The notes beneath the pieces are model-generated. The model saw nothing but the letters and a program-made list of their open reading frames with translations. It was not told where the DNA came from and did not search any database. From Oscillospiraceae bacterium (GTDB lineage: Bacteria > Bacillota > Clostridia > Oscillospirales > Ruminococcaceae), in the NCBI GenBank assembly GCA_017468365.1, contig JAFUIS010000001.1, positions 1 through 64,000 of the forward strand: a stretch of DNA of 64,000 nt, written 5' to 3'. Each line of letters starts with the position of its first letter. Within the stretch, counting starts at the first letter, position 1. Of the stretch, positions 1 to 64,000 are shown piece by piece. A program made the translations under genes and the position numbers.

Positions 1-69
1 CTGTACAGCGCCGGTGAAAACCATCATCAGCGCAAGAAGAAGTGCTACTGCTCTTTTTGTGTAAGTCAT
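1..69 (-). CDS. Secreted or surface protein, N-terminus only
   Basis: Only the first 23 codons lie in the window. The start ATG (67-69) follows a GGAGGC ribosome site (complement of 76-81). The peptide begins MTYTKRAVALLLALMMVFTG, a basic start followed by a long hydrophobic core, so it is a signal peptide. The rest of the gene lies left of the window and no function can be given. Confidence 0.6.
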   Translation of the reverse strand, partial: MTYTKRAVALLLALMMVFTGAVQ

Positions 70-92
70 ATTTTTGCCTCCTTTTGTGCAAT

Positions 93-124
93 AAAAAAAG
101 ACCCACATAAACTTGTGAGTCTTT
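93..124 (-). terminator. Rho-independent terminator, minus strand
   Basis: An 11-bp stem with one mismatch (97-107 with 114-124) is followed on the minus strand by seven U residues. It lies just before the ribosome site of the leftward signal-peptide gene. It could end the possible small ORF upstream or act as an attenuator for that gene. Confidence 0.65.
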
Positions 125-305
125 AATCTGCTTTTTCTTTGATATTTAGTTTTGTTTTGATATTGATTAGCTTCTCTCTTTCAGCTGGTAAACAGCCGGT
201 AACTGAAGGGGAGAGGTATGGAGAGGGGGAACAAAAAATGAGCACCGACACAAATTGATCTTTTGTGCTCGTGCTCAAACTATCTGGTATCCCCTTGTAA
301 GTCAA
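123..305 (-). CDS. Possible small protein, unrecognised
   Basis: This is a 60-codon frame starting with TTG and ending exactly at a terminator hairpin. A GGAGG motif lies upstream (complement of 319-323), but 13 bases from the TTG, which is long. The middle is hydrophobic and rich in Ser and Pro, and the C-terminus is Lys-rich. I recognise no family. An inverted GAGCAC/GTGCTC pair sits inside the frame (240-277). It may instead be a structured leader RNA rather than a gene. Confidence 0.25.
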   Translation of the reverse strand: MTYKGIPDSLSTSTKDQFVSVLIFCSPSPYLSPSVTGCLPAEREKLINIKTKLNIKEKAD

Positions 306-394
306 TATTTTTTGATTACCTCCTTTGCGTTTGGATTTTATTTGAGTTTGTTTTTACATTTGGGGCACCTTCTTTCGGGGAAATATTTATATAT

Positions 395-431
395 AAAAAA
401 AGCGCCCGAACTTTTTTAGTTGGGGCGCTTT
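395..431 (-). terminator. Rho-independent terminator, mainly minus strand
   Basis: A GC-rich stem (AAAGCGCCC at 399-407 with GGGCGCTTT at 423-431) is followed on the minus strand by a run of Us. No convincing minus-strand gene was found between here and the ParB gene, so what it terminates is unclear. Confidence 0.6.
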
Positions 432-568
432 AATACACATTTATGGAGTTACTATATATTAGTATAGCATTCTAAAAAGAAAACTTCAACAAGTTGTTGC
501 GTAAAATAATTCACAAAAACAATGACGAAATTTCGTTTATACTTTCAATAGAAATTTGATAATAAATA

Positions 569-577
569 TGGTATACT
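569..577 (+). promoter_or_regulatory. Extended -10 promoter
   Basis: TG-N-TATACT gives an extended -10 box without a clear -35. It lies about 30 bases before a strong ribosome site and the 22-residue peptide ORF, in an otherwise non-coding AT-rich stretch. Confidence 0.45.
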
Positions 578-609
578 TCAACCGAAATGAAGGATAAGGA
601 GTGATTGGT

Positions 610-678
610 TTGAAAAAACATGAACTTTGCAGAAAAAAATATTTTTGTCCTTCTTTCTATATATGTCCAAGGAAGTAA
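610..678 (+). CDS. 22-residue Cys-containing basic peptide
   Basis: This short frame starts with TTG eight bases after AAGGAG (596-601) and encodes a basic peptide with three Cys (CRKKYFC and a later Cys). It has its own extended -10 promoter upstream and a strong terminator 16 bases after its stop, so it forms a complete transcription unit of about 160 bases. I do not recognise it. A leader peptide, a small toxin or a secreted peptide are all possible. The longer overlapping frame from 627 reads through the terminator and was rejected. Confidence 0.35.
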   Translation: MKKHELCRKKYFCPSFYICPRK

Positions 679-693
679 TTATGTTTATTTTTG

Positions 694-737
694 GCGTTAC
701 GAAAAAAGGATGTCACCTTTTTCGTAACGCTTTTTTA
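694..737 (+). terminator. Rho-independent terminator
   Basis: A 13-bp perfect stem (GCGTTACGAAAAA with TTTTTCGTAACGC) is followed by six Ts. It closes the short unit encoding the 22-residue peptide. Confidence 0.85.
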
Positions 738-901
738 TTTGAAGTATATTTTACTGTTCAAATGCAAGTAGAAAGCCAAAGTGAAATCCTGATACATTTA
801 TTAAATAAACGAGTTTTGTAGCTAATAAATATACATCCTTATTTTATAACACTATTTAGTTACAAAGCAAAATTTATTGTTGTTTTATGGGAGGTGCATT
901 T

Positions 902-946
902 ATGAAAAAAATTAGTGAACGAAGCATCTTACTTCCAAAGGTATAG
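902..946 (+). CDS. 14-residue peptide ORF ahead of the holin
   Basis: ATG lies six bases after a strong GGGAGG (890-895). The frame encodes MKKISERSILLPKV and stops at TAG. A strong terminator follows before the holin gene. The arrangement (good ribosome site, very short peptide, terminator, next gene) resembles a regulatory leader peptide controlling read-through into the holin, but no stalling motif is recognised. It could also be an independent micro-peptide. Confidence 0.35.
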   Translation: MKKISERSILLPKV

Positions 947-964
947 TCTTGTCTTTTTTTTGAC

Positions 965-1008
965 AAAGCACCACTATGGGAGTAAGAATTCCCATAGTGG
1001 TGCTTTTT
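965..1008 (+). terminator. Rho-independent terminator or attenuator before the holin
   Basis: A 16-bp stem (965-980 with 991-1006) ends in a run of Ts and lies between the 14-residue ORF and the holin ribosome site. It could be a plain terminator or an attenuator. Confidence 0.85.
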
Positions 1009-1035
1009 ACTGTAATTATTTAAAGGAGGATTTTT

Positions 1036-1422
1036 ATGTTTAATAATAGAACTTCTTTCCAGTTTGAATACCTTTGTTTAACATGGCTTTTTGGTGAGTT
1101 TAATGAAGCCTTCATTTCTCTTATCGTTTTGCTTATCATGGATTTTACAACGGGGGTAATTTCTTCTTTTATCAACCACAATTTCAAAGGTTCTGTCTTT
1201 GTAAAAGGATTGATTAAAAAAATGTTTGTTTTTGTATTGATTTGTGCTGTTAACATAGTTACGGTACACACTCTTAAGGTAGGCTATTCTATTCGAGATT
1301 ATGTTATCTATGCTCTTACCGGATATGAATTTTTGAGTATCATAAATCATATTCGTCATTTTGGGCTTAGAGTTCCTAAAGTGGTTGATGATTTACTCAA
1401 CTTGTTTTTCAAGGAAACATAA
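1036..1422 (+). CDS. Phage-type holin family protein (TcdE/holin_4_1-like)
   Basis: The product is a small membrane protein of 128 residues with hydrophobic helices at about 24-45, 65-85 and 95-115. It carries the family-typical stretch MDFTTGVISSFIN (helix then Asp-x-x-Thr-Gly) and ends in the usual GLRVPKVVDDLLNLF segment. Proteins of this family make pores in the cytoplasmic membrane, for lytic enzymes in phages and for large-protein export in some Clostridia. Start ATG follows AAAGGAGG at the expected spacing. It lies in an AT-rich element-like region, possibly attenuated by the hairpin upstream. No endolysin gene follows directly; the next gene is on the other strand. Confidence 0.75.
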   Translation: MFNNRTSFQFEYLCLTWLFGEFNEAFISLIVLLIMDFTTGVISSFINHNFKGSVFVKGLIKKMFVFVLICAVNIVTVHTLKVGYSIRDYVIYALTGYEFLSIINHIRHFGLRVPKVVDDLLNLFFKET

Positions 1423-1447
1423 TATGCTGTTGGGAATATAGTGAATT

Positions 1448-1472
1448 AGCACTCTTAAAGAGTGCTTTTTTC
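1448..1472 (+). terminator. Rho-independent terminator of the holin gene
   Basis: A perfect 9-bp stem (AGCACTCTT with AAGAGTGCT) followed by a T run, between the convergent holin and parB genes. Confidence 0.85.
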
Positions 1473-1473
1473 T

Positions 1474-2406
1474 TTATTTTTCTACTTCTCTTTTACGTTT
1501 GCGATATAATTCCAATGCCTTGATGATTGTTTCCTCAATTTTCTGATTACTCGTTCCCGGTACGAAGTACTTAGAAATACGTTCTTTTGGCATACGGAAT
1601 TGCTCCTTTTGGTTCGGTTTTTCCTCTTGCAGAATTGACTGGATTACTCCTTCGTTTAACTTTCCTTCCTGTGAAAACTGGCGCATTTTAATTGCCTGCA
1701 CATGAGATGGAGTGCAATCTTCCCATTCCATAGTGTTCAGTAATATTTCCTGCTCGTTTTGAGTAAGGTATGAAAGTTCAACAGCCGGACGCATGGCGAT
1801 TTTGCCTTCGTCCACCATGTCAAGAAGTGGTTGAAGAAGATGTGTAAGGCGGATATATCTTTGAATTTGTGTGTTGCTATCCGGAGAATTATCCGCTAAA
1901 ATCTCTCTTGATTTTCCTTCTAAAAAATGGTGTCCCATTGGGACACCATTTTCTTTTGGTCGTCCTCCTTGCCGTTTCATAGCATCAAGCTTCATTTTGT
2001 AAGCAAAGGCTTTCTCCGACGGAAGAAGCTTTTCTCTTTGAAGGTTGCTGTCAACCATAAGAATAATTGCTTCATCATCTGTCACATCCTGGACAATACA
2101 TTTAATATTCTCTTTGCCTGCAAGCTCACTTGCTCTTTTGCGCCGATGGCCGGCAATCATTTCGTATTCTCCGTTGTCCTTTGGCCTTACAATTACGGGG
2201 GAGAGGACACCGTATGATTTCACACTTTCGACCAAATCCGACATAGATTCGTCCATTTTAACTTTGAAAGGATGATTAGGAAAATCCGATATCTGTGATA
2301 AAGGGATTTCCATTATCGTTTCTCTTTTTGCCTCATCACGTTCCTCTTGGGTCGTGAAAAGGTCATCTACGGATGTTAGAAGGCTTGCTGAGCTGTTTTT
2401 CACCAA
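1474..2406 (-). CDS. parB: ParB/Spo0J-family partition protein
   Basis: A 310-residue ParB. The ParB/sulfiredoxin-like nuclease fold spans about 30-125 and includes the family motif GEYEMIAGHRRKRASELAG (the GHRR CTP-binding box) and NLQREKLLPSEKAFAY. A helix-turn-helix region follows to about 240, then a charged C-terminus. The family binds parS sites, loads as a CTP-dependent clamp and works with ParA in DNA segregation. The start chosen is TTG at 2404-2406, nine bases after GGAGG; the nearby ATG is in the parA frame. The gene overlaps the end of parA by about 44 bases, so the pair is translationally coupled. The sequence resembles element-borne ParBs of clostridial conjugative elements rather than the chromosomal Spo0J beside the origin, but this is inferred from the setting. 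Confidence 0.85.
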   Translation of the reverse strand: MVKNSSASLLTSVDDLFTTQEERDEAKRETIMEIPLSQISDFPNHPFKVKMDESMSDLVESVKSYGVLSPVIVRPKDNGEYEMIAGHRRKRASELAGKENIKCIVQDVTDDEAIILMVDSNLQREKLLPSEKAFAYKMKLDAMKRQGGRPKENGVPMGHHFLEGKSREILADNSPDSNTQIQRYIRLTHLLQPLLDMVDEGKIAMRPAVELSYLTQNEQEILLNTMEWEDCTPSHVQAIKMRQFSQEGKLNEGVIQSILQEEKPNQKEQFRMPKERISKYFVPGTSNQKIEETIIKALELYRKRKREVEK

Positions 2407-3184
2407 TTTCCATCACCTCCTTTACAAGTGTTCTATAGCTTTCAGCAGCACGTCCGGTTGGTTCGTGTCGGAAAATACTTTTGTTGGCGGTGCTTATTTC
2501 TGCAAGACGCACCGTAGAAGGAATTACAGATTTCATCACCGGAAGATGTTTGCCGTAGTTTTCTTTTACTGATGCTACAATATCTTTTCTGAAATTGGTT
2601 TCATTTGCCATCGTCAAAAAGATTCCTCCGACTTTTAACTTCGGGTTGATTTGTCGTTTAATACTTTGGACAGTTCCGATAAGTTCGGTCATATCCTCGG
2701 CAGCGAGATAATCAGCCTGAACAGGAATGAGAACATAATCCGAAGCGGACAAGGCATTGATAACCAGCATACCGAGAGAAGGTCTGCAGTCCAGCAATAC
2801 ATAATCGTAATCTTTCTTTACACTGTCGATGTATTGCCGCAGTACTGTTTCACGGCTCATTACATTCACCAGTCCAACTTCCACAGCGGATAAGGTTCTG
2901 TTTGCGGGGATATAATCGAATCCCTCATAGTGGTGCATAATTTCCGGATGTTCATCCTTGCCGCCGACACCGGACACAACATCATTCATGACATTACTCA
3001 GTGTCAGCGGCAAATCATGGGGTTTCCGAAGACCCAGCATTTTTGTGAGATCTCCCTGTGGGTCAACATCTACAAGAAGAACTTTTTTGCCGTTCATCGC
3101 AAGGCCGGCACCGAGGTTATACACAGTGGTACTTTTTCCGACACCGCCTTTTTGATTTGCAACGGCAATTACTTTTGGTTTCAT
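2363..3184 (-). CDS. parA: ParA/Soj-family partition ATPase
   Basis: A 273-residue ParA. The deviant Walker A motif KGGVGKST is at about residues 12-19, followed by LLVDVDPQGDLT (switch region) and VLLDCRPSLGML (Walker B). The ATPase forms dimers on the nucleoid and works with ParB to segregate DNA. The start ATG follows GAAAGGAG. It is the first gene of a two-gene parAB operon; parB begins inside its last codons. A terminator-like hairpin lies just before its ribosome site (3206-3246), which may set transcript level. On integrated elements such pairs help maintain an excised circular form. Confidence 0.9.
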   Translation of the reverse strand: MKPKVIAVANQKGGVGKSTTVYNLGAGLAMNGKKVLLVDVDPQGDLTKMLGLRKPHDLPLTLSNVMNDVVSGVGGKDEHPEIMHHYEGFDYIPANRTLSAVEVGLVNVMSRETVLRQYIDSVKKDYDYVLLDCRPSLGMLVINALSASDYVLIPVQADYLAAEDMTELIGTVQSIKRQINPKLKVGGIFLTMANETNFRKDIVASVKENYGKHLPVMKSVIPSTVRLAEISTANKSIFRHEPTGRAAESYRTLVKEVMEIGEKQLSKPSNIRR

Positions 3185-3205
3185 TGGGTTTCTCCTTTCG
3201 TTTTA

Positions 3206-3246
3206 TAAAAAATACCATAGCTAAAACAATAAATTAGCCATGGTGT
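3206..3246 (-). terminator. parA: Terminator-like hairpin in the parA leader
   Basis: ACCATAGCT (3214-3222) pairs with AGCCATGGT (3236-3244) with one mismatch; on the minus strand it is followed by a U-rich run and then the parA ribosome site. It may be an attenuator, a partition-protein operator, or the terminator of a missing upstream gene. Confidence 0.4.
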
Positions 3247-3457
3247 CTTTATTTATTACGATTATAAATTTTTATTAATGTTTACTGCAACAAAATTGCT
3301 TTTATATATTTAAATTACATTTGGTTGTTTGTAAAACAATCTTATCAGCGACTTTAAATTTTAACTGTTTTTAAGATTAGAAATGCTTTTGGAGCTATCG
3401 TATATTGTTTTTTTATTTTTTCAATTGCAGATAAACATAAGAAAATTTTTAGTTTCA
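3247..3457. other. Gene-free AT-rich spacer
   Basis: Between the parA leader hairpin and the promoter of the rightward membrane-protein gene the sequence is very AT-rich, with no frame, repeat or structured RNA that I can support. The divergent parA promoter must lie here, but no single box stands out. Confidence 0.5.
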
Positions 3458-3486
3458 TTGAAAAAATATAAGGAATATATTAAAAT
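3458..3486 (+). promoter_or_regulatory. Sigma-A-type promoter
   Basis: TTGAAA, a 17-base spacer and TAAAAT, ending about 38 bases before the GTG start of the membrane-protein gene. Confidence 0.5.
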
Positions 3487-3523
3487 ATATTTGTCCATTT
3501 CTTGACATTTTGGGAGGTATTAC

Positions 3524-4897
3524 GTGAAACGAACTATCACAAATCCACACAGGGTAAACCATAAACTTTATATTTTGCTTGTTTTCTTTTCATTAATGAC
3601 ACTCGTTGCTTCATTAATAATTGAAAATACTCAAGACAGTAATGCGTTAAATACGTTTGCTGATATAATTAAAAACTTATCATATGGGTGTATTGCATCC
3701 ACGATTATCGCATGGATAATTGATATTGTTCACACAAAAAACTTGAATAAAACAGCAAACACCATATATGACTCAATTTATGGAGATTTACAATTTCATA
3801 TAGGTGCTTTTGTAGCAACCTGGGCTGAGTTATGCGCAGCTGCTTTTATAGAAAAAAATTATTATGAAGAAAAAAACACGTGGGTTACATGGTATGAAAT
3901 AACAAAGTGCAACTACAACAAATGCGAACCAGATAGGCAAGTTTCTTTGTTAGATTTTTTTTATAAACAGCTTTCTCAAGCAGAAAAAGAGGTGACTAAA
4001 TCTCTTGAATATCTTCAATCTCAACGGTACATGCTGACAATGAATAACGCAATGAATGAAGAAATAGAAAGTATCCTCTCAGATTTTAGATTTGAATTTT
4101 ATGCATTACATTTAGATTTGACTCGTCGAGATGATCCGGAAACATTCTGGATGCATATGGATGCGATTACAAAAGATTTGGTAAAGTATATTGAGAACTG
4201 GTCCGATATACACTATTACAATGTTTTGCTTTTCAAACCACATGGTTTTTTTAGTGATTTAAAAGAAAGGATAAATACCGTATTGATAAGTGAGTGCATA
4301 AATTCTAACAAAAATAATTATAATCAGTCGGAACTGAAAAAAGATTTTGGTAATAAAATTTCTGATATAAAAAAGAAAGCAAAACAAAACTCTCAAGGTA
4401 GTTCTTCAGCTCAAATACAGATTGCTACCAAACAAATACAAGAGTTTTATTGTCAGCCGTGTATTATGAAAAATCCAGATATTTTATTGTGGCGATATAC
4501 AAAATTAGAGAAAAATAAAAAAACTTGGGACTCTTTTTTGATTCCAATTCTTTTACCAGTATTCACATTTGAATCATTGAACAAAATGATACAGATGGTA
4601 ATAACAGACACGGATATAATGACACATAGCTTAAAATCAATAATTCAGACAGAAACACATTTTCAAACAGTTTGTTACATTTTTGCCGTACTATCTGTTA
4701 TAGTAGCATGTCTTTTTGTATATTATTTTGTCAAAGTAGTAAAATTGATTATCAACTCTTTTGCGCCCAGTCCAGATTCTATAATAGTTGAAAATGAATT
4801 GTGTATTTTACGAACTTTACTTAATCTAAACAAGATTACCCTTAAAGAAAATGAAGAAAACGAAAGAATTCAAATTTTATTTGATAGTAAAGATTGA
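3524..4897 (+). CDS. Unknown membrane protein of the AT-rich element
   Basis: The 457-residue product starts at GTG, seven bases after GGGAGG. It has two hydrophobic helices near the N-terminus (about 14-34 and 50-68), a long, charged, presumably cytoplasmic middle (about 70-340, rich in Lys, Asn and Tyr and partly helical) and another membrane helix at about 383-412. I recognise no family. It is a stand-alone gene with its own promoter and a hairpin after its stop, between parA (divergent) and a small convergent ORF, which is a cargo-like position. Cargo genes of this kind in mobile elements are sometimes defence or exclusion genes, but nothing in the sequence shows that. Base composition is lower in G+C than its chromosomal neighbours, which fits transfer. 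Confidence 0.7.
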   Translation: MKRTITNPHRVNHKLYILLVFFSLMTLVASLIIENTQDSNALNTFADIIKNLSYGCIASTIIAWIIDIVHTKNLNKTANTIYDSIYGDLQFHIGAFVATWAELCAAAFIEKNYYEEKNTWVTWYEITKCNYNKCEPDRQVSLLDFFYKQLSQAEKEVTKSLEYLQSQRYMLTMNNAMNEEIESILSDFRFEFYALHLDLTRRDDPETFWMHMDAITKDLVKYIENWSDIHYYNVLLFKPHGFFSDLKERINTVLISECINSNKNNYNQSELKKDFGNKISDIKKKAKQNSQGSSSAQIQIATKQIQEFYCQPCIMKNPDILLWRYTKLEKNKKTWDSFLIPILLPVFTFESLNKMIQMVITDTDIMTHSLKSIIQTETHFQTVCYIFAVLSVIVACLFVYYFVKVVKLIINSFAPSPDSIIVENELCILRTLLNLNKITLKENEENERIQILFDSKD

Positions 4898-4966
4898 GCT
4901 TTTTCAAAGGTAAAATAAAGATAATTATTTTTACGATATTTTTTGGTTATATAAACCTTATAATAC

Positions 4967-4996
4967 ATAGCCACCGATATTTCTATTGGTGGCTAT
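4967..4996. terminator. Hairpin between convergent genes
   Basis: ATAGCCACC (4967-4975) pairs perfectly with GGTGGCTAT (4988-4996). It lies between the stop of the rightward membrane-protein gene and the stop of a leftward small gene, so it probably serves both directions; the T run is weak. Confidence 0.6.
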
Positions 4997-4998
4997 AT

Positions 4999-5160
4999 TT
5001 ATATCTTAATTTTGGATTTTGTAATTTTAATAATAATTTCATCTACGCAATCCGTATATCTATTTTGTTTTAAAAGATTATTCCGCAGCATTATTAAACT
5101 CCGGACAACAATCTTGATTTCATCATTATTAAGAAACAAATAATATTTTTCCTCTTTCAT
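4999..5160 (-). CDS. Small hypothetical protein, mobile-element type
   Basis: A 53-residue protein starting MKEEKYYLFLNNDEIKIVV. The ATG at 5158-5160 follows AAAAGGAG, so the longer upstream frame is not used. It ends in a basic Lys/Ile tail. Short proteins with this pattern (LFLNNDE, then RSLI, then NRYTDCVDEIIIK) are common in conjugative elements of Firmicutes, from what I know of such elements; their function is unknown. A promoter (TTGCTG, 16 bases, TATACT) can be read just upstream. It supports the mobile-element reading of this region. Confidence 0.6.
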   Translation of the reverse strand: MKEEKYYLFLNNDEIKIVVRSLIMLRNNLLKQNRYTDCVDEIIIKITKSKIKI

Positions 5161-5213
5161 TGTTTTCACTCCTTTTGAATTGAGTATAAACAATTTGAGA
5201 TTATCAGCAAATC

Positions 5214-5257
5214 TGCAAAAAAATAAGCGTACCATTTTTATAATGGTACGCTTATTT
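5214..5257 (-). terminator. Rho-independent terminator downstream of ppdK
   Basis: A 16-bp perfect stem (5221-5236 with 5242-5257) followed on the minus strand by seven Us. It closes transcription coming from ppdK or the coding remnant beside it. Confidence 0.85.
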
Positions 5258-5268
5258 GTTATATTAGG

Positions 5269-5440
5269 TTAAAAACTTAAAATAACAGTAATTTTGGGAT
5301 TATCCCATTGGTTTTTCCTTAAGTACTTACCTTTTTCTTTACGATACTGTAATGCAGATTCGTATGAAACAGGAATATCAATACTCAAATCAAACCTACC
5401 TACATCTGATAGCTGTCCATACAGCTGAGATTCTGTAGGC
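5269..5440 (-). pseudogene. C-terminal coding remnant abutting ppdK
   Basis: After the ppdK stop a different frame remains open for 57 codons with protein-like composition (it includes DIPVSYESALQYRKEKG) and then ends before a terminator. It has no ribosome site or start of its own and continues open backwards into ppdK only in a shadow frame. It reads like the severed 3' end of another gene, possibly of the adjoining mobile element, joined here by integration. I do not recognise the family. Confidence 0.35.
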
Positions 5441-8068
5441 TTATTTATTACGGATAGCTGCCTGTGCAGCAGCAAGTCTTGCAATCGGAACACGGAAAGG
5501 AGAGCAGGAAACATAGGTGAGGCCGACTCTGTGGCAGAAGTCGATGGTTGCGGGGTCGCCGCCGTGCTCACCGCAGATTCCAAGGTGGATCTCAGGTCTG
5601 GTGGTGCGTCCGAGTTTGCAAGCCATGTCAACAAGTTTGCCTACGCCTTCCTGGTCAAGTTTTGCAAAAGGATCGGATTCATAGATCTTTTTGTCATAGT
5701 AAGAACCGAGGAATGCACCTGCATCGTCACGGCTGAAGCCGAAAGTCATCTGGGTAAGGTCGTTGGTACCGAAGGAGAAGAACTCTGCTTCTTTTGCAAT
5801 CTCGTCAGCAAGAAGAGCAGCTCTGGGGATCTCGATCATGGTACCTACTTCGTATTTAAGTTCTACGCCGTTTTCAGCGATGACTTTGTCAGCGGTTTCA
5901 ACAACAATGTTTTTTACGTATTTAAGCTCCTTGATTTCGCCTACGAGCGGGATCATGATTTCGGGAACGATGTTCCATTCGGGATGAGCTTTGGAAACGT
6001 TGATAGCAGCTTCGATAACAGCTCTGGTCTGCATCTCTGCGATTTCGGGATAGGAAACAGCAAGACGGCAGCCGCGGTGACCCATCATGGGGTTGAACTC
6101 GTGAAGACCTGCGATGGTTGCTTTAAGTTTTTCAACGGTGATGTTCATTTCGCCTGCAAGTGCAACGATGTCCTCTTCGTTGGAAGGAAGGAACTCGTGG
6201 AGCGGCGGGTCAAGGAAGCGGATGGTAACGGGTTTGCCTTCAAGAGCTTCGTAAAGACCTTCAAAGTCGCCTCTCTGCATGGGAAGAAGTTTTTCAAGAG
6301 CTGCACGGCGATGATCTTCGTCATCGGAAACGATCATTTCGCGCATTGCTGCAATACGGTCGGGATCGAAGAACATGTGCTCGGTACGGCAAAGGCCAAT
6401 GCCTTCTGCGCCGAATTTAACTGCCTGCTGTGCATCTCTGGGGGAGTCAGCGTTGGTACGAACGCCGAGGGTTCTGATTTCGTCAGCCCAGCCCATAAGA
6501 GTGCCGAAGTAACCGGAAATGGAAGCTTCAACAGTGGGGATTGCTTCGCCGTAGATCTTACCGGTGGAACCGTCGAGGGAGATGTAATCGCCTTCGTGGA
6601 AGGTTTTTCCGCCGAGTTCGAAATATTTTTCTTCTTCATGCATAACGATGTCGCCGCAGCCTGCAACGCAGCAGGTTCCCATTCCGCGGGCAACAACTGC
6701 TGCGTGGGAAGTCATACCGCCGCGAACAGTGAGAATACCCTGGGAATGATGCATACCTTCGATATCTTCGGGAGAAGTTTCAAGGCGGCAAAGAACAACT
6801 TTTTCGCCTCTGGAAGCCCATTCAACAGCGTCGTCAGCATTGAAAACAACGCGTCCGCAAGCAGCACCGGGAGATGCGGGAAGTGCGGAACCGACAGGCT
6901 GTGCAGCTTTAAGAGCAGCAGCGTCGAACTGGGGGTGAAGAAGTGCGTCAAGAGATTTGGGGTCAACGGACATAACAGCTTCTTCTTTGGTGATAAGGCC
7001 TTCTTCAACAAGGTCGCAAGCTACTTTAAGAGCAGCGGTTGCGGTACGTTTGCCGTTTCTGGTCTGGAGCATATAGAGTTTGCCGTTTTCAACGGTGAAT
7101 TCCATATCCTGCATGTCATGATAATGGTTTTCAAGTTTCTTTGCAATGGCTGCAAATTCTTCATAAATGCCTTCGCGGATGTCGTTGAGCTGTTCGATGC
7201 TCTGAGGAGTACGGATACCTGCAACAACGTCTTCGCCCTGTGCGTTGATAAGGAATTCGCCGAAGAGTTTGTTTTCGCCGGTTGCGGGGTTACGGGTAAA
7301 TGCAACGCCGGTACCGGAAAGGTTGCCGCTGTTGCCGAATACCATGGACTGTACGTTTACTGCGGTACCCCAGGTATAAGGAATGTCGTTCATGCGGCGG
7401 TAATAGTTTGCGCGGGGGTTATCCCAGGAACGGAAAACAGCTTTAACAGCGCGGATAAGCTGTTCACGGGGTTCGGTGGGGAAGCTTTCACCTTTCTGTT
7501 CAAAATAGTAAGCTTTGAAGCGTTTTACCATCTCTTTAAGGTCTTCAGCGTCAAGGTCGGTGTCGTTTTTAACGCCTTTTGCTTCTTTCATTTCGTCGAT
7601 GATGACTTCGAAGGTGGACTTCGGAACTTCTTCAACAACGTCAGCATACATCTGAATGAAACGGCGGTAAGAGTCGTAAGCAAAACGCTCGTTATCGGTG
7701 ATTTTTGCAAAACCTTCAACAACTTCGTCGTTAAGACCAAGGTTGAGGATGGTATCCATCATACCGGGCATGGAAGCTCTTGCGCCGGAACGAACAGAAA
7801 CGAGAAGAGGGTTGTTTTTATCGCCGAAGGTTTTTCCGGTGATCTCTTCAAGTTTTGCAAGATATTCATAAATTTCTGCCTGGATCTCTTCGTTGATCTG
7901 GCGGCCGTCCTCATAATACTGGGTGCAGGCTTCGGTGGTTACGGTGAAGCCCTGCGGAACCGGCATGCCGAGGTTGGTCATTTCAGCAAGGTTTGCACCT
8001 TTTCCGCCAAGGAGCTCGCGCATGGAGCCATTGCCTTCGGAGAAAAGGTAAACATATTTTTTACTCAT
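5441..8068 (-). CDS. ppdK: Pyruvate, phosphate dikinase
   Basis: The enzyme interconverts ATP + phosphate + pyruvate with AMP + diphosphate + PEP in the cytosol, and in anaerobic Clostridia replaces or supplements pyruvate kinase. The 875-residue length is usual. The ATP-grasp domain starts with LLGGKGANLAEM and includes FGNSGNLSGTGVAFTRNPATGE. The swivelling phosphohistidine domain carries the GGMTSHAAVVARGMG motif with the catalytic His. The C-terminal PEP/pyruvate barrel shows GLCRTEHMFF, MGHRGCRL and CGEHGGDP. The start chosen is ATG at 8066-8068 (MSKKYVYLF), ten bases after GGGAGG; the longer frame would begin inside the ribosome site. It is a single gene facing away from the GlmU-like gene. 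The end of the gene marks the edge of the AT-rich element. Confidence 0.97.
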   Translation of the reverse strand: MSKKYVYLFSEGNGSMRELLGGKGANLAEMTNLGMPVPQGFTVTTEACTQYYEDGRQINEEIQAEIYEYLAKLEEITGKTFGDKNNPLLVSVRSGARASMPGMMDTILNLGLNDEVVEGFAKITDNERFAYDSYRRFIQMYADVVEEVPKSTFEVIIDEMKEAKGVKNDTDLDAEDLKEMVKRFKAYYFEQKGESFPTEPREQLIRAVKAVFRSWDNPRANYYRRMNDIPYTWGTAVNVQSMVFGNSGNLSGTGVAFTRNPATGENKLFGEFLINAQGEDVVAGIRTPQSIEQLNDIREGIYEEFAAIAKKLENHYHDMQDMEFTVENGKLYMLQTRNGKRTATAALKVACDLVEEGLITKEEAVMSVDPKSLDALLHPQFDAAALKAAQPVGSALPASPGAACGRVVFNADDAVEWASRGEKVVLCRLETSPEDIEGMHHSQGILTVRGGMTSHAAVVARGMGTCCVAGCGDIVMHEEEKYFELGGKTFHEGDYISLDGSTGKIYGEAIPTVEASISGYFGTLMGWADEIRTLGVRTNADSPRDAQQAVKFGAEGIGLCRTEHMFFDPDRIAAMREMIVSDDEDHRRAALEKLLPMQRGDFEGLYEALEGKPVTIRFLDPPLHEFLPSNEEDIVALAGEMNITVEKLKATIAGLHEFNPMMGHRGCRLAVSYPEIAEMQTRAVIEAAINVSKAHPEWNIVPEIMIPLVGEIKELKYVKNIVVETADKVIAENGVELKYEVGTMIEIPRAALLADEIAKEAEFFSFGTNDLTQMTFGFSRDDAGAFLGSYYDKKIYESDPFAKLDQEGVGKLVDMACKLGRTTRPEIHLGICGEHGGDPATIDFCHRVGLTYVSCSPFRVPIARLAAAQAAIRNK

Positions 8069-8244
8069 AATATTGCATCCTCCCAACTTTTAGCAATAGA
8101 ATTAACATTTCATAGGCTGCAGGCCAAAAACAAAGCCATTGTCCTGCATGATACAGTATAACAAAAACACACGATATTTTCTATATAAAAAGGTAAAATT
8201 CTGCGAAATTGACGAAATTTTATAAAAAATTCATTTTTTTGTGC

Positions 8245-8279
8245 TTTTACTTGCAAAATACAAGTAAAACTGGCATAAT
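8245..8279 (+). promoter_or_regulatory. Promoter with overlapping operator-like inverted repeat
   Basis: TTGCAA (8251-8256), a 17-base spacer and CATAAT (8274-8279) form a promoter for the GlmU-like/prs pair. A perfect 9-bp inverted repeat, TTTTACTTG (8245-8253) with CAAGTAAAA (8261-8269), covers the -35 box and spacer, as expected of a repressor site. Confidence 0.5.
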
Positions 8280-8316
8280 GTATATGTGAATAATGATGAA
8301 AAACGGAGGTGCCTTT

Positions 8317-9603
8317 ATGCAAAATGCTGCGGCGCTAATATATACCGGCTGCACCGAAATTATGCATAATAACTGCCCCGATTCCCTTCGCGAAGTTATC
8401 TTCCGTCCCGTCATCTCCTGGGTCAACAAAGCCCTCGAAAATGCCGGCATTACCGAAAGATGCTATGTTATCAATTCCGGCGAAGATGCCGTAAAAGAAT
8501 ATACCGGCGAAAGCTTGGTTTTTGAACGTATTCCCGAAAGCGGTCATCCCGTTCTTTCCGCAAAGGAATGGATAAAGGATAACGCCGAAAAAGATATTCT
8601 CGTCGTTGGGGCGGAAGCGGTTTTTACCGATGCAAAAGTTCTTATTGATGCCCATGAAAGACATGTTTCCCAAAACGAAAAACTTACAATAATTGCTTCC
8701 GGCGGAAGAGAAGCCCTGATGAAAGAACTTTCCGTCAGCGCCTTCTGGATAAAAGCCGATTACCTTGAAGAGGTAATGGAAAACGCCGAAGAAAGCGATA
8801 AAAACGGAAACCAGTTCCTCGTTCTTGCAATGAAGCTTCTTTCCGACAAAGGCCTTGTGGCCGGAACCCATATCGCAGGAAAAAAAGAAATCAATATGCG
8901 CGCAAACGGCGGAGCGGGAGTTCTTACCGCAAACGCCGCAGCAAGAACCCTTGTTTTCAAAAAGCTCTGCGATGAGGGTGTCGAATTCATGTGTCTTGAC
9001 GGCATCATAATTGACCCCGAAGCAAAAATCGGTGCCGGAACAAAGATCCTTCCCGGCACCATCATCAAAGGCAAAACCGAGATCGGTGAAAATTGCATCA
9101 TCGGCCCCAACAGCCTTATCGAGGACAGTAAAATAGGAAACGGCACCGAGGTCAATTCCACCCAGATCCGTTCCTCTGTTCTTGAAAACGATGTCAAAAT
9201 CGGACCCTGGAGCCAGGTTCGTCCCGGATGCGTCATTCACAACGGATGCAAGATCGGCGACTATGTCGAGATCAAAAATTCCGAAGTGGGCGCAAGGACT
9301 GCCGTTGCTCATCTCACATATATAGGCGATGCGGACGTGGGCGAAGCGGTAAACTTCGGATGCGGATGCTGTATCGCCAACTATGACGGCCAGCATAAAC
9401 ACCGCACTAAAATAGGCAACCACGCCTTCCTCGGCTGCAACACAAACCTTGTTGCCCCGGTCGAACTTGAAGATTTTGCCTATACCGCTGCGGGAACCAC
9501 CGTAACGAAAAACGTTCCGGAATATGCCCTTGCTGTTGGAAGAGCAAGACAGGAAAACATTCCTGACTGGGTCAAAAAGCATGACGCCATAAAAATAAAA
9601 TAA
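8317..9603 (+). CDS. GlmU-like acetyltransferase with degenerate uridylyltransferase domain
   Basis: A 428-residue protein laid out like GlmU. The C-terminal half (from about 220) is a left-handed beta-helix of hexapeptide repeats with the GlmU acetyltransferase signatures LTYIGDADVG and NYDGQHKHRTKIGN, so acetylation of glucosamine-1-phosphate is likely. The N-terminal half, normally the UTP-dependent uridylyltransferase, lacks the GxGTRMxS...PK nucleotide loop (it has TGCTEIMHNN instead) and looks inactive or altered. The start is ATG at 8317 after ACGGAGG. The gene is followed by prs after 45 bases, the classical glmU-prs order of Firmicutes, which supports a role in UDP-GlcNAc supply. A separate nucleotidyltransferase would then have to complete the pathway. 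Confidence 0.8.
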   Translation: MQNAAALIYTGCTEIMHNNCPDSLREVIFRPVISWVNKALENAGITERCYVINSGEDAVKEYTGESLVFERIPESGHPVLSAKEWIKDNAEKDILVVGAEAVFTDAKVLIDAHERHVSQNEKLTIIASGGREALMKELSVSAFWIKADYLEEVMENAEESDKNGNQFLVLAMKLLSDKGLVAGTHIAGKKEINMRANGGAGVLTANAAARTLVFKKLCDEGVEFMCLDGIIIDPEAKIGAGTKILPGTIIKGKTEIGENCIIGPNSLIEDSKIGNGTEVNSTQIRSSVLENDVKIGPWSQVRPGCVIHNGCKIGDYVEIKNSEVGARTAVAHLTYIGDADVGEAVNFGCGCCIANYDGQHKHRTKIGNHAFLGCNTNLVAPVELEDFAYTAAGTTVTKNVPEYALAVGRARQENIPDWVKKHDAIKIK

Positions 9604-9648
9604 GTTTATCAGCAAATTGAAAAATAAAAACATAGGAGCGATAAAGAA

Positions 9649-10614
9649 ATGAACGTTCATGGCAAAGACATCAAAGTTTTCAGCGGCAATGCCTATCCGA
9701 AAGCAGCCGAAGAAATTGCAAAAAGCCTCGGTCTTCCCCTCGGAAGATGCACCGTTGGTCACTTTGCAGACGGCGAGGTAAGCGTATCCCTCGAAGAATC
9801 CGTCCGCGGTTCCGACGTATTCATTGTCCAGTCCACCTGCAACCCCGTAAACGATAACCTTATGGAACTCATCATCATGATCGATGCTTTCCGTCGTGCT
9901 TCCGCAGGAAGAATCACCGCGGTTATCCCTTATTTCGGTTATGCCCGTCAGGACAGAAAAGCAAAAGCACGTGACCCGATCTCTGCAAAAGTTGTTGCAA
10001 ACATGCTCGTAGCCGCCGGTGCAGACAGAGTCCTTACCATGGATCTCCATGCATCCCAGATCCAGGGCTTCTTCGATATCCCTGTTGATCACCTCATGGG
10101 CGCACCGATCCTCACTCCTTATTTCCAGCCCCTCGTACATCACCACGAAGATGAATACGTAGCAGTATCTCCCGACCACGGCAGTGTAAACCGTGTTCGT
10201 AAATTTGCTGAAAAACTCGATATCCCGCTTGCAATCATCGATAAACGCCGTCCCAAAGCAAACGTTTCCGAAGTTATGAACATCATCGGTGACGTAAAAG
10301 GCAAAAAATGCATCATTCTCGACGATATGGTTGACACCGCAGGTACTCTTTGCAATGCCGCAAAAGCTCTTATCGAAGTCGGCGGCGCAAAATCCGTAAC
10401 CGCTTGCGCAACCCACGGACCTCTTTCCGGACCCGCTATCCAGAGAATCAAAGACAGCGTTCTTGAAGAACTCGTTCTTCTCGATACCATTCCGATCAGC
10501 GAAGAAAAAAGAGCAGAATGCGACAAGATCACCGTTCTTCCCGTTGCTCCCGTATTTGCCGAAGCAATTGAAAGAATCTATGGCGACCGTCCCGTTTCTC
10601 CTCTCTTCATCTAA
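9649..10614 (+). CDS. prs: Ribose-phosphate pyrophosphokinase (PRPP synthetase)
   Basis: Makes PRPP from ribose-5-phosphate and ATP for nucleotide, His and Trp synthesis; cytosolic. The 321 residues match the usual length. Signatures are [40 protein letters not shown] (ATP and metal binding), [19 protein letters not shown], and the PRPP loop [12 protein letters not shown]. The start ATG follows a GGAGCG ribosome site. It is the second gene of the GlmU-like/prs pair and is closed by a strong terminator. Confidence 0.97.
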
Positions 10615-10625
10615 TCAAAAAAATA

Positions 10626-10657
10626 AAATGCCGGCAAATTTGCCGGCATTTTTTCTT
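10626..10657 (+). terminator. Rho-independent terminator of prs
   Basis: AATGCCGGCAAA pairs with TTTGCCGGCATT and is followed by a T run. Confidence 0.9.
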
Positions 10658-10683
10658 TTTGTGTGACAAAGTTACGGAAAAAT

Positions 10684-10703
10684 CCTTTCGCAAAGGTTAT
10701 AAT
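10684..10703 (+). promoter_or_regulatory. -10 box and inverted repeat before the thioredoxin gene
   Basis: The perfect palindrome CCTTTCGCAAAGG ends just before TATAAT. No good -35 is seen at 17 bases, which suggests an activator-dependent promoter; the neighbouring Crp/Fnr-type regulator is a natural candidate, though the palindrome is not a standard Crp or Fnr site. Confidence 0.35.
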
Positions 10704-10744
10704 AAGCTCAACAAAACAAAAACCAAGCCGAAAGGATGAATATA

Positions 10745-11056
10745 ATGTCTGTTAAAGTTCTCAATAAAGAAAATTTCGAAGAAAACGTTCTTAAAAACGA
10801 AAATCCCGTCGTCGTCGATTTCTGGGCACCCTGGTGCGGACCCTGCCGCATGCTTTCTCCCGTTGTAGACCAGGTCGCCGAAGAATCCGAAGGAATCGTC
10901 TTCGGAAAAGTAAACGTAGATGAAGAAAAAGAGCTTGCAAGCCGCTACGGAATAATGAGCATCCCGGCACTTGTCCTTTTTAAAGACGGAAAAGCCGTCG
11001 ATTCAATGGTTGGCTTCCGCCCAAAGGAAAGAGTAGCGGAATTTTCAAAGGGTTAA
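10745..11056 (+). CDS. trxA: Thioredoxin
   Basis: A 103-residue thioredoxin, the standard size, with active site WAPWCGPC (Cys31 and Cys34) and the conserved cis-Pro in SIPALVLFKDG. It reduces protein disulfides in the cytosol using thioredoxin reductase. The ATG at 10745 is preferred, nine bases after AAAGG; an in-frame ATG at 10736 lies within the ribosome site. Its last 12 bases overlap the 3' end of the convergent Crp/Fnr-type regulator. With the rhodanese lipoprotein it forms a small redox/sulfur cluster. Confidence 0.95.
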   Translation: MSVKVLNKENFEENVLKNENPVVVDFWAPWCGPCRMLSPVVDQVAEESEGIVFGKVNVDEEKELASRYGIMSIPALVLFKDGKAVDSMVGFRPKERVAEFSKG

Positions 11057-11719
11057 TCTTTTAAGAGATTCCATATCCGTAACAGCAACGCCGCCGCGTG
11101 AAAGCTCAACGTAACCTTCGGAAGCAAAATATTTCAGCATTCGCGAAACAACTTCGCGGGCAGAACCCATATATTTTGCAATTTGTTCATGAGTGAGCTT
11201 TATCTCGCGGCTTCCTGTTTTTTCGGTTTCAGAAACAAGAAAAAGCGCAAGGCGTTTGTCAAAACTCATAAAAAGAATCTGCTGCATTACCCACATGACT
11301 TCGGAAAAACGGCTGACCGTTTTATCAAGAAGAAAAATCTTCATTTCCGGTCTTCTTTCCGCAACGTACCTGAACGAAGCGGGGCTTAAAATGCAGCAGC
11401 GGCTGTCCTCTTCGGCATCAACGTAAACATCGAAGTTTATGGTTTCAAGAATACACGAAGCCGAAAGAACACAAGCGTCACCCGCATAAATGCGGTAAAG
11501 GGTTATTTCTTTTCCTTCTTCCGAAAGGATATAGACCCTAAGGCATCCGGTTTTTACAAAAATAATTCCGGTGCAAACCGTTCCGTCGTGAACGGTCTGA
11601 CCTTTTTTAAATTCGGCGCAGCCTGCACCATTCATAAGATCGATCTTGTCTTTTTCCGAAAGTCCTTCCCAAAAAGGAAAAGATTCTCTGAAAACGTTCT
11701 CGCATTTTTCACAGGGCAT
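11045..11719 (-). CDS. Crp/Fnr-family transcription regulator
   Basis: A 224-residue regulator with an N-terminal cyclic-nucleotide-binding-like domain (about 25-140) and a C-terminal winged helix (about 150-220) that includes HEQIAKYMGSAREVVSRML, the Crp/Fnr recognition-helix region. The N-terminus has CEKC plus several further Cys, but no clear four-Cys Fnr iron-sulfur pattern. Start ATG (MPCEKCE) follows AAAGGAG. It converges on the thioredoxin gene, overlapping it by 12 bases, and is divergent from the rhodanese gene, so it probably controls one or both in response to a redox or sulfur signal. The signal is not evident. Confidence 0.9.
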   Translation of the reverse strand: MPCEKCENVFRESFPFWEGLSEKDKIDLMNGAGCAEFKKGQTVHDGTVCTGIIFVKTGCLRVYILSEEGKEITLYRIYAGDACVLSASCILETINFDVYVDAEEDSRCCILSPASFRYVAERRPEMKIFLLDKTVSRFSEVMWVMQQILFMSFDKRLALFLVSETEKTGSREIKLTHEQIAKYMGSAREVVSRMLKYFASEGYVELSRGGVAVTDMESLKRLTL

Positions 11720-11800
11720 GGCAAAAACTCCTTTAAAAATACTATATAAAATATATCGCATCTTTTAAATTCTGTCAAATAAAAAGAAAGGAGAGGGAAT

Positions 11801-12202
11801 ATGTATAAAAGAATGATAAAAAGAAGACTTGCTTCCATTGTGGGCGCGATGGTTTTTCTCCTCATGGTTTCCGCCTGCGGTGGCGAAGAGCCGGCAGAAT
11901 ACGTTCATATTTCCGCCGAAGAAGCAAAAAATATAATGGATTCATCTGAAGATTACGTTCTTTTGGACGTTCGCACCGAGGAAGAATTTGCCGAAAAACA
12001 TATTCCGGGCGCCGTGCTCATTCCCGATACCGAAATTGCTCAAAGGGCAGAAAAGGAACTTTTGGATAAAGAAAAGACCGTTCTTGTTTATTGCCGAAGC
12101 GGAAGACGAAGCAAACTTGCAGCGCAGATCCTTGCGGATATGGGCTATAAAAACGTTTTGGAATTCGGCGGAATAAACGACTGGCCTTACGAAACCGAAT
12201 GA
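11801..12202 (+). CDS. Rhodanese-domain lipoprotein
   Basis: 133 residues. The N-terminal signal peptide ends in a lipobox, VSACGG (Cys26), so the protein should be anchored outside the membrane. One rhodanese domain (about 36-130) has LLDVRTEEEF, AEKHIPGAV and the active-site loop CRSGRRS with Cys98. Such single-domain rhodaneses move sulfane sulfur. The ATG follows AAGGAGAGGG. It is divergent from the Crp/Fnr regulator (81-base gap) and next to thioredoxin, pointing to sulfur or redox stress at the cell surface. A terminator follows. Confidence 0.92.
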   Translation: MYKRMIKRRLASIVGAMVFLLMVSACGGEEPAEYVHISAEEAKNIMDSSEDYVLLDVRTEEEFAEKHIPGAVLIPDTEIAQRAEKELLDKEKTVLVYCRSGRRSKLAAQILADMGYKNVLEFGGINDWPYETE

Positions 12203-12218
12203 ATATGCTTGTTAAAAA

Positions 12219-12254
12219 ACGGTGCTCATTTTTTGAGCACCGTAATTTTTTGTA
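12219..12254 (+). terminator. Rho-independent terminator built from GTGCTCA/TGAGCAC
   Basis: CGGTGCTCA pairs with TGAGCACCG around a T-rich loop, followed by TAATTTTTT. The stem is made of the short motif that recurs through the window. Confidence 0.85.
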
Positions 12255-12362
12255 AAAAAATTGCAATAAACTTTCAAAAACCTCTTGACCCGAAAATCCG
12301 GAGAGAGTATCATTGTGATTATAAAATTTAAATGTCAAAAAACCGCATAGGGAGGCGATTTT

Positions 12363-12581
12363 ATGGGATTTGAAGCCTGGCAGCTGGGCCTTATCGATGA
12401 GGCGGGTTACAACGGGGTATGCAGTGAGCATATTACCCGCGTGGCTGAAGAACTTCGCGCTACGGGCCTTTCGTCTATCGACCGCAGCACTTTTGAAAAC
12501 GCCTGCTATGCCTGCTGCATCGACCCGGATAATTTTACTCAAAGCGACCTTGAGGAACTTGAAAGGGTGCTCAACGAATAA
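12363..12581 (+). CDS. Small acidic hypothetical protein
   Basis: 72 residues starting MGFEAWQLGLIDEAGY, after a good GGGAGG ribosome site. The protein is acidic, predicted helical and soluble, with one Cys at about 20 and a CYACC cluster near 50. I recognise no family. It stands alone between two terminators, and its last codons contain GTGCTCA. The Cys cluster could bind metal or form a disulfide, but nothing else supports a role. Confidence 0.6.
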   Translation: MGFEAWQLGLIDEAGYNGVCSEHITRVAEELRATGLSSIDRSTFENACYACCIDPDNFTQSDLEELERVLNE

Positions 12582-12587
12582 AACAAA

Positions 12588-12622
12588 AACCCCGTGCTCA
12601 TTTTGAGCACGGGGTTTTTACT
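12588..12622. terminator. Bidirectional terminator built from GTGCTCA/TGAGCAC
   Basis: CCCCGTGCTCA pairs with TGAGCACGGGG, flanked by A and T runs on both sides. It serves the small rightward gene and the large leftward thioester protein gene, which converge here. Confidence 0.92.
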
Positions 12623-15519
12623 TATGCAAGTTCAGGATCGGCACCGGTGTTGGGGTTTTCTTCATCCGGGTCTTTTTTATCAGGTTCTCTTTCGGGAGGA
12701 GTGATGCTGTAAGTTTTTTCGGTTCTCCAGAAATGTTCCCGGGTTATTTCTTCGTCCTCGATTTCGGCAACAAATTCCACTTCAAGGCTTGCGTTTACAG
12801 CCTTAACACCTTCGGCAATGCCAACCATGGTTTGGGAAGGTGTACCGTCAATAACTTCAGAAAGGAAAAGGTATGCTTTCTTTTCGATGTTCTGGGTACC
12901 GTGAATGTTAAAGTTTATGTTGTTGGAACCCTCTTTGATTTTGATGCCGGAGAATACGAAAGTTCCGTTTCCGTCGTTGGAAACAAGGTTATCTCCGCCG
13001 GAAATGATTCCGGAAGCAAGGGTGTTTCCGTTTTCGTCGGTCAGTGTCATTTCAAGCATTTCGCCTTCCGCACCAACGGGTTTTACGTCAAACTTAATTG
13101 CGATATCCGCAAGATAAATGTCATTGGTGTCATCGTTGTCGTTGTTCAAAGGATCGTCGGAGGGCTTTTCGATGACGGTCATTTCAACGTCTTTGATGAA
13201 GTTCTTTTCGTTGATAATGGTGTCCTCGGTGGTTTTTCCGTTTTCATCAATGGGGGTGGGTTCAAGGTTTGTAAGATAGCGGTAAACTTTGAAAATTACG
13301 GAAACCTCTTCGTCATCAACAGGACCGTCAGGCATAAAATATATGTCGTTGGGGTCAAGGTTTCCGAGGAATACGTTAGCAAAAACCTTGCCCTGGGAAT
13401 AGTTGGTGAAAGTCCAGATGGCATATTGGGACGCGGTCATTGCCGCACCTTCGGTTAAAAGTTCAAGTTCTTCTTCGGTAAGAACTCCTGCGGCAGAAAT
13501 TTTTTTCTTCATTTCTTCAAGGCTTCCGTAACCCTCTTCGGTACCCCAATAACAGTTATCGGCAATGCTGAGGATTTTTTCAGCCTGCGCTTTTTGATAA
13601 TAATGTGCATCTGCAACGTTTTCAATGTCGTATCCGTAACCTGGAAACGCATCCGTTCCGTGTTCCGCACAGTAAGTGGTTACAAAGTTCTTGTCAGCAT
13701 CAACAAGGTTGAAATGCTGAACGCTGTCGAATCTCAAAGGAGTTTTTTCCTGCTCAACGGTTTTATGCGGAAGATAAAGTTTGTCAACAAGAAGGTTTCT
13801 GCTTTTGAAAATACTGTGTCTTGCGCCAACGTAAAGGTTCATTTCTTCATCGGAATAAACGGGTGTTTCGCCGGGGAAAGAAGCAGCGGGAGAATCATAT
13901 CCAAGGGCTGCCCAATAAAGGCTGTATTGGTCGCATCCCACGAAGACGAATTCACTGTCTTCCGGAATCGTGTAATCAACAAATGGATTCTGACGGAATG
14001 CTTCCACTTCATGTTCAAGGTAATCATACTTTTTATCCGGAAGAAGCTTGCTGTGAACATAGGAAAGTCCCGAGGTGGAAGCGGGTTCCTGTTCGGAAGA
14101 AACGGAAACGGTGTTAACCGAAATGCTTCCTTTTTTGTTAACGGTGGTTTTATAGTAGTTATAAATTCCGTCGTCAGAGGCGGATCTTTCGTCGCCGTAA
14201 AAAACTTCGCTTCCGGGTTCGGCGCCTTCAAAAAGTGAAAGACCTTTTTCTTCAAGCGGAATTTTTACGGTTCCGGCAAGAACTTTGTCTTCGATGTACT
14301 GTTCATATCCGCCCTCGGCCTCATAAAAACCGAGTCCGTCGTCGGAAGTATATTTTTCGAAAGCAACAAGACCTTTCTGAAGATCGGTATCGCTGCTTTC
14401 AAAGTCAACTCTCATTCCGCTTTCGGTGGAAAAATTGTTTGCACTGCGTATAATTTCGGTAACTCCATCGGAAACAGTCTTTTCGGAAGAAACGGTAACG
14501 TTCTCAAACTGTCCGCCTCTGGTTTCAACGGAAACGAGATATTTGGTGTTTTCAAGAACGGTTTTTATAAAACATTCGGTAATAACGTCAAAACCTTTTG
14601 CGTTGGGGTGGGGATCGCCGTTGAAGCAAGACTTGAATTCGTCAAGATCAGCTTGGTTTACAATGCTGTCGCCATCGGGATCAAGACCGAAAGCTTCAGG
14701 AAGTTCAACAACGTGAGCACCGAAAAGATCCGCAACATCTCTGAACATCTCGTTGAGCGGGTACGCTCTTTTGAGCAACGTGCTCATCTGCGAAGCAGTG
14801 GCACCGGAGTTGGGAACGACCGCAAAAACATAAACTTCTGCGTCGGGATAACGGACGCTGATTTTATGAAGAAGAATGCAGTAAGCTTCCGCAACGGTTG
14901 CAGGGGTGTTATAAACAAAAGTGCCGTCGCTCTGTTCTTTGATAAGGGAATCAAAATCAATGGCGTCAACGGAACCGTGTTCGGAAATTTTTGCCCTTGA
15001 AAGTTCGTTGGAACCGATATAAAGAGCGATAATATCAGGGTCGATGCCGTTGTAACCGAGATAATCGGGTCTGGATTTATAGGCAAGCATCTCTTTAAGA
15101 TAAAGATCCCATGCCGCATTCTGAGGATAAGATGCGCAGAAAAGTCCGGTGGAGTTTCCGGCGTTGCTCATAAGGATCTCTGCTCCGAGTTCGGTTGCGG
15201 CCTGATGCCACCAGGTATCGGTAACAAGAAGATCGGTGTTGTGAAAATCTCCGCCTTCGGGTCCGTAATAAGCTTCACCGTATCTGTTGGTGCAGCCCGG
15301 GTCGGTGATAGGTCTGCTGTCGCTCCATCCGGTATAGGTCGAAATACTGTCGCCCAGGACCGAAATGTATTTTCCTTCAAGCGGCTTTTTCTCTTCACTT
15401 AAAGAATAACCGAAAGCGTTCACCATCGGCAAAAGCGGAGAAGAAGCGATTATTACAGCAAGCAGAAAAGCCGCCGCGCCGAAGAAAATTTTGCGCAGGT
15501 CAAAGTTTTTTTCGTTCAT
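12622..15519 (-). CDS. Secreted SGNH-hydrolase / thioester-domain surface protein
   Basis: 965 residues. A signal peptide or anchor spans about 10-36. An SGNH/GDSL hydrolase domain spans about 48-320, with VLGDSIS (Ser58), NAGNSTG, YIGSNE and GDPHPN (Asp302, His304). It contains one EF-hand-like calcium loop (DPDGDSIVNQADLD, 280-293). A TQxA-type thioester domain follows, with Cys617 in TTYCAEHG and Gln698 in TASQYAIW, then the beta domain shared by the other thioester proteins here (NEKNF...QTMVGIAEG). The C-terminus ends NPNTGADPELA: an NPxTG-like sorting motif without the hydrophobic segment and basic tail. Start ATG follows GGGAGG. A stem-loop lies in the leader, but there is no c-di-GMP riboswitch, unlike its relatives. 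Role inferred: covalent host or matrix adhesion with ester hydrolysis. Confidence 0.85.
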   Translation of the reverse strand: MNEKNFDLRKIFFGAAAFLLAVIIASSPLLPMVNAFGYSLSEEKKPLEGKYISVLGDSISTYTGWSDSRPITDPGCTNRYGEAYYGPEGGDFHNTDLLVTDTWWHQAATELGAEILMSNAGNSTGLFCASYPQNAAWDLYLKEMLAYKSRPDYLGYNGIDPDIIALYIGSNELSRAKISEHGSVDAIDFDSLIKEQSDGTFVYNTPATVAEAYCILLHKISVRYPDAEVYVFAVVPNSGATASQMSTLLKRAYPLNEMFRDVADLFGAHVVELPEAFGLDPDGDSIVNQADLDEFKSCFNGDPHPNAKGFDVITECFIKTVLENTKYLVSVETRGGQFENVTVSSEKTVSDGVTEIIRSANNFSTESGMRVDFESSDTDLQKGLVAFEKYTSDDGLGFYEAEGGYEQYIEDKVLAGTVKIPLEEKGLSLFEGAEPGSEVFYGDERSASDDGIYNYYKTTVNKKGSISVNTVSVSSEQEPASTSGLSYVHSKLLPDKKYDYLEHEVEAFRQNPFVDYTIPEDSEFVFVGCDQYSLYWAALGYDSPAASFPGETPVYSDEEMNLYVGARHSIFKSRNLLVDKLYLPHKTVEQEKTPLRFDSVQHFNLVDADKNFVTTYCAEHGTDAFPGYGYDIENVADAHYYQKAQAEKILSIADNCYWGTEEGYGSLEEMKKKISAAGVLTEEELELLTEGAAMTASQYAIWTFTNYSQGKVFANVFLGNLDPNDIYFMPDGPVDDEEVSVIFKVYRYLTNLEPTPIDENGKTTEDTIINEKNFIKDVEMTVIEKPSDDPLNNDNDDTNDIYLADIAIKFDVKPVGAEGEMLEMTLTDENGNTLASGIISGGDNLVSNDGNGTFVFSGIKIKEGSNNINFNIHGTQNIEKKAYLFLSEVIDGTPSQTMVGIAEGVKAVNASLEVEFVAEIEDEEITREHFWRTEKTYSITPPEREPDKKDPDEENPNTGADPELA

Positions 15520-15533
15520 TTTAAACCTCCCGA

Positions 15534-15566
15534 AGAATCGTTTGGATGTGTATAAAACGATTCTTC
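15534..15566 (-). promoter_or_regulatory. Stem-loop in the leader of the SGNH/thioester gene
   Basis: AAGAATCGTTT pairs with AAACGATTCTT on the minus strand, directly before the GGGAGG ribosome site. It could protect the mRNA or affect ribosome access. The rest of the 300-base gap to nagB shows only AT-rich sequence and the nagB promoter. Confidence 0.5.
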
Positions 15567-15735
15567 CAGAAAATATTATACTTCAGAATATATTATATAA
15601 TTTTTAATTTTTTTTACAATATGCAAACTGCATACCTGATAATAAAAGACTTTGTTTTCGCATAAAATCAGAATATTCGGTTGAAAGATTTCACGTTCTT
15701 TTTTAAGCGAAACAAAAAAATTTACATTCTTTTGA

Positions 15736-15763
15736 TAGACAAAACGCCAAAAAAGTGTATAAT
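15736..15763 (+). promoter_or_regulatory. nagB: Promoter of nagB
   Basis: TAGACA, a 16-base spacer and TATAAT, about 55 bases before the nagB start. Confidence 0.5.
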
Positions 15764-15818
15764 ATAAGATGTAAATTAATTTGGAAAAAAATTCCTATTT
15801 TCAGGAGTGTGATATATA

Positions 15819-16604
15819 ATGAAACTTGTCATCAGAAATGACTATGATGCAATGAGCGAATGGGCGGCAAACCACATTGCCAACGCAATAAATTCACATA
15901 AAGAGGATCGCCCCTTCGTACTTGGACTTCCCACCGGTTCTTCCCCCATCGGAACTTATAAAAGACTTGTGGAAATGAACAAGGCCGGAAAAGTAAGTTT
16001 TAAAAACGTTGTGACTTTCAACATGGACGAATATGTCGGTCTTCCCAAAGAACATGACCAGAGCTATTGGTATTTCATGCACGAAAACCTTTTCGATCAC
16101 ATCGATATCCCCAAAGAGAATATCAATATCCTCGATGGCCTTGCCGAAGATCCGGAAGAGGAATGCCGCCGTTTTGAAGAAAAAATCGCGTCCTACGGCG
16201 GAATCGACCTTTTTGTCGGCGGCTGCGGAGTTGACGGCCATATCGCATTCAACGAACCTTACACTTCTCTCACTTCCAGAACCGGCGTAAGGATCCTTAC
16301 GGAGGATACCAGAATCGTAAACTCCCGCTTTTTTGAAAATGACCCTGAAAAGGTTCCGAAAAAAGCTCTTTCCGTCGGCGTGGGAACCGTCTGTGAAGCA
16401 AAAGAAGTTCTCATCCTCATCAATGGTCACAACAAGGCAAGAGCACTTCATCACTGCATCGAATGCGGCGTTGACCACGGCTGGACCATAAGCGCTCTTC
16501 AGCTTCATCCCAACGGAATCATAGCCTGTGACGAAGATGCCTGCGACGAAATAAAAGTTGCAACCTACAAGTATTTCAAAGACATTTGCAAGGACGAAAA
16601 ATAA
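15819..16604 (+). CDS. nagB: Glucosamine-6-phosphate deaminase
   Basis: Converts glucosamine-6-phosphate to fructose-6-phosphate and ammonia in the cytosol, the last step of amino-sugar use. The 261-residue length is usual. Signatures are [25 protein letters not shown], and [14 protein letters not shown] with the catalytic Asp and His; the family commonly has GGIG here. The start ATG follows AGGAG. The gene is monocistronic, with its own promoter and a GTGCTCA-type terminator. No nagA or PTS gene is nearby. Confidence 0.96.
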
Positions 16605-16621
16605 ACTGAAAACAACGCAAA

Positions 16622-16658
16622 AAAGCCCGTGCTCAAAATGAGCACGGGCTTTTCTTTT
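16622..16658. terminator. Bidirectional terminator built from GTGCTCA/TGAGCAC
   Basis: GCCCGTGCTCA pairs with TGAGCACGGGC around a short A-rich loop, flanked by A and T runs. It serves nagB and the convergent zinc-ribbon protein gene. Confidence 0.92.
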
Positions 16659-16662
16659 TGGT

Positions 16663-17613
16663 TTATTCCCATTCAACGCTGATGACTTTCATACCTGCGT
16701 AACCTCCGTTAATGGATATCTGGCGGGTAAGTTTTTCACCCGGGTTCCAGTTATAAACGGTGAATTTTCTTGTAAGAATAACTTTTTCGTTGCGGTCATA
16801 AAATTCAACAAGGTACATAAAACGCGCAAAATCTTTTTCGGTGTTGTTTTCCATGATAACGTCGTAATTATGTACGTTTCCGGAACCGCCGAGGTCATGG
16901 ATTCGAAGGTTTTCGATAAGCTTGTTTACCGCAACAATGGTAAGTCCGCTTTCGGTAAGTTCGGAAAGCTTTTCGCGGTTTTCTTCCGCAACCGGAATGT
17001 CAAATTTGGTGCTTACGGTGTAAAGAGCAACATTTTCCTTGTGACGGATGCTGTCGTAATAATCGGATTCCCATTCTTCTGTGCCGAAACCTTCAAGGGC
17101 GGTTTCGACTTCGTCGATGCTTGCAATATAATCTGCTGCCGCTTCGCCGAGTTCAGGGTCGTCGAAATGAGAATTTGCGTATTTTCCAAGGATCTCGCGT
17201 TCTGCTTCAACGATCTTTTCCCAGGTGGATCTTTCGCTGATTCCGTACCAGACTTCATCGCCCATGATCTTCCACCTTGCGTCAAGAGCCTTGCCGAGGC
17301 TTTCAACAAATCTTACGTCCATGGGCCTTTCGTCAAGTCCGCAGACCTTGCAAAGTTTGCTTCCGTCGGGCTGCCAATGATGGGTAAGTTCGATGCCCTC
17401 AAGCGTTCCGCACATGGAACAGGGAGAAGGGGAACCGCAGTCGGTGTTTTCCCAGTGGTGGTCAATTACGTCGCCTTCGGTCGCGCCGCATTTCGAACAG
17501 GTTTTCGGCACCTGACAGGTTGCTTCTTCCCACTCGTGATTGCACTCATAAAACATGTTGAAAAGGATTATGACAATGGCTGCCGCACATATAAAAACAA
17601 TGAATTTTCTCAT
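16663..17613 (-). CDS. Membrane-anchored protein with repeated zinc-ribbon-like motifs and FxLYD-like domain
   Basis: 316 residues from the ATG at 17611-17613, which follows GGAGG. An N-terminal hydrophobic segment (about 2-20) is a signal anchor. Then come repeats with paired Cys and His-x-Trp: CNHEWEEATC with CSKCGATEG, HHWENTDC with CSMCGTLEG, and HHWQPDG with CKVCG. This pattern is frequent in extracellular proteins of Clostridia. A helical middle (about 95-220) and a C-terminal beta domain with VHNYDVIMENNTEKDF resembling FxLYD domains follow. The function is unknown; metal binding at the surface is plausible. It stands alone between nagB and the adhesin cluster. Confidence 0.7.
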   Translation of the reverse strand: MRKFIVFICAAAIVIILFNMFYECNHEWEEATCQVPKTCSKCGATEGDVIDHHWENTDCGSPSPCSMCGTLEGIELTHHWQPDGSKLCKVCGLDERPMDVRFVESLGKALDARWKIMGDEVWYGISERSTWEKIVEAEREILGKYANSHFDDPELGEAAADYIASIDEVETALEGFGTEEWESDYYDSIRHKENVALYTVSTKFDIPVAEENREKLSELTESGLTIVAVNKLIENLRIHDLGGSGNVHNYDVIMENNTEKDFARFMYLVEFYDRNEKVILTRKFTVYNWNPGEKLTRQISINGGYAGMKVISVEWE

Positions 17614-17874
17614 TATGAAACCTCCGTAAAACAAAAAATATTTTTGTTTTGCAGGTTCATTTTATCATTAATGACCGGCTATTGCAATATGCAACCGGTT
17701 ACGGTTTTGATAAAAAACGGTTGAAAACCCAATTTGTAATAAAAACTGCCCGTTGAAAAGTGGAAAATCCGTCGTTAAAATTTTACAAAACCGTTCAAAA
17801 AAATTATTGAAGTGTACGAAATTACCAAAGGTCTCTTACATCTTTATATATAATATGATAACTTATATACTCGA
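17614..17874. other. Gene-free spacer with promoter for the first adhesin leader
   Basis: This long intergenic stretch has no supportable ORF. At its right end TTTATA, 17 bases and TATACT can be read just before the conserved leader element, matching the promoter position upstream of the two other copies of that element. Confidence 0.4.
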
Positions 17875-17970
17875 GCGAATATCTAATTTTGTTCAGATTT
17901 TTTGCAGTTTTGTCAGAAGGGAGGAAAATTTCTCAGCAAAAACAAAATTGCACGATAAAACCGTGCAAAA
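17875..17970 (+). ncRNA. Conserved leader element, copy 1, with covarying hairpin
   Basis: A block of about 55 bases beginning GCGAATATCT, continuing TTTTGTTCAGATTTTTTGC and TTTTGTCAGA, and ending GGGAGGAAAATT is shared with copies at 24873 and 40761. A hairpin follows (TGCACG 17949-17954 with CGTGCA 17962-17967). The stem sequence differs between copies while pairing is kept. The GGGAGG is not followed by a start codon. It lies between promoter and c-di-GMP riboswitch. Confidence 0.5.
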
Positions 17971-17971
17971 C

Positions 17972-17999
17972 TATTCATTGAATTTTTTAAAAATGAATA
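17972..17999 (+). promoter_or_regulatory. Possible antiterminator or switching stem before the riboswitch
   Basis: TATTCATT (17972-17979) pairs with AATGAATA (17992-17999). The 3' strand contains GAATA, which could alternatively pair with GTATTTC (18085-18091) just after the aptamer, next to a U run. The same arrangement recurs at 40859-40886. This suggests two mutually exclusive structures, but the direction of control is not proven. Confidence 0.35.
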
Positions 18000-18008
18000 C
18001 CTGAAAAA

Positions 18009-18083
18009 GGCAAACCGCTCGAAAGAGCGGGACGCAAAGCAAGGGACCTAAAGCATCAAAGATGCCATGGCCGCCCGGCTGCC
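18009..18083 (+). promoter_or_regulatory. Cyclic di-GMP-I riboswitch (GEMM-I), copy 1
   Basis: The aptamer shows the class I consensus: GGCAAACC, a short hairpin capped by GAAA, GGGACGCAAAGC, GGACCTAA, a second variable hairpin (GCATC with GATGC), ATGGCCGCC and closing GGCTGCC. The GAAA tetraloop and the C-rich receptor helix are in place. It lies 52 bases before the start of the thioester adhesin gene. A U run follows the closing strand, so control by premature termination is likely. Confidence 0.93.
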
Positions 18084-18134
18084 AGTATTTCACTTTTTTA
18101 CTATATATCGTTTATGGAAAAGGGGTAGAAATAT

Positions 18135-20399
18135 ATGGCAAACACTATCAGAAAGATTTTTGCAATGATCCTCGCAGTAACACTTTGCGTTGGAATGGCC
18201 CCTAGCGCATTGGCTGCGGTAATTACAGAAACCGAAGAAGAAGTTGACGGCGGAATGACCACCGTCATCACCACTACAACCGAAACAACTGAAGATGGCA
18301 ATACTACCACAGTAACCGTTACTGTGAAAACCGAAAAGGACGGCGTTGATGACGACGGCGCAATCGTCGATTATGACGAAACCAAAGTCACCACCACCAA
18401 AACCACCGAAAGCGATGTTGATACCGTAGTTACCGAAAAGGTCGTTACCGACGGTACCGAGATTAAAGATTACAAAGATCTCGACGTTGAAATCGGCGAT
18501 AAAGTTCCCACCGGTGCGGTAACCGCAAAACCCGGCGAAAAACAGTCCGAAGATTTCCACGGTGAATTCACCGAAACCGAAGGCGACACCACCACTACAA
18601 ACATCGTTGACCGCACTGTTGACCTTGAGGTAACCGAAGAAATGGTCACCGAAAAGAAAGATGGTACCGAGAATCTCGTAAGCATCATGCCCGATGATTA
18701 CGAAGGCAAAAAAGGTACTTCCTACGGAAGCAGAGATCTCGGTGAAATGGGAACCGCCCCCTACACTTACGGAAACTATTGGGATGAGTACTGGGAAGAA
18801 GCTTCCAAAGTACCGCAGCCCGATGATTCGGATTACGTTTATCAGTTCACCGGTATCCACGAGATCGGACAGGATCCTTACCGCGTAAACGTATGGAAGG
18901 TCGAATATGAAACCGATCCCGAAACCGGCGAAGTGATTTTTGACGATGAAGGAAAACCGGTAATCAAGAAATTGCTTGCGGTCGGTCCCAACGGCAGTGT
19001 TTATACAAGTCATGCAGCGAAAGGATATCCGACCCAGGTACAGAGTTTTATCCTTACCAAGTATGGTGAGGAAGGCGAAAAAGACCGTTACCTTACCTAC
19101 TGTATCGATAAAAACACTCTTGTTGCTGACGGACATTGGTACAGCATCTCGAACCTTGAGGACAGCGACTATTATCCCGATGAAGCATCTGCCGAACATC
19201 TCCGCGGAATAGCACTTAACGGTTATTGGGCAACCGAAGAAGGACTCGGTTCCATTCCCTACATTCAGGAAAAAATGCGTGCCGCTTACGGCGAAGATGA
19301 AACCATCACCGTAACCGATAAAAACGGCAAAGAGCAGACTTATAACATTCACGAACTTATCGATGATCTTTGCGAAGGCGAAGCACTCGGCTGCACCCAG
19401 GCTGCTATTTGGTCTTATTCCAACGGCGCACTCGATGTACAGACCGGTAAAAACAACGTTCTTGTAAATGATAATTTCAGTTATGCACTTACAAATAACA
19501 AAGACGCTGAAGTCGGCGCAAGAAGCCTTGCAAGAATGCGTGCAATGTATTACTGGCTCCTCGATATCACCGAAGGTAAATCCGAAGATACTACCACCGT
19601 TATCAATGAAAAGAACTTCGTAGATGAAGTTTCCCTCACTGTCGGTGAAAAAGTCGACGAAGTTACCGTCGTTGAGGATGACGTTGAAAAAACCAACGGA
19701 GTCTATGAGACCCAGCTCAACTTCACTCTTGCATTTGCACCTGCAAACAATGATGACCTCATTGTCTGCCTCAAATATTACGATTTTGAGGGAATTGAAC
19801 AGACCGTCGTAAGACGTCTTTCCGGTGCAGCAGCAGAGGGCGAAACTTATATCACCCAGAATGCAGACGGAAGTTACACTTTCGAAGGACTTAAACTCAG
19901 CGAAAACCGCGAGTTTGACTTCAAACTTAACCTCCACGGAACCCAGAACCTCAAACAGGGCGTATATGTTTATTCTCCCTACGGCGGTTCTACCGAATCC
20001 CAGACCATGGTTGGTATTGCAAGCGGCAGCAGAGAAGTTGATGTCACTGCAGCAATGAGCATCAGTTTCAGCGTAGAAGAGAAGAAAGACGTTCATATCG
20101 AACGCGTATGGCACGAAGATAACGATCCCACTATCTATATCCTTAAAGATAAAGATACTGAGGAAATCGAAGAAGAGGAAATTCCTCTTGATCCCGTACC
20201 GTACAACCTTCAGCCTACTCCTCCGGCAGAAAAACTCGACGTTCCGTCCGAAACCGAGACCATTCTTGATGAAGACGTTCCGCTCGCAGCTGTTCCCGGA
20301 CTTGGCGATGAATCTTATAGCTGGCTTATGATCGCTGCATTTGCAGGAATCGGATTTGTAGCACTTAACCTCCCTGAGAAAAAACGCGAAGAAAACTGA
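18135..20399 (+). CDS. Thioester-domain surface adhesin (TQxA type), paralogue 1
   Basis: 754 residues. A signal peptide (about 1-27) is followed by a Thr-rich segment (about 30-160) shared with the other paralogues. The thioester domain has Cys323 in TYCIDKN and Gln422 in CTQAAIW, the pair expected to form an internal Cys-Gln thioester that bonds covalently to host or matrix amines. A beta domain (about 490-650) runs from NEKNF to QTMVGIASG. The C-terminus is ETILDEDVPLAAVPGLGDES, a hydrophobic stretch and KKREEN: a sortase-type sorting signal with an unusual PGLGD core. ATG follows AAAAGGGG. Translation sits under a c-di-GMP-I riboswitch. Target and direction of regulation are unknown. Confidence 0.9.
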   Translation: MANTIRKIFAMILAVTLCVGMAPSALAAVITETEEEVDGGMTTVITTTTETTEDGNTTTVTVTVKTEKDGVDDDGAIVDYDETKVTTTKTTESDVDTVVTEKVVTDGTEIKDYKDLDVEIGDKVPTGAVTAKPGEKQSEDFHGEFTETEGDTTTTNIVDRTVDLEVTEEMVTEKKDGTENLVSIMPDDYEGKKGTSYGSRDLGEMGTAPYTYGNYWDEYWEEASKVPQPDDSDYVYQFTGIHEIGQDPYRVNVWKVEYETDPETGEVIFDDEGKPVIKKLLAVGPNGSVYTSHAAKGYPTQVQSFILTKYGEEGEKDRYLTYCIDKNTLVADGHWYSISNLEDSDYYPDEASAEHLRGIALNGYWATEEGLGSIPYIQEKMRAAYGEDETITVTDKNGKEQTYNIHELIDDLCEGEALGCTQAAIWSYSNGALDVQTGKNNVLVNDNFSYALTNNKDAEVGARSLARMRAMYYWLLDITEGKSEDTTTVINEKNFVDEVSLTVGEKVDEVTVVEDDVEKTNGVYETQLNFTLAFAPANNDDLIVCLKYYDFEGIEQTVVRRLSGAAAEGETYITQNADGSYTFEGLKLSENREFDFKLNLHGTQNLKQGVYVYSPYGGSTESQTMVGIASGSREVDVTAAMSISFSVEEKKDVHIERVWHEDNDPTIYILKDKDTEEIEEEEIPLDPVPYNLQPTPPAEKLDVPSETETILDEDVPLAAVPGLGDESYSWLMIAAFAGIGFVALNLPEKKREEN

Positions 20400-20490
20400 A
20401 CTGCAAAAAAAGAGAAACCTGATTTGCAAAATCAGCGCACCTGATTGGCAAAACCAAGTAAACTGATCTGCAAAATTAAGATACTCAAAA
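20400..20490 (+). repeat. 3' untranslated repeats of CTGATYTGCAAAA type
   Basis: Short imperfect repeats of CTGAT-TGCAAAAT follow the stop codon; a related stretch follows the last paralogue at 43359-43440. They look like relics of gene duplication; no function is evident. Confidence 0.35.
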
Positions 20491-20494
20491 CTCA

Positions 20495-20535
20495 AAAGGG
20501 CCAAAGTATAAAAACACTTTTGGCCCTTTTATTTT
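20495..20535 (+). terminator. Rho-independent terminator of paralogue 1
   Basis: AAAAGGGCCAAA pairs with TTTGGCCCTTTT, followed by an A/T-rich T run. The remaining 95 bases to the next riboswitch show no clear promoter. Confidence 0.88.
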
Positions 20536-20631
20536 TTTAAAATTTTAGAGCCAACCAACCCGAAACCCAGTCAGAATTGCGGGGAAGTATTCATATTTCC
20601 GTAATTTTGAAAAAATGGGATACTCGAAAAA

Positions 20632-20706
20632 GGCAAACCGTTCGAAAGGGCGGGACGCAAAGCAAGGGACCTAAGGCGAAAAATTCGCTATGGCTGCCCG
20701 GCCGCC
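20632..20706 (+). promoter_or_regulatory. Cyclic di-GMP-I riboswitch (GEMM-I), copy 2
   Basis: Consensus elements are GGCAAACC, hairpin with GAAA loop, GGGACGCAAAGC, GGACCTAA, GGCGAA with TTCGC, ATGGCTGCC and GGCCGCC. A U run follows within 15 bases. It lies 54 bases before the acidic repeat protein gene. Confidence 0.92.
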
Positions 20707-20759
20707 GGTATTTCACTTTTTTGACTATAATTGAAATTGTAGAAAAGAGGTAGAAATAT

Positions 20760-21938
20760 ATGGCAAACTTTGTAAAAAAATTCTTTTCAGTACTTCTTGC
20801 AGTATGTCTCTGTGTCGGGATGGCTCCCCAGGCATTCGCAGGTAACGGCCAGACCAAAGTTCACATCAGCAATGTTGAGGCAATGGGAGACAACAATAAC
20901 AGTGTCACCATTTCTTTCAAAATAACCGATGAAAACGGTCAGGAAAAAATTGCAACCTATACCGGTACTATCAAAGGCGGAAAACTGGTAATCGACATGA
21001 AAACCACCGAAAACTATTTTGATTTTACCGAAGGCGCAATTTCCGCTACCTATAAGAATAATACTACCAATGAAGAAGGCATCTTCTCCATTGGCGGTAA
21101 AGAAGGTAACGATACCGCACACGGCGGCAAAGAGCAGGACAAAGGTCTGAATAACTTCGACGCACTCAACGTTGTTCCCAACGGCGGCGAAATCGACGAC
21201 GACGAAATCGACGACGACGGCGAAACCGACGGTGACGAAACCGACGACGATGACGAAACCGATGACGGTGACGAAACCGACGGTGACGAAACCGACGACG
21301 ATGGCGAAACCGACGACGAAACCGACGATGAGACCGACGACGAGACCGACGACGAAACCGACGACGAAACCGACGACGAAACCGACGATGGTGACGAAAC
21401 CGACGACGATGACGAAACCGACGACGATGACGAAACCGATGACGATGGCGAAACCGATGACGATGGCGAAACCGACGACGATGGCGAAACCGACGACGAT
21501 GGCGAAACCGACGACGATGACGAAACCGACGACGATGGCGAAACCGACGACGATGACGAAACCGACGACGATGACGAAACCGACGACGGTGACGAAACCG
21601 ACGACGGTGACGAAACCGACGAAAACAACGACGGAATCGAAGTACAGAAAATCGACGATGATGAAGTCGAAGAAAACAATGACGGAATCGAAGTACAGAA
21701 AATTGACGATGATGAAACCGAAAAGGAAAGCATTGTCGTTTCCGTTGACCTTAACGGTCCTTCCAACCGTCCCGCAGAAAGATATGATCTTTCTGAAACC
21801 GTAACCATTCTTGATGAAGAAATTCCGCTCGCAGACGTTCCCGAACTCGGCGATGATTCTTCCGAATGGCTCATGGTTATCGTTTTTGCGGCAATCGGCT
21901 TTGTTGCACTTAATCTCTCTGAGAAAAAACGTGCATAA
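20760..21938 (+). CDS. Sortase-type surface protein with extreme Asp/Glu/Thr repeat stalk
   Basis: 392 residues. Signal peptide to about residue 27 (MAPQAFA). A small beta-like domain (about 30-120) differs from the thioester domain; no Cys-Gln pair is present. Residues about 142-290 are almost entirely Asp, Glu, Thr and Gly in a repeating DETDDD/DETDDG pattern with no basic residues. Two near-identical NNDGIEVQKIDDDE units follow. The C-terminus ETVTILDEEIPLADVPELGD, hydrophobic segment, then KKRA is the same type of sorting signal as in the adhesins. It has its own c-di-GMP-I riboswitch. The repeat could be an extended or calcium-binding stalk; this is inference. The coding repeat is likely unstable in length. 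Confidence 0.85.
   Translation: MANFVKKFFSVLLAVCLCVGMAPQAFAGNGQTKVHISNVEAMGDNNNSVTISFKITDENGQEKIATYTGTIKGGKLVIDMKTTENYFDFTEGAISATYKNNTTNEEGIFSIGGKEGNDTAHGGKEQDKGLNNFDALNVVPNGGEIDDDEIDDDGETDGDETDDDDETDDGDETDGDETDDDGETDDETDDETDDETDDETDDETDDETDDGDETDDDDETDDDDETDDDGETDDDGETDDDGETDDDGETDDDDETDDDGETDDDDETDDDDETDDGDETDDGDETDENNDGIEVQKIDDDEVEENNDGIEVQKIDDDETEKESIVVSVDLNGPSNRPAERYDLSETVTILDEEIPLADVPELGDDSSEWLMVIVFAAIGFVALNLSEKKRA
21187..21625 (+). repeat. Tandem coding repeat, Asp/Glu/Thr
   Basis: Degenerate tandem units built on GACGAAACCGACGACGAT (18 bases), with shorter 12-base GACGAAACCGAC units at about 21316-21390, encode DETDDD, DETDDG and DETD. Such repeats change copy number easily by slippage or recombination, so stalk length may vary between strains. 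Confidence 0.85.
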
Positions 21939-22015
21939 AACCGGGCTGAAAAAACAAAAAGACAAATTGTGTGCTGTATCGCACATAAAATTCAGTAAAA
22001 TGAATACCTGAAAAA

Positions 22016-22091
22016 GGCAAACCGTCCGAAAGGGCGGGACGCAAAGCAAGGGACCTAAGGCGGAAAAGTCCGCTATGGCTGCCCGGCTGCC
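22016..22091 (+). promoter_or_regulatory. Cyclic di-GMP-I riboswitch (GEMM-I), copy 3
   Basis: All class I elements are present (GGCAAACC, GAAA loop, GGGACGCAAAGC, GGACCTAA, GGCGG with CCGC, ATGGCTGCC, GGCTGCC). It lies only 78 bases after the stop of the acidic repeat protein, with no clear terminator or promoter between, so it may be an intercistronic riboswitch on a transcript from copy 2. ATTCA/TGAAT pairing just before it matches the switching stem seen at other copies. Confidence 0.93.
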
Positions 22092-22141
22092 AAGTATTTC
22101 GCTTTTAACTATATAAATTTATAGAAAGAGGTAGAAATATT

Positions 22142-24661
22142 ATGGCAAACACTATGAAAAAATTTGTGGCAATCGTTCTCTCTCTTTGTCTCGGAATGAG
22201 CATGGGCCTTCAGGCAATTGCTGCAACCACCACCGAAACCGAAACTAAAACCACGGTTGAAGGCGGAATCACCACTATTGTAACCACTACCACCGAAACC
22301 ACCACCGAAGATGGATACACCAAGGTTGTTATTACTGTAAAAACCGAAAAAGAAGGTGTTGACGAAAACGGCGTTTCTGTCAAATCTGAAGAAACCAGAA
22401 CCGACACCATTATCGAAGAAAACGAAACCACCTCTGAACAGTGGAAAGTTGAAGGCGAAGAAACCAAATGGGAAAAAGACCCGGAACAGACCGAAGACGA
22501 CAGCAACGAAGCTGACCAGCCCAAAGTTGAAGTTGACCTTGTTCCCGGAGATAAAACCGTTGGTTTTGGCGGCGAAGTTGTAACCGGTTCCAACACTGAA
22601 ACCGATGAAAACGGCGTTACCACCACCGAAACCACTTCCACCGCTGACCGCGTTGTTGAAGCAGAAACTTCCGAAATCGTTACCGAAAGCACCGCAGTAA
22701 GCTCCGATATGCATTCCAACATCGACATCGGTCTTGATTACAGCATGTCTGGTAATAATCTTGAAAAAGATATTGCCCGCTGGGATTACCACGTTGCAGT
22801 TGACGAAGACGGCAATTTTGTTAAACACTTTACCGGCACTTCCGCTCTGATGAACAGCCTTAATAACGGCGAATACGGTTTTTACTGGTTCGGCGCAAAA
22901 CCTCTCAGCTCTTCCAGATATTTTGACGGTGTTACCAACGAAAACGGCGAACTTATGCTTGTTCCCCGTTATGAAAGAACTGAAGAAGAGATGACCGATT
23001 GGCTCAAATCCAGCCCTTATTACAGATATGACGCTGCAAAAGGCCTTTGGGTACCTACCCAGACTTCTGCTTCCAAACCGAACATTGCAGAAAACGGCGA
23101 TAACTGGCAGTTTGCATTCTCCGGTTATGCAGGAATCAGCAGCTATGGCATGCTTGTTGACCATGACGGCGAAATAACCTGGAACCAGCGCTATTACGAT
23201 AGCGACGGCGACGGCGACGAAGAACTCGCATGGGAACCCATCAACAACGGCCGTGTAGTAGATAAAGAAGGAAACGTATTCTATGTATACTGCATCGACG
23301 CAGATACCGGCACTCTCACCGGTGACAAATACGTTATCGATAACATCCAGGACGTTGACTATTTCACCGGCACTGAAGAAGAACAGCAGCAGAAAAAAGA
23401 CCAGGTTCGCGCAATTGCACTTAACGGCTTCTGGGGCAACACTGTTGAGGGCGGCGTTGGCAACCTCGATACCATTAAAGCAGACCTTATCAAATTCCTT
23501 GAAGAAACCGACAGCTTCACTTTCGCCTATACCGATCCTTCCAACTACATGGGCGGCGAAGCAGCTCTTGAAGACAGAACTTTCACTGTTGAAGACAGAG
23601 AAGAAATGATCAAACTCGTTGAACTTCTTGACGAAGGCGGCGCACTTGCAGTAACCCAGAGCGCACTTTGGGAATACGGTAACCGCGGAGAAAACGACCC
23701 TGTTCTTGTTTATGACAGAGTAGGCGCAAGTGGTAACCCTGAAGTTAACTATGTTCTTGCTCTTTACAGAGCGTATCTCCTCAGCGATGAGCTCAGAGAA
23801 CAGACCACCGAAGAATCCACCACCGTTCTCGACAGCAATTCTTTCATTGCAGAAGACAGCCTTAAACTCACCGTTGGTGATAAAGTTCCGGAACTTGACG
23901 TAAACAATGACGAAGATGACACTAACGACGTTTACAGCAACGACCTCAGCTTCTCTCTTGTTATCGTTCCCGGCGAAAAAGACGACCTTGTAATCACCCT
24001 TGTTGATAATAACGGCAAAGTAATCCGCAAAGCTCGTATTGCAGGCGATCCTTCCGAAGACGATGAATCTTTCGGCGGCGAATTCACCAATGTTGGCGGC
24101 GTTTATACCTTTGTCGGCGTTCCTATGGCAGAAGGTTCCGACATTAAATTCGACCTTAAACTCGAAGGTATTCAGTACCTTGAAGAAGGCGTTTACGTTT
24201 ACAAATCCGTAAACGAAGAAGGTGAAGAAGACTTTGGTCACAGACAGACCCTTGTTGGTGTTGCTGAAGGCGAACGCGAAGTTGACGTTGAATCTTCCTT
24301 CACTCTCAATTTCACCGTTGATGAAGAAAGCCACATCGTAACCCGCAAAACCTGGTTCGGCGAAGGAGACTCCTCTGAAGAAGATCCCGAAGATCCCGAA
24401 GACCCCGAAGATCCCGAAGATCCCGAAGATCCTTATGAACCCACCGTCATCGACGATGACCCCACCCCTCTCGACAACAATCCTCCCGCAGAAAAACTCG
24501 ATGTTCCTTCCGACACCGAAACTATTCTCGATGAGGACGTTCCGCTCGCAGAAGTTCCAGGACTCGGCGACGAATCTTCCAATTGGCTCATGATCGCTGT
24601 ATTTGCAGCAATCGGCTTTGTTGCACTCAATCTCTCCGAGAAAAAACGTGCCGAAGACTGA
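22142..24661 (+). CDS. Thioester-domain surface adhesin, paralogue 2
   Basis: 839 residues, the longest of the riboswitch-controlled set. Signal peptide to about 27 and a Thr-rich N-terminal segment like that of the paralogues. The thioester domain has Cys384 in VYCIDADTG and Gln506 in VTQSALW; the 122-residue spacing is longer than in paralogue 1 because of an insertion. The shared beta domain (about 560-720) runs to RQTLVGVAEG. A six-fold Pro-Glu-Asp repeat (about 749-764) forms a rigid spacer before the sorting signal EDVPLAEVPGLGDES, hydrophobic helix and KKRAED. ATG follows AAGAGG. It probably forms a covalent-bonding adhesin anchored by a sortase; its ligand is unknown. Confidence 0.9.
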   Translation: MANTMKKFVAIVLSLCLGMSMGLQAIAATTTETETKTTVEGGITTIVTTTTETTTEDGYTKVVITVKTEKEGVDENGVSVKSEETRTDTIIEENETTSEQWKVEGEETKWEKDPEQTEDDSNEADQPKVEVDLVPGDKTVGFGGEVVTGSNTETDENGVTTTETTSTADRVVEAETSEIVTESTAVSSDMHSNIDIGLDYSMSGNNLEKDIARWDYHVAVDEDGNFVKHFTGTSALMNSLNNGEYGFYWFGAKPLSSSRYFDGVTNENGELMLVPRYERTEEEMTDWLKSSPYYRYDAAKGLWVPTQTSASKPNIAENGDNWQFAFSGYAGISSYGMLVDHDGEITWNQRYYDSDGDGDEELAWEPINNGRVVDKEGNVFYVYCIDADTGTLTGDKYVIDNIQDVDYFTGTEEEQQQKKDQVRAIALNGFWGNTVEGGVGNLDTIKADLIKFLEETDSFTFAYTDPSNYMGGEAALEDRTFTVEDREEMIKLVELLDEGGALAVTQSALWEYGNRGENDPVLVYDRVGASGNPEVNYVLALYRAYLLSDELREQTTEESTTVLDSNSFIAEDSLKLTVGDKVPELDVNNDEDDTNDVYSNDLSFSLVIVPGEKDDLVITLVDNNGKVIRKARIAGDPSEDDESFGGEFTNVGGVYTFVGVPMAEGSDIKFDLKLEGIQYLEEGVYVYKSVNEEGEEDFGHRQTLVGVAEGEREVDVESSFTLNFTVDEESHIVTRKTWFGEGDSSEEDPEDPEDPEDPEDPEDPYEPTVIDDDPTPLDNNPPAEKLDVPSDTETILDEDVPLAEVPGLGDESSNWLMIAVFAAIGFVALNLSEKKRAED
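24382..24432 (+). repeat. Short tandem coding repeat, Pro-Glu-Asp
   Basis: Nine-base units of the type GATCCCGAA repeat about six times and encode EDP, a typical wall-spanning spacer just before the sorting signal of paralogue 2. Confidence 0.7.
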
Positions 24662-24743
24662 TTTTCATGGGACCGAAAATGGTAAGCGTTAAAACGAACC
24701 CAATGACAAAATAAGACAATTAACAAAAAAAGATATACGAAAC

Positions 24744-24774
24744 AAAAGGGCAGATGCCCTGCCCTTTTGTTTCG
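24744..24774 (+). terminator. Rho-independent terminator of paralogue 2
   Basis: AAAAGGGCA pairs with TGCCCTTTT, then TGTTT. Confidence 0.8.
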
Positions 24775-24835
24775 CAGAGCATAAAAAAGCCGCAGGTTTT
24801 TAAAGAACCAAAAGTTTGCGTATGCTGGCGGCTTA

Positions 24836-24863
24836 TTGATTTTTTAAAAACTTGTGTTAGAAT
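24836..24863 (+). promoter_or_regulatory. Promoter of paralogue 3 leader
   Basis: TTGATT, a 16-base spacer and TAGAAT. A perfect 8-bp inverted repeat (CTTGTGTT 24851-24858 with AACACAAG 24867-24874) encloses the -10 box, so a repressor may bind here. The expected start of transcription falls at the beginning of the conserved leader element. Confidence 0.55.
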
Positions 24864-24872
24864 GAAACACAA

Positions 24873-24960
24873 GCGAATATCTAGTTTTGTTCAGATTTTT
24901 GCAGTTTTGTCAGAGGGAGGAAAATTCAAAAAACAAAAAAACGCGTGATAAATCACGCAA
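24873..24960 (+). ncRNA. Conserved leader element, copy 2, with covarying hairpin
   Basis: It starts GCGAATATCTAGTTTTGTTC, continues with TTTTGTCAGAGGGAGG and ends in a hairpin GCGTGA (24943-24948) with TCACGC (24953-24958). Compared with copies 1 and 3 the stem bases have changed on both sides while pairing is preserved. Confidence 0.5.
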
Positions 24961-24997
24961 AACCATTTTTTAAAACCAAAAAACAGATATTGAAAAG

Positions 24998-25073
24998 GGC
25001 AAACCGCCTGAAAGGACGGGACGCAAAGCAAGGGGCCTAAAGCATTAAAAAATGCCATGGCTGCCCGGCTGCC
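24998..25073 (+). promoter_or_regulatory. Cyclic di-GMP-I riboswitch (GEMM-I), copy 4
   Basis: GGCAAACC, hairpin with GAAA-type loop, GGGACGCAAAGC, GGGCCTAA, GCATT with AATGC, ATGGCTGCC and GGCTGCC, followed by a U run. It lies 49 bases before paralogue 3. Confidence 0.93.
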
Positions 25074-25121
25074 AGTATTTCACTTTTTACTATATATATT
25101 ATGGAAAAGGGGTAGAAATAT

Positions 25122-27323
25122 ATGGCAAACACTGTTAAAAAATTTTTTGCAATGCTTCTTGCAGCAGCACTTTGTGTCGGAATGGCACCGCAGGCTTTTG
25201 CAGAAACCATCAAAGAAACCGATACCAAGGTTGAAGGCGGAATAACCACTGTTGTTACCACCACCACCGAAACCAACGAAGACGGCAACACCACCACCGT
25301 GACTGTTACTGTCGAAACCAAAAAAGACGGCGTCGATGCAGAAGGTGCAACTCTCGATTATGACGAAACCAAAGTTACCACCACCGAAACCGTCGAAAGC
25401 TCCGTTGATACCGTAGTAACCGAAAAAGTTGTTACCGACGGTAAAGAAACCAGCGAAAAGGTAGTTCCCCGTGATGACGAGATCGCAATCGACGTTATAA
25501 AGGACGGAAAAGTTTCCGAAGATCTTACGGGTTCCAGCGAAAAAGCAGAACCTGAGACCACCGGAACTCTTAAATCCGATGACCCCGATAACTATGACCA
25601 GACCACCGTTATCACCGGTGACCGTACCGCTGAAGTAGACGTAGCAGATATTTCCGTTTCCAGCAGCCTTCCGATCTTTGTTGACGACGAAGGCAACCTC
25701 GTTGGAAGAACCGACGACGGTTATTACTATTACTGGAGCGACATCTATACCGTTGACGGAAAATCCATCATCGATAAAGAAGTCCCCGAGACCTACTGGA
25801 AAACCGGCGGCACTTACGGATATATCGTAGATGCTGAAGGCAACAGAACCCAGGTCCACAACGAAGGCGTTTGCCAGCGTGTTGTTGCTCATGACAACGA
25901 CACTTCCGCCGACAGAACCGACGACTACGAAGTAGGCGGCCTTTACTGTGTCGATGCAAGCACCGGCATTAAACAGGACCTCAAATACCGCAGAGCAAAC
26001 CTTGAAGACGCTGATTATTACAGCGAGGAAGACATTGCTCACCTTCGCGCAATCATGACCTATGGTTACACCTGGGATGATGACGAAGACAACGGCATGA
26101 CCAACCTTCAGGAAATCAAAGATATGCTCAAAGATGCTAAGGCAAACGGCAGCGACGAAGTCAAAGAACTCCTTAAAGATATGGACGTTGACAACCTCAC
26201 CCGTGAGCAGGCAGCAACCGCAACCGGTATGGCAGTATGGACCTTCGGTAACCGTTTCGAACTCAAAGAAGGCGAATACGTCGAATACACTTCCAGAGAC
26301 GGAAACCCGGCAAACAAAGCCAGAATCGAAACTCTCTACAAATACCTCTGCACTCTTACCGAAGAGGAACCCGAAGAGACCCAGATCATCAACGAAGAAA
26401 AATTCATCGATGACCTTGATATGGTAGTCGGCGGAATGGTCGAAGACCACGAAGCAAACAAAGACGAAGATGACACCAACGACGTTTATAACGTTGACGT
26501 CAAATTCTCTCTTGTTGTTCAGCCCGCAGCAAACGGCGATGACCTTATCGTAAAAGTTGTTGACGATGAGGGCAACGTTGTAAGAACCGCACGTATCGCA
26601 GGCGATCCCAAAGAAGGAGAAACCTTCGGATATGCAAAGACCGAAACTGACGAAAACGGAAACGTTTACTATGTTCTCGAAGGTCTTGAACTTTCCGAAA
26701 ACTCCAACACCAGCTTCAACCTCAAACTCGAAGGTACCCAGCTTCTTAAAGAAGGCGTTTACATCTTCGAATCCCAGCACCTTACCAAAGAAGAAAGAAT
26801 CGAAAACACCATCCAGCTCTGGAGAGACAGCGGCGACCTTGAATATGCTCTTGCAGATCTCGGCAGCATGGAAGCTGTAAGAGAATACATCGGCAAAAAC
26901 TATGGCGACGGAATCTATGAATCCCAGAACTTCATCGGAAAATACAAAGGCTCTGCAGAAGTCGGCGTTTCCATGAAGATCGATCTTTCCTTCAATGTTG
27001 AAGAAGGCACCGTAACCACTTTGCGCGAATGGCACAGCGAAGGCGATCCTGTTTACAGAATCATTGACGGCGACGAAGAATTTGAGGAATTTGAAGAAGA
27101 GGAGATCCCGCTTACTCCCGTTCCTTATAACGTAGAACCCAATCCTCCCGCAGAAAAACTCGATGTTCCTTCCGACACCGAAACCATTCTCGATGAGGAC
27201 GTTCCGCTCGCAGAAGTTCCCGGACTCGGCGATGAATCCAACAGCTGGCTCATGATCGCCGCATTCGCAGGAATCGGCTTTATAGCACTTAATCTCCCTG
27301 AGAAAAAACGCGAAGAAATCTGA
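25122..27323 (+). CDS. Thioester-type surface protein, paralogue 3, thioester Gln replaced by Gly
   Basis: 733 residues with the same layout as the other paralogues: signal peptide to about 27, Thr-rich N-terminal segment, thioester-like domain, shared beta domain, sorting signal (EDVPLAEVPGLGDES, hydrophobic helix, KKREEI). The domain keeps Cys276 in GLYCVDAS, but where the others have TQxAxW it reads TATGMAVW, so the bond-forming Gln is Gly369. The Cys-Gln thioester should therefore not form unless another Gln substitutes. The last 115 or so residues are nearly identical to paralogue 4. Controlled by riboswitch copy 4. It may bind non-covalently, act as a structural subunit, or be decaying. 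Confidence 0.88.
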   Translation: MANTVKKFFAMLLAAALCVGMAPQAFAETIKETDTKVEGGITTVVTTTTETNEDGNTTTVTVTVETKKDGVDAEGATLDYDETKVTTTETVESSVDTVVTEKVVTDGKETSEKVVPRDDEIAIDVIKDGKVSEDLTGSSEKAEPETTGTLKSDDPDNYDQTTVITGDRTAEVDVADISVSSSLPIFVDDEGNLVGRTDDGYYYYWSDIYTVDGKSIIDKEVPETYWKTGGTYGYIVDAEGNRTQVHNEGVCQRVVAHDNDTSADRTDDYEVGGLYCVDASTGIKQDLKYRRANLEDADYYSEEDIAHLRAIMTYGYTWDDDEDNGMTNLQEIKDMLKDAKANGSDEVKELLKDMDVDNLTREQAATATGMAVWTFGNRFELKEGEYVEYTSRDGNPANKARIETLYKYLCTLTEEEPEETQIINEEKFIDDLDMVVGGMVEDHEANKDEDDTNDVYNVDVKFSLVVQPAANGDDLIVKVVDDEGNVVRTARIAGDPKEGETFGYAKTETDENGNVYYVLEGLELSENSNTSFNLKLEGTQLLKEGVYIFESQHLTKEERIENTIQLWRDSGDLEYALADLGSMEAVREYIGKNYGDGIYESQNFIGKYKGSAEVGVSMKIDLSFNVEEGTVTTLREWHSEGDPVYRIIDGDEEFEEFEEEEIPLTPVPYNVEPNPPAEKLDVPSDTETILDEDVPLAEVPGLGDESNSWLMIAAFAGIGFIALNLPEKKREEI

Positions 27324-27354
27324 ACTTAAAAATTAAATAACGCTCAAAACTCAT

Positions 27355-27394
27355 AAAGAGCCGAAGTTTTTATAACTTCGGCTCTTTATTTTTA
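27355..27394 (+). terminator. Rho-independent terminator of paralogue 3
   Basis: AAAGAGCCGAAGTT pairs with AACTTCGGCTCTTT, followed by a T-rich run. Confidence 0.9.
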
Positions 27395-27396
27395 TA

Positions 27397-27425
27397 TTGA
27401 ATAATGTTATACTTTATTATATATA
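27397..27425 (+). promoter_or_regulatory. Promoter of the lipoprotein/pilus operon
   Basis: TTGAAT, a 17-base spacer and TATATA, about 42 bases before the lipoprotein start. No riboswitch lies here. Confidence 0.5.
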
Positions 27426-27466
27426 GGGTATTTTTGCCTAAATGTGTCGAAAAAGGAGAATTTGCC

Positions 27467-28705
27467 ATGCATCTCAAAAAAATTGCTGCTTTGCTTCTTG
27501 CAATGCTCATCCTTGTGACCGGATGCAGTAAACCCGTTAGTGAAGAAGTCCCGCCCAAAGAAACTTCTTCCGCTTCCGAAAGTTCCGAAGCCGAAAGCTC
27601 GAAACCCGAAACTTCCTCTTCCGAAGCTTCTTCCGAAAGCTCTTCCGCCGAAACTTCCTCCGAGGAGGAAACCTCTTCCGAAGCCGAAGCTTCTTCCGAA
27701 AGCTCTTCCGAATCTTCTTCGGCACCCGAAAGCAAACCCGAGAGCAAACCCGAGGAAACTTCGAAACCCGAAAGCAAACCCGAAGAAAAACCCACCGAAA
27801 ATCCCGCACAGGTTGAAGGCTACGTCGATTCCGTTTCCGTTGACGTCGAAGGGGTAAAACAGGAAAGCGTACTCGTTTCCGAAGCACAGAGTGCCGCGAT
27901 TCCCGACGTTCTTGAACCTTCCGCCTCCGGCACTTTAAGAGAAGAAAACACCAAGGCGATAATCGACTATTCCAACACCAGGGACGGATACGTAATGGTA
28001 AAATTTACCGCCGATACCCAGAAAAAACTAAAGACCCAGGTGAAAGGCCCCTCTACTACTTATACCTATAATATATATAAGGGCCAGTGGGCGGTCCTTC
28101 CTATTACCGATGGCAACGGAACTTACCAGATAAAGGTCTATGAAAATGTCACCGGAAACGAATATTCACTCGTTCTTGCGGTCGAACAGAAAATCACCCT
28201 CAAGGACGAATTTGCTCCTTTCCTTCGTCCTAACCAGTACGTAAACTACAGCGAAGGCAGCAAGACTGTCAAAAAGGCGGCAAACCTTTGCAGCGGCATT
28301 TCCAATCCTCTCGAAAAGGTCCAGGCTGTTTATAACTACGTTGTAAAAAACATCAGCTACGATACCAATAAAGCCGCCACCGTAAAAAGCGGTTACCTTC
28401 CCGTTCTCGATACTGTCCTCAGTGAATCCAAGGGAATCTGCTTCGACTATGCCGCACTTATGACCGGTATGCTCAGAAGCCAGGGCGTTCCCTGCAAAAT
28501 GGTCTTCGGCTATGCCGGAACCGCTTACCACGCATGGATAAGCGTCTGGACCGAGGACGAAGGCTGGGTCGACGGAGCTATCTTCTTCGACGGCACATCC
28601 TGGCACCGTCTTGACCCCACCTTTGCTTCTTCCGGTGGACAGAGTGCCGAAATTATGCAGTATATCGGCAACGGAAGCAACTATACTTCCAAATATTTCT
28701 ACTGA
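27467..28705 (+). CDS. Transglutaminase-like lipoprotein
   Basis: 412 residues from ATG at 27467, after AAAAGGAG. A lipoprotein signal ends in LVTGC (Cys20). Residues about 25-115 form a low-complexity Ser/Glu/Pro/Lys linker, probably crossing the wall. The C-terminal half has a transglutaminase/protease-like domain: GICFDYAALM (Cys325), YHAWISVW (His355) and HRLDPTF (Asp383) give the Cys-His-Asp triad. Such domains act as peptidases or crosslinking enzymes on peptidoglycan or surface proteins. It is 34 bases ahead of the PilC-like gene and could help assemble or process pilus or surface proteins. Its substrate is unknown. Confidence 0.85.
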   Translation: MHLKKIAALLLAMLILVTGCSKPVSEEVPPKETSSASESSEAESSKPETSSSEASSESSSAETSSEEETSSEAEASSESSSESSSAPESKPESKPEETSKPESKPEEKPTENPAQVEGYVDSVSVDVEGVKQESVLVSEAQSAAIPDVLEPSASGTLREENTKAIIDYSNTRDGYVMVKFTADTQKKLKTQVKGPSTTYTYNIYKGQWAVLPITDGNGTYQIKVYENVTGNEYSLVLAVEQKITLKDEFAPFLRPNQYVNYSEGSKTVKKAANLCSGISNPLEKVQAVYNYVVKNISYDTNKAATVKSGYLPVLDTVLSESKGICFDYAALMTGMLRSQGVPCKMVFGYAGTAYHAWISVWTEDEGWVDGAIFFDGTSWHRLDPTFASSGGQSAEIMQYIGNGSNYTSKYFY

Positions 28706-28739
28706 TAACCCAATTCGTTTTTAACGGAGATTATATACT

Positions 28740-29780
28740 ATGAACAAGATCTCAAACATAGAAACGGCGGATCTTTGCCGCGAACTTGCACTTCTTCTTC
28801 ATGCGGGAATAACAACCGGCGACGGCCTTTATCTTCTTGCAGAGGAAGAAACCGAAGCTTTTCGAAAAGAAATGCTCACCCAAATGGCAAAAACCGTTGA
28901 TTTCGGTTCGCCCCTTGCAAAAGCCTTCGAAGATACAAAAATCTTTCCTGTGCATATGACCGGTCTTTTACAGGTGGGCGAAGCAGTGGGCAGAACCGAA
29001 GAAACTCTCAACGCCCTTTCCCGTTACTATGAAAACAAAGAAAACCTTGAGCGCAGAATAATAAATTCCCTTACCTATCCGGTAATGCTTCTTTTGCTGA
29101 TGCTCGTCGTTATCGTCGTGCTGCTCACAAAAGTCCTTCCGGTTTTCAACGAAGTCTATGCGTCCCTCGGCGGAAGCCTTACCGGAATCGCCGGTGCGCT
29201 TCTTTCCTTCGGAACCGTGCTCAACAATATGCTTCCGCTTCTTTGCACTGTGCTCGGATTGGTGCTCGTGCTCGTGGGCGCTTTCACCTTTAACCAAAAC
29301 TTCCGCACAAAGGTGCTCGGCTTCTGGAACAACCGCTTTGGTGATAAAGGCGTTTCAAAAAAACTCAACAACGCCCGCTTTGCCCAGGCTCTTTCTATGG
29401 GAATTTCCAGCGGAATGCCCGCGGAAGACGCTGTTGATATGGCTGCGGTGCTCCTCGGAGATATCCCCAAAGCAGCCGAAAGATGTGAAAAATGCGCCGA
29501 ACTTTTAAAAAACGGCGAAAGCCTTTCAAAATCCCTTAACGAAACTGAACTTATGGAACCCGCGGCATGCCGTCTTCTCACTTTGGGAATGCGTGGCGGA
29601 AGCGGAGACACCGTAATGGAAGAATTGGCAAGAAGAATGCAAAACGATGCGGAATATGAACTTGAACGCACTGCTTCAAAAATCGAACCCGCGCTCGTTC
29701 TTGTGACCACCGTGCTCGTTGGCGCAATACTTCTTGCAGTAATGCTTCCGCTCATGAATATTATGACCGCAATAGGGTGA
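28740..29780 (+). CDS. pilC: PilC/GspF-family inner-membrane platform protein
   Basis: 346 residues with the two T2SSF repeats of the family (about 15-135 and 215-335), hydrophobic helices near 115-140, 155-185 and 315-345, and the motif PLAKAFEDTKIFPVHMTGL. In type IV pili and type II secretion this protein is the membrane platform on which the ATPases act. It is slightly shorter than the usual 400 residues because the N-terminus is short. Its stop overlaps the start of the next gene, so this and the following five genes form one operon. Confidence 0.88.
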   Translation: MNKISNIETADLCRELALLLHAGITTGDGLYLLAEEETEAFRKEMLTQMAKTVDFGSPLAKAFEDTKIFPVHMTGLLQVGEAVGRTEETLNALSRYYENKENLERRIINSLTYPVMLLLLMLVVIVVLLTKVLPVFNEVYASLGGSLTGIAGALLSFGTVLNNMLPLLCTVLGLVLVLVGAFTFNQNFRTKVLGFWNNRFGDKGVSKKLNNARFAQALSMGISSGMPAEDAVDMAAVLLGDIPKAAERCEKCAELLKNGESLSKSLNETELMEPAACRLLTLGMRGGSGDTVMEELARRMQNDAEYELERTASKIEPALVLVTTVLVGAILLAVMLPLMNIMTAIG

Positions 29781-30097
29781 TTGATTTGAGAAAAAAAGGA
29801 ATAACAGGTTTTCTGTCCGTGTTCGGTGCGCCCATTGCCGCAATGGCGGTGCTCGCTTGCTTCCTTTATGGAATCACAAACCTTTCCGAAGGAAATTCCG
29901 ATGAAGGAAAGCGGCGCCTTGAAGAAGCTCTTCACAGAGCCGCCGTGGCTTGCTATGCTGCCGAAGGAATTTATCCTCCAAGCTGGAACTATCTTGAAGA
30001 CCATTACGGTGTCCAGATCGACCACGACCGCTATGTAATAAGCTACTGCGTCTTTGCGGAAAATCTGATGCCCGATATAACGGTAATTGAAAAATGA
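29777..30097 (+). CDS. Pilin-like membrane protein 1
   Basis: 106 residues, starting at GTG overlapping the pilC stop (a TTG nine bases later is an alternative). A single N-terminal hydrophobic helix (about 9-35) is followed by a short soluble domain with two Cys. It resembles a small pseudopilin in layout, but lacks a clear prepilin peptidase site (GFxxxE). Assigned by position in a pilus-like operon and by shape. Confidence 0.6.
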   Translation: MIDLRKKGITGFLSVFGAPIAAMAVLACFLYGITNLSEGNSDEGKRRLEEALHRAAVACYAAEGIYPPSWNYLEDHYGVQIDHDRYVISYCVFAENLMPDITVIEK

Positions 30098-30588
30098 TTA
30101 TGAATACGAACAACAAAAAGAACTCGCTGGGCGGAATTCTCGCTCTGCTTGCCTTTACGCTTTTTGTGGTTTCTCTGCTGGCGGTTTTATTGACCGGCGC
30201 CGACGTAGTAAAAAGGCTTACCACCCGCGACCGTGAAAACTATGACCGTATGACTGCCGTTCAGTACATTGCCACAAGGATCCGCCAGTCGGACAGTGAA
30301 GGCGTGCTCAGCGTCGGAACTTTCGGCGGAGAAAGCGCAATTATAATTTCCGAAGACATCGAAGGAAGTATTTATAATACCTACGTCTATTGCCATAAAG
30401 GCAGCCTTCGCGAAATGTTCTGTGCCGAAGGGGTGGAACTTGACCCGGTTTTCGGCGAAGAAATAATCCCCATGGAATCCTTTACCGCCGAAGATAAGGG
30501 CGAATATATAAGCATAACCCTCAACGACGGCATAAGAGAAGAAAATCTTTGTTTCCTTCTGCGGAACAGAAAGGGGGAAGAGCAATGA
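30094..30588 (+). CDS. DUF4860-like pilin-type protein
   Basis: 164 residues. A short polar leader with KNSLGGILALLAFTLFVVSLL and one membrane helix (about 14-36) is followed by a soluble domain: YDRMTAVQYIATRIRQSD, VYCHKGSLREMFC and IIPMESFTAED. This matches the DUF4860 family as I know it, which occurs in pilus-like loci of Clostridia. It overlaps the preceding stop by four bases. Probably a minor pilin or pseudopilin. Confidence 0.7.
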   Translation: MIMNTNNKKNSLGGILALLAFTLFVVSLLAVLLTGADVVKRLTTRDRENYDRMTAVQYIATRIRQSDSEGVLSVGTFGGESAIIISEDIEGSIYNTYVYCHKGSLREMFCAEGVELDPVFGEEIIPMESFTAEDKGEYISITLNDGIREENLCFLLRNRKGEEQ

Positions 30589-31004
30589 AAAGCAAAGCCC
30601 CCCTCACCTTAATGGAACAGATAATAATGCTCCTTGTTTTCGCTCTTTCCGCGGCGATTTGCCTTCAGGTATTTGCCCATGCGGGTGAAATATCCGACGA
30701 AATCGAAAAACGCGGAAACGCCGTAACAGCGGTTCAAAACATTGCCGAATCCTTAAAGATAAACGGCGGCGACCTTGAAAAACACGCCGCATTCTATGGC
30801 GGAACCTGCGAAGAAGATTCCTGGAAAATGTTCTTCGATTCGGAATGGAAACCCTGCGAAGAAGAAAATTCCGAATATTACGTCGAAATTTTAAAAACCG
30901 AAAACGAAAATCCCCTTCTCGGAACGGCGGAAATTTCCGCCCGTTCAAATGACGGCGAAGTTGTTTTCACCCTCAATACCGCATGGCAGGAGGTGGAAGA
31001 ATGA
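30585..31004 (+). CDS. Pilin-like membrane protein 2
   Basis: 139 residues from ATG at 30585, which overlaps the preceding stop as ATGA. The N-terminus (KAPLTLMEQIIMLLVFALSAA) has the prepilin-like polar-then-hydrophobic layout with Glu near position 10, then a long helix and a small acidic domain. Position in the operon and layout suggest a minor pilin; no family can be named with certainty. Confidence 0.6.
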   Translation: MKSKAPLTLMEQIIMLLVFALSAAICLQVFAHAGEISDEIEKRGNAVTAVQNIAESLKINGGDLEKHAAFYGGTCEEDSWKMFFDSEWKPCEEENSEYYVEILKTENENPLLGTAEISARSNDGEVVFTLNTAWQEVEE

Positions 31005-31399
31005 GCCGTAAAGAACGTTCCGACCAAACCCCGGTGGTCGGCGGAAGCTCCCTTGTGGTAATTTTCGCAGTCCTTTGTCTTACCGTTTTCGCCCTTCTCA
31101 GTTTGAGCACCGTAAAGGCGGATAAACGCCTTGCGGATATAAACGAAAAGGCGGTCGAAAACTATTATGCGGCTGACCTTGAAGCCGAAAAAATGCTTTC
31201 CGAAATAAGAGCGGGAAATCTTCCCGAAGGAGTAACTGTCAGCGGAAACGTTTACAGCTATTCCTGTCCCGTTTCCGAAACCCAGAAGCTTTGCGTGGAA
31301 GTAAAGGTTACCAAAAGCGGTTTTGATATAATCCGCTGGCAGACTGCTTCCACCACCGAATGGACCGAAAGCGACGGCCTTGCCGTATGGCATGGCTGA
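31001..31399 (+). CDS. Pilin-like membrane protein 3
   Basis: 132 residues from ATG at 31001, overlapping the preceding stop as ATGA, after AGGAGGTGG. One membrane helix (about 18-40: VVIFAVLCLTVFALLSLST) precedes a helical region and a small beta-rich domain. Layout resembles PilX/GspK-type minor pilins. The Leu-Ser-Thr triplet at the helix end is written TTGAGCACC, one of the recurring TGAGCAC sites. Confidence 0.55.
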   Translation: MSRKERSDQTPVVGGSSLVVIFAVLCLTVFALLSLSTVKADKRLADINEKAVENYYAADLEAEKMLSEIRAGNLPEGVTVSGNVYSYSCPVSETQKLCVEVKVTKSGFDIIRWQTASTTEWTESDGLAVWHG

Positions 31400-31438
31400 C
31401 CCTATAACAATAATCAGCAAAAAATGGCAGGTGCTTTT

Positions 31439-32494
31439 ATGGCAAATCTTTCTTTTTATCTTGAACAGGCGGTAAAAGACGGCGCTTCCGATATTTTTAT
31501 TATCGCCGGCGGTCCCGTAAGCGAAAAGCTTGGCGGCCGACTCAAAAAACTCGGTGAAGAACGTCTTCTTCCCCCAGATACAAGAGCGCTCATAACCGAA
31601 ATTTACGAAACCGCCCAAAGGGATATGGCTCGCTACGTTTCCTGCGGCGACGACGACTTTTCCTTTGCAGTGCCGGGACTTGCGCGTTTCCGTGTAAACG
31701 CATATATGCAGCGCGGTTCTTTCGCCGCGGTCGTAAGGGTCGTTTCTTTCACCATTCCCGACTATAAAGCGATCGGAATTCCCGAAAGAATAATGGAACT
31801 TGCAGAAGCGGACCACGGAATGATACTTGTTACCGGTACCGCCGGAAGCGGAAAGACCACCACCCAGGCCTGCCTTATCGATAAAATAAACAAGACCCGC
31901 GACTGCCACATCGTCACCCTCGAGGATCCTATCGAGTTCCTCCACCGCAACGATAAAAGCATCATCAGCCAGCGCGAAATCGCCGTCGATACCGCGGATT
32001 ACCTTTCCGCTTTAAGAGCTTGCCTTCGTCAGGCACCGGACGTTATTCTTCTTGGCGAAATGCGTGACCCCGAGACCATTCGCACGGCTCTCACCGCCGC
32101 GGAAACGGGACATCTTGTCATCGGTACTCTTCATACCAAAGGCGCCGTAAACTCCATTGACCGCATCATAGACAGCTTTCAAAGCGAACAGCAGGCACAG
32201 ATAAGAATGATGCTTTCCGCGGTTCTCCGCACCGTTGTTTCCCAGGAACTTGTTCCCGGAACAAGCGGAGAAAGAGTTCCCGCTTTCGAAGTCATGCACG
32301 TCAACAACGCCATAAGAAGCATGATCCGCGACAACAAAAACCACCAGATAAACAACGCTATCGCCGCCGGCGGAAGCGAAGGCATGATAACCATGGACCA
32401 GGCGATGATCGAACTTTGCCGCAATGGCATGATAACAAAAGAAACTGCCGTCGATTATGCCTATACCCCCGACCTTGTTGCAAGACAGCTGTAA
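31439..32494 (+). CDS. pilT: PilT-family retraction ATPase
   Basis: 351 residues. Motifs are Walker A GTAGSGKTTT (about 131-140), the Asp box LEDPIEFLH, Walker B DVILLGEMRD, and the His box GHLVIGTLHT. PilT drives disassembly of type IV pili (twitching) and DNA uptake; some minimal systems use a PilT-like enzyme for both directions. ATG at 31439 is preferred because AGGTG lies just upstream; an ATG 15 bases earlier has no ribosome site. It is the last gene of the operon. No PilB, PilM-Q or prepilin peptidase lies in the window. Confidence 0.93.
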   Translation: MANLSFYLEQAVKDGASDIFIIAGGPVSEKLGGRLKKLGEERLLPPDTRALITEIYETAQRDMARYVSCGDDDFSFAVPGLARFRVNAYMQRGSFAAVVRVVSFTIPDYKAIGIPERIMELAEADHGMILVTGTAGSGKTTTQACLIDKINKTRDCHIVTLEDPIEFLHRNDKSIISQREIAVDTADYLSALRACLRQAPDVILLGEMRDPETIRTALTAAETGHLVIGTLHTKGAVNSIDRIIDSFQSEQQAQIRMMLSAVLRTVVSQELVPGTSGERVPAFEVMHVNNAIRSMIRDNKNHQINNAIAAGGSEGMITMDQAMIELCRNGMITKETAVDYAYTPDLVARQL

Positions 32495-32507
32495 AAAAAC
32501 AAATAAA

Positions 32508-32540
32508 AAAAGACCTCCGGAACCGGAGGTCTTTTTTTAT
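32508..32540. terminator. Bidirectional terminator
   Basis: AAAGACCTCCGG pairs with CCGGAGGTCTTT, flanked by A and T runs; it separates the convergent pilus operon and c-di-GMP operon. Confidence 0.92.
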
Positions 32541-32546
32541 TTGTTT

Positions 32547-35081
32547 TTAAGATTCTTCCTCAATGCTCGAACCGATTTTCGATCCGCAGATCTGAAGTTC
32601 GCCGCTTTCAACAAGGTCGATGAAAATGGGAACAAGTTTGGGGTCAAACTGACCGCCGGATTCTGCACGGATCATATCAAGTGCCTGAGCCACGGGAATG
32701 GCGTTTTTATAGGTCCTGTCGGAAGTTATTGCATCGAACGAATCGGCAAGACAAAGGATTCGTCCGGTTATCGGGATGTTTTCACCCGAAAGGCGGCGGG
32801 GATATCCTCTTCCGTCAAAGCGCTCGTGGTGGGAATAAACCGCGGGAATGACGTAATCCAAAGAGGGAAGATGATGGATAATGTTGATAGCGCTTTCAAC
32901 GTGGCCTTTCATTATCTCAAATTCGTCAGGATTAAGTTTTCCGGGTTTGTTAAGAATCTCTTCGCCGATGCTGATTTTTCCGATATCGTGAAGAAGACCC
33001 GCTTCGCGGACTATTTCAACAAGGTCCTCGGTCATGCCGGCAGCTTTTGCAAGTTCCGCAGCGTAATAAGCAACGTTCTGGGAATGCTGGAAGGTGTAAT
33101 GGTCCTTGGCGTCAATGGTAGCGGTAAGAGCATAAACAGTGTCGGCGTGTTCGCTGTAACCGCTCTTATATTCGGATTTTTCGGTGCTGCGTTTGTCGAT
33201 TTCGTCGGAATAGATCTGGACGGAGTTTTTGCCGGTGCGCTTTACCATATAAACCGCGGTGTCCGCGTTGCGGTAAAGTTCCTTGGCGGAAGCCGCCATG
33301 CAGGGTACCGCGCAAATACCTACGCTTACGGTTATCTTTCCGTAAGAAGAACCGGTTCCGGCGGAATTGATAGCGTTGATCTGGTCCGAAATGGTGTCCG
33401 CAAGACATTTTGCGGAATAAACGTCATATCCGGGAAGAATAAGGGCGAATTTGTCGCCGTTTATCCTTGCGGCATAGCAGTTTTCACTGATGGAAGACTG
33501 AAGAACGGAAGCAACCTGCTGAAGGGCAACGTCGCCTTCGGAAGTTCCGTGAAGCTGGTTATAAAGTCTGAAGTTGTCGATGTTGAAAAGACAAACGGAA
33601 AGAGCGGTGTTCTTATAGGTCTCAAATTCTCTGTCAAGAATTTCGAAGAAGAATTTATAGTTGATAAGACCGGTAAGTTCGTCGCGCTGGGATTCCTCAA
33701 TGGCCTTTTCATAAGCATAAGCGTTCTTTACCGCGCCGGAACAAATGGAAGCGACTTTTTCAAGGAATGCTTTGATTCCCGGGTTGGCAAGAGCTTTTTC
33801 TGATTTTACCGAAAGCATAATGATGCCGATAAGTCCGTCGCCGGAACCGATGGGAACGTAACAGTTTATCTGTTGCTTGATAAGAAGGTTCTTTTCAGTT
33901 TCCCAAAGGCTGCGATAAGCCATCTTTCTCGAAAAATCCTGGTGAAGAAGGAATTTGTTTTCTGCGGCAAGGCAGGAGATAAGCGGATGGTCTGCTTTAA
34001 GAATAAAGTTCTTTTCTTCAAGGGGGTTGAGAGTGTGCTCAACGCGGAAGCTTCCGGAAGGGGTCTTGATAAGAATGTACATATGGTTCATGTCAACAAC
34101 GCCGCGGATAGCTTCGGACATGGCCTGAAGAATGTCGCTCACATGGAGCATACTGGTGATCTCTTCAGAGAATTTTGCAACGGCAAGATCCTGTTTGCGC
34201 TCGTTCTTGGTGAAAATCGCGGTGAATACTCTGCTGATAACAAAGTAAATGAGTGCGATAAATCCAACAAGTACCGCCGCAACAAGGATAAGCGAAGCGG
34301 AAGCATCCATTCCGAACTTTTCGATAAGGAAGTGGTGCGCAGTGACTGCCGGGTTGGAAAGCACCGCAGCGCCCACGGCGGTCGCCATGATTATGTAGTT
34401 CGAAGTGGAAAGAAGAATGCTCATTCTGAAAAGGTTCTTCTTATAAAGCGCATAGAACAGGAAGAGCGTGTTCACCGCACCGGAAAGCATATCCACCGGA
34501 AGACCTACGAAGAACGGAAGGGTGGCAAGAATATGTCCCACAAAGATGACCGCCATACCGAGGGCGATAGGTTTGAGCTGCTGAAGAGCAATTCTGTTGC
34601 CTCGGCAATGACGCCAGATGAGCATGAGAAGCTGGATAACCGTTACGGAAATTACAAGGAAAAGAAGAACGATTGTCCAGGAATAGTGATAAAGGAATTT
34701 TATCGAAGTTCCTTCCATTACAACTTCCGGAAGGGGAATAAAGAATCCGGTAACAAGGTTGAAAAGGAAGACGCCGATATAAAAGAATAGCCAGAATTTT
34801 CTCAGATAAACTTTTTGTTTGTCAAAGAAATTGAGAAGAAAGTTGAAATAGCAATAGGGAAGAAGGAAAAGTCCCAAAAGTGAAACGTGGTGCCAAAAGT
34901 TTACCGAAGGCCAGAACTGCATACGCATTCCGAAAGAACCGCCGTTCCAAAGGATCATCGCCCCGAGAAGGATCATGAAGGAGAAAATGACTTTTTCCTT
35001 ATGCTTTGCCGCAATAAAGGTGAAAAGAAGGAAAAGATAACAGAAGATGGAAATAATAGAAACCCAACTATAGCCAGTCAT
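32547..35081 (-). CDS. Membrane GAF / degenerate GGDEF / HD-GYP c-di-GMP phosphodiesterase
   Basis: 844 residues from ATG (35079-35081), after a GGGGATC ribosome site. The N-terminal 310 residues contain about eight membrane helices (a sensor like 7TM/histidine-kinase N-termini). A GAF-like domain (about 310-450) and a GGDEF domain follow; the signature is NGDKF (541-545) instead of GGDEF, so cyclase activity is unlikely. The C-terminal HD-GYP domain keeps LLHDIGKI (His698, Asp699) and HHERFDGRGYP (751-761), so hydrolysis of c-di-GMP is expected. It overlaps the preceding GH3 gene by 14 bases and is the last gene of the operon that starts with a diguanylate cyclase. It probably lowers local c-di-GMP on a membrane signal. 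Confidence 0.92.
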   Translation of the reverse strand: MTGYSWVSIISIFCYLFLLFTFIAAKHKEKVIFSFMILLGAMILWNGGSFGMRMQFWPSVNFWHHVSLLGLFLLPYCYFNFLLNFFDKQKVYLRKFWLFFYIGVFLFNLVTGFFIPLPEVVMEGTSIKFLYHYSWTIVLLFLVISVTVIQLLMLIWRHCRGNRIALQQLKPIALGMAVIFVGHILATLPFFVGLPVDMLSGAVNTLFLFYALYKKNLFRMSILLSTSNYIIMATAVGAAVLSNPAVTAHHFLIEKFGMDASASLILVAAVLVGFIALIYFVISRVFTAIFTKNERKQDLAVAKFSEEITSMLHVSDILQAMSEAIRGVVDMNHMYILIKTPSGSFRVEHTLNPLEEKNFILKADHPLISCLAAENKFLLHQDFSRKMAYRSLWETEKNLLIKQQINCYVPIGSGDGLIGIIMLSVKSEKALANPGIKAFLEKVASICSGAVKNAYAYEKAIEESQRDELTGLINYKFFFEILDREFETYKNTALSVCLFNIDNFRLYNQLHGTSEGDVALQQVASVLQSSISENCYAARINGDKFALILPGYDVYSAKCLADTISDQINAINSAGTGSSYGKITVSVGICAVPCMAASAKELYRNADTAVYMVKRTGKNSVQIYSDEIDKRSTEKSEYKSGYSEHADTVYALTATIDAKDHYTFQHSQNVAYYAAELAKAAGMTEDLVEIVREAGLLHDIGKISIGEEILNKPGKLNPDEFEIMKGHVESAINIIHHLPSLDYVIPAVYSHHERFDGRGYPRRLSGENIPITGRILCLADSFDAITSDRTYKNAIPVAQALDMIRAESGGQFDPKLVPIFIDLVESGELQICGSKIGSSIEEES

Positions 35082-36702
35082 TGATAAGATCCCCCTTTCC
35101 GTCAAGCATATGGCAGCTCAGAAGGTCGCTGATGTCGCAGCTTTCGGGGTTCATGGCCCTTATCTTTCTGCCGAATTTCTTTTCATAAAGGTCAAAAGTT
35201 CCGCATTTAAGAAGAGTTATCTTGAGCGGGTCAACTCCGAGAATGTTTTTAAGGTCCTCGTAATCCTGGTCAAGATAGCGGAAATAAATTCCAAGCTGGT
35301 CCTGAAGAATGCGGATGCTGATAGCGCTGTTTACAAGGCTGCTGTGCTGCATCTCAACGTAAAGATGCATGTAAGGACGGTAATCCTCGGTAAATTCCTT
35401 TTTTGCAGTCCATGCGGCAACCGGAAGTCTTGAAAGCTGGATAGCCTGGTTAACGGATTTTTCGGTAATGCGGGTGAAACCTGCAATATCAATGACCTGG
35501 GGAACCCTGTCCACAAACTGGAAGCGGGGAATATTGTTGTTTTCCTTGTTGCTTCCGATTCCGATGCAGCGGAAAACGTCGCCAACACGGTAACGGGCAA
35601 AAGCGCCGCCCTTGAAAACGGTAAGAACAAGCTCATAAATTCCGCCGGGAACAACTTCGTTCCAAAGAATGGTACGGGGCTGATAGGAAGGATCCGCCAT
35701 GTTTCTTTCAAGCTCGTCCTCGGGAATGAACTCATAAAAACAAGCGTCCGGGAAGAAATACATCGCCTCACGGTTCCAGGTTTCGCAGCCGATACAGGTG
35801 GGTTCGGTGCCGGCAAAAAGTTCCATGGGAGCAACGCCCCACATCTTTTCAAGGTCGGTTTTGTAACAGCGGTTGTCGGTACCGGCGCACATGAATCCTT
35901 TAAGATGGAAAAGGTCTTTGGGCAAAAGTTCGCGGTTTTCTTTTTTGCATCTGTTTTTCGCCATAAGATAGCGAAGCATCATCTTAGGAGAAACACCGGG
36001 AAGCTTTCCTCCGGAACTTTTTCCGCCGGACTGCATCGAAGTGATGCTCTGGCTTACGTAATAAAGAACGCTTCCGAGACCGAAGAAGAATTCGATGCCC
36101 TTTTCCATGCCAAGCTTGAAGCCCTGTTTGTTGCGCTCTTTAAAAGTCATGCTGATGCTTTCTTTTACCGGCGGAAGGATCTCGATATCTATCTCCTCGT
36201 CAAAAAGAAGGGGAAGAAGACCGGTAAGATAGGGAAGCGGAGCAAGAGCATAAAGCATATGGTCGGTTACGTTTACGTCAAAGTCATATTTGCGCCGGCT
36301 GGTCGAAAGAACAAGACAGCTCATAACGTTATGTCTGAAAGTGTCAAGCATCGCTTTGGTATAAGGCGCGGTCTTGATGGGATGAACGCCGCCTTCCCAG
36401 GTGGTCTGGATCCAAAGCACCGGTTCACCCGGAAGAGCACTCGCCTGCTTTGCAAGAAGAACGGGAGCATAATCTTCATAGGTGGTAAGCGGTACCATTT
36501 CGCGGAATTCGTCGATGGTGTGGGGATATTTTCCTTTAAGAATGCTCTGACCGAGTTCGCTTGAGCTCCAAAGTTCCATCTGTTCAAGCAAAAGTCTGTT
36601 TTGCACGTCCATGAACTCTTTGCTGCTCATGTTCAGAAAGCCGCAATATTCTTCCCATATTTCTTCTTTGGAATACTGGTGAAGCTTTTCCTGAAATCTC
36701 AT
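35068..36702 (-). CDS. GH3-family acyl-adenylate (acyl-amido synthetase-like) enzyme
   Basis: 544 residues, typical GH3 size. The adenylation motifs of GH3 proteins are visible: TTWEGGVHPIKTAPYTKAM (nucleotide loop), ALAPLPYLTGLLP, YRVGDVFRCIG (motif with Asp for ATP) and FVDRVPQVIDIAGFTRITEK (hinge to the C-terminal domain). In plants GH3 enzymes join acyl acids to amino acids; bacterial members are little studied. ATG overlaps the stop of the methyltransferase-like gene (GGAGG upstream), and the 3' end overlaps the HD-GYP gene, so it is firmly inside a c-di-GMP operon. Substrate unknown; it might make a lipid-linked or diffusible acyl product. Confidence 0.85.
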   Translation of the reverse strand: MRFQEKLHQYSKEEIWEEYCGFLNMSSKEFMDVQNRLLLEQMELWSSSELGQSILKGKYPHTIDEFREMVPLTTYEDYAPVLLAKQASALPGEPVLWIQTTWEGGVHPIKTAPYTKAMLDTFRHNVMSCLVLSTSRRKYDFDVNVTDHMLYALAPLPYLTGLLPLLFDEEIDIEILPPVKESISMTFKERNKQGFKLGMEKGIEFFFGLGSVLYYVSQSITSMQSGGKSSGGKLPGVSPKMMLRYLMAKNRCKKENRELLPKDLFHLKGFMCAGTDNRCYKTDLEKMWGVAPMELFAGTEPTCIGCETWNREAMYFFPDACFYEFIPEDELERNMADPSYQPRTILWNEVVPGGIYELVLTVFKGGAFARYRVGDVFRCIGIGSNKENNNIPRFQFVDRVPQVIDIAGFTRITEKSVNQAIQLSRLPVAAWTAKKEFTEDYRPYMHLYVEMQHSSLVNSAISIRILQDQLGIYFRYLDQDYEDLKNILGVDPLKITLLKCGTFDLYEKKFGRKIRAMNPESCDISDLLSCHMLDGKGDLINDWL

Positions 36703-37286
36703 TGATCATCCTCCTTGCTGTCGGAATTTAAAAGGGTCTTTAATGCCCTTTTTGTGCTTTTGATATTCGGTATCAAAAAAGGCACCCTTTTGCGGTATTG
36801 CCCGTAATCCGAAAAGGTCTTCATAAAAGTGACCCTGTCCTGAAAACAGGCATAAAGAAAATTCAAAAACGAAAAAATCATTCCGTTTAAAAGCATTTTT
36901 TCCGGCAAAGCCGCAAGCCCAAGAAAAAGATAAGTTCCGAAAAAGAACAAAATTCCCGGATGACGGCAAAGCGCATATGCGCCCCGGTCATAAACTTTGT
37001 GCTCGTCCAAAAGAACGTAGGTCTTTTCAAAAGGAAGAGCAAAAAACAAACAGTAAATAAGCACCCCAAGGTTCAGGATCCCCAAAAGGATAAGAACCGT
37101 GTCGCATATTCCCGAAAAAGCTCCGTTTTTAACGGCATAAAAAACGTCAAGCCCCGCCGAAACAAGAAGCATCGCCATTCCAATGCCGAAAAACCGGTGC
37201 AAAAATCGGTTTTTGTGCGTAAAGCTGTTCACGTCATAAACAAAGAACAACCCAAAGGCGCATATTCCCAAAACAAGAGAAACCAT
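36699..37286 (-). CDS. Isoprenylcysteine carboxyl methyltransferase-like membrane protein
   Basis: 195 residues with about five hydrophobic helices. The C-terminal part has the family signature YDRGAYALCRHPG (the xYxxxRHPxY region), a following helix, a Q/F-rich loop and VPFLIP, as in ICMT/phospholipid methyltransferase-like proteins of bacteria. Members methylate carboxyl groups or lipids using S-adenosylmethionine; the bacterial substrate is usually unknown. ATG follows GGAGG. It lies 15 bases after the GGDEF gene and shares ATGA with the GH3 gene, so the two may act on one small or lipid molecule. Confidence 0.75.
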   Translation of the reverse strand: MVSLVLGICAFGLFFVYDVNSFTHKNRFLHRFFGIGMAMLLVSAGLDVFYAVKNGAFSGICDTVLILLGILNLGVLIYCLFFALPFEKTYVLLDEHKVYDRGAYALCRHPGILFFFGTYLFLGLAALPEKMLLNGMIFSFLNFLYACFQDRVTFMKTFSDYGQYRKRVPFLIPNIKSTKRALKTLLNSDSKEDDQ

Positions 37287-37301
37287 AAAACCTCCGGAAT
37301 A

Positions 37302-39614
37302 TCATCTTTCGCCGCGTTTTTTGGGTTCAAAGTCGGCCATATCCATTCCTTCTTTAAAGAATGCAAAGCGGCTGACCTCGCCGTATTTTACGGAATACAT
37401 GGCGCAGTCGGCGGATTCGATAAGATGCTGATAATCAAAACCGTCGTCCGGAACAAGCGCAACGCCGATGCTGAGCGCAAGCTGACGTTCGATGTTTCCG
37501 TTGCGATAAGGATATTTGAAGCAGCTGCAAAGATGCAAAAGTCTCTTTTCAATATCCTCGCGGCTGATGCCGTTTACGAAGACAACAAATTCGTCGCCGC
37601 CGTAACGGGCAACAACGTCGGAATGACGGAACTCGCTGAGGAAGCGCTTGGAAACGTAACAAAGAACGTCGTCGCCGACGGTATGACCGAGAGTGTCGTT
37701 GATGGTTTTGAAGTCGTTGACGTCAATATAAACCATAGCGCCCTGGGTGATTTTTTTGTTTTCAAGCCAGTCGCCGACGGTCTGCTCAAAATATTCTCTG
37801 TTGTAAAGACCGGTAAGGGGGTCGCGGTGTGCTTTTTCCTGCCAGCGTTTTACTTCCTTTTTCCAAAGGTCCTTGTTAACAAGGGTGCCGGCAATGGTCG
37901 CGTTTCCGCCGGGCTGAACAGAAACCCTGTGAAGATGCGCTTCAAGCCATTCGTAACGTCCTTCACCGGTGCAGAAACGAACGGTGCCCTCTTCTTTTCC
38001 GCCGTTTTCACGGCATCTTGCAAGCATGCGCAAAAAGTCTTTTCTGTCGTTTTCGTGAACAAGCGCGGATTTTTCAAAAAGTGCATAGGCGTTCTGGTGG
38101 TTTATCTCACCGCCGAGAGCGGGCGAGAAGCAATCGGAAAATACCGCCGCGTTGTCTGCAGTGGAATAAGAGAACATGATAACTCCTTCGGAGTCGTCGG
38201 GACCGCCTCTTCCGGAAGAAACCTTTTCGTTGTCAACAAAAGCAAGTTCTTTTCCGGTGTAAGCGGTGTTTCTGAATTCTTCGGCGCTCATGGGACTAAA
38301 GAAGAAAAATCCCTGTGCACTGTCGCAGCCGGCCTGCTGAAGAAAACGCACCTGGCTTTTATTCTCAATTCCGTCGGCGGAAGATGCTATCTGCATCTGG
38401 GAAGCATATTTAAAAATTCCTTCCGCAAGAAAACGGTTGCGTCGGTCGTTATGTTCAATGCTGAAAAAGTCTTTGTCAAGTTTAACGGAATCCGCGCCCT
38501 GAACTCTTATAAGGTCAAGGGGAAGGGCGTCTTTTCCAAAGCCGTCAAAAGCGCATCTGAAACCCGCGGAATGTATCTTTTCAACAAGCTTGCAGACGGT
38601 CTCGGGATTTTTGAGCACCGTTTTTTCATCAAGCTCGATTTCGATAAGCTTCGGCTCAACGCCGTATTTCTGACAAACGTCGGAAAAATCCCTGATGATG
38701 CCGCGGCTGCAAAGAGTGCCGTAAGTGATATTCATGGAAACGGGGCAGGGCATAAGTCCTTCCAAAGTCCATTCGGAAATTTTGCGGCAGACAAATTCAA
38801 AAAGGAATCTGTCAAGTTTTTCGGAAAGCCGGTATTCTTCAAAAACCGGAACGAAAGATGCAGGACAAAGAAGTCCGTCTTTGGGGTGGCGCCAATGCAA
38901 AATGGCTTCCGCACCGTTTATGCGCCCGTCGGTAAGCGAAACTTTCGGCTGAAAATAAACAACAAAGTCGCCGTCCTCAAAGGATTTGTCCATATAATTT
39001 ACATATTCCCATTTTTTTGCGGCGATTTCGCCGCTGCCGCTGCAAAAGAAAACGGAAGAATCGGATTTTTCGGTATCGCCAAAAGCATTTTCGGATTTTT
39101 CGATAAGGCTTTCGCAAGGTTCTTTTTCTGCTTCGGAAAGATAAACACCGAATTTAAGGTCAAGAACGTAAGGGGATTCTTTTCCCGCGTTGAAAGCATT
39201 TACTTTTTCGGAAAACCAGCCGAGCCTTGTGGAAATATCGCTTTCGGAGCGGTTTTTGATGAACATGAAAAAAGTTCCGCCGTATGTTCTTCCAAAAGGC
39301 TCAAAAGCACCAAGGTTTGCTTTCACCGTTTTTTCGACATAAGCAAGAGCCTTTTCGGAATCTTCGTTTCCGAAGGTGGAGATCATCTGCTCATAATTCA
39401 TAAGCTTCATGGTGACCGCGGCGTATTTAAGTCTTTCCTTTTCGGAAATGCTTTTTATTTCAGATAAAATTCCGCTGTAATTAAGCCCGCCGGTAACTTT
39501 GTCGGTAAGGGTGCCGCGTTTTGATTTTTTAAGCTTTTGCGCAAGAACACCAACTGCCGCAAAAAGAAGCAGACAAAGCGCAAAAACTATAAAGATGATC
39601 GTTTTTTCTGTCAT
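37302..39614 (-). CDS. Membrane diguanylate cyclase: degenerate GGDEF, degenerate EAL, PAS, active GGDEF
   Basis: 770 residues. One membrane helix (5-26). A first GGDEF-like domain (about 45-190) has only YGGTFF at its signature. An EAL-like domain (about 205-450) keeps Glu236 (EAIL) and KLD (378-380) but has DGFG (357-360) instead of DDFG, so hydrolysis is doubtful. A PAS/PAC-like region (about 500-600) follows. The C-terminal GGDEF domain is intact (RYGGDEF, 672-676) with an RxxD inhibition site (RHSD, 663-666), so c-di-GMP synthesis with product feedback is expected. ATG follows GAGGAAAA. First gene of the four-gene minus-strand operon, divergent from the sortase gene. Confidence 0.93.
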   Translation of the reverse strand: MTEKTIIFIVFALCLLLFAAVGVLAQKLKKSKRGTLTDKVTGGLNYSGILSEIKSISEKERLKYAAVTMKLMNYEQMISTFGNEDSEKALAYVEKTVKANLGAFEPFGRTYGGTFFMFIKNRSESDISTRLGWFSEKVNAFNAGKESPYVLDLKFGVYLSEAEKEPCESLIEKSENAFGDTEKSDSSVFFCSGSGEIAAKKWEYVNYMDKSFEDGDFVVYFQPKVSLTDGRINGAEAILHWRHPKDGLLCPASFVPVFEEYRLSEKLDRFLFEFVCRKISEWTLEGLMPCPVSMNITYGTLCSRGIIRDFSDVCQKYGVEPKLIEIELDEKTVLKNPETVCKLVEKIHSAGFRCAFDGFGKDALPLDLIRVQGADSVKLDKDFFSIEHNDRRNRFLAEGIFKYASQMQIASSADGIENKSQVRFLQQAGCDSAQGFFFFSPMSAEEFRNTAYTGKELAFVDNEKVSSGRGGPDDSEGVIMFSYSTADNAAVFSDCFSPALGGEINHQNAYALFEKSALVHENDRKDFLRMLARCRENGGKEEGTVRFCTGEGRYEWLEAHLHRVSVQPGGNATIAGTLVNKDLWKKEVKRWQEKAHRDPLTGLYNREYFEQTVGDWLENKKITQGAMVYIDVNDFKTINDTLGHTVGDDVLCYVSKRFLSEFRHSDVVARYGGDEFVVFVNGISREDIEKRLLHLCSCFKYPYRNGNIERQLALSIGVALVPDDGFDYQHLIESADCAMYSVKYGEVSRFAFFKEGMDMADFEPKKRGER

Positions 39615-39675
39615 TTGATTTTCCTCACAATGATTAACCGTACCAAAGTCCGTCCCAAAAAAGAACTTCCTTCGA

Positions 39676-39704
39676 TTGATTTTTCAAAAAACATGCTATA
39701 TAAT
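39676..39704 (+). promoter_or_regulatory. Promoter of the sortase gene
   Basis: TTGATT, a 17-base spacer and TATAAT, about 78 bases before the sortase ATG, in the divergent gap with the cyclase operon. Confidence 0.6.
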
Positions 39705-39782
39705 GATTTCACAAAAAACTTTATGAGATAAACCGCAAAAAAAGGTTTTCAAATAACCGTCCCTAAAAAAACAGGAGGCCAT

Positions 39783-40586
39783 ATGAAATTAACTTCAAAA
39801 AAGATACTTAATATTTTATTTATCGCCGCTCTTGCGGTGGGCGTCATCTTTTACGGAAAAAGCCTTAATGAAAAAGAAGTCGGCGCCCGCGAAAGCGAAG
39901 AAGCAAAAGAAATCGTTTTGGCAAACCGCGAAGAAATATCCGCCGAAAAGGAAGAATTCATCACCGGTTCAAAAAAACCTCCGGTATATGACAGCGTTGT
40001 CGAAGAACTTATAACCCTCGATATTGATGCCCTTCGTGAGGTGAACCCAGAAGTTATCGGCTGGATATATATCCCGAATACCAATATCGATTATCCGGTG
40101 CTCCAGCATGAGGACAACCAGTATTACCTCAAATATACCTGGGAACATACCCGCAACAACATCGGCGCGGTGTTCCTTGACTGTGAAACCTCCGTCGATC
40201 TCTCGGATTTCAACACTCTTGTTTACGGCCACAGGATCAACAACAAGACCATGTTCGGTTCCCTTTATAAGTTCCTTGAAAAAGAATATTTCGATGCCCA
40301 TCCGAGCATCTATCTCGTCACCGACGAAGGCGTTTTTCGCTACGATATTTTCGCTTCGTACCAGACCGGACTTGAAACCATTTCTTTCGCAATGAAGATC
40401 GAAACCGAAAAGAAACGCAAAGAATTCATCAACTTCGCCCTTGACTATGCGGTACAGTCCACCGGCTATGTTCCCAAAACCGACGAACAGTTCCTCACCC
40501 TTGCAACCTGCTCTTTTAACGACACTTACCGCGATGTTGTCCAGGCGGTGCTCAACGAAGAAGCCTCCGTAAGGTTCGACCAATAA
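39783..40586 (+). CDS. srtB: Class B sortase
   Basis: 267 residues. An N-terminal signal anchor (about 6-25) places the catalytic domain outside. The catalytic triad is readable: His150 in LVYGHRI, Cys243 in TLATCSF, Arg250 in DTYRD. The TLxTC context and length fit class B. It cleaves a sorting motif and links the protein to peptidoglycan or to a pilin. ATG follows AGGAGG. No other sortase is in the window, so it is the obvious candidate to anchor the nearby proteins with the PGLGD/PELGD signal. It is divergent from the c-di-GMP operon and directly upstream of adhesin paralogue 4. Confidence 0.92.
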   Translation: MKLTSKKILNILFIAALAVGVIFYGKSLNEKEVGARESEEAKEIVLANREEISAEKEEFITGSKKPPVYDSVVEELITLDIDALREVNPEVIGWIYIPNTNIDYPVLQHEDNQYYLKYTWEHTRNNIGAVFLDCETSVDLSDFNTLVYGHRINNKTMFGSLYKFLEKEYFDAHPSIYLVTDEGVFRYDIFASYQTGLETISFAMKIETEKKRKEFINFALDYAVQSTGYVPKTDEQFLTLATCSFNDTYRDVVQAVLNEEASVRFDQ

Positions 40587-40700
40587 TAATACTTATACTT
40601 AATAATATATTATAACACTGATTATATTATATTTCAATAGAACGAACTGTGCATTTTTGACATATTTTAATAAAAAATATAATATCAATATACAAAATTT

Positions 40701-40733
40701 AAAGCAATATGCTGTCAGCATATTGCTTTTTGT
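40701..40733 (+). terminator. Rho-independent terminator of the sortase gene
   Basis: AAAGCAATATGCT pairs with AGCATATTGCTTT, then a T run. The 115 bases between the sortase stop and this hairpin are AT-rich and show nothing else. Confidence 0.88.
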
Positions 40734-40760
40734 TTTACTTTCTGCTAATATAAAAAATGA

Positions 40761-40858
40761 GCAAATATCTTAATTTTGTTCAGATCTTTTTGCAGTTTTG
40801 TCAGAGGGGAGGAAATTTTCTCAAAAAAGCAACCGCTGCGCGATAAACCCGCGCAAAA
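40761..40858 (+). ncRNA. Conserved leader element, copy 3, with covarying hairpin
   Basis: It starts GCAAATATCTTAATTTTGTTC, continues with TTTTGTCAGAGGGGAGG and ends with hairpin TGCGCG (40837-40842) and CGCGCA (40850-40855). A promoter (TTGCTT, 17 bases, TAATAT) ends just before it. As at the other copies, the riboswitch follows; here the TATTCATT/AATGAATA stem is also present at 40859-40886. Confidence 0.5.
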
Positions 40859-40895
40859 TATTCATTGAACTTTTTAAAAATGAATACCTGAAAAA

Positions 40896-40971
40896 GGCAA
40901 ACCGTCCGAAAGGGCGGGACGCAAAGCAAGGGACCTAAGGCGGAAAAGTCCGCTATGGCTGCCCGGCTGCC
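40896..40971 (+). promoter_or_regulatory. Cyclic di-GMP-I riboswitch (GEMM-I), copy 5
   Basis: Almost identical to copy 3: GGCAAACC, GAAA-capped hairpin, GGGACGCAAAGC, GGACCTAA, GGCGG with CCGC, ATGGCTGCC, GGCTGCC, then GTATTTC and a U run. It lies 50 bases before paralogue 4. Confidence 0.93.
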
Positions 40972-41021
40972 AGTATTTCACTTTTTTACTATATATTGTT
41001 TATAGAAAGGGGTAGAAATAT

Positions 41022-43358
41022 ATGGCAAACACTATGAAAAAATTTGTAGCAATCCTCATGGCTGCAGTTCTCGGCATGAGCATGGGCCTTCAGGCAATTG
41101 CTGCAACCACCACCGAAACCGAAACAACCACCGACGGCGAGCTTACCACCACCGTCACAACAACAACCGAAACGACCGAAGACGGAAACACCACTACCGT
41201 AGTGGTAACTGTCGAAACCAAAAAGGACGGCATTGATGAAGACGGTGCAACCGTTGATTATGACGAGACCAAAGTCACAACCACCCAAACTTCCGGTGAT
41301 ACCGTAATCTCCGAAAAATGTGTGACTGACGGAAAAGAAAGCCTTAGTTATGATTATACGGAAAAAGTTCCGGACGTTGACGTCGACCTTATCAAAGACG
41401 GAAAAGAAATCGAAAATCCTTCCGGCTCTGCTGAAATAACTCCGGATGCACCTGTTTCTGCGGATCCCAAAGAAGACGAAAACGATACTGAATACGATGA
41501 AACCAAAATCGTTTCCAAAACAGACCGCGAAGTAAATGCAGAAGTTAATATTGTAGAGGTAGAAGATTATAAGATCATCAGGGATAAAGACGGTAATATT
41601 CTTGAAGTATATAAATACGATGAAGAAGAAAATACCGGTCTTGAACCCATTTCTTCCCAGTGGGACGATAACAAACAGGATGTTAAAAAACCTGTCGCAG
41701 GCATGACAGTTGAAGAACTGAAAGCACTGGATGATGCTGGTAAACTTCCGGTAGTGCCTATGACTGAAGAAGAAATTAAAGAGGCTTTAAAAATCAGACC
41801 CGAAGGATATGATTATCTTTATGTCGGTTTGGGCGAAGACAGTTATTACGGTGTTGGCTGGAACTTTGTAAGCGACAATTATTACAACGGCTACGGCACC
41901 GGAACACACCAGTTTGCTTTGGGCGATTTCTCCGAAGAAGAAATGAAACTGATCTCTGCTTACTGTGCAGACCTTGAAACTTCTTCCAGAAAGGGATATT
42001 GGTATACTGTGCAGAATGTAGAGGATGCCGATTACTATGATGAAGAAAGTGCAAAGCACATTCGCACCATTGCTTCCAATGCATACTGGGGCGTAATTGA
42101 CGATCCCGAAACCAAAGAAGCCGAATTCGGAAGCCTTGCAGCTGTCAAAGCTATGATGGCAGAAGCAAAAGATGCCGACGGTAACCCGGTATTTACTGAG
42201 GCACAGATTAACGGTTTGACTGAAGGCGAGGCTTTGACCGCAAGCCAGATGGCTATCTGGAAATACGGCAACCCTTATCAGAAAGAGGACGGCGAAACCA
42301 TTTACATCGATGCGGATACCGTTGATTATAACAGGTATCAGGGCAGATACGATTGGACTTACAGTTCTCAGCATATAAAAGATAACATCAGAGAAAGAAT
42401 CATTGCTGAAAAGCAGCTTGACGTAGAGAATATGACCGAGGAAGAACTCGAGGCTCTCAATAAAATGGTTAGCGATCAGTACAGCACTGAACGCGCAGCA
42501 ATTATGGGCCGCATCAACGCTCTGGCAAATTATCTGATGAATCTGACTCAAACCGATGATCAGAGTGAATCCACTCAGATTATCAATGAGAAGAATTATA
42601 TCGAAGATATGTCCATGACCGTTGGCTCTATGGTTAAAGAAAACGCGGACGGCAACGGCAACAATAGCTATAATGTGGATTTCACATTCTCGCTGGTAGT
42701 TACCCCCGGTGAAAAAGATGACCTTATCATTAAAGTTATTAACAGCAACGGAGAGGTTGTAGGAAGCGGTAGAGTTGCAGGTGACGGAAGTCAGGATGAT
42801 GGCTTTAATGATGTATACTATGACGAAAAAACAGATAGCTACACTTTGACCGGTCTTGAACTTATTGAAGGTTCTGACACCAAATTCAACCTCAAGCTGG
42901 AAGGCGCCCAGTATCTTGAAAGAGGCGTTTATATTTATACTTCCGAAGTCCGCGACGATACTCCTTCCCAGACTTTTGTCGGTATAGCCGAAGGATATAA
43001 GAGCGTTGATACCGCAATGGAAATCGATCTTTCCTTCAACGTTGAAGAAGGCACCGTAACCACTTTGCGCGAATGGCACAGCGAAGGCGATCCTGTTTAC
43101 AGAATCATTGACGGCGACGAAGAATTTGAGGAAGAGGAGATCCCGCTTACTCCCGTTCTTTATAACGCAGAACCCAATCCTCCCGCAGAAAAACTCGATG
43201 TTCCTTCCGACACCGAAACCATTCTTGATGAGGACGTTCCGCTCGCAGCAGTACCCGGACTTGGCGATGAATCTTCCATGTGGCTGATGGTTGCAGTATT
43301 TGCATTCGTTGGTTTTATGGCACTTAACCTCCCTGAGAAAAAACGCGAAGAAGACTGA
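41022..43358 (+). CDS. Thioester-domain surface adhesin, paralogue 4
   Basis: 778 residues with the family layout: signal peptide to about 27, Thr-rich N-terminal segment, thioester domain with Cys315 in AYCADLE and Gln409 in ASQMAIW, the shared beta domain ending QTFVGIAEG, and the sorting signal EDVPLAAVPGLGDES with a hydrophobic helix and KKREED. The C-terminal 115 residues are nearly identical to paralogue 3, also in DNA, suggesting recent recombination. ATG follows AAAGGGG. It sits directly downstream of the class B sortase and has its own riboswitch and leader element. Confidence 0.9.
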   Translation: MANTMKKFVAILMAAVLGMSMGLQAIAATTTETETTTDGELTTTVTTTTETTEDGNTTTVVVTVETKKDGIDEDGATVDYDETKVTTTQTSGDTVISEKCVTDGKESLSYDYTEKVPDVDVDLIKDGKEIENPSGSAEITPDAPVSADPKEDENDTEYDETKIVSKTDREVNAEVNIVEVEDYKIIRDKDGNILEVYKYDEEENTGLEPISSQWDDNKQDVKKPVAGMTVEELKALDDAGKLPVVPMTEEEIKEALKIRPEGYDYLYVGLGEDSYYGVGWNFVSDNYYNGYGTGTHQFALGDFSEEEMKLISAYCADLETSSRKGYWYTVQNVEDADYYDEESAKHIRTIASNAYWGVIDDPETKEAEFGSLAAVKAMMAEAKDADGNPVFTEAQINGLTEGEALTASQMAIWKYGNPYQKEDGETIYIDADTVDYNRYQGRYDWTYSSQHIKDNIRERIIAEKQLDVENMTEEELEALNKMVSDQYSTERAAIMGRINALANYLMNLTQTDDQSESTQIINEKNYIEDMSMTVGSMVKENADGNGNNSYNVDFTFSLVVTPGEKDDLIIKVINSNGEVVGSGRVAGDGSQDDGFNDVYYDEKTDSYTLTGLELIEGSDTKFNLKLEGAQYLERGVYIYTSEVRDDTPSQTFVGIAEGYKSVDTAMEIDLSFNVEEGTVTTLREWHSEGDPVYRIIDGDEEFEEEEIPLTPVLYNAEPNPPAEKLDVPSDTETILDEDVPLAAVPGLGDESSMWLMVAVFAFVGFMALNLPEKKREED

Positions 43359-43441
43359 ACTGCAAAACGTAACAATTTGTAAAATCAGATAAACTGATTT
43401 CGCAAACCCCAAGACCGATCTGCAAATTTAAGATACTCGAA

Positions 43442-43480
43442 AAAAGAGCCGAAGCAAAAACTTCGGCTCTTTTATTTGTA
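43442..43480 (+). terminator. Rho-independent terminator of paralogue 4
   Basis: AAAAGAGCCGAAG pairs with CTTCGGCTCTTTT, then a T-rich run; very similar to the terminator of paralogue 3. Confidence 0.9.
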
Positions 43481-43531
43481 TTTTTCTTTTCTTTGGAGTA
43501 TAATTCATCTATCGACAAAAGAGGTGGAAAA

Positions 43532-44713
43532 ATGGAATTTAAATATATTTCAGAAGACGTTGAAAAAAGCATTATTGAGATTGTCCATAAAATTCATCGC
43601 AACCCGGAACTCAGTTATCACGAATTTGAAACGACGAAGCTCATCGCCGCCGAACTTGAAAAAATGGGCGTCGAACTTTTGGAAAAACAGCCGGAAACCG
43701 GTGTTTTGGGTCTGCTCAAAGGAAATCTTCCGGGACCGACCGTTGCCATAAGGGCAGATATCGATGCACTTCCTGTTGATGAAGACACCGAACATGAGGT
43801 CCGTTCTGAAAATCAAAACGTCATGCATGCCTGTGGACATGATTTTCATACTTCTGCTTTGCTTGGTGCGGCAATGGCGCTTTGCAAAAAACGCGATGAA
43901 ATTCCCGGAAATATTCTTTTCGTTTTCCAGCCTGCGGAAGAAAAAGGCAGCGGGGCTGACGTAATCATTTCCACAGGAGTTTTTGAACAATATCGGCCAA
44001 AGGCTTTTTTCTCTATTCACATAAAGCCGGATATTCCGAAAGGAAAAATCGGAATCAGAAAAGGCCCGATCATGGCGGCAATGTGCACCTTCAGAATACA
44101 TATTATCGGAAAAGGCGGCCACGGAGCAACTCCGCACCTTGCAACGGACCCGATAATTGCCGCGGCGCATGTTCTTGATGCGCTTCAGTGCATTCGTTCG
44201 CGCTGGACCGATCCTGCTCAGCCGTTTACTCTTTCGATCTGCTCAATTCACGGCGGAAGCGCCTGCAATGTCATTCCGGACGATGTTTATATGGAAGGAA
44301 CGTTCCGCAGTACGGTTGATTCGCGCGAAGATACGGTGAAAAAGCAAATAACCGAAGTCTGCGATTCCGTTTCAAAGGCTCACGGCTGTACCGCAGAATG
44401 TGAGTTTTTAAAAGAAGCCCCGCCGCTGGTGAACGACGAAAAGCTTGCGGATATAGCTCACGAAGCTGCAGCAGAGCTTTTTGGAGAAGACAGAATCCTC
44501 GTTCAGGATTTTTGGATGGCATCGGAGGATTTCAGCTTTTACAGAGAAATTGCGCCGGTTTTCATGTACCATGTGGGAGTTGGCAAGGAAGACGGCTCTT
44601 CCGCAAGCCTTCATAATCCGGGATTTTTTGCTCCTGACGAAACCGCACCTTTCTGCGCAGAACTTCTTGTGGGAACGGCTTTGACCGCACTTAAAAAAGG
44701 ATTAGGCGACTGA
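43532..44713 (+). CDS. M20-family metallopeptidase / amidohydrolase
   Basis: 393 residues from ATG at 43532, after AGAGGTGG. Zinc-binding and catalytic motifs of the M20D group are present: HRNPELSYHEFET, AIRADIDALPV, MHACGHDFHTSALLGAA, FQPAEEKGSGADVII, and the lid domain GKGGHGATPHLATDPI. Relatives are N-acyl-amino-acid amidohydrolases, hippurate hydrolases and indole-3-acetyl-amino-acid hydrolases. It could release amino acids from N-acyl amino acids. It is monocistronic and ends at a terminator. A hydrolase of acyl-amino-acid conjugates 7 kb from a GH3-family enzyme is suggestive but may be chance. Confidence 0.92.
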   Translation: MEFKYISEDVEKSIIEIVHKIHRNPELSYHEFETTKLIAAELEKMGVELLEKQPETGVLGLLKGNLPGPTVAIRADIDALPVDEDTEHEVRSENQNVMHACGHDFHTSALLGAAMALCKKRDEIPGNILFVFQPAEEKGSGADVIISTGVFEQYRPKAFFSIHIKPDIPKGKIGIRKGPIMAAMCTFRIHIIGKGGHGATPHLATDPIIAAAHVLDALQCIRSRWTDPAQPFTLSICSIHGGSACNVIPDDVYMEGTFRSTVDSREDTVKKQITEVCDSVSKAHGCTAECEFLKEAPPLVNDEKLADIAHEAAAELFGEDRILVQDFWMASEDFSFYREIAPVFMYHVGVGKEDGSSASLHNPGFFAPDETAPFCAELLVGTALTALKKGLGD

Positions 44714-44748
44714 AAACACACAAAACACCAAATGCTCTGCAAAAAAAT

Positions 44749-44791
44749 AACCCCGGAAACCTTGATTTTACAAGGCTTCCGGGGATTTTTC
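44749..44791 (+). terminator. Rho-independent terminator
   Basis: CCCCGGAA-CCTTG pairs with CAAGG-TTCCGGGG and is followed by a T run. It ends the M20 peptidase gene just outside the guaA island. Confidence 0.9.
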
Positions 44792-44794
44792 ATT

Positions 44795-44806
44795 TTATTC
44801 CCACTC
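44795..44806. repeat. Attachment-site-like direct repeat, distal copy
   Basis: TTATTCCCACTC, an exact copy of the guaA end sequence, lies just after the terminator of the M20 peptidase gene. Confidence 0.7.
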
Positions 44807-44908
44807 GCTCCCGAAAAATAAATCTTAAACAGATTTGCTTATGGGATTTAGTTCAAGGTCTTAGGATTATTTCCATTATTCAGACAGCAGAGGCTATCTG
44901 ATTTTTTT

Positions 44909-44926
44909 GTTGCCATAGTGTTGCCA
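44909..44926 (+). repeat. Integrase arm-type repeats, left
   Basis: Two GTTGCCA copies start 11 bases apart (44909 and 44920). The same spacing and orientation recur at 46237-46254. Confidence 0.5.
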
Positions 44927-44963
44927 TGACATTTCACTTTAGTACAATATCGATCAAGATTTG

Positions 44964-46151
44964 TTATTTGCCTCTAATCCTCTTATACTCCATATACTTA
45001 CGCGCACTTGCCTTATCATAAAGGTTTTCAAGGAACGTTTCATCCTGCTTCATTGACGCCATTACAATGTCAACGCACTCATCGTTTGTAAATACCCTGA
45101 ACAAGTCGGGAATGCTGAAATCAGCAAACGCAGAACTCAATTCACTTCTCAATTCATCATCTGACAAATCAAGAGTTTCTTGGAGTCCCTTGAAGTTGTA
45201 TGCCAATGGCGAAGAACAGAAAGAATGGCTGTATGGGGCGATGTGCTCCAGTTTCATTTTATATAGACGCCAATAGAAATCATCCTTCTTATTCGTAAAG
45301 AAAGACCCCATACTGTTTTCCATTAAGCTCAGGTCATAATATACAGCTTCGGCCAGAAGTGCAAACGCTGTCTTAGGCTTGTTTTCTTCCAATAGGAACT
45401 CGTACATGGAGTGCCTTAGATTTCTATACAAACCAAAGTCATAGTTCTGGGCATGAATACCACTCTGTTCATTGAAATAACCCCACAGAACATCCCGATA
45501 GGGATAGTGGGTTTGAGCAATACGATGGTTCATCTCCCAGACACTCATATACCTATGACGGTGCAGGTACGGCACGTACTGGTTGTCCTTCAATTCCTGT
45601 TCACCCTTGGAGGTCAACTTGAAGAAACGCTCTGGGTATTTGGCAGACAACTCATTATGGTCTGCTACACCCAGCAGTCTATCAATCAACTCAGCCTTTT
45701 TACCAGATACCTTTTCATTGACCAGCTTGAGTTCGTCCTTAATCTCGCCCAACTTTAGCCGTTCAAGAACGGAACGTAAATCACCCGGTTCAATGAAACC
45801 ACGCTCATACAAGGAGTCCAAGACGCTCTGAGGACCTTTCACCGAATACTGATAATACCAAAACCCCTGAAAGCTGTTGTCAGAAGTTTTGTAGGTGTGG
45901 GCATAGTCCAGCATCAGAATCTCGTGGGGATACAGACCACCCTTTGACGGCGTTGCCTGCATCAGCAATTCTTCCAGAGGGGGAGGGCAATCTACCTCAG
46001 TAGTAATCTCCACCAATGGTGTCTTTGCAACGACTTCCTTCTTCACATATTCTGGTGCTGGTGGTGTGTAGGATCCAGAATTTACGGGTACTTTCGTCAC
46101 ACTATTATCAACGGGATTTGACTTCTTCTTGAATAAATCAAACAGCCCCAT
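44964..46151 (-). CDS. SAP-domain protein of the guaA island
   Basis: 395 residues starting MGLFDLFKKKSNP, after a GGGGG ribosome site. A SAP-like helix-extension-helix motif lies at about 136-165 (LERLKLGEIKDELKLVNE then KVSGKKAELIDRLL), the kind that binds DNA. The rest is mixed helical and charged, with many aromatic residues. Similar SAP-domain proteins occur on phages and integrated elements of Firmicutes, with unknown roles. It is the only gene of the island; codon use is less biased toward GAA/CTT than in chromosomal neighbours. Confidence 0.7.
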   Translation of the reverse strand: MGLFDLFKKKSNPVDNSVTKVPVNSGSYTPPAPEYVKKEVVAKTPLVEITTEVDCPPPLEELLMQATPSKGGLYPHEILMLDYAHTYKTSDNSFQGFWYYQYSVKGPQSVLDSLYERGFIEPGDLRSVLERLKLGEIKDELKLVNEKVSGKKAELIDRLLGVADHNELSAKYPERFFKLTSKGEQELKDNQYVPYLHRHRYMSVWEMNHRIAQTHYPYRDVLWGYFNEQSGIHAQNYDFGLYRNLRHSMYEFLLEENKPKTAFALLAEAVYYDLSLMENSMGSFFTNKKDDFYWRLYKMKLEHIAPYSHSFCSSPLAYNFKGLQETLDLSDDELRSELSSAFADFSIPDLFRVFTNDECVDIVMASMKQDETFLENLYDKASARKYMEYKRIRGK

Positions 46152-46164
46152 ATTATCCCCCTTT

Positions 46165-46206
46165 TTGCAGTAAGAGCCCTATGATAAATAAATCATAGGG
46201 CTCTTA
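46165..46206. promoter_or_regulatory. Long hairpin ahead of the SAP-domain gene
   Basis: AAGAGCCCTATGAT pairs with ATCATAGGGCTCTT; it lies just upstream of the ribosome site on the minus strand, without a U run. It may be the relic of a terminator of a lost upstream gene or a leader structure. Confidence 0.5.
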
Positions 46207-46236
46207 TAATCCACTTGCAATTATTCTCTTAAAAAT

Positions 46237-46254
46237 GTTGCCATTTTGTTGCCA
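46237..46254 (+). repeat. Integrase arm-type repeats, right
   Basis: Two GTTGCCA copies start at 46237 and 46248 (11-base spacing), mirroring the left pair in the same orientation. Confidence 0.5.
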
Positions 46255-46313
46255 CAAGCAGCTTCAAAAGTTTGAAAACCCTTGATATTACAGGTTTTTT
46301 TCAACCTCTGAAA

Positions 46314-46325
46314 TTATTCCCACTC
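46314..46325. repeat. Attachment-site-like direct repeat, guaA copy
   Basis: TTATTCCCACTC, the complement of the Glu-Trp-Glu-stop codons that end guaA. Confidence 0.7.
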
Positions 46326-47315
46326 AATGGTGCCGGTGGGCTTGGGAGTAAGGTCGTAAAGAACGCGGTTAATACCTTCTACCTCGTTTATAATGCGGTT
46401 AGTGACCTTATGGAGTACCTCATAGGGGATCTCTTCAATGGTTGCAGACATTGCATCTTTGGTGTTGACTGCGCGGATAATTGCGGGCCAGCCTTCATAA
46501 CGGCTGTCGTCTTTTACGCCGACGCTCTTGATGTCCGGAACAATGATGAAATACTGCCAAACTTTTTCGGCAAGTCCGCAGATGTCAAACTCTTCGCGAA
46601 GAATGGCGTCAGCCTCTCTGAGAGCGGCAAGACGGTCTCTGGTGATTGCGCCAAGGCAGCGAACACCAAGGCCGGGACCCGGGAACGGCTGACGGTAAAC
46701 CATACCATGGGGAAGACCAAGAGCTTCGCCCACAACGCGGACTTCATCTTTAAAGAGAAGTTTGATGGGTTCAACAAGCTCGAACTGAAGGTCTTCGGGA
46801 AGACCGCCGACGTTGTGGTGGCTCTTAACCGCTTTTTTGCCTTCGGCAGCTTTAATGCTTTCAAGGATATCGGGATAAATGGTTCCCTGTGCAAGGAATT
46901 CCACACCTTCAAGTTTGCGTGCTTCGTCAGCAAAAACTTCGATGAATTCTTTGCCGATAATTTTTCTTTTGCTTTCGGGGTCGGAAACGCCTGCAAGAAG
47001 ATCAAGGAAACGGTCAGTAGCATCGATGTAAACAAGGTTTGCGTCAAGCTGGTTTTTGAAAACTTCGATTACGTTTTCAGATTCGTTCTTGCGCATAAGG
47101 CCGTGGTTTACATGAACGCAAAGAAGCTGTTTGCCGATAGCCTTGATAAGAAGTGCGGCAACGACGGAAGAGTCAACGCCGCCGGAAAGTGCAAGAAGAA
47201 CTTTTTTGTCGCCAACCTGTGCGCGGATTTTGGCAACCTGTTCTTCAATAAAAGCTTTGGCAAGCTCGGGGGTGGTAATACGTTCCATATTTTCGGGACG
47301 AACATTGCTGGACAT
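46314..47315 (-). CDS. guaA: GMP synthase, ATP-pyrophosphatase subunit without amidotransferase domain
   Basis: 333 residues, against about 510-520 for the usual two-domain bacterial GuaA. It holds the ATP-pyrophosphatase domain with LALSGGVDSS (44-49) and HVNHGLMRKNE, and the C-terminal dimerisation domain with RQPFPGPGLGVR and the end KPTGTIEWE. The N-terminal glutamine amidotransferase domain is absent. The start is sound: ATG after AGGAGG, with no coding sequence upstream. It should make GMP from XMP using ammonia or a separate amidotransferase subunit, as in archaeal two-subunit enzymes. No partner gene is nearby. The 3' end is the insertion site of the adjoining island and is intact. 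Confidence 0.93.
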   Translation of the reverse strand: MSSNVRPENMERITTPELAKAFIEEQVAKIRAQVGDKKVLLALSGGVDSSVVAALLIKAIGKQLLCVHVNHGLMRKNESENVIEVFKNQLDANLVYIDATDRFLDLLAGVSDPESKRKIIGKEFIEVFADEARKLEGVEFLAQGTIYPDILESIKAAEGKKAVKSHHNVGGLPEDLQFELVEPIKLLFKDEVRVVGEALGLPHGMVYRQPFPGPGLGVRCLGAITRDRLAALREADAILREEFDICGLAEKVWQYFIIVPDIKSVGVKDDSRYEGWPAIIRAVNTKDAMSATIEEIPYEVLHKVTNRIINEVEGINRVLYDLTPKPTGTIEWE

Positions 47316-47429
47316 GGGAATTCCTCCTGTTAACAGTAAAATGGGATAACCTTAACAAAATTAATTATACTCGTCTAAAACCCGTTGCGCAACATTTTTT
47401 TAAGTTCAAAACAAAAAAATTCTGTCATC

Positions 47430-47458
47430 TTGACAAAAAATGCATAATATGCTTTAAT
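47430..47458 (+). promoter_or_regulatory. Promoter of the sdpR/sdpI-like pair
   Basis: TTGACA, a 17-base spacer and TTTAAT. Confidence 0.65.
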
Positions 47459-47485
47459 CTATTTAAAGATAATTTTAAATAGATT
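47456..47485 (+). promoter_or_regulatory. Operator-like inverted repeat
   Basis: AATCTATTTAAA pairs with TTTAAATAGATT around a short spacer. It overlaps the -10 box, so the ArsR-type repressor encoded next probably binds here and controls its own operon. Confidence 0.6.
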
Positions 47486-47504
47486 TTTGCGAAAGGAGAG
47501 AGCG

Positions 47505-47786
47505 ATTCTGGCTGTAAACGAAGTACTTTCGGCTCTTGCTGATGACACAAGACGAAGCATTCTGCAAAAACTCCGCGAAGGAAAAATAAATTCCGGCGAT
47601 CTTGCGCTATCTGTCGGTCTTTCGCCCCAGGCGCTTTCATATCACCTTTCAAAGCTGAAAAAGGCCGGACTTATTTATGAAACAAAAGAAAAGAATTTTA
47701 TATTTTATGAGCTTGATCTGACCGTCTTTGACGAAGTCATCGTCTGGATAAGCACCCTGAAAGGAGGAACCGCAGATGAAAAATAA
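47505..47786 (+). CDS. ArsR/SdpR-family repressor
   Basis: About 93 residues with the winged-helix pattern of the family: VNEVLSALADDTRRSILQKL, GLSPQALSYHLSKLKKAGLI (recognition helix) and a C-terminal helix. There is no metal-binding ELCVC motif, which fits SdpR-type regulators. A strong AAAGGAG (47493-47498) is followed not by ATG but by ATT (47505) and CTG (47508); the only standard start, TTG at 47487, lies upstream of the ribosome site. A non-standard start is therefore likely. The stop overlaps the SdpI-like gene by 11 bases, so they form a pair. Confidence 0.85.
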   Translation: MLAVNEVLSALADDTRRSILQKLREGKINSGDLALSVGLSPQALSYHLSKLKKAGLIYETKEKNFIFYELDLTVFDEVIVWISTLKGGTADEK

Positions 47787-48432
47787 AATGTGGCTCTATT
47801 ATTTCTTTATGTTACTTCCGCTTCTCGTAACCCTGGTCATTTTTCCTTTCCTTCCCGAAACAATACCTGCTCACTATAATTTTGCGGGAGAAGTTGACCG
47901 CTGGGGAAGCAAGTTTGAAACTTTTATCTTTCCTTTCTGCACAATTGCAATGGGCGTTTTCATGCTCTGGATGGCAAAAATCGCCGCAAAGGATGAAAAG
48001 GGAGGAAAAAACAACGAAAAAATCGTCTTCTGCACCGGAATGGGAATTTCTATCTGGTTTGCAATCCTTCACGGCCACAGTCTTTATATGGATTTTGCCC
48101 TTGCGGAAAAGGTTTTTGAAACCCCTGTCGATATCAATAAGCTGATCTGCATCCTTCTCGGCATAGGTATTGCAGTGACCGGAAATTTCATGCCGAAACT
48201 CCGAAACAATGCCGTTATGGGATTAAGAACAAGCTGGAGCATGAAAAACGACACTACCTGGAAAAAATCCCAGATTTTCGGCGGCGCTTCGTTCATGATA
48301 ATAGGCGTTCTCACCGTTATTGCGGGAATATTCTTTGAGGGTTATACCGCAATGTTCATCGCTCTCGGACTTCTTGTCACCGATACGGTCGTATGCGTCA
48401 TATATACTTACAAAGTTGCGCAAAAATATTAA
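47776..48432 (+). CDS. SdpI-family membrane protein
   Basis: 218 residues with five or six hydrophobic helices. The start is the DUF1648 segment (FPFLPETIPAHYNFAGEVDRWGSK), followed by an SdpI-like half (NFMPKLRNNAVMGLRTSWSM). In Bacillus subtilis SdpI gives immunity to the SDP toxin and, with SdpR, signals its presence; most clostridial homologues have unknown roles. It overlaps the ArsR-type gene, and a terminator follows. No SDP-like toxin gene is seen nearby. Confidence 0.88.
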   Translation: MKNKMWLYYFFMLLPLLVTLVIFPFLPETIPAHYNFAGEVDRWGSKFETFIFPFCTIAMGVFMLWMAKIAAKDEKGGKNNEKIVFCTGMGISIWFAILHGHSLYMDFALAEKVFETPVDINKLICILLGIGIAVTGNFMPKLRNNAVMGLRTSWSMKNDTTWKKSQIFGGASFMIIGVLTVIAGIFFEGYTAMFIALGLLVTDTVVCVIYTYKVAQKY

Positions 48433-48433
48433 A

Positions 48434-48466
48434 AAAAGCACCGCATAAGCGGTGCTTTTTTATGTC
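48434..48466. terminator. Bidirectional terminator
   Basis: AAAGCACCGC pairs with GCGGTGCTTT, flanked by A and T runs, between the convergent SdpI-like and MATE genes. Confidence 0.9.
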
Positions 48467-49848
48467 TGCTCTTCCAGCGGACACCATTTTTTCTTTATGA
48501 AACATCTCAGGAACATGGTGAAAAGGAACATGTTGTGCGCAATCATGCATCCCCATGCAGCCACAAGATTCATGCTGAGAAGCTGGGTGAAAATGAAAGT
48601 TCCGAAGATCCTTATGCCCCACATACCCATGATGTTGTAAACAAAAGGCTCCTTCGTTCTTCCAACGCCCTGCATAAGTCCTTCGATGATAATGGAAAAA
48701 CCGTAAAAAGGTTCCGAAACCGCGACCATCCGAAGTACCGTCGAACCGAGCGCAATAACTTCGGCGCTGTCCGAAAAAATATCCATAAGCGAGGGTGCAA
48801 GCACAAAAAGGCTTGCGCCGGAAATGGTCATAAGAACAACCTCGATAGGGATGAACATGTTCGCAAGGTCATGCATGCGCTGTTTGTCCTTCGCGCCGTA
48901 AGCGTTTCCGTTAAGGGTTGCCGCCGCGGTCTGCATTCCGAATCCGGGAATATAAAATGCTGATTCAACAGTATTGGCAATGGTGTGTGCCGCTGTGGAA
49001 ATTTCGCCCAGGGAGTTTATCATCGAGGCAAAAGCAACGAATCCAAGGGAAGTTCCGAACCTTTGAAGCATGTTCGGAAACGCAACCTTAAGACAGGGTT
49101 TAAGTATCTCAAAATCCGGAGCGATCCTCTGGCCTTTAGGGGAAAGCTGCGGGTGTTTCCAAAGCACCGCGGTTATAAGAATTCCGCCTACGGTAAAAGC
49201 GACCGCACTTGCGACAGCCGCACCCACAACTCCAAGTCCCGCGCCGGGAACGGTGAATTCAGCTCCGAAAATTTTGAGCACGCGGGTCTCATAAATGAGC
49301 ATAAAGTTGAGCACGACGTTTGTGGCGTTCATTATGACGCCTATTTTCATAGGTGTTTTTGTGTCGCCGGAAGCTCTTAAAACCGTTCCGAAAATAATGC
49401 TTGCAGTCCTTGGAAGCATCGGAACGTAAACGATAAAGAAATATTGCGACGCAAGTTCTCTGATTCCTTCGTCCACCTGCATCCAAACCGGCACAAGGCT
49501 GCTCAGCGAAAGAGCAAGAACGGTAAAAAACGCACCGAAAACAAGTACCGCCAGCACAGATTGCCCAACGGCCCGCTTTGCCTTTTCTTCATCGCCGGCG
49601 CCCCTTGCTTTTGCAATAAAAGCAAGAAAACCGATGCTCATGGCTGAAATGCTGCTGCTGATAAGCCAGTTTACGGTACTCGTGGAACCCACTGCCGCCG
49701 TTGCGGCAGTTCCAAGAGCGCCGACCATTGCGGTGTCAATATATTGAACGGCGGTCTGCATCGCCTGTTCAAGCATTGTCGGCCAGGCAAGCGCCCATAT
49801 AACGGCTATCATTGCCGGGTTAAGCTTTTTAAAGTAACTTCTTAACAT
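48460..49848 (-). CDS. MATE-family multidrug efflux protein
   Basis: 462 residues with about twelve hydrophobic helices in two MatE repeats. The starts ALAWPTMLEQAMQTAVQYIDTAM and LKVAFPNMLQRFGTSLGF are typical. It probably exports cationic drugs or metabolites using sodium or proton gradients. The last helix is followed by a short polar tail. It lies alone, seven bases before the zinc-ribbon gene on the same strand, so they may be cotranscribed. Confidence 0.92.
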   Translation of the reverse strand: MLRSYFKKLNPAMIAVIWALAWPTMLEQAMQTAVQYIDTAMVGALGTAATAAVGSTSTVNWLISSSISAMSIGFLAFIAKARGAGDEEKAKRAVGQSVLAVLVFGAFFTVLALSLSSLVPVWMQVDEGIRELASQYFFIVYVPMLPRTASIIFGTVLRASGDTKTPMKIGVIMNATNVVLNFMLIYETRVLKIFGAEFTVPGAGLGVVGAAVASAVAFTVGGILITAVLWKHPQLSPKGQRIAPDFEILKPCLKVAFPNMLQRFGTSLGFVAFASMINSLGEISTAAHTIANTVESAFYIPGFGMQTAAATLNGNAYGAKDKQRMHDLANMFIPIEVVLMTISGASLFVLAPSLMDIFSDSAEVIALGSTVLRMVAVSEPFYGFSIIIEGLMQGVGRTKEPFVYNIMGMWGIRIFGTFIFTQLLSMNLVAAWGCMIAHNMFLFTMFLRCFIKKKWCPLEEQT

Positions 49849-49854
49849 GATTCC

Positions 49855-50037
49855 TCAAAACTTTTTATGATCTTTGGCTTTCAGTTCAATGTATCCGCAT
49901 TTGCTGCAAACGTAAACTTCCACAGCGCTTCTTTCGGGCGTTTCAAAAATCGATTTGGTTTCGCTTTCGATTTCTATTCCGCCGAAGGTAAAAAGTTTAG
50001 CTTTCGTCATCTCGTTTTTGCATTTAATGCATTCCAT
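49855..50037 (-). CDS. Small zinc-ribbon protein
   Basis: 60 residues from ATG at 50035-50037 (MECIKCKNEM). CIKC near the start and CSKCGY near the end form a two-CxxC zinc ribbon around a small beta domain (FTFGGIEIESETKS). Such proteins are common and uncharacterised in Firmicutes. It starts upstream of, and nearly touches, the MATE gene. Confidence 0.75.
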   Translation of the reverse strand: MECIKCKNEMTKAKLFTFGGIEIESETKSIFETPERSAVEVYVCSKCGYIELKAKDHKKF

Positions 50038-50154
50038 AAAAAAGCCTCTTTTCCAAAACATCTCTATCAATTATAAAATCTGCCGCAGTCAATGTCAATT
50101 AAAACCAAAACAAAAAAACGCTTTCCGAAAAACGGAGAGCGTTTTTATTTTTGA

Positions 50155-50622
50155 TTAAAACAATTTTGCGATGTTTTCGTTGAACCAGCCGTATCCAAGG
50201 TCGATTTCCGGAATGATTTCGGAAGACATCAAAAATCCGCAAAGGAACCAGAGGGTTACGATTATCGCAATAATAACGACCACCTGCATAAACCTGAAAA
50301 ACCTTTGGTCGGAACGACGCTTTTTCTCTTTAAAGGTTTCGCTTTGCGAAGAAGTTTCTTCCGAAAAAAATTCTCCAAGGTCCCTTTTACAGTAATTTTC
50401 CGCATACATGAAAAGAAGGGACTCAAGAACGTCGTCGCTTTTTTCTCCGGACATTTTTTTGCAAAAACCCTTCATTATGCCGTTAAAAGCCTTTTTGGCT
50501 TCTTCACTGTCGCCGTAATGTTCGCTTATCTTGCGATAAACTTTCCAGCCATATCGATCCAAAAGCTCGTCATAAGCGCCGCTTTTGTGTTTTTTGATTT
50601 TTTCAAGAAGATCGTCTGCCAT
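50155..50622 (-). CDS. Membrane protein with sigma-region-2-like N-terminus
   Basis: 155 residues. The first 80 are helical and charged, and the segment AYDELLDRYGWKVYRKISEH resembles the start of sigma-70 region 2 in ECF factors, though no region 4 follows. A Lys/Arg-rich stretch precedes one membrane helix (about 110-133) and a short outer tail. It may be a membrane-tethered regulator or an unrelated protein. It lies 14 bases after the acetamidase/formamidase gene on the same strand. Confidence 0.6.
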   Translation of the reverse strand: MADDLLEKIKKHKSGAYDELLDRYGWKVYRKISEHYGDSEEAKKAFNGIMKGFCKKMSGEKSDDVLESLLFMYAENYCKRDLGEFFSEETSSQSETFKEKKRRSDQRFFRFMQVVVIIAIIVTLWFLCGFLMSSEIIPEIDLGYGWFNENIAKLF

Positions 50623-50636
50623 AAAATCACCGGCTT

Positions 50637-51536
50637 TTACATAAATTCATAGCCGTAAGCTTCGGTAACGGTTCTGGGAATTTCCATGCGGAAAGTTTTT
50701 TCCGGGTCCACCACCTGGCAAACCCTAAGGTCGCCGGTAACGCTTAAAAGCATTGCCGCTTCGTGGTCGCCCATTCCAAGTTCTTTCATCAGGAAGGAAT
50801 GCATGGCAAGAGTTGCCCCGACGCAGGCTTCGTCAGCGGTTTTTGCGGAAAAAATAGTCATGGCTTTTTCTTTTCCAAGAAGGAAAGGAGTGGGAAGTTT
50901 GCAGTCCTTAAGAACGGTTACTTTTACGGTAACAACTCCCGCAATTTCAACGCCGCAAACTTCAACTTCGCCGTCGCCCATTTTTGCGTGAAGGTCGCCC
51001 ATGGCAAGAAGCGCGCCTTCGGTATTGACCGGAAGATAAAGAACGGTGCCCGCACCAATCTGGGTGCAGTCCATGTTTCCGCCGTGGGAATCGGGTGTTC
51101 CGGTATCAATACCTTCGCCCTTAGGCGCGGTACCGATAACGCCTATCATCGGCGAAACGGGAAAACTGAGTTTGTCGTTGAATTTTATGATTCCGTCTTT
51201 TACGGGAAGGATCTTTGTCACTTCGCCGCAAACCACATTTCCGGTAATACCTTCGCCGGGTGCTCCAACCATCACTCCGTGATCGCCCAGTTCAATGTTA
51301 AGTATCTCGACTTTAAGAACGTCACCGGGCATTGCCCCTTCAACAAAAAGAGGACCGGTGGCGGGGTTTACGTTGTTCCAGTCAAGCCCGCCCAAAAGTT
51401 CGTCTTCGCTTTTAAGCTGGCCGCCAAAACAGTCAAGAGTTTCAAAACGAACCGTGTCGCCGCTTTTTGCTCTTGCGGCGGGAACGTTTTCGGACCACAT
51501 TTTATGTACTTTTGTGTCGGTGTGAACGGTAAGCAT
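50637..51536 (-). CDS. Acetamidase/formamidase family protein
   Basis: 299 residues of the FmdA/AmdA family: PATGPLFVEGAMPGDVL, GDHGVMVGAPGEG, SPMIGVIGTAP, DSHGGNMDCTQIGAG, GDLHAKMGDGEV and LLSVTGDLRVCQVVDP. These enzymes hydrolyse short amides to the acid and ammonia in the cytosol. ATG follows GGAGG. The operon order on the minus strand appears to be CBM9-like, RsmE, this gene, then the sigma-like membrane protein. The true substrate cannot be told. Confidence 0.93.
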   Translation of the reverse strand: MLTVHTDTKVHKMWSENVPAARAKSGDTVRFETLDCFGGQLKSEDELLGGLDWNNVNPATGPLFVEGAMPGDVLKVEILNIELGDHGVMVGAPGEGITGNVVCGEVTKILPVKDGIIKFNDKLSFPVSPMIGVIGTAPKGEGIDTGTPDSHGGNMDCTQIGAGTVLYLPVNTEGALLAMGDLHAKMGDGEVEVCGVEIAGVVTVKVTVLKDCKLPTPFLLGKEKAMTIFSAKTADEACVGATLAMHSFLMKELGMGDHEAAMLLSVTGDLRVCQVVDPEKTFRMEIPRTVTEAYGYEFM

Positions 51537-51576
51537 AAAAATCCCTCCAAATTGGTCTCAGTTCAAAAGTCGGTAA

Positions 51577-52308
51577 TCAAAGTTCCATTTCTCCGGCGGC
51601 ATACATTATTGCCGAAAGCGCCGCCACCGGCGCGGTTTCACATCTCAGTATTCTGGGACCGAGCGAAGCGATAAGAGCACCGTGCTCAGCGGCAAAAGCG
51701 GCTTCCTCATCGGAAAAACCGCCCTCGGAACCTACCATCATGGAAATGGTGCCGCCCCCTCTTTTCGCCATTATTTCTCTAAGTGGATATTCCGCGTGCT
51801 CAAAAAAGAAAATGGGGGTTTCGGCCTCGCACATTTTGAGCACCGCGTTTTTAAAAGTGAGCATCTCGCCCACTTCCGGAAGTTTTCCGCGTCCGCTTTG
51901 CTTTGCGGCTTCGTCCGAAATTTTGCGAAGACGCTCAAGCTTTTTCTTCATGGTCTTTTCGTCCGGGCGCGAAATACATCTTGAAGTAAGAACGGGGACG
52001 ATTTTCGAAACGCCGAGCTCAACGGATTTCTGAACAATATATTCGAGCTTGTCGAACTTCGGAAGCGCCTGATAAAGAACAACTTCCGTTTTCGGCTCTG
52101 CGGCGGAATCTTTTCTTTCAACAACGTCAAGAACGACGCTTTCGGGAAAAGCCTCGCGGATGACCGCATCGGCTTCTCTTCCTTTTCCGTCACAAAGAAC
52201 AAGGTGCTCGCCATTTTTCATTCGGAGCGAAAGTGCGATATGTCTTGCGTCTTCGCCGTTTATTTCGACGAAGTCGCCTTCAACGCTGTCAACAAAAAAT
52301 CTCGGCAT
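51577..52308 (-). CDS. rsmE: 16S rRNA (uracil-1498-N3)-methyltransferase
   Basis: 243 residues, the usual size. N-terminal PUA-like part (MPRFFVDS, DARHIALSLRMKNGEHL) and C-terminal SPOUT knot with KLEYIVQKSVELGVSKIVPV, RCISRPDEK, MVGSEGGFSDEE and LGPRILRCETAPVAAL. It methylates U1498 of 16S rRNA in assembled 30S subunits. ATG follows GGAGG. Its EHGAL codons contain a GAGCAC/GTGCTC pair. Confidence 0.96.
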   Translation of the reverse strand: MPRFFVDSVEGDFVEINGEDARHIALSLRMKNGEHLVLCDGKGREADAVIREAFPESVVLDVVERKDSAAEPKTEVVLYQALPKFDKLEYIVQKSVELGVSKIVPVLTSRCISRPDEKTMKKKLERLRKISDEAAKQSGRGKLPEVGEMLTFKNAVLKMCEAETPIFFFEHAEYPLREIMAKRGGGTISMMVGSEGGFSDEEAAFAAEHGALIASLGPRILRCETAPVAALSAIMYAAGEMEL

Positions 52309-52322
52309 TCCTTTTCCTCCAA

Positions 52323-52901
52323 TCAGTAAACAACAAGTTCAAGTTCGCCGAAATAGCGGCTTCCAAGGGGATTGATATCGGTAAAATCCGCGGGGTAATA
52401 ACTTCCGTAGTGGGGTCTTTCGCCGTCACAAAGCTTATAAAAATTGCCCGCCATTTTGTGTCCGGGAACAAGATAACTTTTTCCGAAGAATTTTTCAACA
52501 AGCGAAAGGGGAAGGGTAAAGCTGCTGCACCAATAAACTCCCTGTTCGTCCTCACCGGTATATATTCTTATAGAAACGTTTTTGGTAACGTCGGTTTCGT
52601 TTCCGGTGGTCTCGTCAATAAATTTGCAAACAAGCGCGCCGCTTCTGTTGGTGGAAAGCCAGAAATATCTTTTTCCGCCGTCTTCTTTTGCAAAAGGAGC
52701 AATGGCGGTGCCCACAACGCTTTTTTCTTCGGGAGAAACTTCAAAAACCAAAAGCTGAATGTAAAAATCGTCGTTCGAAACGCAAAGTCTTGCCTGGGCA
52801 TAAGGCTTATAATCAGCTTTTTCAAGGGGATAATTTATTATTTTTGCGGCGGGAAGAGAATTCCAAAGGGGCTCGCCGGTTATCATGCTTACGGGGAACA
52901 T
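52323..52901 (-). CDS. Carbohydrate-binding family 9-like protein
   Basis: 192 residues, no signal peptide, mainly beta structure. The N-terminal stretch PLEKADYKPYAQARLCVSND, a central YTGEDEQGVYWCSSFTLPLS, and the end MAGNFYKLCDGERPHYGSYY with YFGELELV match the CBM9-like domains found alone in many Clostridia. Sugar binding is assumed from the family; the protein should be cytoplasmic. ATG follows GGAGG. It is the first gene of the leftward cluster with rsmE. Confidence 0.75.
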   Translation of the reverse strand: MFPVSMITGEPLWNSLPAAKIINYPLEKADYKPYAQARLCVSNDDFYIQLLVFEVSPEEKSVVGTAIAPFAKEDGGKRYFWLSTNRSGALVCKFIDETTGNETDVTKNVSIRIYTGEDEQGVYWCSSFTLPLSLVEKFFGKSYLVPGHKMAGNFYKLCDGERPHYGSYYPADFTDINPLGSRYFGELELVVY

Positions 52902-52999
52902 TTTTTACTTCCTCCTTTAAAGGACAAACTTATACAAATACAGTTTATAACATATTGCTTTGCAAATCAATAAGGTTTTATTCTTTTTAGGAAAGCTAT

Positions 53000-53028
53000 T
53001 TGACAAGAAGCCCCAATTAATATAATAT
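53000..53028 (+). promoter_or_regulatory. Promoter of the substrate-binding lipoprotein gene
   Basis: TTGACA, a 17-base spacer and TAATAT. Confidence 0.7.
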
Positions 53029-53061
53029 AAGTATAAAGTTTTTTGACCGGAGGAATTCTTT

Positions 53062-54042
53062 TTGAAAAAACTTAAATTTCTTTCGTTTATCCTTGCCGCG
53101 GCAATGGCTTTTTCCTTCGCCGGCTGCGACTTTATCGATGATATCCTTCATGAAGACGAACCCGACGTTCCTCCCATGGAACCGCCGGAAGTTCTTGAAC
53201 CCGTCGACCCCAACTGGCCTGTGACTGCTTTCGGAACCGAAATCAAAAAAGCCCCGGAAAAAGTTGCGGTGGCTTCGCCTGCTCTTGCGGAATATATAAG
53301 CGATATGGGTCTTATGGAAAAAGTCTGCGCCGTTTCCGATTTCTGCAATTTCGGCGGCGCTTCCGCAATGACCTCCATCGGTTCTGTTCGCCTTCCTGAT
53401 ATGGAAACCATAAAAGAAGTTTCGCCGGATTATATCATCACTTTCGCGCAGTATGAAGAAAGCATCCTCATCGAGCTTCAGCAGATGAACATAAACGTCA
53501 TCGTCATCACAGCGCCCAAGACCCTTGACGAACTTCGGGATCTTTACCGCGAGATCGCCCTTTTCTTCCTCGGAGCGATCGAAGGTCCAACCGCCGGTGA
53601 AGAATACGTTGCGGAATACGATTTTGCCCTTTCTTCTCTTTGCTATTCCGGCGAAAAGAAAACCGTCGCAGTTATCCGCGCCCTCGATTATATGATGATA
53701 ACCGGCGGCACCATGGAAAACGAACTTCTTACCGCTGCAGGTCTTCTTAACGCTGCCGAAGCCGAAAGCGGATATATCTACGATTTTGAAAAATGGAAGG
53801 AGTTCGACCCCGCCGCTCTTTTCATCAACAGCGATATCCACCTTATCGACCTTGAAAGCAGCGACCTTTATAAAAAGAAATCCGCCGTAAAAGGCGACAA
53901 AGTCTATAACGTCGACGTCGATGCTCTGGGACTTTGCAGCAAGCGTTCCTTCGCGATCCTCAAAGATATGCTTGCGACCGTATATCCGGATTATACCGAA
54001 GGCACACCCTTCGAACCCGCATACCCCAGTATGTACAGCTGA
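53062..54042 (+). CDS. ABC-transporter substrate-binding lipoprotein (BtuF/FhuD-like)
   Basis: 326 residues from TTG at 53062, after GGAGG. A signal peptide ends in a lipobox FAGC (Cys22). An acidic/Pro-rich linker follows, then the class III binding-protein fold with APEKVAVASPALAEYISDMG and VSPDYIITFAQYEESIL in the first lobe, a long helix near 165-185 and a second lobe. Relatives bind cobalamin, haem or iron chelates. No permease or ATPase gene follows: a terminator ends the gene, so it is an orphan binding protein that must work with a transporter elsewhere or act as a sensor. Confidence 0.85.
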   Translation: MKKLKFLSFILAAAMAFSFAGCDFIDDILHEDEPDVPPMEPPEVLEPVDPNWPVTAFGTEIKKAPEKVAVASPALAEYISDMGLMEKVCAVSDFCNFGGASAMTSIGSVRLPDMETIKEVSPDYIITFAQYEESILIELQQMNINVIVITAPKTLDELRDLYREIALFFLGAIEGPTAGEEYVAEYDFALSSLCYSGEKKTVAVIRALDYMMITGGTMENELLTAAGLLNAAEAESGYIYDFEKWKEFDPAALFINSDIHLIDLESSDLYKKKSAVKGDKVYNVDVDALGLCSKRSFAILKDMLATVYPDYTEGTPFEPAYPSMYS

Positions 54043-54052
54043 TTTTTCCAAA

Positions 54053-54085
54053 AAACCGTTCCTTCATTTGGAGGAACGGTTTTTC
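54053..54085 (+). terminator. Rho-independent terminator
   Basis: AAAAACCGTTCCT pairs with AGGAACGGTTTTT, then a T-rich run. Confidence 0.88.
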
Positions 54086-54114
54086 TTGTTTTAAAAAAGA
54101 CAAGATGATATAAT
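54086..54114 (+). promoter_or_regulatory. Promoter of the small membrane protein/GNAT pair
   Basis: TTGTTT, a 17-base spacer and TATAAT, about 30 bases before the small gene. Confidence 0.6.
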
Positions 54115-54144
54115 TTATATAAACAAATTTTCGGAGTGATGAAT

Positions 54145-54315
54145 ATGTTCAAATATAATTATCTCAACCTTGTGGGTGCGGCGATTTCCGCTTTTCTCGC
54201 CGTTTCAAGCATCGCCAACGGCGACGGCCTTTGGCTCAGCACCGCCTGTTTCATCGGAGCGGGACTGATCTTTATCGCGACCTTTTTCATCAACGAAAGG
54301 AAGAAAAAACAGTGA
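54145..54315 (+). CDS. Small two-helix membrane protein
   Basis: 56 residues: MFKYNYLNLVGAAISAFLAV, then a Gly/Asp turn, a second helix CFIGAGLIFIATFFI and the tail NERKKKQ. ATG at 54145 lies eight bases after CGGAG. Two membrane helices with both ends inside are predicted. Its stop TGA overlaps the GTG start of the acetyltransferase gene, so the two are translationally coupled. Function unknown. Confidence 0.75.
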   Translation: MFKYNYLNLVGAAISAFLAVSSIANGDGLWLSTACFIGAGLIFIATFFINERKKKQ

Positions 54316-54755
54316 CCGAAAGCATCAGAAAAGCCGCCGAAGCCGACCTTGTAAGGATAGCCGAAATATTGGTCTTTAACTATCGGCTCAATTTTTATCT
54401 GATTTTTAAAAACGACGAATTTTATTTTTCCGAACTTACGGTGCCTCAGACCGCCGAAAAATTAAAACCCTTCGTTTCCGAAATTTGGGTCTATGACGAC
54501 GGAGCGGTAAAAGGCTTTGCCCACGTAAAAGACGGCGAAGTGAAAAAACTTTTCGTCGAACCTGTGCTCCATAATTCCGGAACAGGCTCGAAACTTATTG
54601 AATTCGCAAAAGAAAATTGCGGAGCAAAATTTTTGTGGGCACTTGAAAAAAACGAAAAAGCCATAAGGTTTTATAACCGCCACGGCTTTTGCCTTACCGA
54701 TGAAAGAAAACCGGAGGAAGATACCGCCGAATTCCTTGTAAAAATGAAACTTTAA
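54312..54755 (+). CDS. GNAT-family acetyltransferase
   Basis: 147 residues from GTG at 54312, which overlaps the stop of the small membrane protein gene (GTGA). The GNAT core is visible: IRKAAEADLVRIAEIL at the start, GFAHVKDGEVKKLFVEP, the acetyl-CoA loop NSGTGSKLIEF (a variant of the usual RxxGxG), and EKNEKAIRFYNRHGF. It acetylates an unknown amine, and the loop lacks the usual first Arg/Gln. A terminator follows. Confidence 0.9.
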   Translation: MTESIRKAAEADLVRIAEILVFNYRLNFYLIFKNDEFYFSELTVPQTAEKLKPFVSEIWVYDDGAVKGFAHVKDGEVKKLFVEPVLHNSGTGSKLIEFAKENCGAKFLWALEKNEKAIRFYNRHGFCLTDERKPEEDTAEFLVKMKL

Positions 54756-54762
54756 AATAAAA

Positions 54763-54792
54763 AATCCCGGGCAATCCGCCCGGGATTTTTTA
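54763..54792. terminator. Bidirectional terminator
   Basis: AAAATCCCGGGC pairs with GCCCGGGATTTT, flanked by A/T runs, between the convergent GNAT and SpoIID-like genes. Confidence 0.92.
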
Positions 54793-55797
54793 TTTGTAAA
54801 TTTCGTTATATTCTAAAAGCTTCGTTCCCGGGTAATAGTGCGCAAGAATTTCTTTAAAATCCGCGCCGTTTTTTGCCATATAATTTGCGCCCACCTGCGA
54901 CATTCCCACTCCGTGACCGTAACCCCTGACTGTAAAAATAAATTCCCCATTTTTATATTCCGCATCAAAAGCCGCGGAACGAAGACCGAAAAGATTACGG
55001 AGTTTTTCTCCCGAAAAAGTTGCCGCACCGATTTTTATACTTTTAACGTAACCGGCGTCCGAAAGTTCTGCACCCTCAAACCATTCTTCCGGGTGTTTTC
55101 CGTTAAGGGCGGCGCCGTAACTGTTAAGCTTTTTAAGCGCCTCGTCTTTTGAAACCGAAACTTCGCTTTCATACCACTCATAAAAAACGTCGCCGCTGCT
55201 TTCCACCGAAACAAGATAGGGCAAAGCACCGTTCCAGACATTTTCGGCGCTTTCAGTCATTCCTGCTGAAACCGCGTGATAAACCGAAAGCGCCGGTTCG
55301 CCGTCATAGATAAGAATGTATCTCATGGCTTTTTCAGCTGCGTCCGAAATGATTCTCCATTTTTCCTCAAAAGCCCCACCGTAAATTTCCTTTGCCTTTT
55401 CTTCAGTGAGATATCCCAGTTTCTTTCCCGGCGCCGCCGAAAAATCATAGTCGCCGTCGCTTTTTGATTCTTTTTGATAAAGTCCGCAGGTAAAAGCCGC
55501 AACCCCTTGCGCCACCAGCGCCTCAAATTCAAAATCCGCGCCCATTTCCGAAGCTATCGCTCCTTTTACGTAATCGGAATATCCCACATTTAAAATTTTC
55601 TCCGTTTCAATATCGAAAATGCGGAAAAACTCTTCGTTTTCTTCTTTCAAGAGCTGTGCCTCAAAATCTTCTTCGACCGGAGTTTCCTTTTCAGCGTTTT
55701 CCAAAAACCCGCTTTCCTCTTTTTCAATAAGTCCCATGGGTATAAAAAACATCACGGCAAGGGTTATCCCAATAACCGCCGCACGGAATTTCTGCAT
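54790..55797 (-). CDS. SpoIID/LytB-domain protein (probable SpoIID)
   Basis: 335 residues from ATG (MQKFRAAVIG), after GGACGG. One N-terminal membrane helix (about 6-24) anchors an outer SpoIID domain: YVKGAIASEMGADFEFEALV, VWNGALPYLVSVES and GYGHGVGMSQVGANYMAK. SpoIID is a lytic transglycosylase needed for engulfment in endospore formers; related LytB-type proteins act on the vegetative wall. The window shows no adjoining spoIIR or spoIIQ gene to confirm the sporulation role. Confidence 0.88.
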   Translation of the reverse strand: MQKFRAAVIGITLAVMFFIPMGLIEKEESGFLENAEKETPVEEDFEAQLLKEENEEFFRIFDIETEKILNVGYSDYVKGAIASEMGADFEFEALVAQGVAAFTCGLYQKESKSDGDYDFSAAPGKKLGYLTEEKAKEIYGGAFEEKWRIISDAAEKAMRYILIYDGEPALSVYHAVSAGMTESAENVWNGALPYLVSVESSGDVFYEWYESEVSVSKDEALKKLNSYGAALNGKHPEEWFEGAELSDAGYVKSIKIGAATFSGEKLRNLFGLRSAAFDAEYKNGEFIFTVRGYGHGVGMSQVGANYMAKNGADFKEILAHYYPGTKLLEYNEIYK

Positions 55798-55855
55798 AAG
55801 CTTTCGCCGTCCTTTCTTTTGGTACAAGCCTATGCAAAAACAAAAGAAAAAATGC

Positions 55856-55887
55856 AAAAAGCGTTCCCAAAAAGGGAACGCTTTTTC
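55856..55887. terminator. Rho-independent terminator
   Basis: AAAGCGTTCCC pairs with GGGAACGCTTT, between the MFS gene and the SpoIID-like gene on the minus strand; A and T runs on both sides. Confidence 0.9.
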
Positions 55888-55892
55888 GGAAG

Positions 55893-57122
55893 TTACCCGC
55901 ACTTCGGGTTATATACTTTATCGACGTGTTTTTTGTTTTTCAGAATAGTCGCAAAGCAAACAAGCATTGTAAAGGCGCCGCAAAGGGTAACGCAGATGCG
56001 GTAATCCAGCACTTCGCCAACAAGACCAACCAAAAGACTTAATATTGCTGAAGCGGCAAAATAAATCATATCCTCGAAAGCGTTTATTCTTGCACGCAGG
56101 TTATCGGGAATATAGGTCTGCACCGCCGCTTCGCGCATGGTTGCGCTGTTTATGCCAAGAAAACCGCAGATGCCGCGGTTTAAAAGCATAAGGGGATAGG
56201 GCAGCCATAAAAGGATCATATCCATACTTTCATAGACCATATAAACGAAAAACGCAAAGGAAAAACGGTTTTTAGGTTTTATGGGCACTTTGTACTGGAA
56301 CACGCCGCCAATGCTTCTGCCGATAAATTCCGCCGCGGAAAAAAGCGAATACATCGCCGCAGTCATGCCCGGCGCGGTGCTGAAAAACGCAACGAGCAGC
56401 GGCTGATATCCTCCGCCTACGCCGTTTGTGACCGCCATATATGTATATATGCTTTTAAGTCCTTTTTCGTTTTTGATATAGGCAAGCGCTTCGGAAACAT
56501 CGTTTTTCCACATTTTAAAGGAATAGCTTTCTTCTTCAAGGCGGTTTTCTTCGCTGATTTTTATCATGCCGTCAAGAACCGCAGCAACGACGGAAAGTGC
56601 ACCCTGCATAATAAGCATCATGCCGACACCGACCGTATCATAAAGCACCGCCGCCACGGGCAGCATAACAACACGGATTACCGGAAAAAGCATTCCAAGT
56701 ACGGAATACCCCTTTTGTTCCATTCCGGGAGTTATAAGGTTAGGGTAGATGCTGTTATACGCAAGTTCGTCAAAGGTCTGAAGGCACGAAACCAAAAGAG
56801 AAAATCCAAGATAAGCCCCATAGCTGAATTCAAAATTAAGAAGATAAAATCCCGCAAGAGCATATAAAATTCCGTTTATCGCGTCGCCCCAAACAAGAAA
56901 AGGCTTTCTGGGAAGCCGGTCCATCCATGGCGCCGCGAAAAGCGGAAGGATAAATGCCGGAACGAATACCATGGCGGCATTGAATGCCGCCGCAAGGGTG
57001 CTTTGGGTTTCCGCAAATACAAGGAAAGAAAGGGCAAAATTTCCGGCGATTCCGCCTATGGAACCGAGCGAAGTGGCAACGATTATCAGTGTGAAGTTTT
57101 TGTTCCAAAGTTTACTGTTCAT
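55893..57122 (-). CDS. MFS transporter
   Basis: 409 residues from ATG (MNSKLWNKNF), after GGGAGG. About twelve hydrophobic helices with the MFS loop PWMDRLPRKPFLVWGD between helices 2 and 3 and a longer central loop near 190-215. It looks like the EntS/macrolide-efflux branch of the superfamily, so export of a small molecule is likely. It stands alone, in a leftward row with the XRE/TPR regulator upstream. Confidence 0.9.
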   Translation of the reverse strand: MNSKLWNKNFTLIIVATSLGSIGGIAGNFALSFLVFAETQSTLAAAFNAAMVFVPAFILPLFAAPWMDRLPRKPFLVWGDAINGILYALAGFYLLNFEFSYGAYLGFSLLVSCLQTFDELAYNSIYPNLITPGMEQKGYSVLGMLFPVIRVVMLPVAAVLYDTVGVGMMLIMQGALSVVAAVLDGMIKISEENRLEEESYSFKMWKNDVSEALAYIKNEKGLKSIYTYMAVTNGVGGGYQPLLVAFFSTAPGMTAAMYSLFSAAEFIGRSIGGVFQYKVPIKPKNRFSFAFFVYMVYESMDMILLWLPYPLMLLNRGICGFLGINSATMREAAVQTYIPDNLRARINAFEDMIYFAASAILSLLVGLVGEVLDYRICVTLCGAFTMLVCFATILKNKKHVDKVYNPKCG

Positions 57123-57242
57123 TTTCTTCACCTCCCAAAAATATTGTAGCATGGAATTTAAGCAAAATAAATCCGGTTGTTTTGGGAAAATAAGTTCCAA
57201 AACAACCGGATAAACCGCTTTAATATTAAGTTGTGAGGAAAA

Positions 57243-58379
57243 TCAGCTGAAATTCTCAAGAAGCTCGCAGGCTTCTTTATAGCGGCGGTTTGCTTTGTAC
57301 CATTCCATAACCCAGGGAAGATGAAATTTTGCATAGCCTATGGGCATTTCCTTTCTGCAAAGGTCGAAAAAAGTCAAAAGCATATTTCCGTATTCGGAGG
57401 AAGAGAGATAATCCTCGTTTTCAAGGCGGAACTTTATAAGTTTGCAGGCTTTGTCTGCAAGAATTTTCAGTTCTTCTGTTTCTGCCAATGCGGATTTTTC
57501 GGCTTCTATGGCGGCAAAAGCTTCTTCTTTTTTGCCGAGTTTTTCACAGCAGGCTGCAAGCTTATGAAGGCTTGGCGCGGTGGGATTTTCCACCTTTGAA
57601 AAATAATCATAGGCGCCCAAAAAATCTCCTACTTCGATTTTTGTGGCGGCAAAGTTATAATCCACCGTTTCGGCAAAACCTTTTTCGCCCAGTTCCAGCG
57701 CAAGCCTTTTTGCAATTTTTCCGTGGCGCTCCATGGCTTCGATATTCTGCATGTTGCTATAACAGTTGGTCATAAAAAGCTTGGAAAGCATCATTATCCT
57801 GGCTCTGCCTTCGTCTGCGGCAAGGGAATACGCTTTTTGAAGATTTTCCAAAGCGGAAGAATCTTCTCCTTTTTCATAGGCAAAAACGCCTGCCCGAAAA
57901 TACATAAAAGCGCAGGGATAAAGCTTTGCGGCTTCGGAAAAATCTTCACTAAAAAGCCTTTGAAGCGAAAGCTGACGGCTGTCCATACAAGGCTCAAGTC
58001 TTTCGTCAACAAAGCGGGATTCTTCTGCGGAAAATTCTTCCAAAAGCATTATATCAACGGCAAAACAGCTGTTTTTAAGGGCGGAAAAATCTTTTTTGTA
58101 TTTTTCTGCAAAAGCCGCAGTTTTTTCATAATCCGCAGAAAATGCGCTGTCATACCAGTCTTCGATGAAGTTTTTGCCTTTTGCAAGAAGGTCCTTATCG
58201 CAAAGCCAGCTTATGCCAAGCTTTGCAAAAAGCGCTGAAAGAATATCTTCTGAAGCTTCGGTTTTTCCCTGTTCGATTTTGGAAAGGTAAGAAACCGCAC
58301 AGATTCCTTTACAAAGTCCTTCCTGGCTCCAATCGTTTTCAAGACGTTTTTTTCTTATAAGAAAACCCGAATACTGCAA
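57243..58379 (-). CDS. XRE-family regulator with TPR-like repeats
   Basis: 378 residues from TTG at 58377-58379, eight bases after AAGGAG. The N-terminal helix-turn-helix (about 6-60) reads LIRKKRLENDWSQEGLCKGI then SYLSKIEQGKTEAS, followed by about 300 residues of helical TPR-like repeats. This layout is that of Rgg/PlcR-type or clostridial quorum-type regulators, some of which bind peptides. No companion peptide gene is evident. It ends 120 bases upstream of the MFS gene, which it may control. Confidence 0.88.
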   Translation of the reverse strand: MQYSGFLIRKKRLENDWSQEGLCKGICAVSYLSKIEQGKTEASEDILSALFAKLGISWLCDKDLLAKGKNFIEDWYDSAFSADYEKTAAFAEKYKKDFSALKNSCFAVDIMLLEEFSAEESRFVDERLEPCMDSRQLSLQRLFSEDFSEAAKLYPCAFMYFRAGVFAYEKGEDSSALENLQKAYSLAADEGRARIMMLSKLFMTNCYSNMQNIEAMERHGKIAKRLALELGEKGFAETVDYNFAATKIEVGDFLGAYDYFSKVENPTAPSLHKLAACCEKLGKKEEAFAAIEAEKSALAETEELKILADKACKLIKFRLENEDYLSSSEYGNMLLTFFDLCRKEMPIGYAKFHLPWVMEWYKANRRYKEACELLENFS

Positions 58380-58394
58380 GAGGATCACTCCTTT

Positions 58395-59633
58395 TTAAAT
58401 CTGATATCCTTCCACCTTGTGGAGTATCTTTACGTCCACCAAAGCGTCGGTGAGCACGCCGTTTTCGGTGAATTCCTCGCTGAAAATTTTTCCGCTTTCG
58501 CGGATCTCTGCAGAAATTCCGCCGGCGGAATAGGGGATAAGAAGATTCATTCTTATCTGGCTGGGCGGAAGCATCTTCGCAAGCTTTCCAAGCATCTCGT
58601 CAATGCCAAAACCGGTGGCGGCGGAAATGAGCACGCAGTCGTCGGTGCATATAGGCAGTTCCCCTTCAATAAGGTCGCATTTGTTGAGCACGTTGAGCAT
58701 GGGAGCTTTATCTGCTTTAAGGCTTTGCAAAAGTTCCCGTGTAACCTCTGTCTGGGAATCCGCCTCGCCGGAAGAAACGTCGCAGACGTTGAGAAGAATG
58801 TCCGCCTGAACGGTCTCTTCAAGGGTGGATTTAAAAGCTTCAACAAGGTGGTGCGGAAGCCTTCTTACGAATCCTACAGTATCCACCAGCATAACGCTTC
58901 TTCCGTCAGGAAGTTCAAGCGATCTTGCGGTGGGGTCAAGGGTCGCAAAAAGTTTATCCTCCGAAAGAACTCCCGCATTGGTAAGGCGGTTGAGAAGGGT
59001 GGATTTTCCCGCGTTGGTATAACCGATAATGGCGGCGGTGATGATGCCGTCCTTTTTTCTTCTGCTTCGGATAAGTTCTCTGTTGGCGGAAAGTTCTTCA
59101 AGCTTTCGTTCAAGGGTCTCGATGCGCCTTCTTATATGTCGGCGGTCGCTTTCAAGCTTTGATTCGCCGGGACCTCTGGTACCGATTCCGCCGCCGAGAC
59201 GCGAAAGGTTTTTGCCCATTCCTTCAAGCCTCGGAAGGCGATAGCGGTACTGTGCAAGTTCAACCTGAAGACGTCCCGCTCTGCTTTGTGCGCGGGCGGC
59301 AAAAATATCCAGAATAAGCATCGTGCGGTCGATGACTCCAAGCCCGGTGGCTTCCTCAAGGTTGCGGATATTCGCCGCGGTAAGTTCGTGGTCAAAAATA
59401 AGGATGTCCGCGTCGTTCGCTTCGGCGATTTCGCGTATCTCGTCAATTTTTCCGCGTCCTATGATAGTCGCCCGGTCATAGTCTTTTCTTACCTGAATTA
59501 CCTTTGCGATAACTTCCGCGCCGGCGCTTTTTGCAAGTTCCTCAAGTTCGTCGATAGAAACTTGAGCATCCCATTCGCCGCAGTCCGCGGCAACAAGAAT
59601 TGCGCGCTGGGGAGTATATTCGTTTTCAAACAT
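58395..59633 (-). CDS. hflX: GTPase HflX
   Basis: 412 residues. The HflX N-terminal domain (about 25-170) includes the Gly-rich RLGGGIGTRGPGESKLESDR segment. The GTPase domain shows GYTNAGKSTLLNRL (G1), DPTARSLELPDG (G2), DTVGFVRRLP (G3) and NKCDL (G4). HflX splits stalled or hibernating ribosomes under stress. ATG follows AGGAG. It ends 15 bases upstream of the regulator gene. Confidence 0.96.
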   Translation of the reverse strand: MFENEYTPQRAILVAADCGEWDAQVSIDELEELAKSAGAEVIAKVIQVRKDYDRATIIGRGKIDEIREIAEANDADILIFDHELTAANIRNLEEATGLGVIDRTMLILDIFAARAQSRAGRLQVELAQYRYRLPRLEGMGKNLSRLGGGIGTRGPGESKLESDRRHIRRRIETLERKLEELSANRELIRSRRKKDGIITAAIIGYTNAGKSTLLNRLTNAGVLSEDKLFATLDPTARSLELPDGRSVMLVDTVGFVRRLPHHLVEAFKSTLEETVQADILLNVCDVSSGEADSQTEVTRELLQSLKADKAPMLNVLNKCDLIEGELPICTDDCVLISAATGFGIDEMLGKLAKMLPPSQIRMNLLIPYSAGGISAEIRESGKIFSEEFTENGVLTDALVDVKILHKVEGYQI

Positions 59634-59645
59634 TGTTTTCTCCTT

Positions 59646-59680
59646 ATGAAAAACACCCGCCGCAAAATTCCGGCGGGTGC
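59646..59680 (-). terminator. Terminator of the nitroreductase gene
   Basis: CACCCGCCGG pairs with a complementary GCGGCGGGTG stretch and is followed on the minus strand by a U run. It separates the nitroreductase gene from hflX. Confidence 0.8.
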
Positions 59681-59687
59681 GTGGGTC

Positions 59688-60221
59688 TTATCTTAAATAG
59701 GTGATCATGTCCTCAAGAGGTTTGCGGTTTTTCTTTCTGATTTCGCTTTCCGCCGGATATCCCATTGCGATAACGAGCGCAATGGATTTGGGGCTGGGAA
59801 TGCGGAAGTTTGCTTTAAGTTTTTCCTCGTTGAAAACGCCGAGAATGCAGGTTCCAAGCCCAAGCTCGGTGGCTTCAAGACAGAAGTTTTCGACCATAAG
59901 GCCGATATCGTACTGACGGAAGTCGCGTTTGTGTGCCTCGGGGTTGTTATAAGGAATATCGGCGTGTTCCTGGGTGATGATGACAAAGGCTTTTGCCTGT
60001 TCGACCCATTTGTTCACCTTTTCGCCTTTGCAGTATTCTGCGGCAACGGTGACGGCTTCGGGTGCGTGTGCAACGTAAAAATGATAGGGCTGGGTGTTGC
60101 ATGCGGAAGGAGCAAGACATGCCGCATTGATGCAGGAAACGATTTTTTCTGCCTCAACGGGTTTGTCGGAATAGCTTCTGCAGCTCTGGCGCTGCTGCAT
60201 TACTTTGATAAGTTCAGTCAT
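59688..60221 (-). CDS. Nitroreductase-family protein
   Basis: 177 residues, with the FMN-binding pattern MQQRQSCRSYSDKPVE, the conserved LAPSACNTQPYHFYVA, EATELGLGTCILGVF and ALVIAMGYPAE. These flavoenzymes use NAD(P)H to reduce nitro compounds, quinones or enones. ATG follows GAAAGGA. It is monocistronic. Confidence 0.92.
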   Translation of the reverse strand: MTELIKVMQQRQSCRSYSDKPVEAEKIVSCINAACLAPSACNTQPYHFYVAHAPEAVTVAAEYCKGEKVNKWVEQAKAFVIITQEHADIPYNNPEAHKRDFRQYDIGLMVENFCLEATELGLGTCILGVFNEEKLKANFRIPSPKSIALVIAMGYPAESEIRKKNRKPLEDMITYLR

Positions 60222-60290
60222 GGTGATATCATTCCTTTCGTTTATCTCTGTTTTATATTATAGCCCCAAAAGGCAGTGATTACAAGAAGA

Positions 60291-61445
60291 TTATGCGTCC
60301 AGCGAAACGGGTCTTATAAATCTTGAATAGTTGTTTGCAAGGTCGGAATAATAAACAAAGCAAGCCGGACTGTTCTGGGCAAGCATCATTTTTTCGTCGT
60401 CCACAACCAAAAGCGCGTGGGTGTATTTTTCCGAAGTTTCGCAGGCATAAGAACCGATATTCACGATGTCACCGATTTTTGCCTGGTCAACGTGTTTAAA
60501 ATAAAAGGTCTGCATATCGCAGTTTTCGGTGCGGATCCAGTTCCAGAAGCGGCTGACGCTGCTCCATGCAAGAGTTCCGCCGCTTTTTGTGCAATACCAT
60601 TTGTTAGTCAACGAACCTCTGTTTCGCGGCGAATCTTCCTCTTCACAAAAACCGCTCCAAACGCTCTGTGAAGCAAAGTTCATGCAGTTTCCGTACCAGT
60701 CGCCGACGAAATGGAAAGCCGGGTTCTGCTTTTCACAATAGGTAATGGCATATTCCGCAGCGGCTTTCTCGTCATAAACAAGGCTGTGTTTAGGCTTTCC
60801 GGTGCTGAACGGAGCGATCTCCTCAAACTCCTTTTCAAGAAGCGCTGCATATTCCTCTTCGGAAGGAACGGTTACGGGAAGGTCGTTTTCAAACTTGCCT
60901 TCCGAACCGGGAAAATAATGGTAGGCGATTTTAAAAACGCCCTCTTCCTCCTCGGTAACAATTACCGTGTGCTGCGAATTGACCGCAAAAATAGGAGGAT
61001 AGGCTTTTCCGTCCTCACCGTCAATAACAAAATGAAGAACGGTGGCGTTTTTTCCGTATTGCCTGAGACTTATAAAATCCATTCTCTGGTCTTTAAGGTC
61101 ACGCCTTTTTATGTATTCAATGTCGTAATCAAAGCGCTCGGTCTCAACGTAGCAATAACCGTTTTCGCTGATAATGCGTCTTCGCATCTGCAAAAGTTCG
61201 TTCCAGTTAAGAACGTTCTGCATCATTTCAAAATCCGTATCAACAATAGGCGTAATGTCAACGGGAAGCATTGCAATATAGGAATCATAAAGCGCGTCGA
61301 AATATCTCATAACAGCCGCTTTTGGCGAAGAACGTTTCGGCTCTGTGAATTCTATTTCGGCCTCTTCACTTTCCGAAAAGGCATAAACCTCCGGAGAAAA
61401 CGCAAAAAGCGAAACAAAAACAAGAAAAACTGCAATAAATTTCAA
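60291..61445 (-). CDS. Secreted amidase-domain protein
   Basis: 384 residues from TTG (61443-61445), six bases after TTGGAGG. Signal peptide to about 22 (SPEVYA). The C-terminal part (about 210-380) matches the putative amidase domain of Firmicutes (Amidase_6): YDEKAAAEYAITYCEKQNP, GDWYGNCMNFASQSVWSG (Cys), GDIVNIG and THALLVVDD (His). It probably cleaves peptidoglycan peptides or a spore-cortex substrate. It stands alone. Confidence 0.82.
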   Translation of the reverse strand: MKFIAVFLVFVSLFAFSPEVYAFSESEEAEIEFTEPKRSSPKAAVMRYFDALYDSYIAMLPVDITPIVDTDFEMMQNVLNWNELLQMRRRIISENGYCYVETERFDYDIEYIKRRDLKDQRMDFISLRQYGKNATVLHFVIDGEDGKAYPPIFAVNSQHTVIVTEEEEGVFKIAYHYFPGSEGKFENDLPVTVPSEEEYAALLEKEFEEIAPFSTGKPKHSLVYDEKAAAEYAITYCEKQNPAFHFVGDWYGNCMNFASQSVWSGFCEEEDSPRNRGSLTNKWYCTKSGGTLAWSSVSRFWNWIRTENCDMQTFYFKHVDQAKIGDIVNIGSYACETSEKYTHALLVVDDEKMMLAQNSPACFVYYSDLANNYSRFIRPVSLDA

Positions 61446-61524
61446 GGTTTTCCTCCAAAAAAACAAAAAATAACCTTAATCATTATATACTTCGACACCG
61501 TTTTTGTAAACATTTGCAAAAACA

Positions 61525-61560
61525 AAAAAAGCCTTCCCAAAAGGAAGGCTTTTTTTAAAT
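61525..61560. terminator. Bidirectional terminator
   Basis: AAAGCCTTCC pairs with GGAAGGCTTT, flanked by A and T runs, downstream of the zinc-ribbon gene. Confidence 0.88.
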
Positions 61561-61562
61561 TT

Positions 61563-61955
61563 TCAAGGCTGCTGTGCGCCGCAGTTAAGACAGAATTTTG
61601 CATCCGCAGAAATTTCTTTTCCGCAGCTGACACAAAGCTTCATGTTGGAAGAAACTTCTTTTTCTGCGGCGGGAACTTCCTCTTTCGGTGCCTTTATGGC
61701 TTCGATCTCGGCGCGCATTTCTTCAATGTTTTTGCGTCCGTTAAGGATTCCTTCGAAAATAGCCATAACTTCTTCGTCAAGAGTTTCGCCCGCATCAATT
61801 TTTGCAACGTAATATTCGCCGATTTTTTGAACAAGAGCATTGATCCCGCGCTGTTCGCTTTCGATTTTTGCCGAAAGTTTTGTGGTTTCGATAACGTTGT
61901 TGGTTTTTTCTGTCGCGGTTTTTGCAAAGTCGTTTATCTTATCAAAAAAAGCCAT
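61563..61955 (-). CDS. Helical protein with C-terminal zinc ribbon
   Basis: 130 residues. The first 90 are helical and probably coiled coil (MAFFDKINDFAKTATEKTNN onward). The end is a zinc ribbon, LCVSCGKEISADAKFCLNCG. Proteins of this form are frequent in Clostridia and uncharacterised. ATG follows AAGGAGG. Confidence 0.8.
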   Translation of the reverse strand: MAFFDKINDFAKTATEKTNNVIETTKLSAKIESEQRGINALVQKIGEYYVAKIDAGETLDEEVMAIFEGILNGRKNIEEMRAEIEAIKAPKEEVPAAEKEVSSNMKLCVSCGKEISADAKFCLNCGAQQP

Positions 61956-62143
61956 AAAATATCCTCCTTGCTGAAAATTACTACGTCTTTATTTTACTCC
62001 GTTTTTTTGCCGTTGTCACGAAAAAACAGTAAAAATTTGTTGCGGAAGCATCAATTATTGTTTATCTTTGCCCCTTTTCACTCCAAAAACATAATTTGAT
62101 AGTGGGAAAACCCCCGAGAACCTCCTGAAAGGAAGAGATTTTT

Positions 62144-62380
62144 TTGCGTGAAACACCGCTTTGCGATATGAAAAAAGGTGAATATGTGATGATAAAAAGG
62201 CTTGCCGCCGAAAACACCCTTCGCCGAAGGCTCGAAGATATGGGCTTCATCGAAGGAACAAAAGTCAGATGCGTAAGGATAAGCCCCGCAAAAGACCCAA
62301 AAGCCTTTCTTGTAAGAGGCGCCGTCATTGCCCTTCGAAACGAAGATTCAAAAACGATACTGGGGGTGAAGCTTCCGTGA
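62144..62380 (+). CDS. feoA: FeoA-family protein
   Basis: 78 residues starting at TTG after AAAGGAAG. The SH3-like FeoA fold is recognisable: PLCDMKKGEYVMIKRL, LRRRLEDMGFIEGTKVRCV and VRGAVIALR. FeoA is a small cytosolic helper of the ferrous-iron transporter FeoB. Its stop overlaps the feoB start (GTGA), so they form an operon. Confidence 0.93.
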   Translation: MRETPLCDMKKGEYVMIKRLAAENTLRRRLEDMGFIEGTKVRCVRISPAKDPKAFLVRGAVIALRNEDSKTILGVKLP

Positions 62381-64000
62381 ACTCTCAAAAAATTGCCCTG
62401 GTGGGAAACCCCAACGTCGGAAAAAGCACTCTTTTCAATTACCTCACCGGAATGAAACAGCATACCGGAAACTGGTCCGGAAAAACCGTCGGTACCGCGG
62501 AGGGAATCATAAGAAAAAGCAAAAACAAAATAAAACTCGTCGACCTGCCGGGTACATATTCTCTGGCGGCCGATTCCGCAGAAGAAGAGGTGACAAGGGA
62601 CTGTCTCCTTTTCGAAAATTTCGATGCCGCAGCGGTGGTCTGCGACGCCTGCTGTCTTGAACGAAATCTCATCCTTGCGCTCCAGACTGCGGAACTTGTT
62701 CCCAAGGTGCTGATAATCGTCAACATGATGGACGACGCGCGCAAAAAAGGCATTGAAATAAATTTTTCAAAACTTGAAAAAGCAATGGGACTTCCGGTTG
62801 TGGGCATTTCCGCTTCCACCGGTGAAGGAATGGAAAAACTTGAAAAAGCCATGGAAAAACTTCTTGAGCACAGCGGTGCTCAAACCTTTGTGCCCGTAAG
62901 ATATCCAAAAGGCGTAAAAGAATCCGCAGAGCGGCTTTTTCCGCTTTTCAAAGAAAGATACGGTGTAAAAGGAATCTATCCGGTGCTCGCCTTTCTTGAA
63001 GGCGAGCACAAAACGTCTGCAGCTTTCAAAAGCCGTTTCGGAAATCTTGAAAAGGAGCTTGAAATCGCATTGGAAAAGGAAAAATCCATTCTTTCGCAAA
63101 CTGCGGATTTAAAAAGAATATCCGTCTGCCGTGTCCTTCGTGCGGAAGAGATATGCCTTTCGGCGCTTAGTTTGGATCCGGAAAAAGCGCTTAAAAAGGA
63201 CGATGTGCTGGATTCAGTGCTCACGGGGAAAACCTTTGGAATACCTCTGATGCTGATTCTTTTTGCGTTCATTTTCTGGCTTACCGTTTCCGGCGCAAAC
63301 TATCCTTCCGCGCTTCTTTCCGATGTTTTTTCAAAAATCGGGATATGGTTCGAATCGCTTTTTGAAAAACTCGAAGCGCCGCCGGTTTTGACTTCGCTTC
63401 TTCTTGACGGAGTATGGAAAGTTTTAAGCTGGGTGGTGGCGGTAATGCTTCCGCCAATGGCGATTTTCTTTCCGCTTTTTACTCTTTTGGAAGATGTGGG
63501 ATATCTTCCGCGGGTCGCTTTCAACCTTGATAAAGGCTTCAAAGCTTCCGGTGCCTGCGGAAAGCAGGCGCTGACCATGTGCATGGGAATCGGCTGCGGT
63601 GCGGTTGGGGTCACCGGTGCAAGAATAATCGATTCACCCCGCGAGCGGGCAATAGCCATAATCACAAACAGTTTTGTCCCATGCAACGGAAGACTCCCTG
63701 CGCTCATTGCGCTGACGTCCATGTTTTTTACCGATTCTCCGGTGCTCGGAGCTTTTATAATGACGGCGGTGCTGGTTTTTTGCGTGCTCACAACTTTGCT
63801 TATATCGAAAATCCTTTCAAAAACCGTGCTCAAGGGAACTCCCTCGGCGTTCACTCTTGAACTTCCGCCTTATCGAATGCCCAAAATCGGCAAAGTGATA
63901 GTCCGTTCGGTCCTTGACCGAACTCTCAAGATTCTCGGAAGAGCGGTGGCGGTTGCCGTTCCGGCGGGAATCATTATCTGGCTGTGCTCAAACTTTTCTT
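62377..64000 (+). CDS. feoB: Ferrous-iron transporter FeoB, partial (3' end beyond window)
   Basis: The gene starts at GTG overlapping the feoA stop and stays open to the end of the window (541 complete codons). The N-terminal GTPase domain has GNPNVGKST (G1), DLPGTYSL (G3), NMMD (G4) and ISASTG (G5). The first membrane segment is near 290-310. The core shows GIGCGAVGVTGARIIDSPRE and NSFVPCNGRLPAL, the pore Gate motifs. It takes up Fe(II) across the membrane. A GAGCAC/GTGCTC inverted pair lies in the coding sequence at about 62865-62884. Confidence 0.95.
   Translation, partial: MNSQKIALVGNPNVGKSTLFNYLTGMKQHTGNWSGKTVGTAEGIIRKSKNKIKLVDLPGTYSLAADSAEEEVTRDCLLFENFDAAAVVCDACCLERNLILALQTAELVPKVLIIVNMMDDARKKGIEINFSKLEKAMGLPVVGISASTGEGMEKLEKAMEKLLEHSGAQTFVPVRYPKGVKESAERLFPLFKERYGVKGIYPVLAFLEGEHKTSAAFKSRFGNLEKELEIALEKEKSILSQTADLKRISVCRVLRAEEICLSALSLDPEKALKKDDVLDSVLTGKTFGIPLMLILFAFIFWLTVSGANYPSALLSDVFSKIGIWFESLFEKLEAPPVLTSLLLDGVWKVLSWVVAVMLPPMAIFFPLFTLLEDVGYLPRVAFNLDKGFKASGACGKQALTMCMGIGCGAVGVTGARIIDSPRERAIAIITNSFVPCNGRLPALIALTSMFFTDSPVLGAFIMTAVLVFCVLTTLLISKILSKTVLKGTPSAFTLELPPYRMPKIGKVIVRSVLDRTLKILGRAVAVAVPAGIIIWLCSNFS

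Follow-up and report, generated by a model that had tools for sequence, protein, structure and literature searches.

The closest described systems are found in Clostridioides difficile and Bacillus thuringiensis. In C. difficile, CD2831 and CD3246 are sortase substrates under the control of c-di-GMP-II riboswitches, and CD3246 is listed as a thioester domain protein. They are described as ON switches of single genes at separate loci, and type IV pili of the same organism are likewise under c-di-GMP control. In B. thuringiensis, Bc2 RNA is described as a class I riboswitch that precedes cap (cbpA), a gene for a cell-wall-anchored adhesin. Bc2 is ON with c-di-GMP and uses an anti-terminator platform to control this one gene. 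The TIE adhesins of streptococci and Bacillus, e.g., SfbI and BaTIE, have a thioester domain (TED) with a [YFL]C motif, as given among the TED motif definitions in PMC4450167 and PMC6194298.

The window analyzed here is a stretch of 64,000 nucleotides from an Oscillospiraceae bacterium. It contains five class I units in one chromosomal island of ~27 kb that reaches from nagB to an M20 peptidase gene. With CD2831 and CD3246, the units share a c-di-GMP riboswitch 5' of a surface protein, sortase-dependent in C. difficile and putatively so here, and in one C. difficile case a thioester protein; unlike those genes, they adjoin predicted synthase, phosphodiesterase, and sortase genes. With Bc2 they share the class of riboswitch and a putative cell-wall-anchored adhesin, but the five linkers have no terminator-like site on the plus strand and form a predicted start-codon hairpin. 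The TEDs of the window resemble those of SfbI and BaTIE in the [YFL]C motif, a candidate bond-forming Gln, and a putative sortase-type C terminus, and differ in a long T/E-rich N-terminal region. No solved TED matches their sequences at E<=1, and their thioester bond is predicted. The original prediction considered dedicated riboswitch control of a whole adhesin family at one locus unusual; these precedents and the sites in relatives described below show that the kind is known. What appears new is a near-complete writer-eraser-reader-output circuit inside one island.

Aptamers and surface proteins

An Rfam search of the window yields five full-length RF01051 (c-di-GMP-I) matches, all on the plus strand. 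These are aptamer 1 (17999-18086, 80.7 bits), aptamer 2 (20622-20709, 76.5 bits), aptamer 3 (22006-22094, 80.8 bits), aptamer 4 (24988-25076, 79.2 bits), and aptamer 5 (40886-40974, 79.9 bits). Each covers model positions 1-87, with E-values of 3e-13 to 2.7e-14, and the gathering threshold is 35 bits, which bears out the five full class I aptamers originally proposed. Within its clan, RF01051 outscores the other families for all five. The first position of GGCAAACC is G in every aptamer; we take this to be G20, the base of the c-di-GMP type. The distance from the end of the aptamer model to the ATG is 48, 50, 47, 45, and 47 nt for units 1-5. The short gap predicted earlier is therefore present, at 45-50 nt instead of 49-54; the earlier range varies with the position assigned to the end of the aptamer. 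Among the 150 of 276 first-look candidates scored in the window's own genome, the same five sites were found and no further one.

The proteins behind the aptamers are related and secreted, four of thioester type and one an acidic repeat protein, in agreement with the original prediction. PF08341 (TED) exceeds its Pfam cut-off of 22 bits in TED surface protein 1 (754 aa, 18135-20399, 24.9 bits), protein 2 (839 aa, 22142-24661, 25.4 bits), protein 3 (733 aa, 25122-27323, 30.8 bits), and protein 4 (778 aa, 41022-43358, 27.3 bits), all encoded on the plus strand. The 392-aa acidic repeat protein (20760-21938, plus strand) has no PF08341 match and carries the same signal peptide and C-terminal signal as the TED proteins. 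Judged by eye, all five have a signal peptide, a C-terminal motif, a hydrophobic stretch, and a positive tail; the C termini read DE(D/E)(V/I)PLAxVPxLGD, followed by the hydrophobic stretch and EKKR. The five thus share one C-terminal signal, as proposed, which is anchor-like and a putative sorting signal. As read from the sequence, the VPxLGD-type signal is like LPXTG and non-canonical, and NCBIfam LPXTG_double (NF033073) scores 29.7-36.5 bits for the five C termini, below its cut-off of 48.

YC is invariant in seven of seven aligned proteins, as is a Q before [TN][FML][VI], which is preceded by S or R and is the candidate bond-forming Gln. TED3 was considered as a dead thioester domain that had lost the Gln of TQXX-Phi-W; this was rejected because that Gln is not the bond-forming residue of TEDs according to PMC6194298 and PMC4450167. 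A PDB sequence search with a TED profile gave three weak, unrelated matches (E 0.09). A further TED protein of the window (12622-15519, minus strand) has no RF01051 aptamer and, as read, no membrane anchor. Control of the "whole adhesin family" hence applies to the five units with aptamers and leaves out this gene. A contig search with TED4 found two distant TED loci, both without RF01051, and plasmid and phage collections contained no TED4 homologue.

In relatives, 103 RF01051 sites have a downstream ORF, and 60 of these precede an ORF flagged as secreted or membrane by a home-made, crude rule that also flags pilin-like and membrane proteins. The survey took 115 of 125 other-genome RF01051 places (a hand count), of which 12 had no usable ORF; 116 places were entered, one was not fetched, and the nine left out all belong to the lowest-scoring ones, with two that do not reach the cut-off. 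In four genomes, three or four different flagged proteins each stand behind RF01051, and multi-riboswitch families of secreted proteins recur in relatives. The families of G044 and G040 resemble the window in having several secreted-type proteins behind class I aptamers. Unlike in the window, their aptamers are often in tandem, and in their seven short linkers no hairpin stands out in stability (z -0.9 to -0.1). Six of their proteins, scanned as partial sequences, gave no TED and one weak MucBP (no TED at L037, L185, L192, L176, and L210, with L047, L194, and L196 left out).

A hairpin over the start codon

The leaders of the five units are 76-91% identical, compared with 47-62% for the coding DNA, and the locus splits into a conserved control region and fast-changing adhesins. 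A conserved element (TTTTGTTCAGA...GCAGTTTTGTCAGA) with a covarying hairpin lies 5' of aptamer 1 (17875-17978, plus strand). The element is also present 5' of aptamers 4 and 5, and the hairpin 5' of aptamers 3, 4, and 5.

Each linker folds, in prediction, into a plus-strand hairpin that would sequester the Shine-Dalgarno (SD) sequence and the start codon as an expression platform: hairpin 1 (18079-18142, -21.7 kcal/mol, z -5.90), hairpin 2 (20702-20767, -21.7 kcal/mol, z -5.34), hairpin 3 (22087-22150, -21.3 kcal/mol, z -5.59), hairpin 4 (25069-25129, -19.3 kcal/mol, z -4.61), and hairpin 5 (40967-41029, -21.8 kcal/mol, z -6.77). None of 200 shuffles was equally stable. For the -50 to +10 region, z is -3.36 to -4.21 in the five units and has a median of -0.19 in 30 other window genes, three of which have hairpins as strong and two of which (o323 and crp) were started at a non-start codon. 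In all five predicted folds, the SD is buried and AUG-GC is paired with the 3' end of the aptamer. The aptamer and the full hairpin contest the same bases and are predicted to be mutually exclusive, which predicts a translational ON switch.

When the aptamer is enforced, the modeled energy needed to open the SD-to-AUG segment falls by 4.1-4.6 kcal/mol in all five units, in part by construction, since the bound state is an imposed constraint that forbids GCC pairing with AUG-GC. The probability that the AUG is unpaired rises in four units and drops in unit 3 (0.34 to 0.11), and the SD is mostly paired with or without the enforced aptamer (probability unpaired 0.01-0.13 in both states). Folding the aptamer before ligand costs 9.8-11.7 kcal/mol in the model. 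Because of this cost and the still-paired SD, the ON step would need opening by the ribosome or co-transcriptional folding. An extended P1, which would free the SD, was rejected as the main switch helix; unit 2 alone clearly exceeds its shuffles, with 20, 3, 89, 14, and 45 of 500 5'-flank shuffles matching the observed duplex in units 1-5.

The modeled AUG-GC pairing is found also in three other genera and may represent a testable class I platform. G091 has a riboswitch and TED pair with AUGGC pairing and a similar hairpin, and G129 and G187 have the same pairing ahead of other secreted-type proteins.

The island and its c-di-GMP enzymes

The left boundary of the island is a nagB-like gene (15819-16604, plus strand, PF01182) and the right boundary is the M20 peptidase gene (43493-44713, plus strand, PF01546). 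Next to nagB is ORF o323 (16663-17634, minus strand), which has an N-terminal hydrophobic stretch, a tblastn identity of 48% to L067, and no Pfam match above cut-off; an o323-type ORF also adjoins a TED gene in congener G010. A terminator-like hairpin follows TED3 (27353-27389, plus strand), so the genes beyond it are probably outside riboswitch control, and control of the transglutaminase and filament genes by riboswitch 4 was rejected on this ground. These genes encode a transglutaminase-like protein with a lipobox recognized by eye (27404-28705, plus strand, PF01841 84.3 bits) and a small type IV filament/T2SS-like cluster (28740-32494, plus strand) with T2SSF (PF00482), DUF4860 (PF16152), T2SSE (PF00437), and small ORFs without a Pfam match.

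The minus strand encodes a predicted c-di-GMP phosphodiesterase composed of 7TM, degenerate GGDEF, and HD-GYP domains (32547-35105, PF13487 140.8 bits), in which HDIGK and GYP are present and the GG(D/E)EF motif is absent. It is followed by a GH3-family protein (35068-36702, PF23571/PF03321), a weakly assigned ICMT-like membrane protein (36699-37286, PF04140 E 0.043, below cut-off), and a protein with degenerate GGDEF, EAL, and intact GGDEF domains (37302-39614, PF00990 and PF00563). The EAL domain of the last has FDGFG in place of the usual DDFG. Its intact GG(D/E)EF motif is RHSDVVARYGGDEF, and it is a predicted diguanylate cyclase. Four GGDEF domain matches were found in the genome, three of them in the island, and the only intact motif among the four is in the domain at 37386-37832, which has an I-site. 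Judged by eye, the EAL of the C3 protein looks intact and its GGDEF is degenerate. PilZ has no match in the genome at E<=0.1; degenerate GGDEF/EAL domains, MshEN, and c-di-GMP-II may still act as receptors elsewhere in it. A class B-like sortase gene adjoins the fifth unit (39783-40586, plus strand); its product scores above cut-off for PF04203 (53.6 bits) and below it for TIGR03064 (152.9 against 153.75), and has TLATC at the TLxTC active site. The synthase, phosphodiesterase, and sortase genes and the island boundaries had been overlooked in the original prediction.

The island is a discrete segment absent at the same site in relatives. The nagB orthologue adjoins or lies less than 2 kb from M20 in six congeners: in G001 the gap is ~60 bp with the order and orientation of the window, in G014, G013, and G003 the genes adjoin with M20 inverted, and in G002 and G007 the gaps are 1.1 and 1.9 kb, also with M20 inverted. 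No GGDEF match is found in 12 of 15 genomes of the genus and no RF01051 in 14 of 14 congeners, the latter a soft negative from 21 candidates per genome under stricter filters. Pfam scans of the island ORFs found no mobility domain. G010 retains parts of the island at the same place, with diguanylate cyclase, GH3, HD-GYP, and TED genes. The leader of its TED gene contains neither an aptamer nor a hairpin, and a low-threshold Rfam scan of four contigs of this 73% complete assembly found no RF01051. In G010, one gene of the island has a counterpart in position that lacks the switch, which makes a natural comparison. A nagB tree leaves the sister status of G000 and G010 unresolved.

A proposed attachment circuit

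The reading we favor, and consider probable, is that the island is a near-complete c-di-GMP attachment circuit with ON riboswitches and a surface-protein output. The GGDEF protein of the island would make c-di-GMP, and the island HD-GYP protein would degrade it, as would an EAL protein encoded at another place in the genome. The five riboswitches would read c-di-GMP, and the output would be the four thioester proteins and the acidic repeat protein, probably anchored at the surface by the neighboring sortase. Without ligand, the linker would form the long hairpin, with the SD buried and AUG-GC paired with the last aptamer bases, and translation would be low. c-di-GMP would tie up the same bases within the folded aptamer, the hairpin would lose its base, the ribosome site would open more easily, and the adhesins would be made. 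The sequence shows the aptamers, the hairpins, the genes, the boundary, and the presence or absence across the genus; ligand binding, the ON direction, the catalytic activities, anchoring, and adhesion are what we infer. Of the c-di-GMP-driven attachment switch proposed originally, the switch of surface proteins has good sequence support from the class I aptamers, the GGDEF and HD-GYP proteins, the sortase, and the ON-predicting hairpin, and attachment is a prediction.

Other readings differ in ligand, direction, and history. Binding of 3',3'-cGAMP is highly improbable: although near relatives of the class with this ligand are known, the presumed G20, the best-of-clan RF01051 matches, and the GGDEF protein in the island all point to c-di-GMP. 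That the five are OFF switches, with c-di-GMP repressing proteins of a motile or dispersing state, is unlikely. In C. difficile, most riboswitches of class I are described as OFF, and the SD is still paired in the modeled bound state, but the linkers lack a terminator-like site, the aptamer competes with the full SD hairpin, opening energy falls in all units (partly by construction), and the class I riboswitch Bc2 turns an adhesin gene ON.

Somewhat less unlikely is an old island, lost from most congeners, in which enzymes and riboswitches are linked by neighborhood only and the enzymes mainly serve, e.g., the type IV filament genes. The GH3 gene adjoins the ICMT-like and 7TM/HD-GYP genes in all 16 other genomes having GH3, away from TED, T2SS, and sortase genes; RF01051 is absent from the seven of these trio loci that were scanned, and in G010 the enzymes occur with a TED gene that has no riboswitch. 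Against this, the sole intact GGDEF motif and the sole RF01051 sites found share the island, so any c-di-GMP made would meet the aptamers.

More tentatively, the attachment circuit may be a modular, possibly transferable, one-purpose network. In a genus where most genomes lack GGDEF proteins, the island would bring its own synthase and phosphodiesterase along with the RNA receptors, the anchoring enzyme, and covalent adhesins. c-di-GMP would have essentially a single job, and the start codon would compete with it for the aptamer end that contacts the ligand.

Networks built on c-di-GMP commonly comprise numerous enzymes and receptors, which makes it hard to follow cause and effect. Those found in the genome of the window are a single intact GGDEF motif, few phosphodiesterases, and five near-identical RNA receptors, mostly side by side. 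With parts so few and clustered, a laboratory host could be used to reconstruct how output follows input.

Riboswitch units and their putative surface proteins

The window contains exactly five matches to RF01051 (c-di-GMP-I), all full length and on the plus strand, with cmscan scores of 76.5-80.8 bits (threshold, 35). This bears out the original prediction of five class I aptamers. Elsewhere in the genome (1.86 Mb in 33 contigs; completeness 97.8%, contamination 2.8%), no further match was found among the 150 of 276 candidates scored. In each unit, the aptamer ends 45-50 nt before the ATG of a secreted-type protein, of 754, 392, 839, 733, and 778 aa in units 1-5. As predicted, four of the five pass the Pfam thioester domain (TED) cut-off, and the 392-aa product is an acidic repeat protein that shares the signal peptide and C terminus of the other four. 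All five C termini carry DE(D/E)(V/I)PLAxVPxLGD followed by a hydrophobic stretch and then EKKR. This layout resembles the proposed common sorting signal without being a canonical LPXTG signal: the NCBIfam doubled-LPXTG anchor model gives 29.7-36.5 bits, under its cut-off of 48.

The TED alignment (n = 7) combines the four riboswitch-unit proteins with two distant relatives and the window's extra TED protein. The YC dipeptide and the Gln preceding [TN][FML][VI] are invariant in all seven. The 733-aa protein of unit 4 (TED3) lacks the Gln belonging to TQXX-Phi-W, a separate motif; PMC4450167 and PMC6194298 describe this residue as non-essential. No sequence match was found between solved TED structures and the window TEDs. 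The extra TED protein (12622-15519, minus strand) has, by eye, an SGNH-hydrolase-like N-terminal part and, as read, ends directly after NPNTGAD, leaving no membrane anchor. Its gene has a strong hairpin ahead of the start and no aptamer.

The five leaders share 76-91% identity, versus 47-62% for the coding DNA. Either conservation or gene conversion has therefore kept the control region alike in all units, while the putative adhesins diverged. A second conserved leader element lies upstream of aptamers 1, 4, and 5 (17875-17978, 24875-24960, and 40768-40860), where these units have a common sequence ~100 nt from the aptamer. Exact copies of GCAGTTTTGTCAGA occur in the window only at these three places; with up to two mismatches there are five matches (0.58 expected), three of them in units 1, 4, and 5. 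Owing to length differences, a longer leader pattern picked up unit 1 alone. A hairpin upstream of aptamers 1, 3, 4, and 5 has two-sided changes in three of five pairs with 20/20 cells paired, a result equalled by 9 of 500 shuffles.

A hairpin over the start codon

When folded from the final bases of the aptamer through codon 3, all five leaders form a long hairpin, with energies of -21.7, -21.7, -21.3, -19.3, and -21.8 kcal/mol in units 1-5 (z of -5.90, -5.34, -5.59, -4.61, and -6.77; 0/200 shuffles as stable in each). The anti-Shine-Dalgarno strand UAUUUC[AG]CUUUU pairs with the Shine-Dalgarno (SD) strand AAAG[AG]GGUAGAAAUA. At the base, (U)GCC of the aptamer end pairs with GGC(A) of AUG-GCA, and by Vc2 numbering these aptamer-end Cs include the ligand-contacting residues. 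Over positions -50 to +10, the five units have z values of -3.36 to -4.21 against a median of -0.19 in 30 other window genes, three of which fall within the range of the five. No terminator-like site is found on the plus strand of the five linkers.

The modelled energy for opening SD to AUG is 15.4, 9.9, 15.2, 13.4, and 16.2 kcal/mol in units 1-5 when folding is unconstrained and 11.3, 5.6, 11.1, 9.3, and 11.6 kcal/mol when the aptamer is enforced. Because the change has the same sign in all five units, the riboswitches are predicted to be ON switches. The drop is partly built in, since the constraint itself bars GCC from pairing with AUG-GC. Against an ON switch, most of the SD is modelled as paired whether or not the aptamer is enforced, the AUG of unit 3 becomes less free with the aptamer enforced (0.34 to 0.11; the other four become freer), and folding the aptamer before ligand costs 9.8-11.7 kcal/mol. 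Equilibrium folding alone thus does not account for the size of the effect. An extended P1, which could help switching, is clear in unit 2 only.

The nagB-M20 island

The island of ~27 kb is bordered by nagB (ends at 16604) and an M20 peptidase gene (starts at 43493). Besides the five units, it encodes o323 (the ORF next to the nagB end), a transglutaminase-like protein, a small T2SS/type IV filament cluster, a sortase, and 7TM-GGDEF-HD-GYP, GH3-family, ICMT-like (a weak assignment), and GGDEF-EAL-GGDEF proteins. Three of the genome's four GGDEF matches lie in the island, and only one of the four, also in the island, keeps the motif intact (RHSDVVARYGGDEF, with an RxxD I-site). The island HD-GYP protein has HDIGK and GYP, and its own GGDEF is degenerate. 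By eye, the genome's other EAL match, on contig C3, combines an EAL that looks intact with a degenerate GGDEF. No PilZ match is found in the genome at E<=0.1. Within these genome searches for GGDEF, EAL, PilZ, and RF01051, the island thus carries the genome's one plausible c-di-GMP synthase and its only RF01051 receptors.

The gene beside the GGDEF-EAL gene on C3 (locus L070, 3577-9967) encodes a large secreted-type Big_2-repeat protein with an NPNTG-type signal and lacks an aptamer. None of the island ORFs covered by the Pfam scans shows an integrase-like domain. Window positions 1-6000 are an AT-rich contig end (34-37% GC versus 42-50% elsewhere in the window) with ParA/ParB-looking ORFs by eye; this could be the border of an integrated element.

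The ICMT-like, GH3, and HD-GYP genes lie on the minus strand (32547-37286). The GH3 gene is present in 18 of 394 genomes, including this one and its congener G010, and the order ICMT-like, GH3-family, 7TM/GGDEF/HD-GYP is kept in all 16 others (loci L145-L160); in G011, the HD-GYP match covers residues 3-473 only. This conservation suggests a small-molecule or lipid step linked to c-di-GMP breakdown. No RF01051 was found near the GH3 operon in the seven loci scanned of the 16.

The genus sample is composed of 15 genomes, including this one. GGDEF is present in three (G010, G011, and the window's own genome, G000) and TED in seven; no RF01051 was found in the other 14 under strict filters. In G001, nagB and M20 are ~60 bp apart in the order and orientation of the window and, by eye, a terminator-like hairpin after one gene is followed by promoter-like sequence of the other. 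M20 is inverted and adjoins nagB in G014, G013, and G003, and is inverted across gaps of 1.1 and 1.9 kb in G002 and G007. The pair was not found on one contig in the other eight congeners. G010 (73% complete) has island pieces in the window's order: nagB, one extra gene, o323, and TED; the GGDEF-type synthase gene (DGC), ICMT-like, and GH3; and GH3, HD-GYP, and T2SSE. Its TED leader has neither aptamer nor hairpin (z +1.0), so either the window's lineage acquired riboswitch control of that gene or G010 lost it. The nagB tree does not decide which lineage is nearer.

Relatives and known systems

RF01051 is present in 54 of 198 genomes searched, including this one. In the others, 115 sites were read, 103 with an ORF, and a crude rule flags the N terminus of 60 of these ORFs as secreted or membrane. 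Four relatives (G044, G040, G160, and G189) have three or four different flagged proteins each. Riboswitch-run secreted-protein families thus recur, and control of this kind is not as unusual as originally proposed. Tandem aptamers occur in G044 and G040, where they precede several secreted-type proteins (contigs C3, C18, C30, and C56, and C138 and C109, respectively); their linkers have common CUUUGC...GCAAAG arms, unlike those of the window.

Seven of 28 short-linker sites show base pairing between aptamer end and ribosome site at P of at least 0.99. Four of the 28 have an ATGGC start, and three of these belong to the seven, namely those in G187, G129, and G091 (P 1.00; z of -5.9, -3.3, and -1.8, the G091 value not strong alone). 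In G091, the gene after the riboswitch likewise encodes a TED protein (34.8 bits). From this modelled pairing, the start-codon platform likely has parallels in relatives.

According to PMC6200980, PMC6366702, and PMC11477304, C. difficile has two sortase substrates under class II ON switches, one of them listed as a thioester domain protein, and its class I switches are mostly OFF. The cap/cbpA gene of B. thuringiensis is described in PMC4933901 and PMC7423583 as under a class I riboswitch, an ON switch with an anti-terminator (PMC4933901). In the open literature library, PMC11477304 is the sole full-text match combining thioester domain, riboswitch, and c-di-GMP, and among the best-ranked matches no description of a locus with this combination of parts was found. 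The five-unit locus is a real, well-formed feature. It adds to the known riboswitch-controlled adhesins, and its predicted self-contained circuit and start-codon platform are what make it notable.
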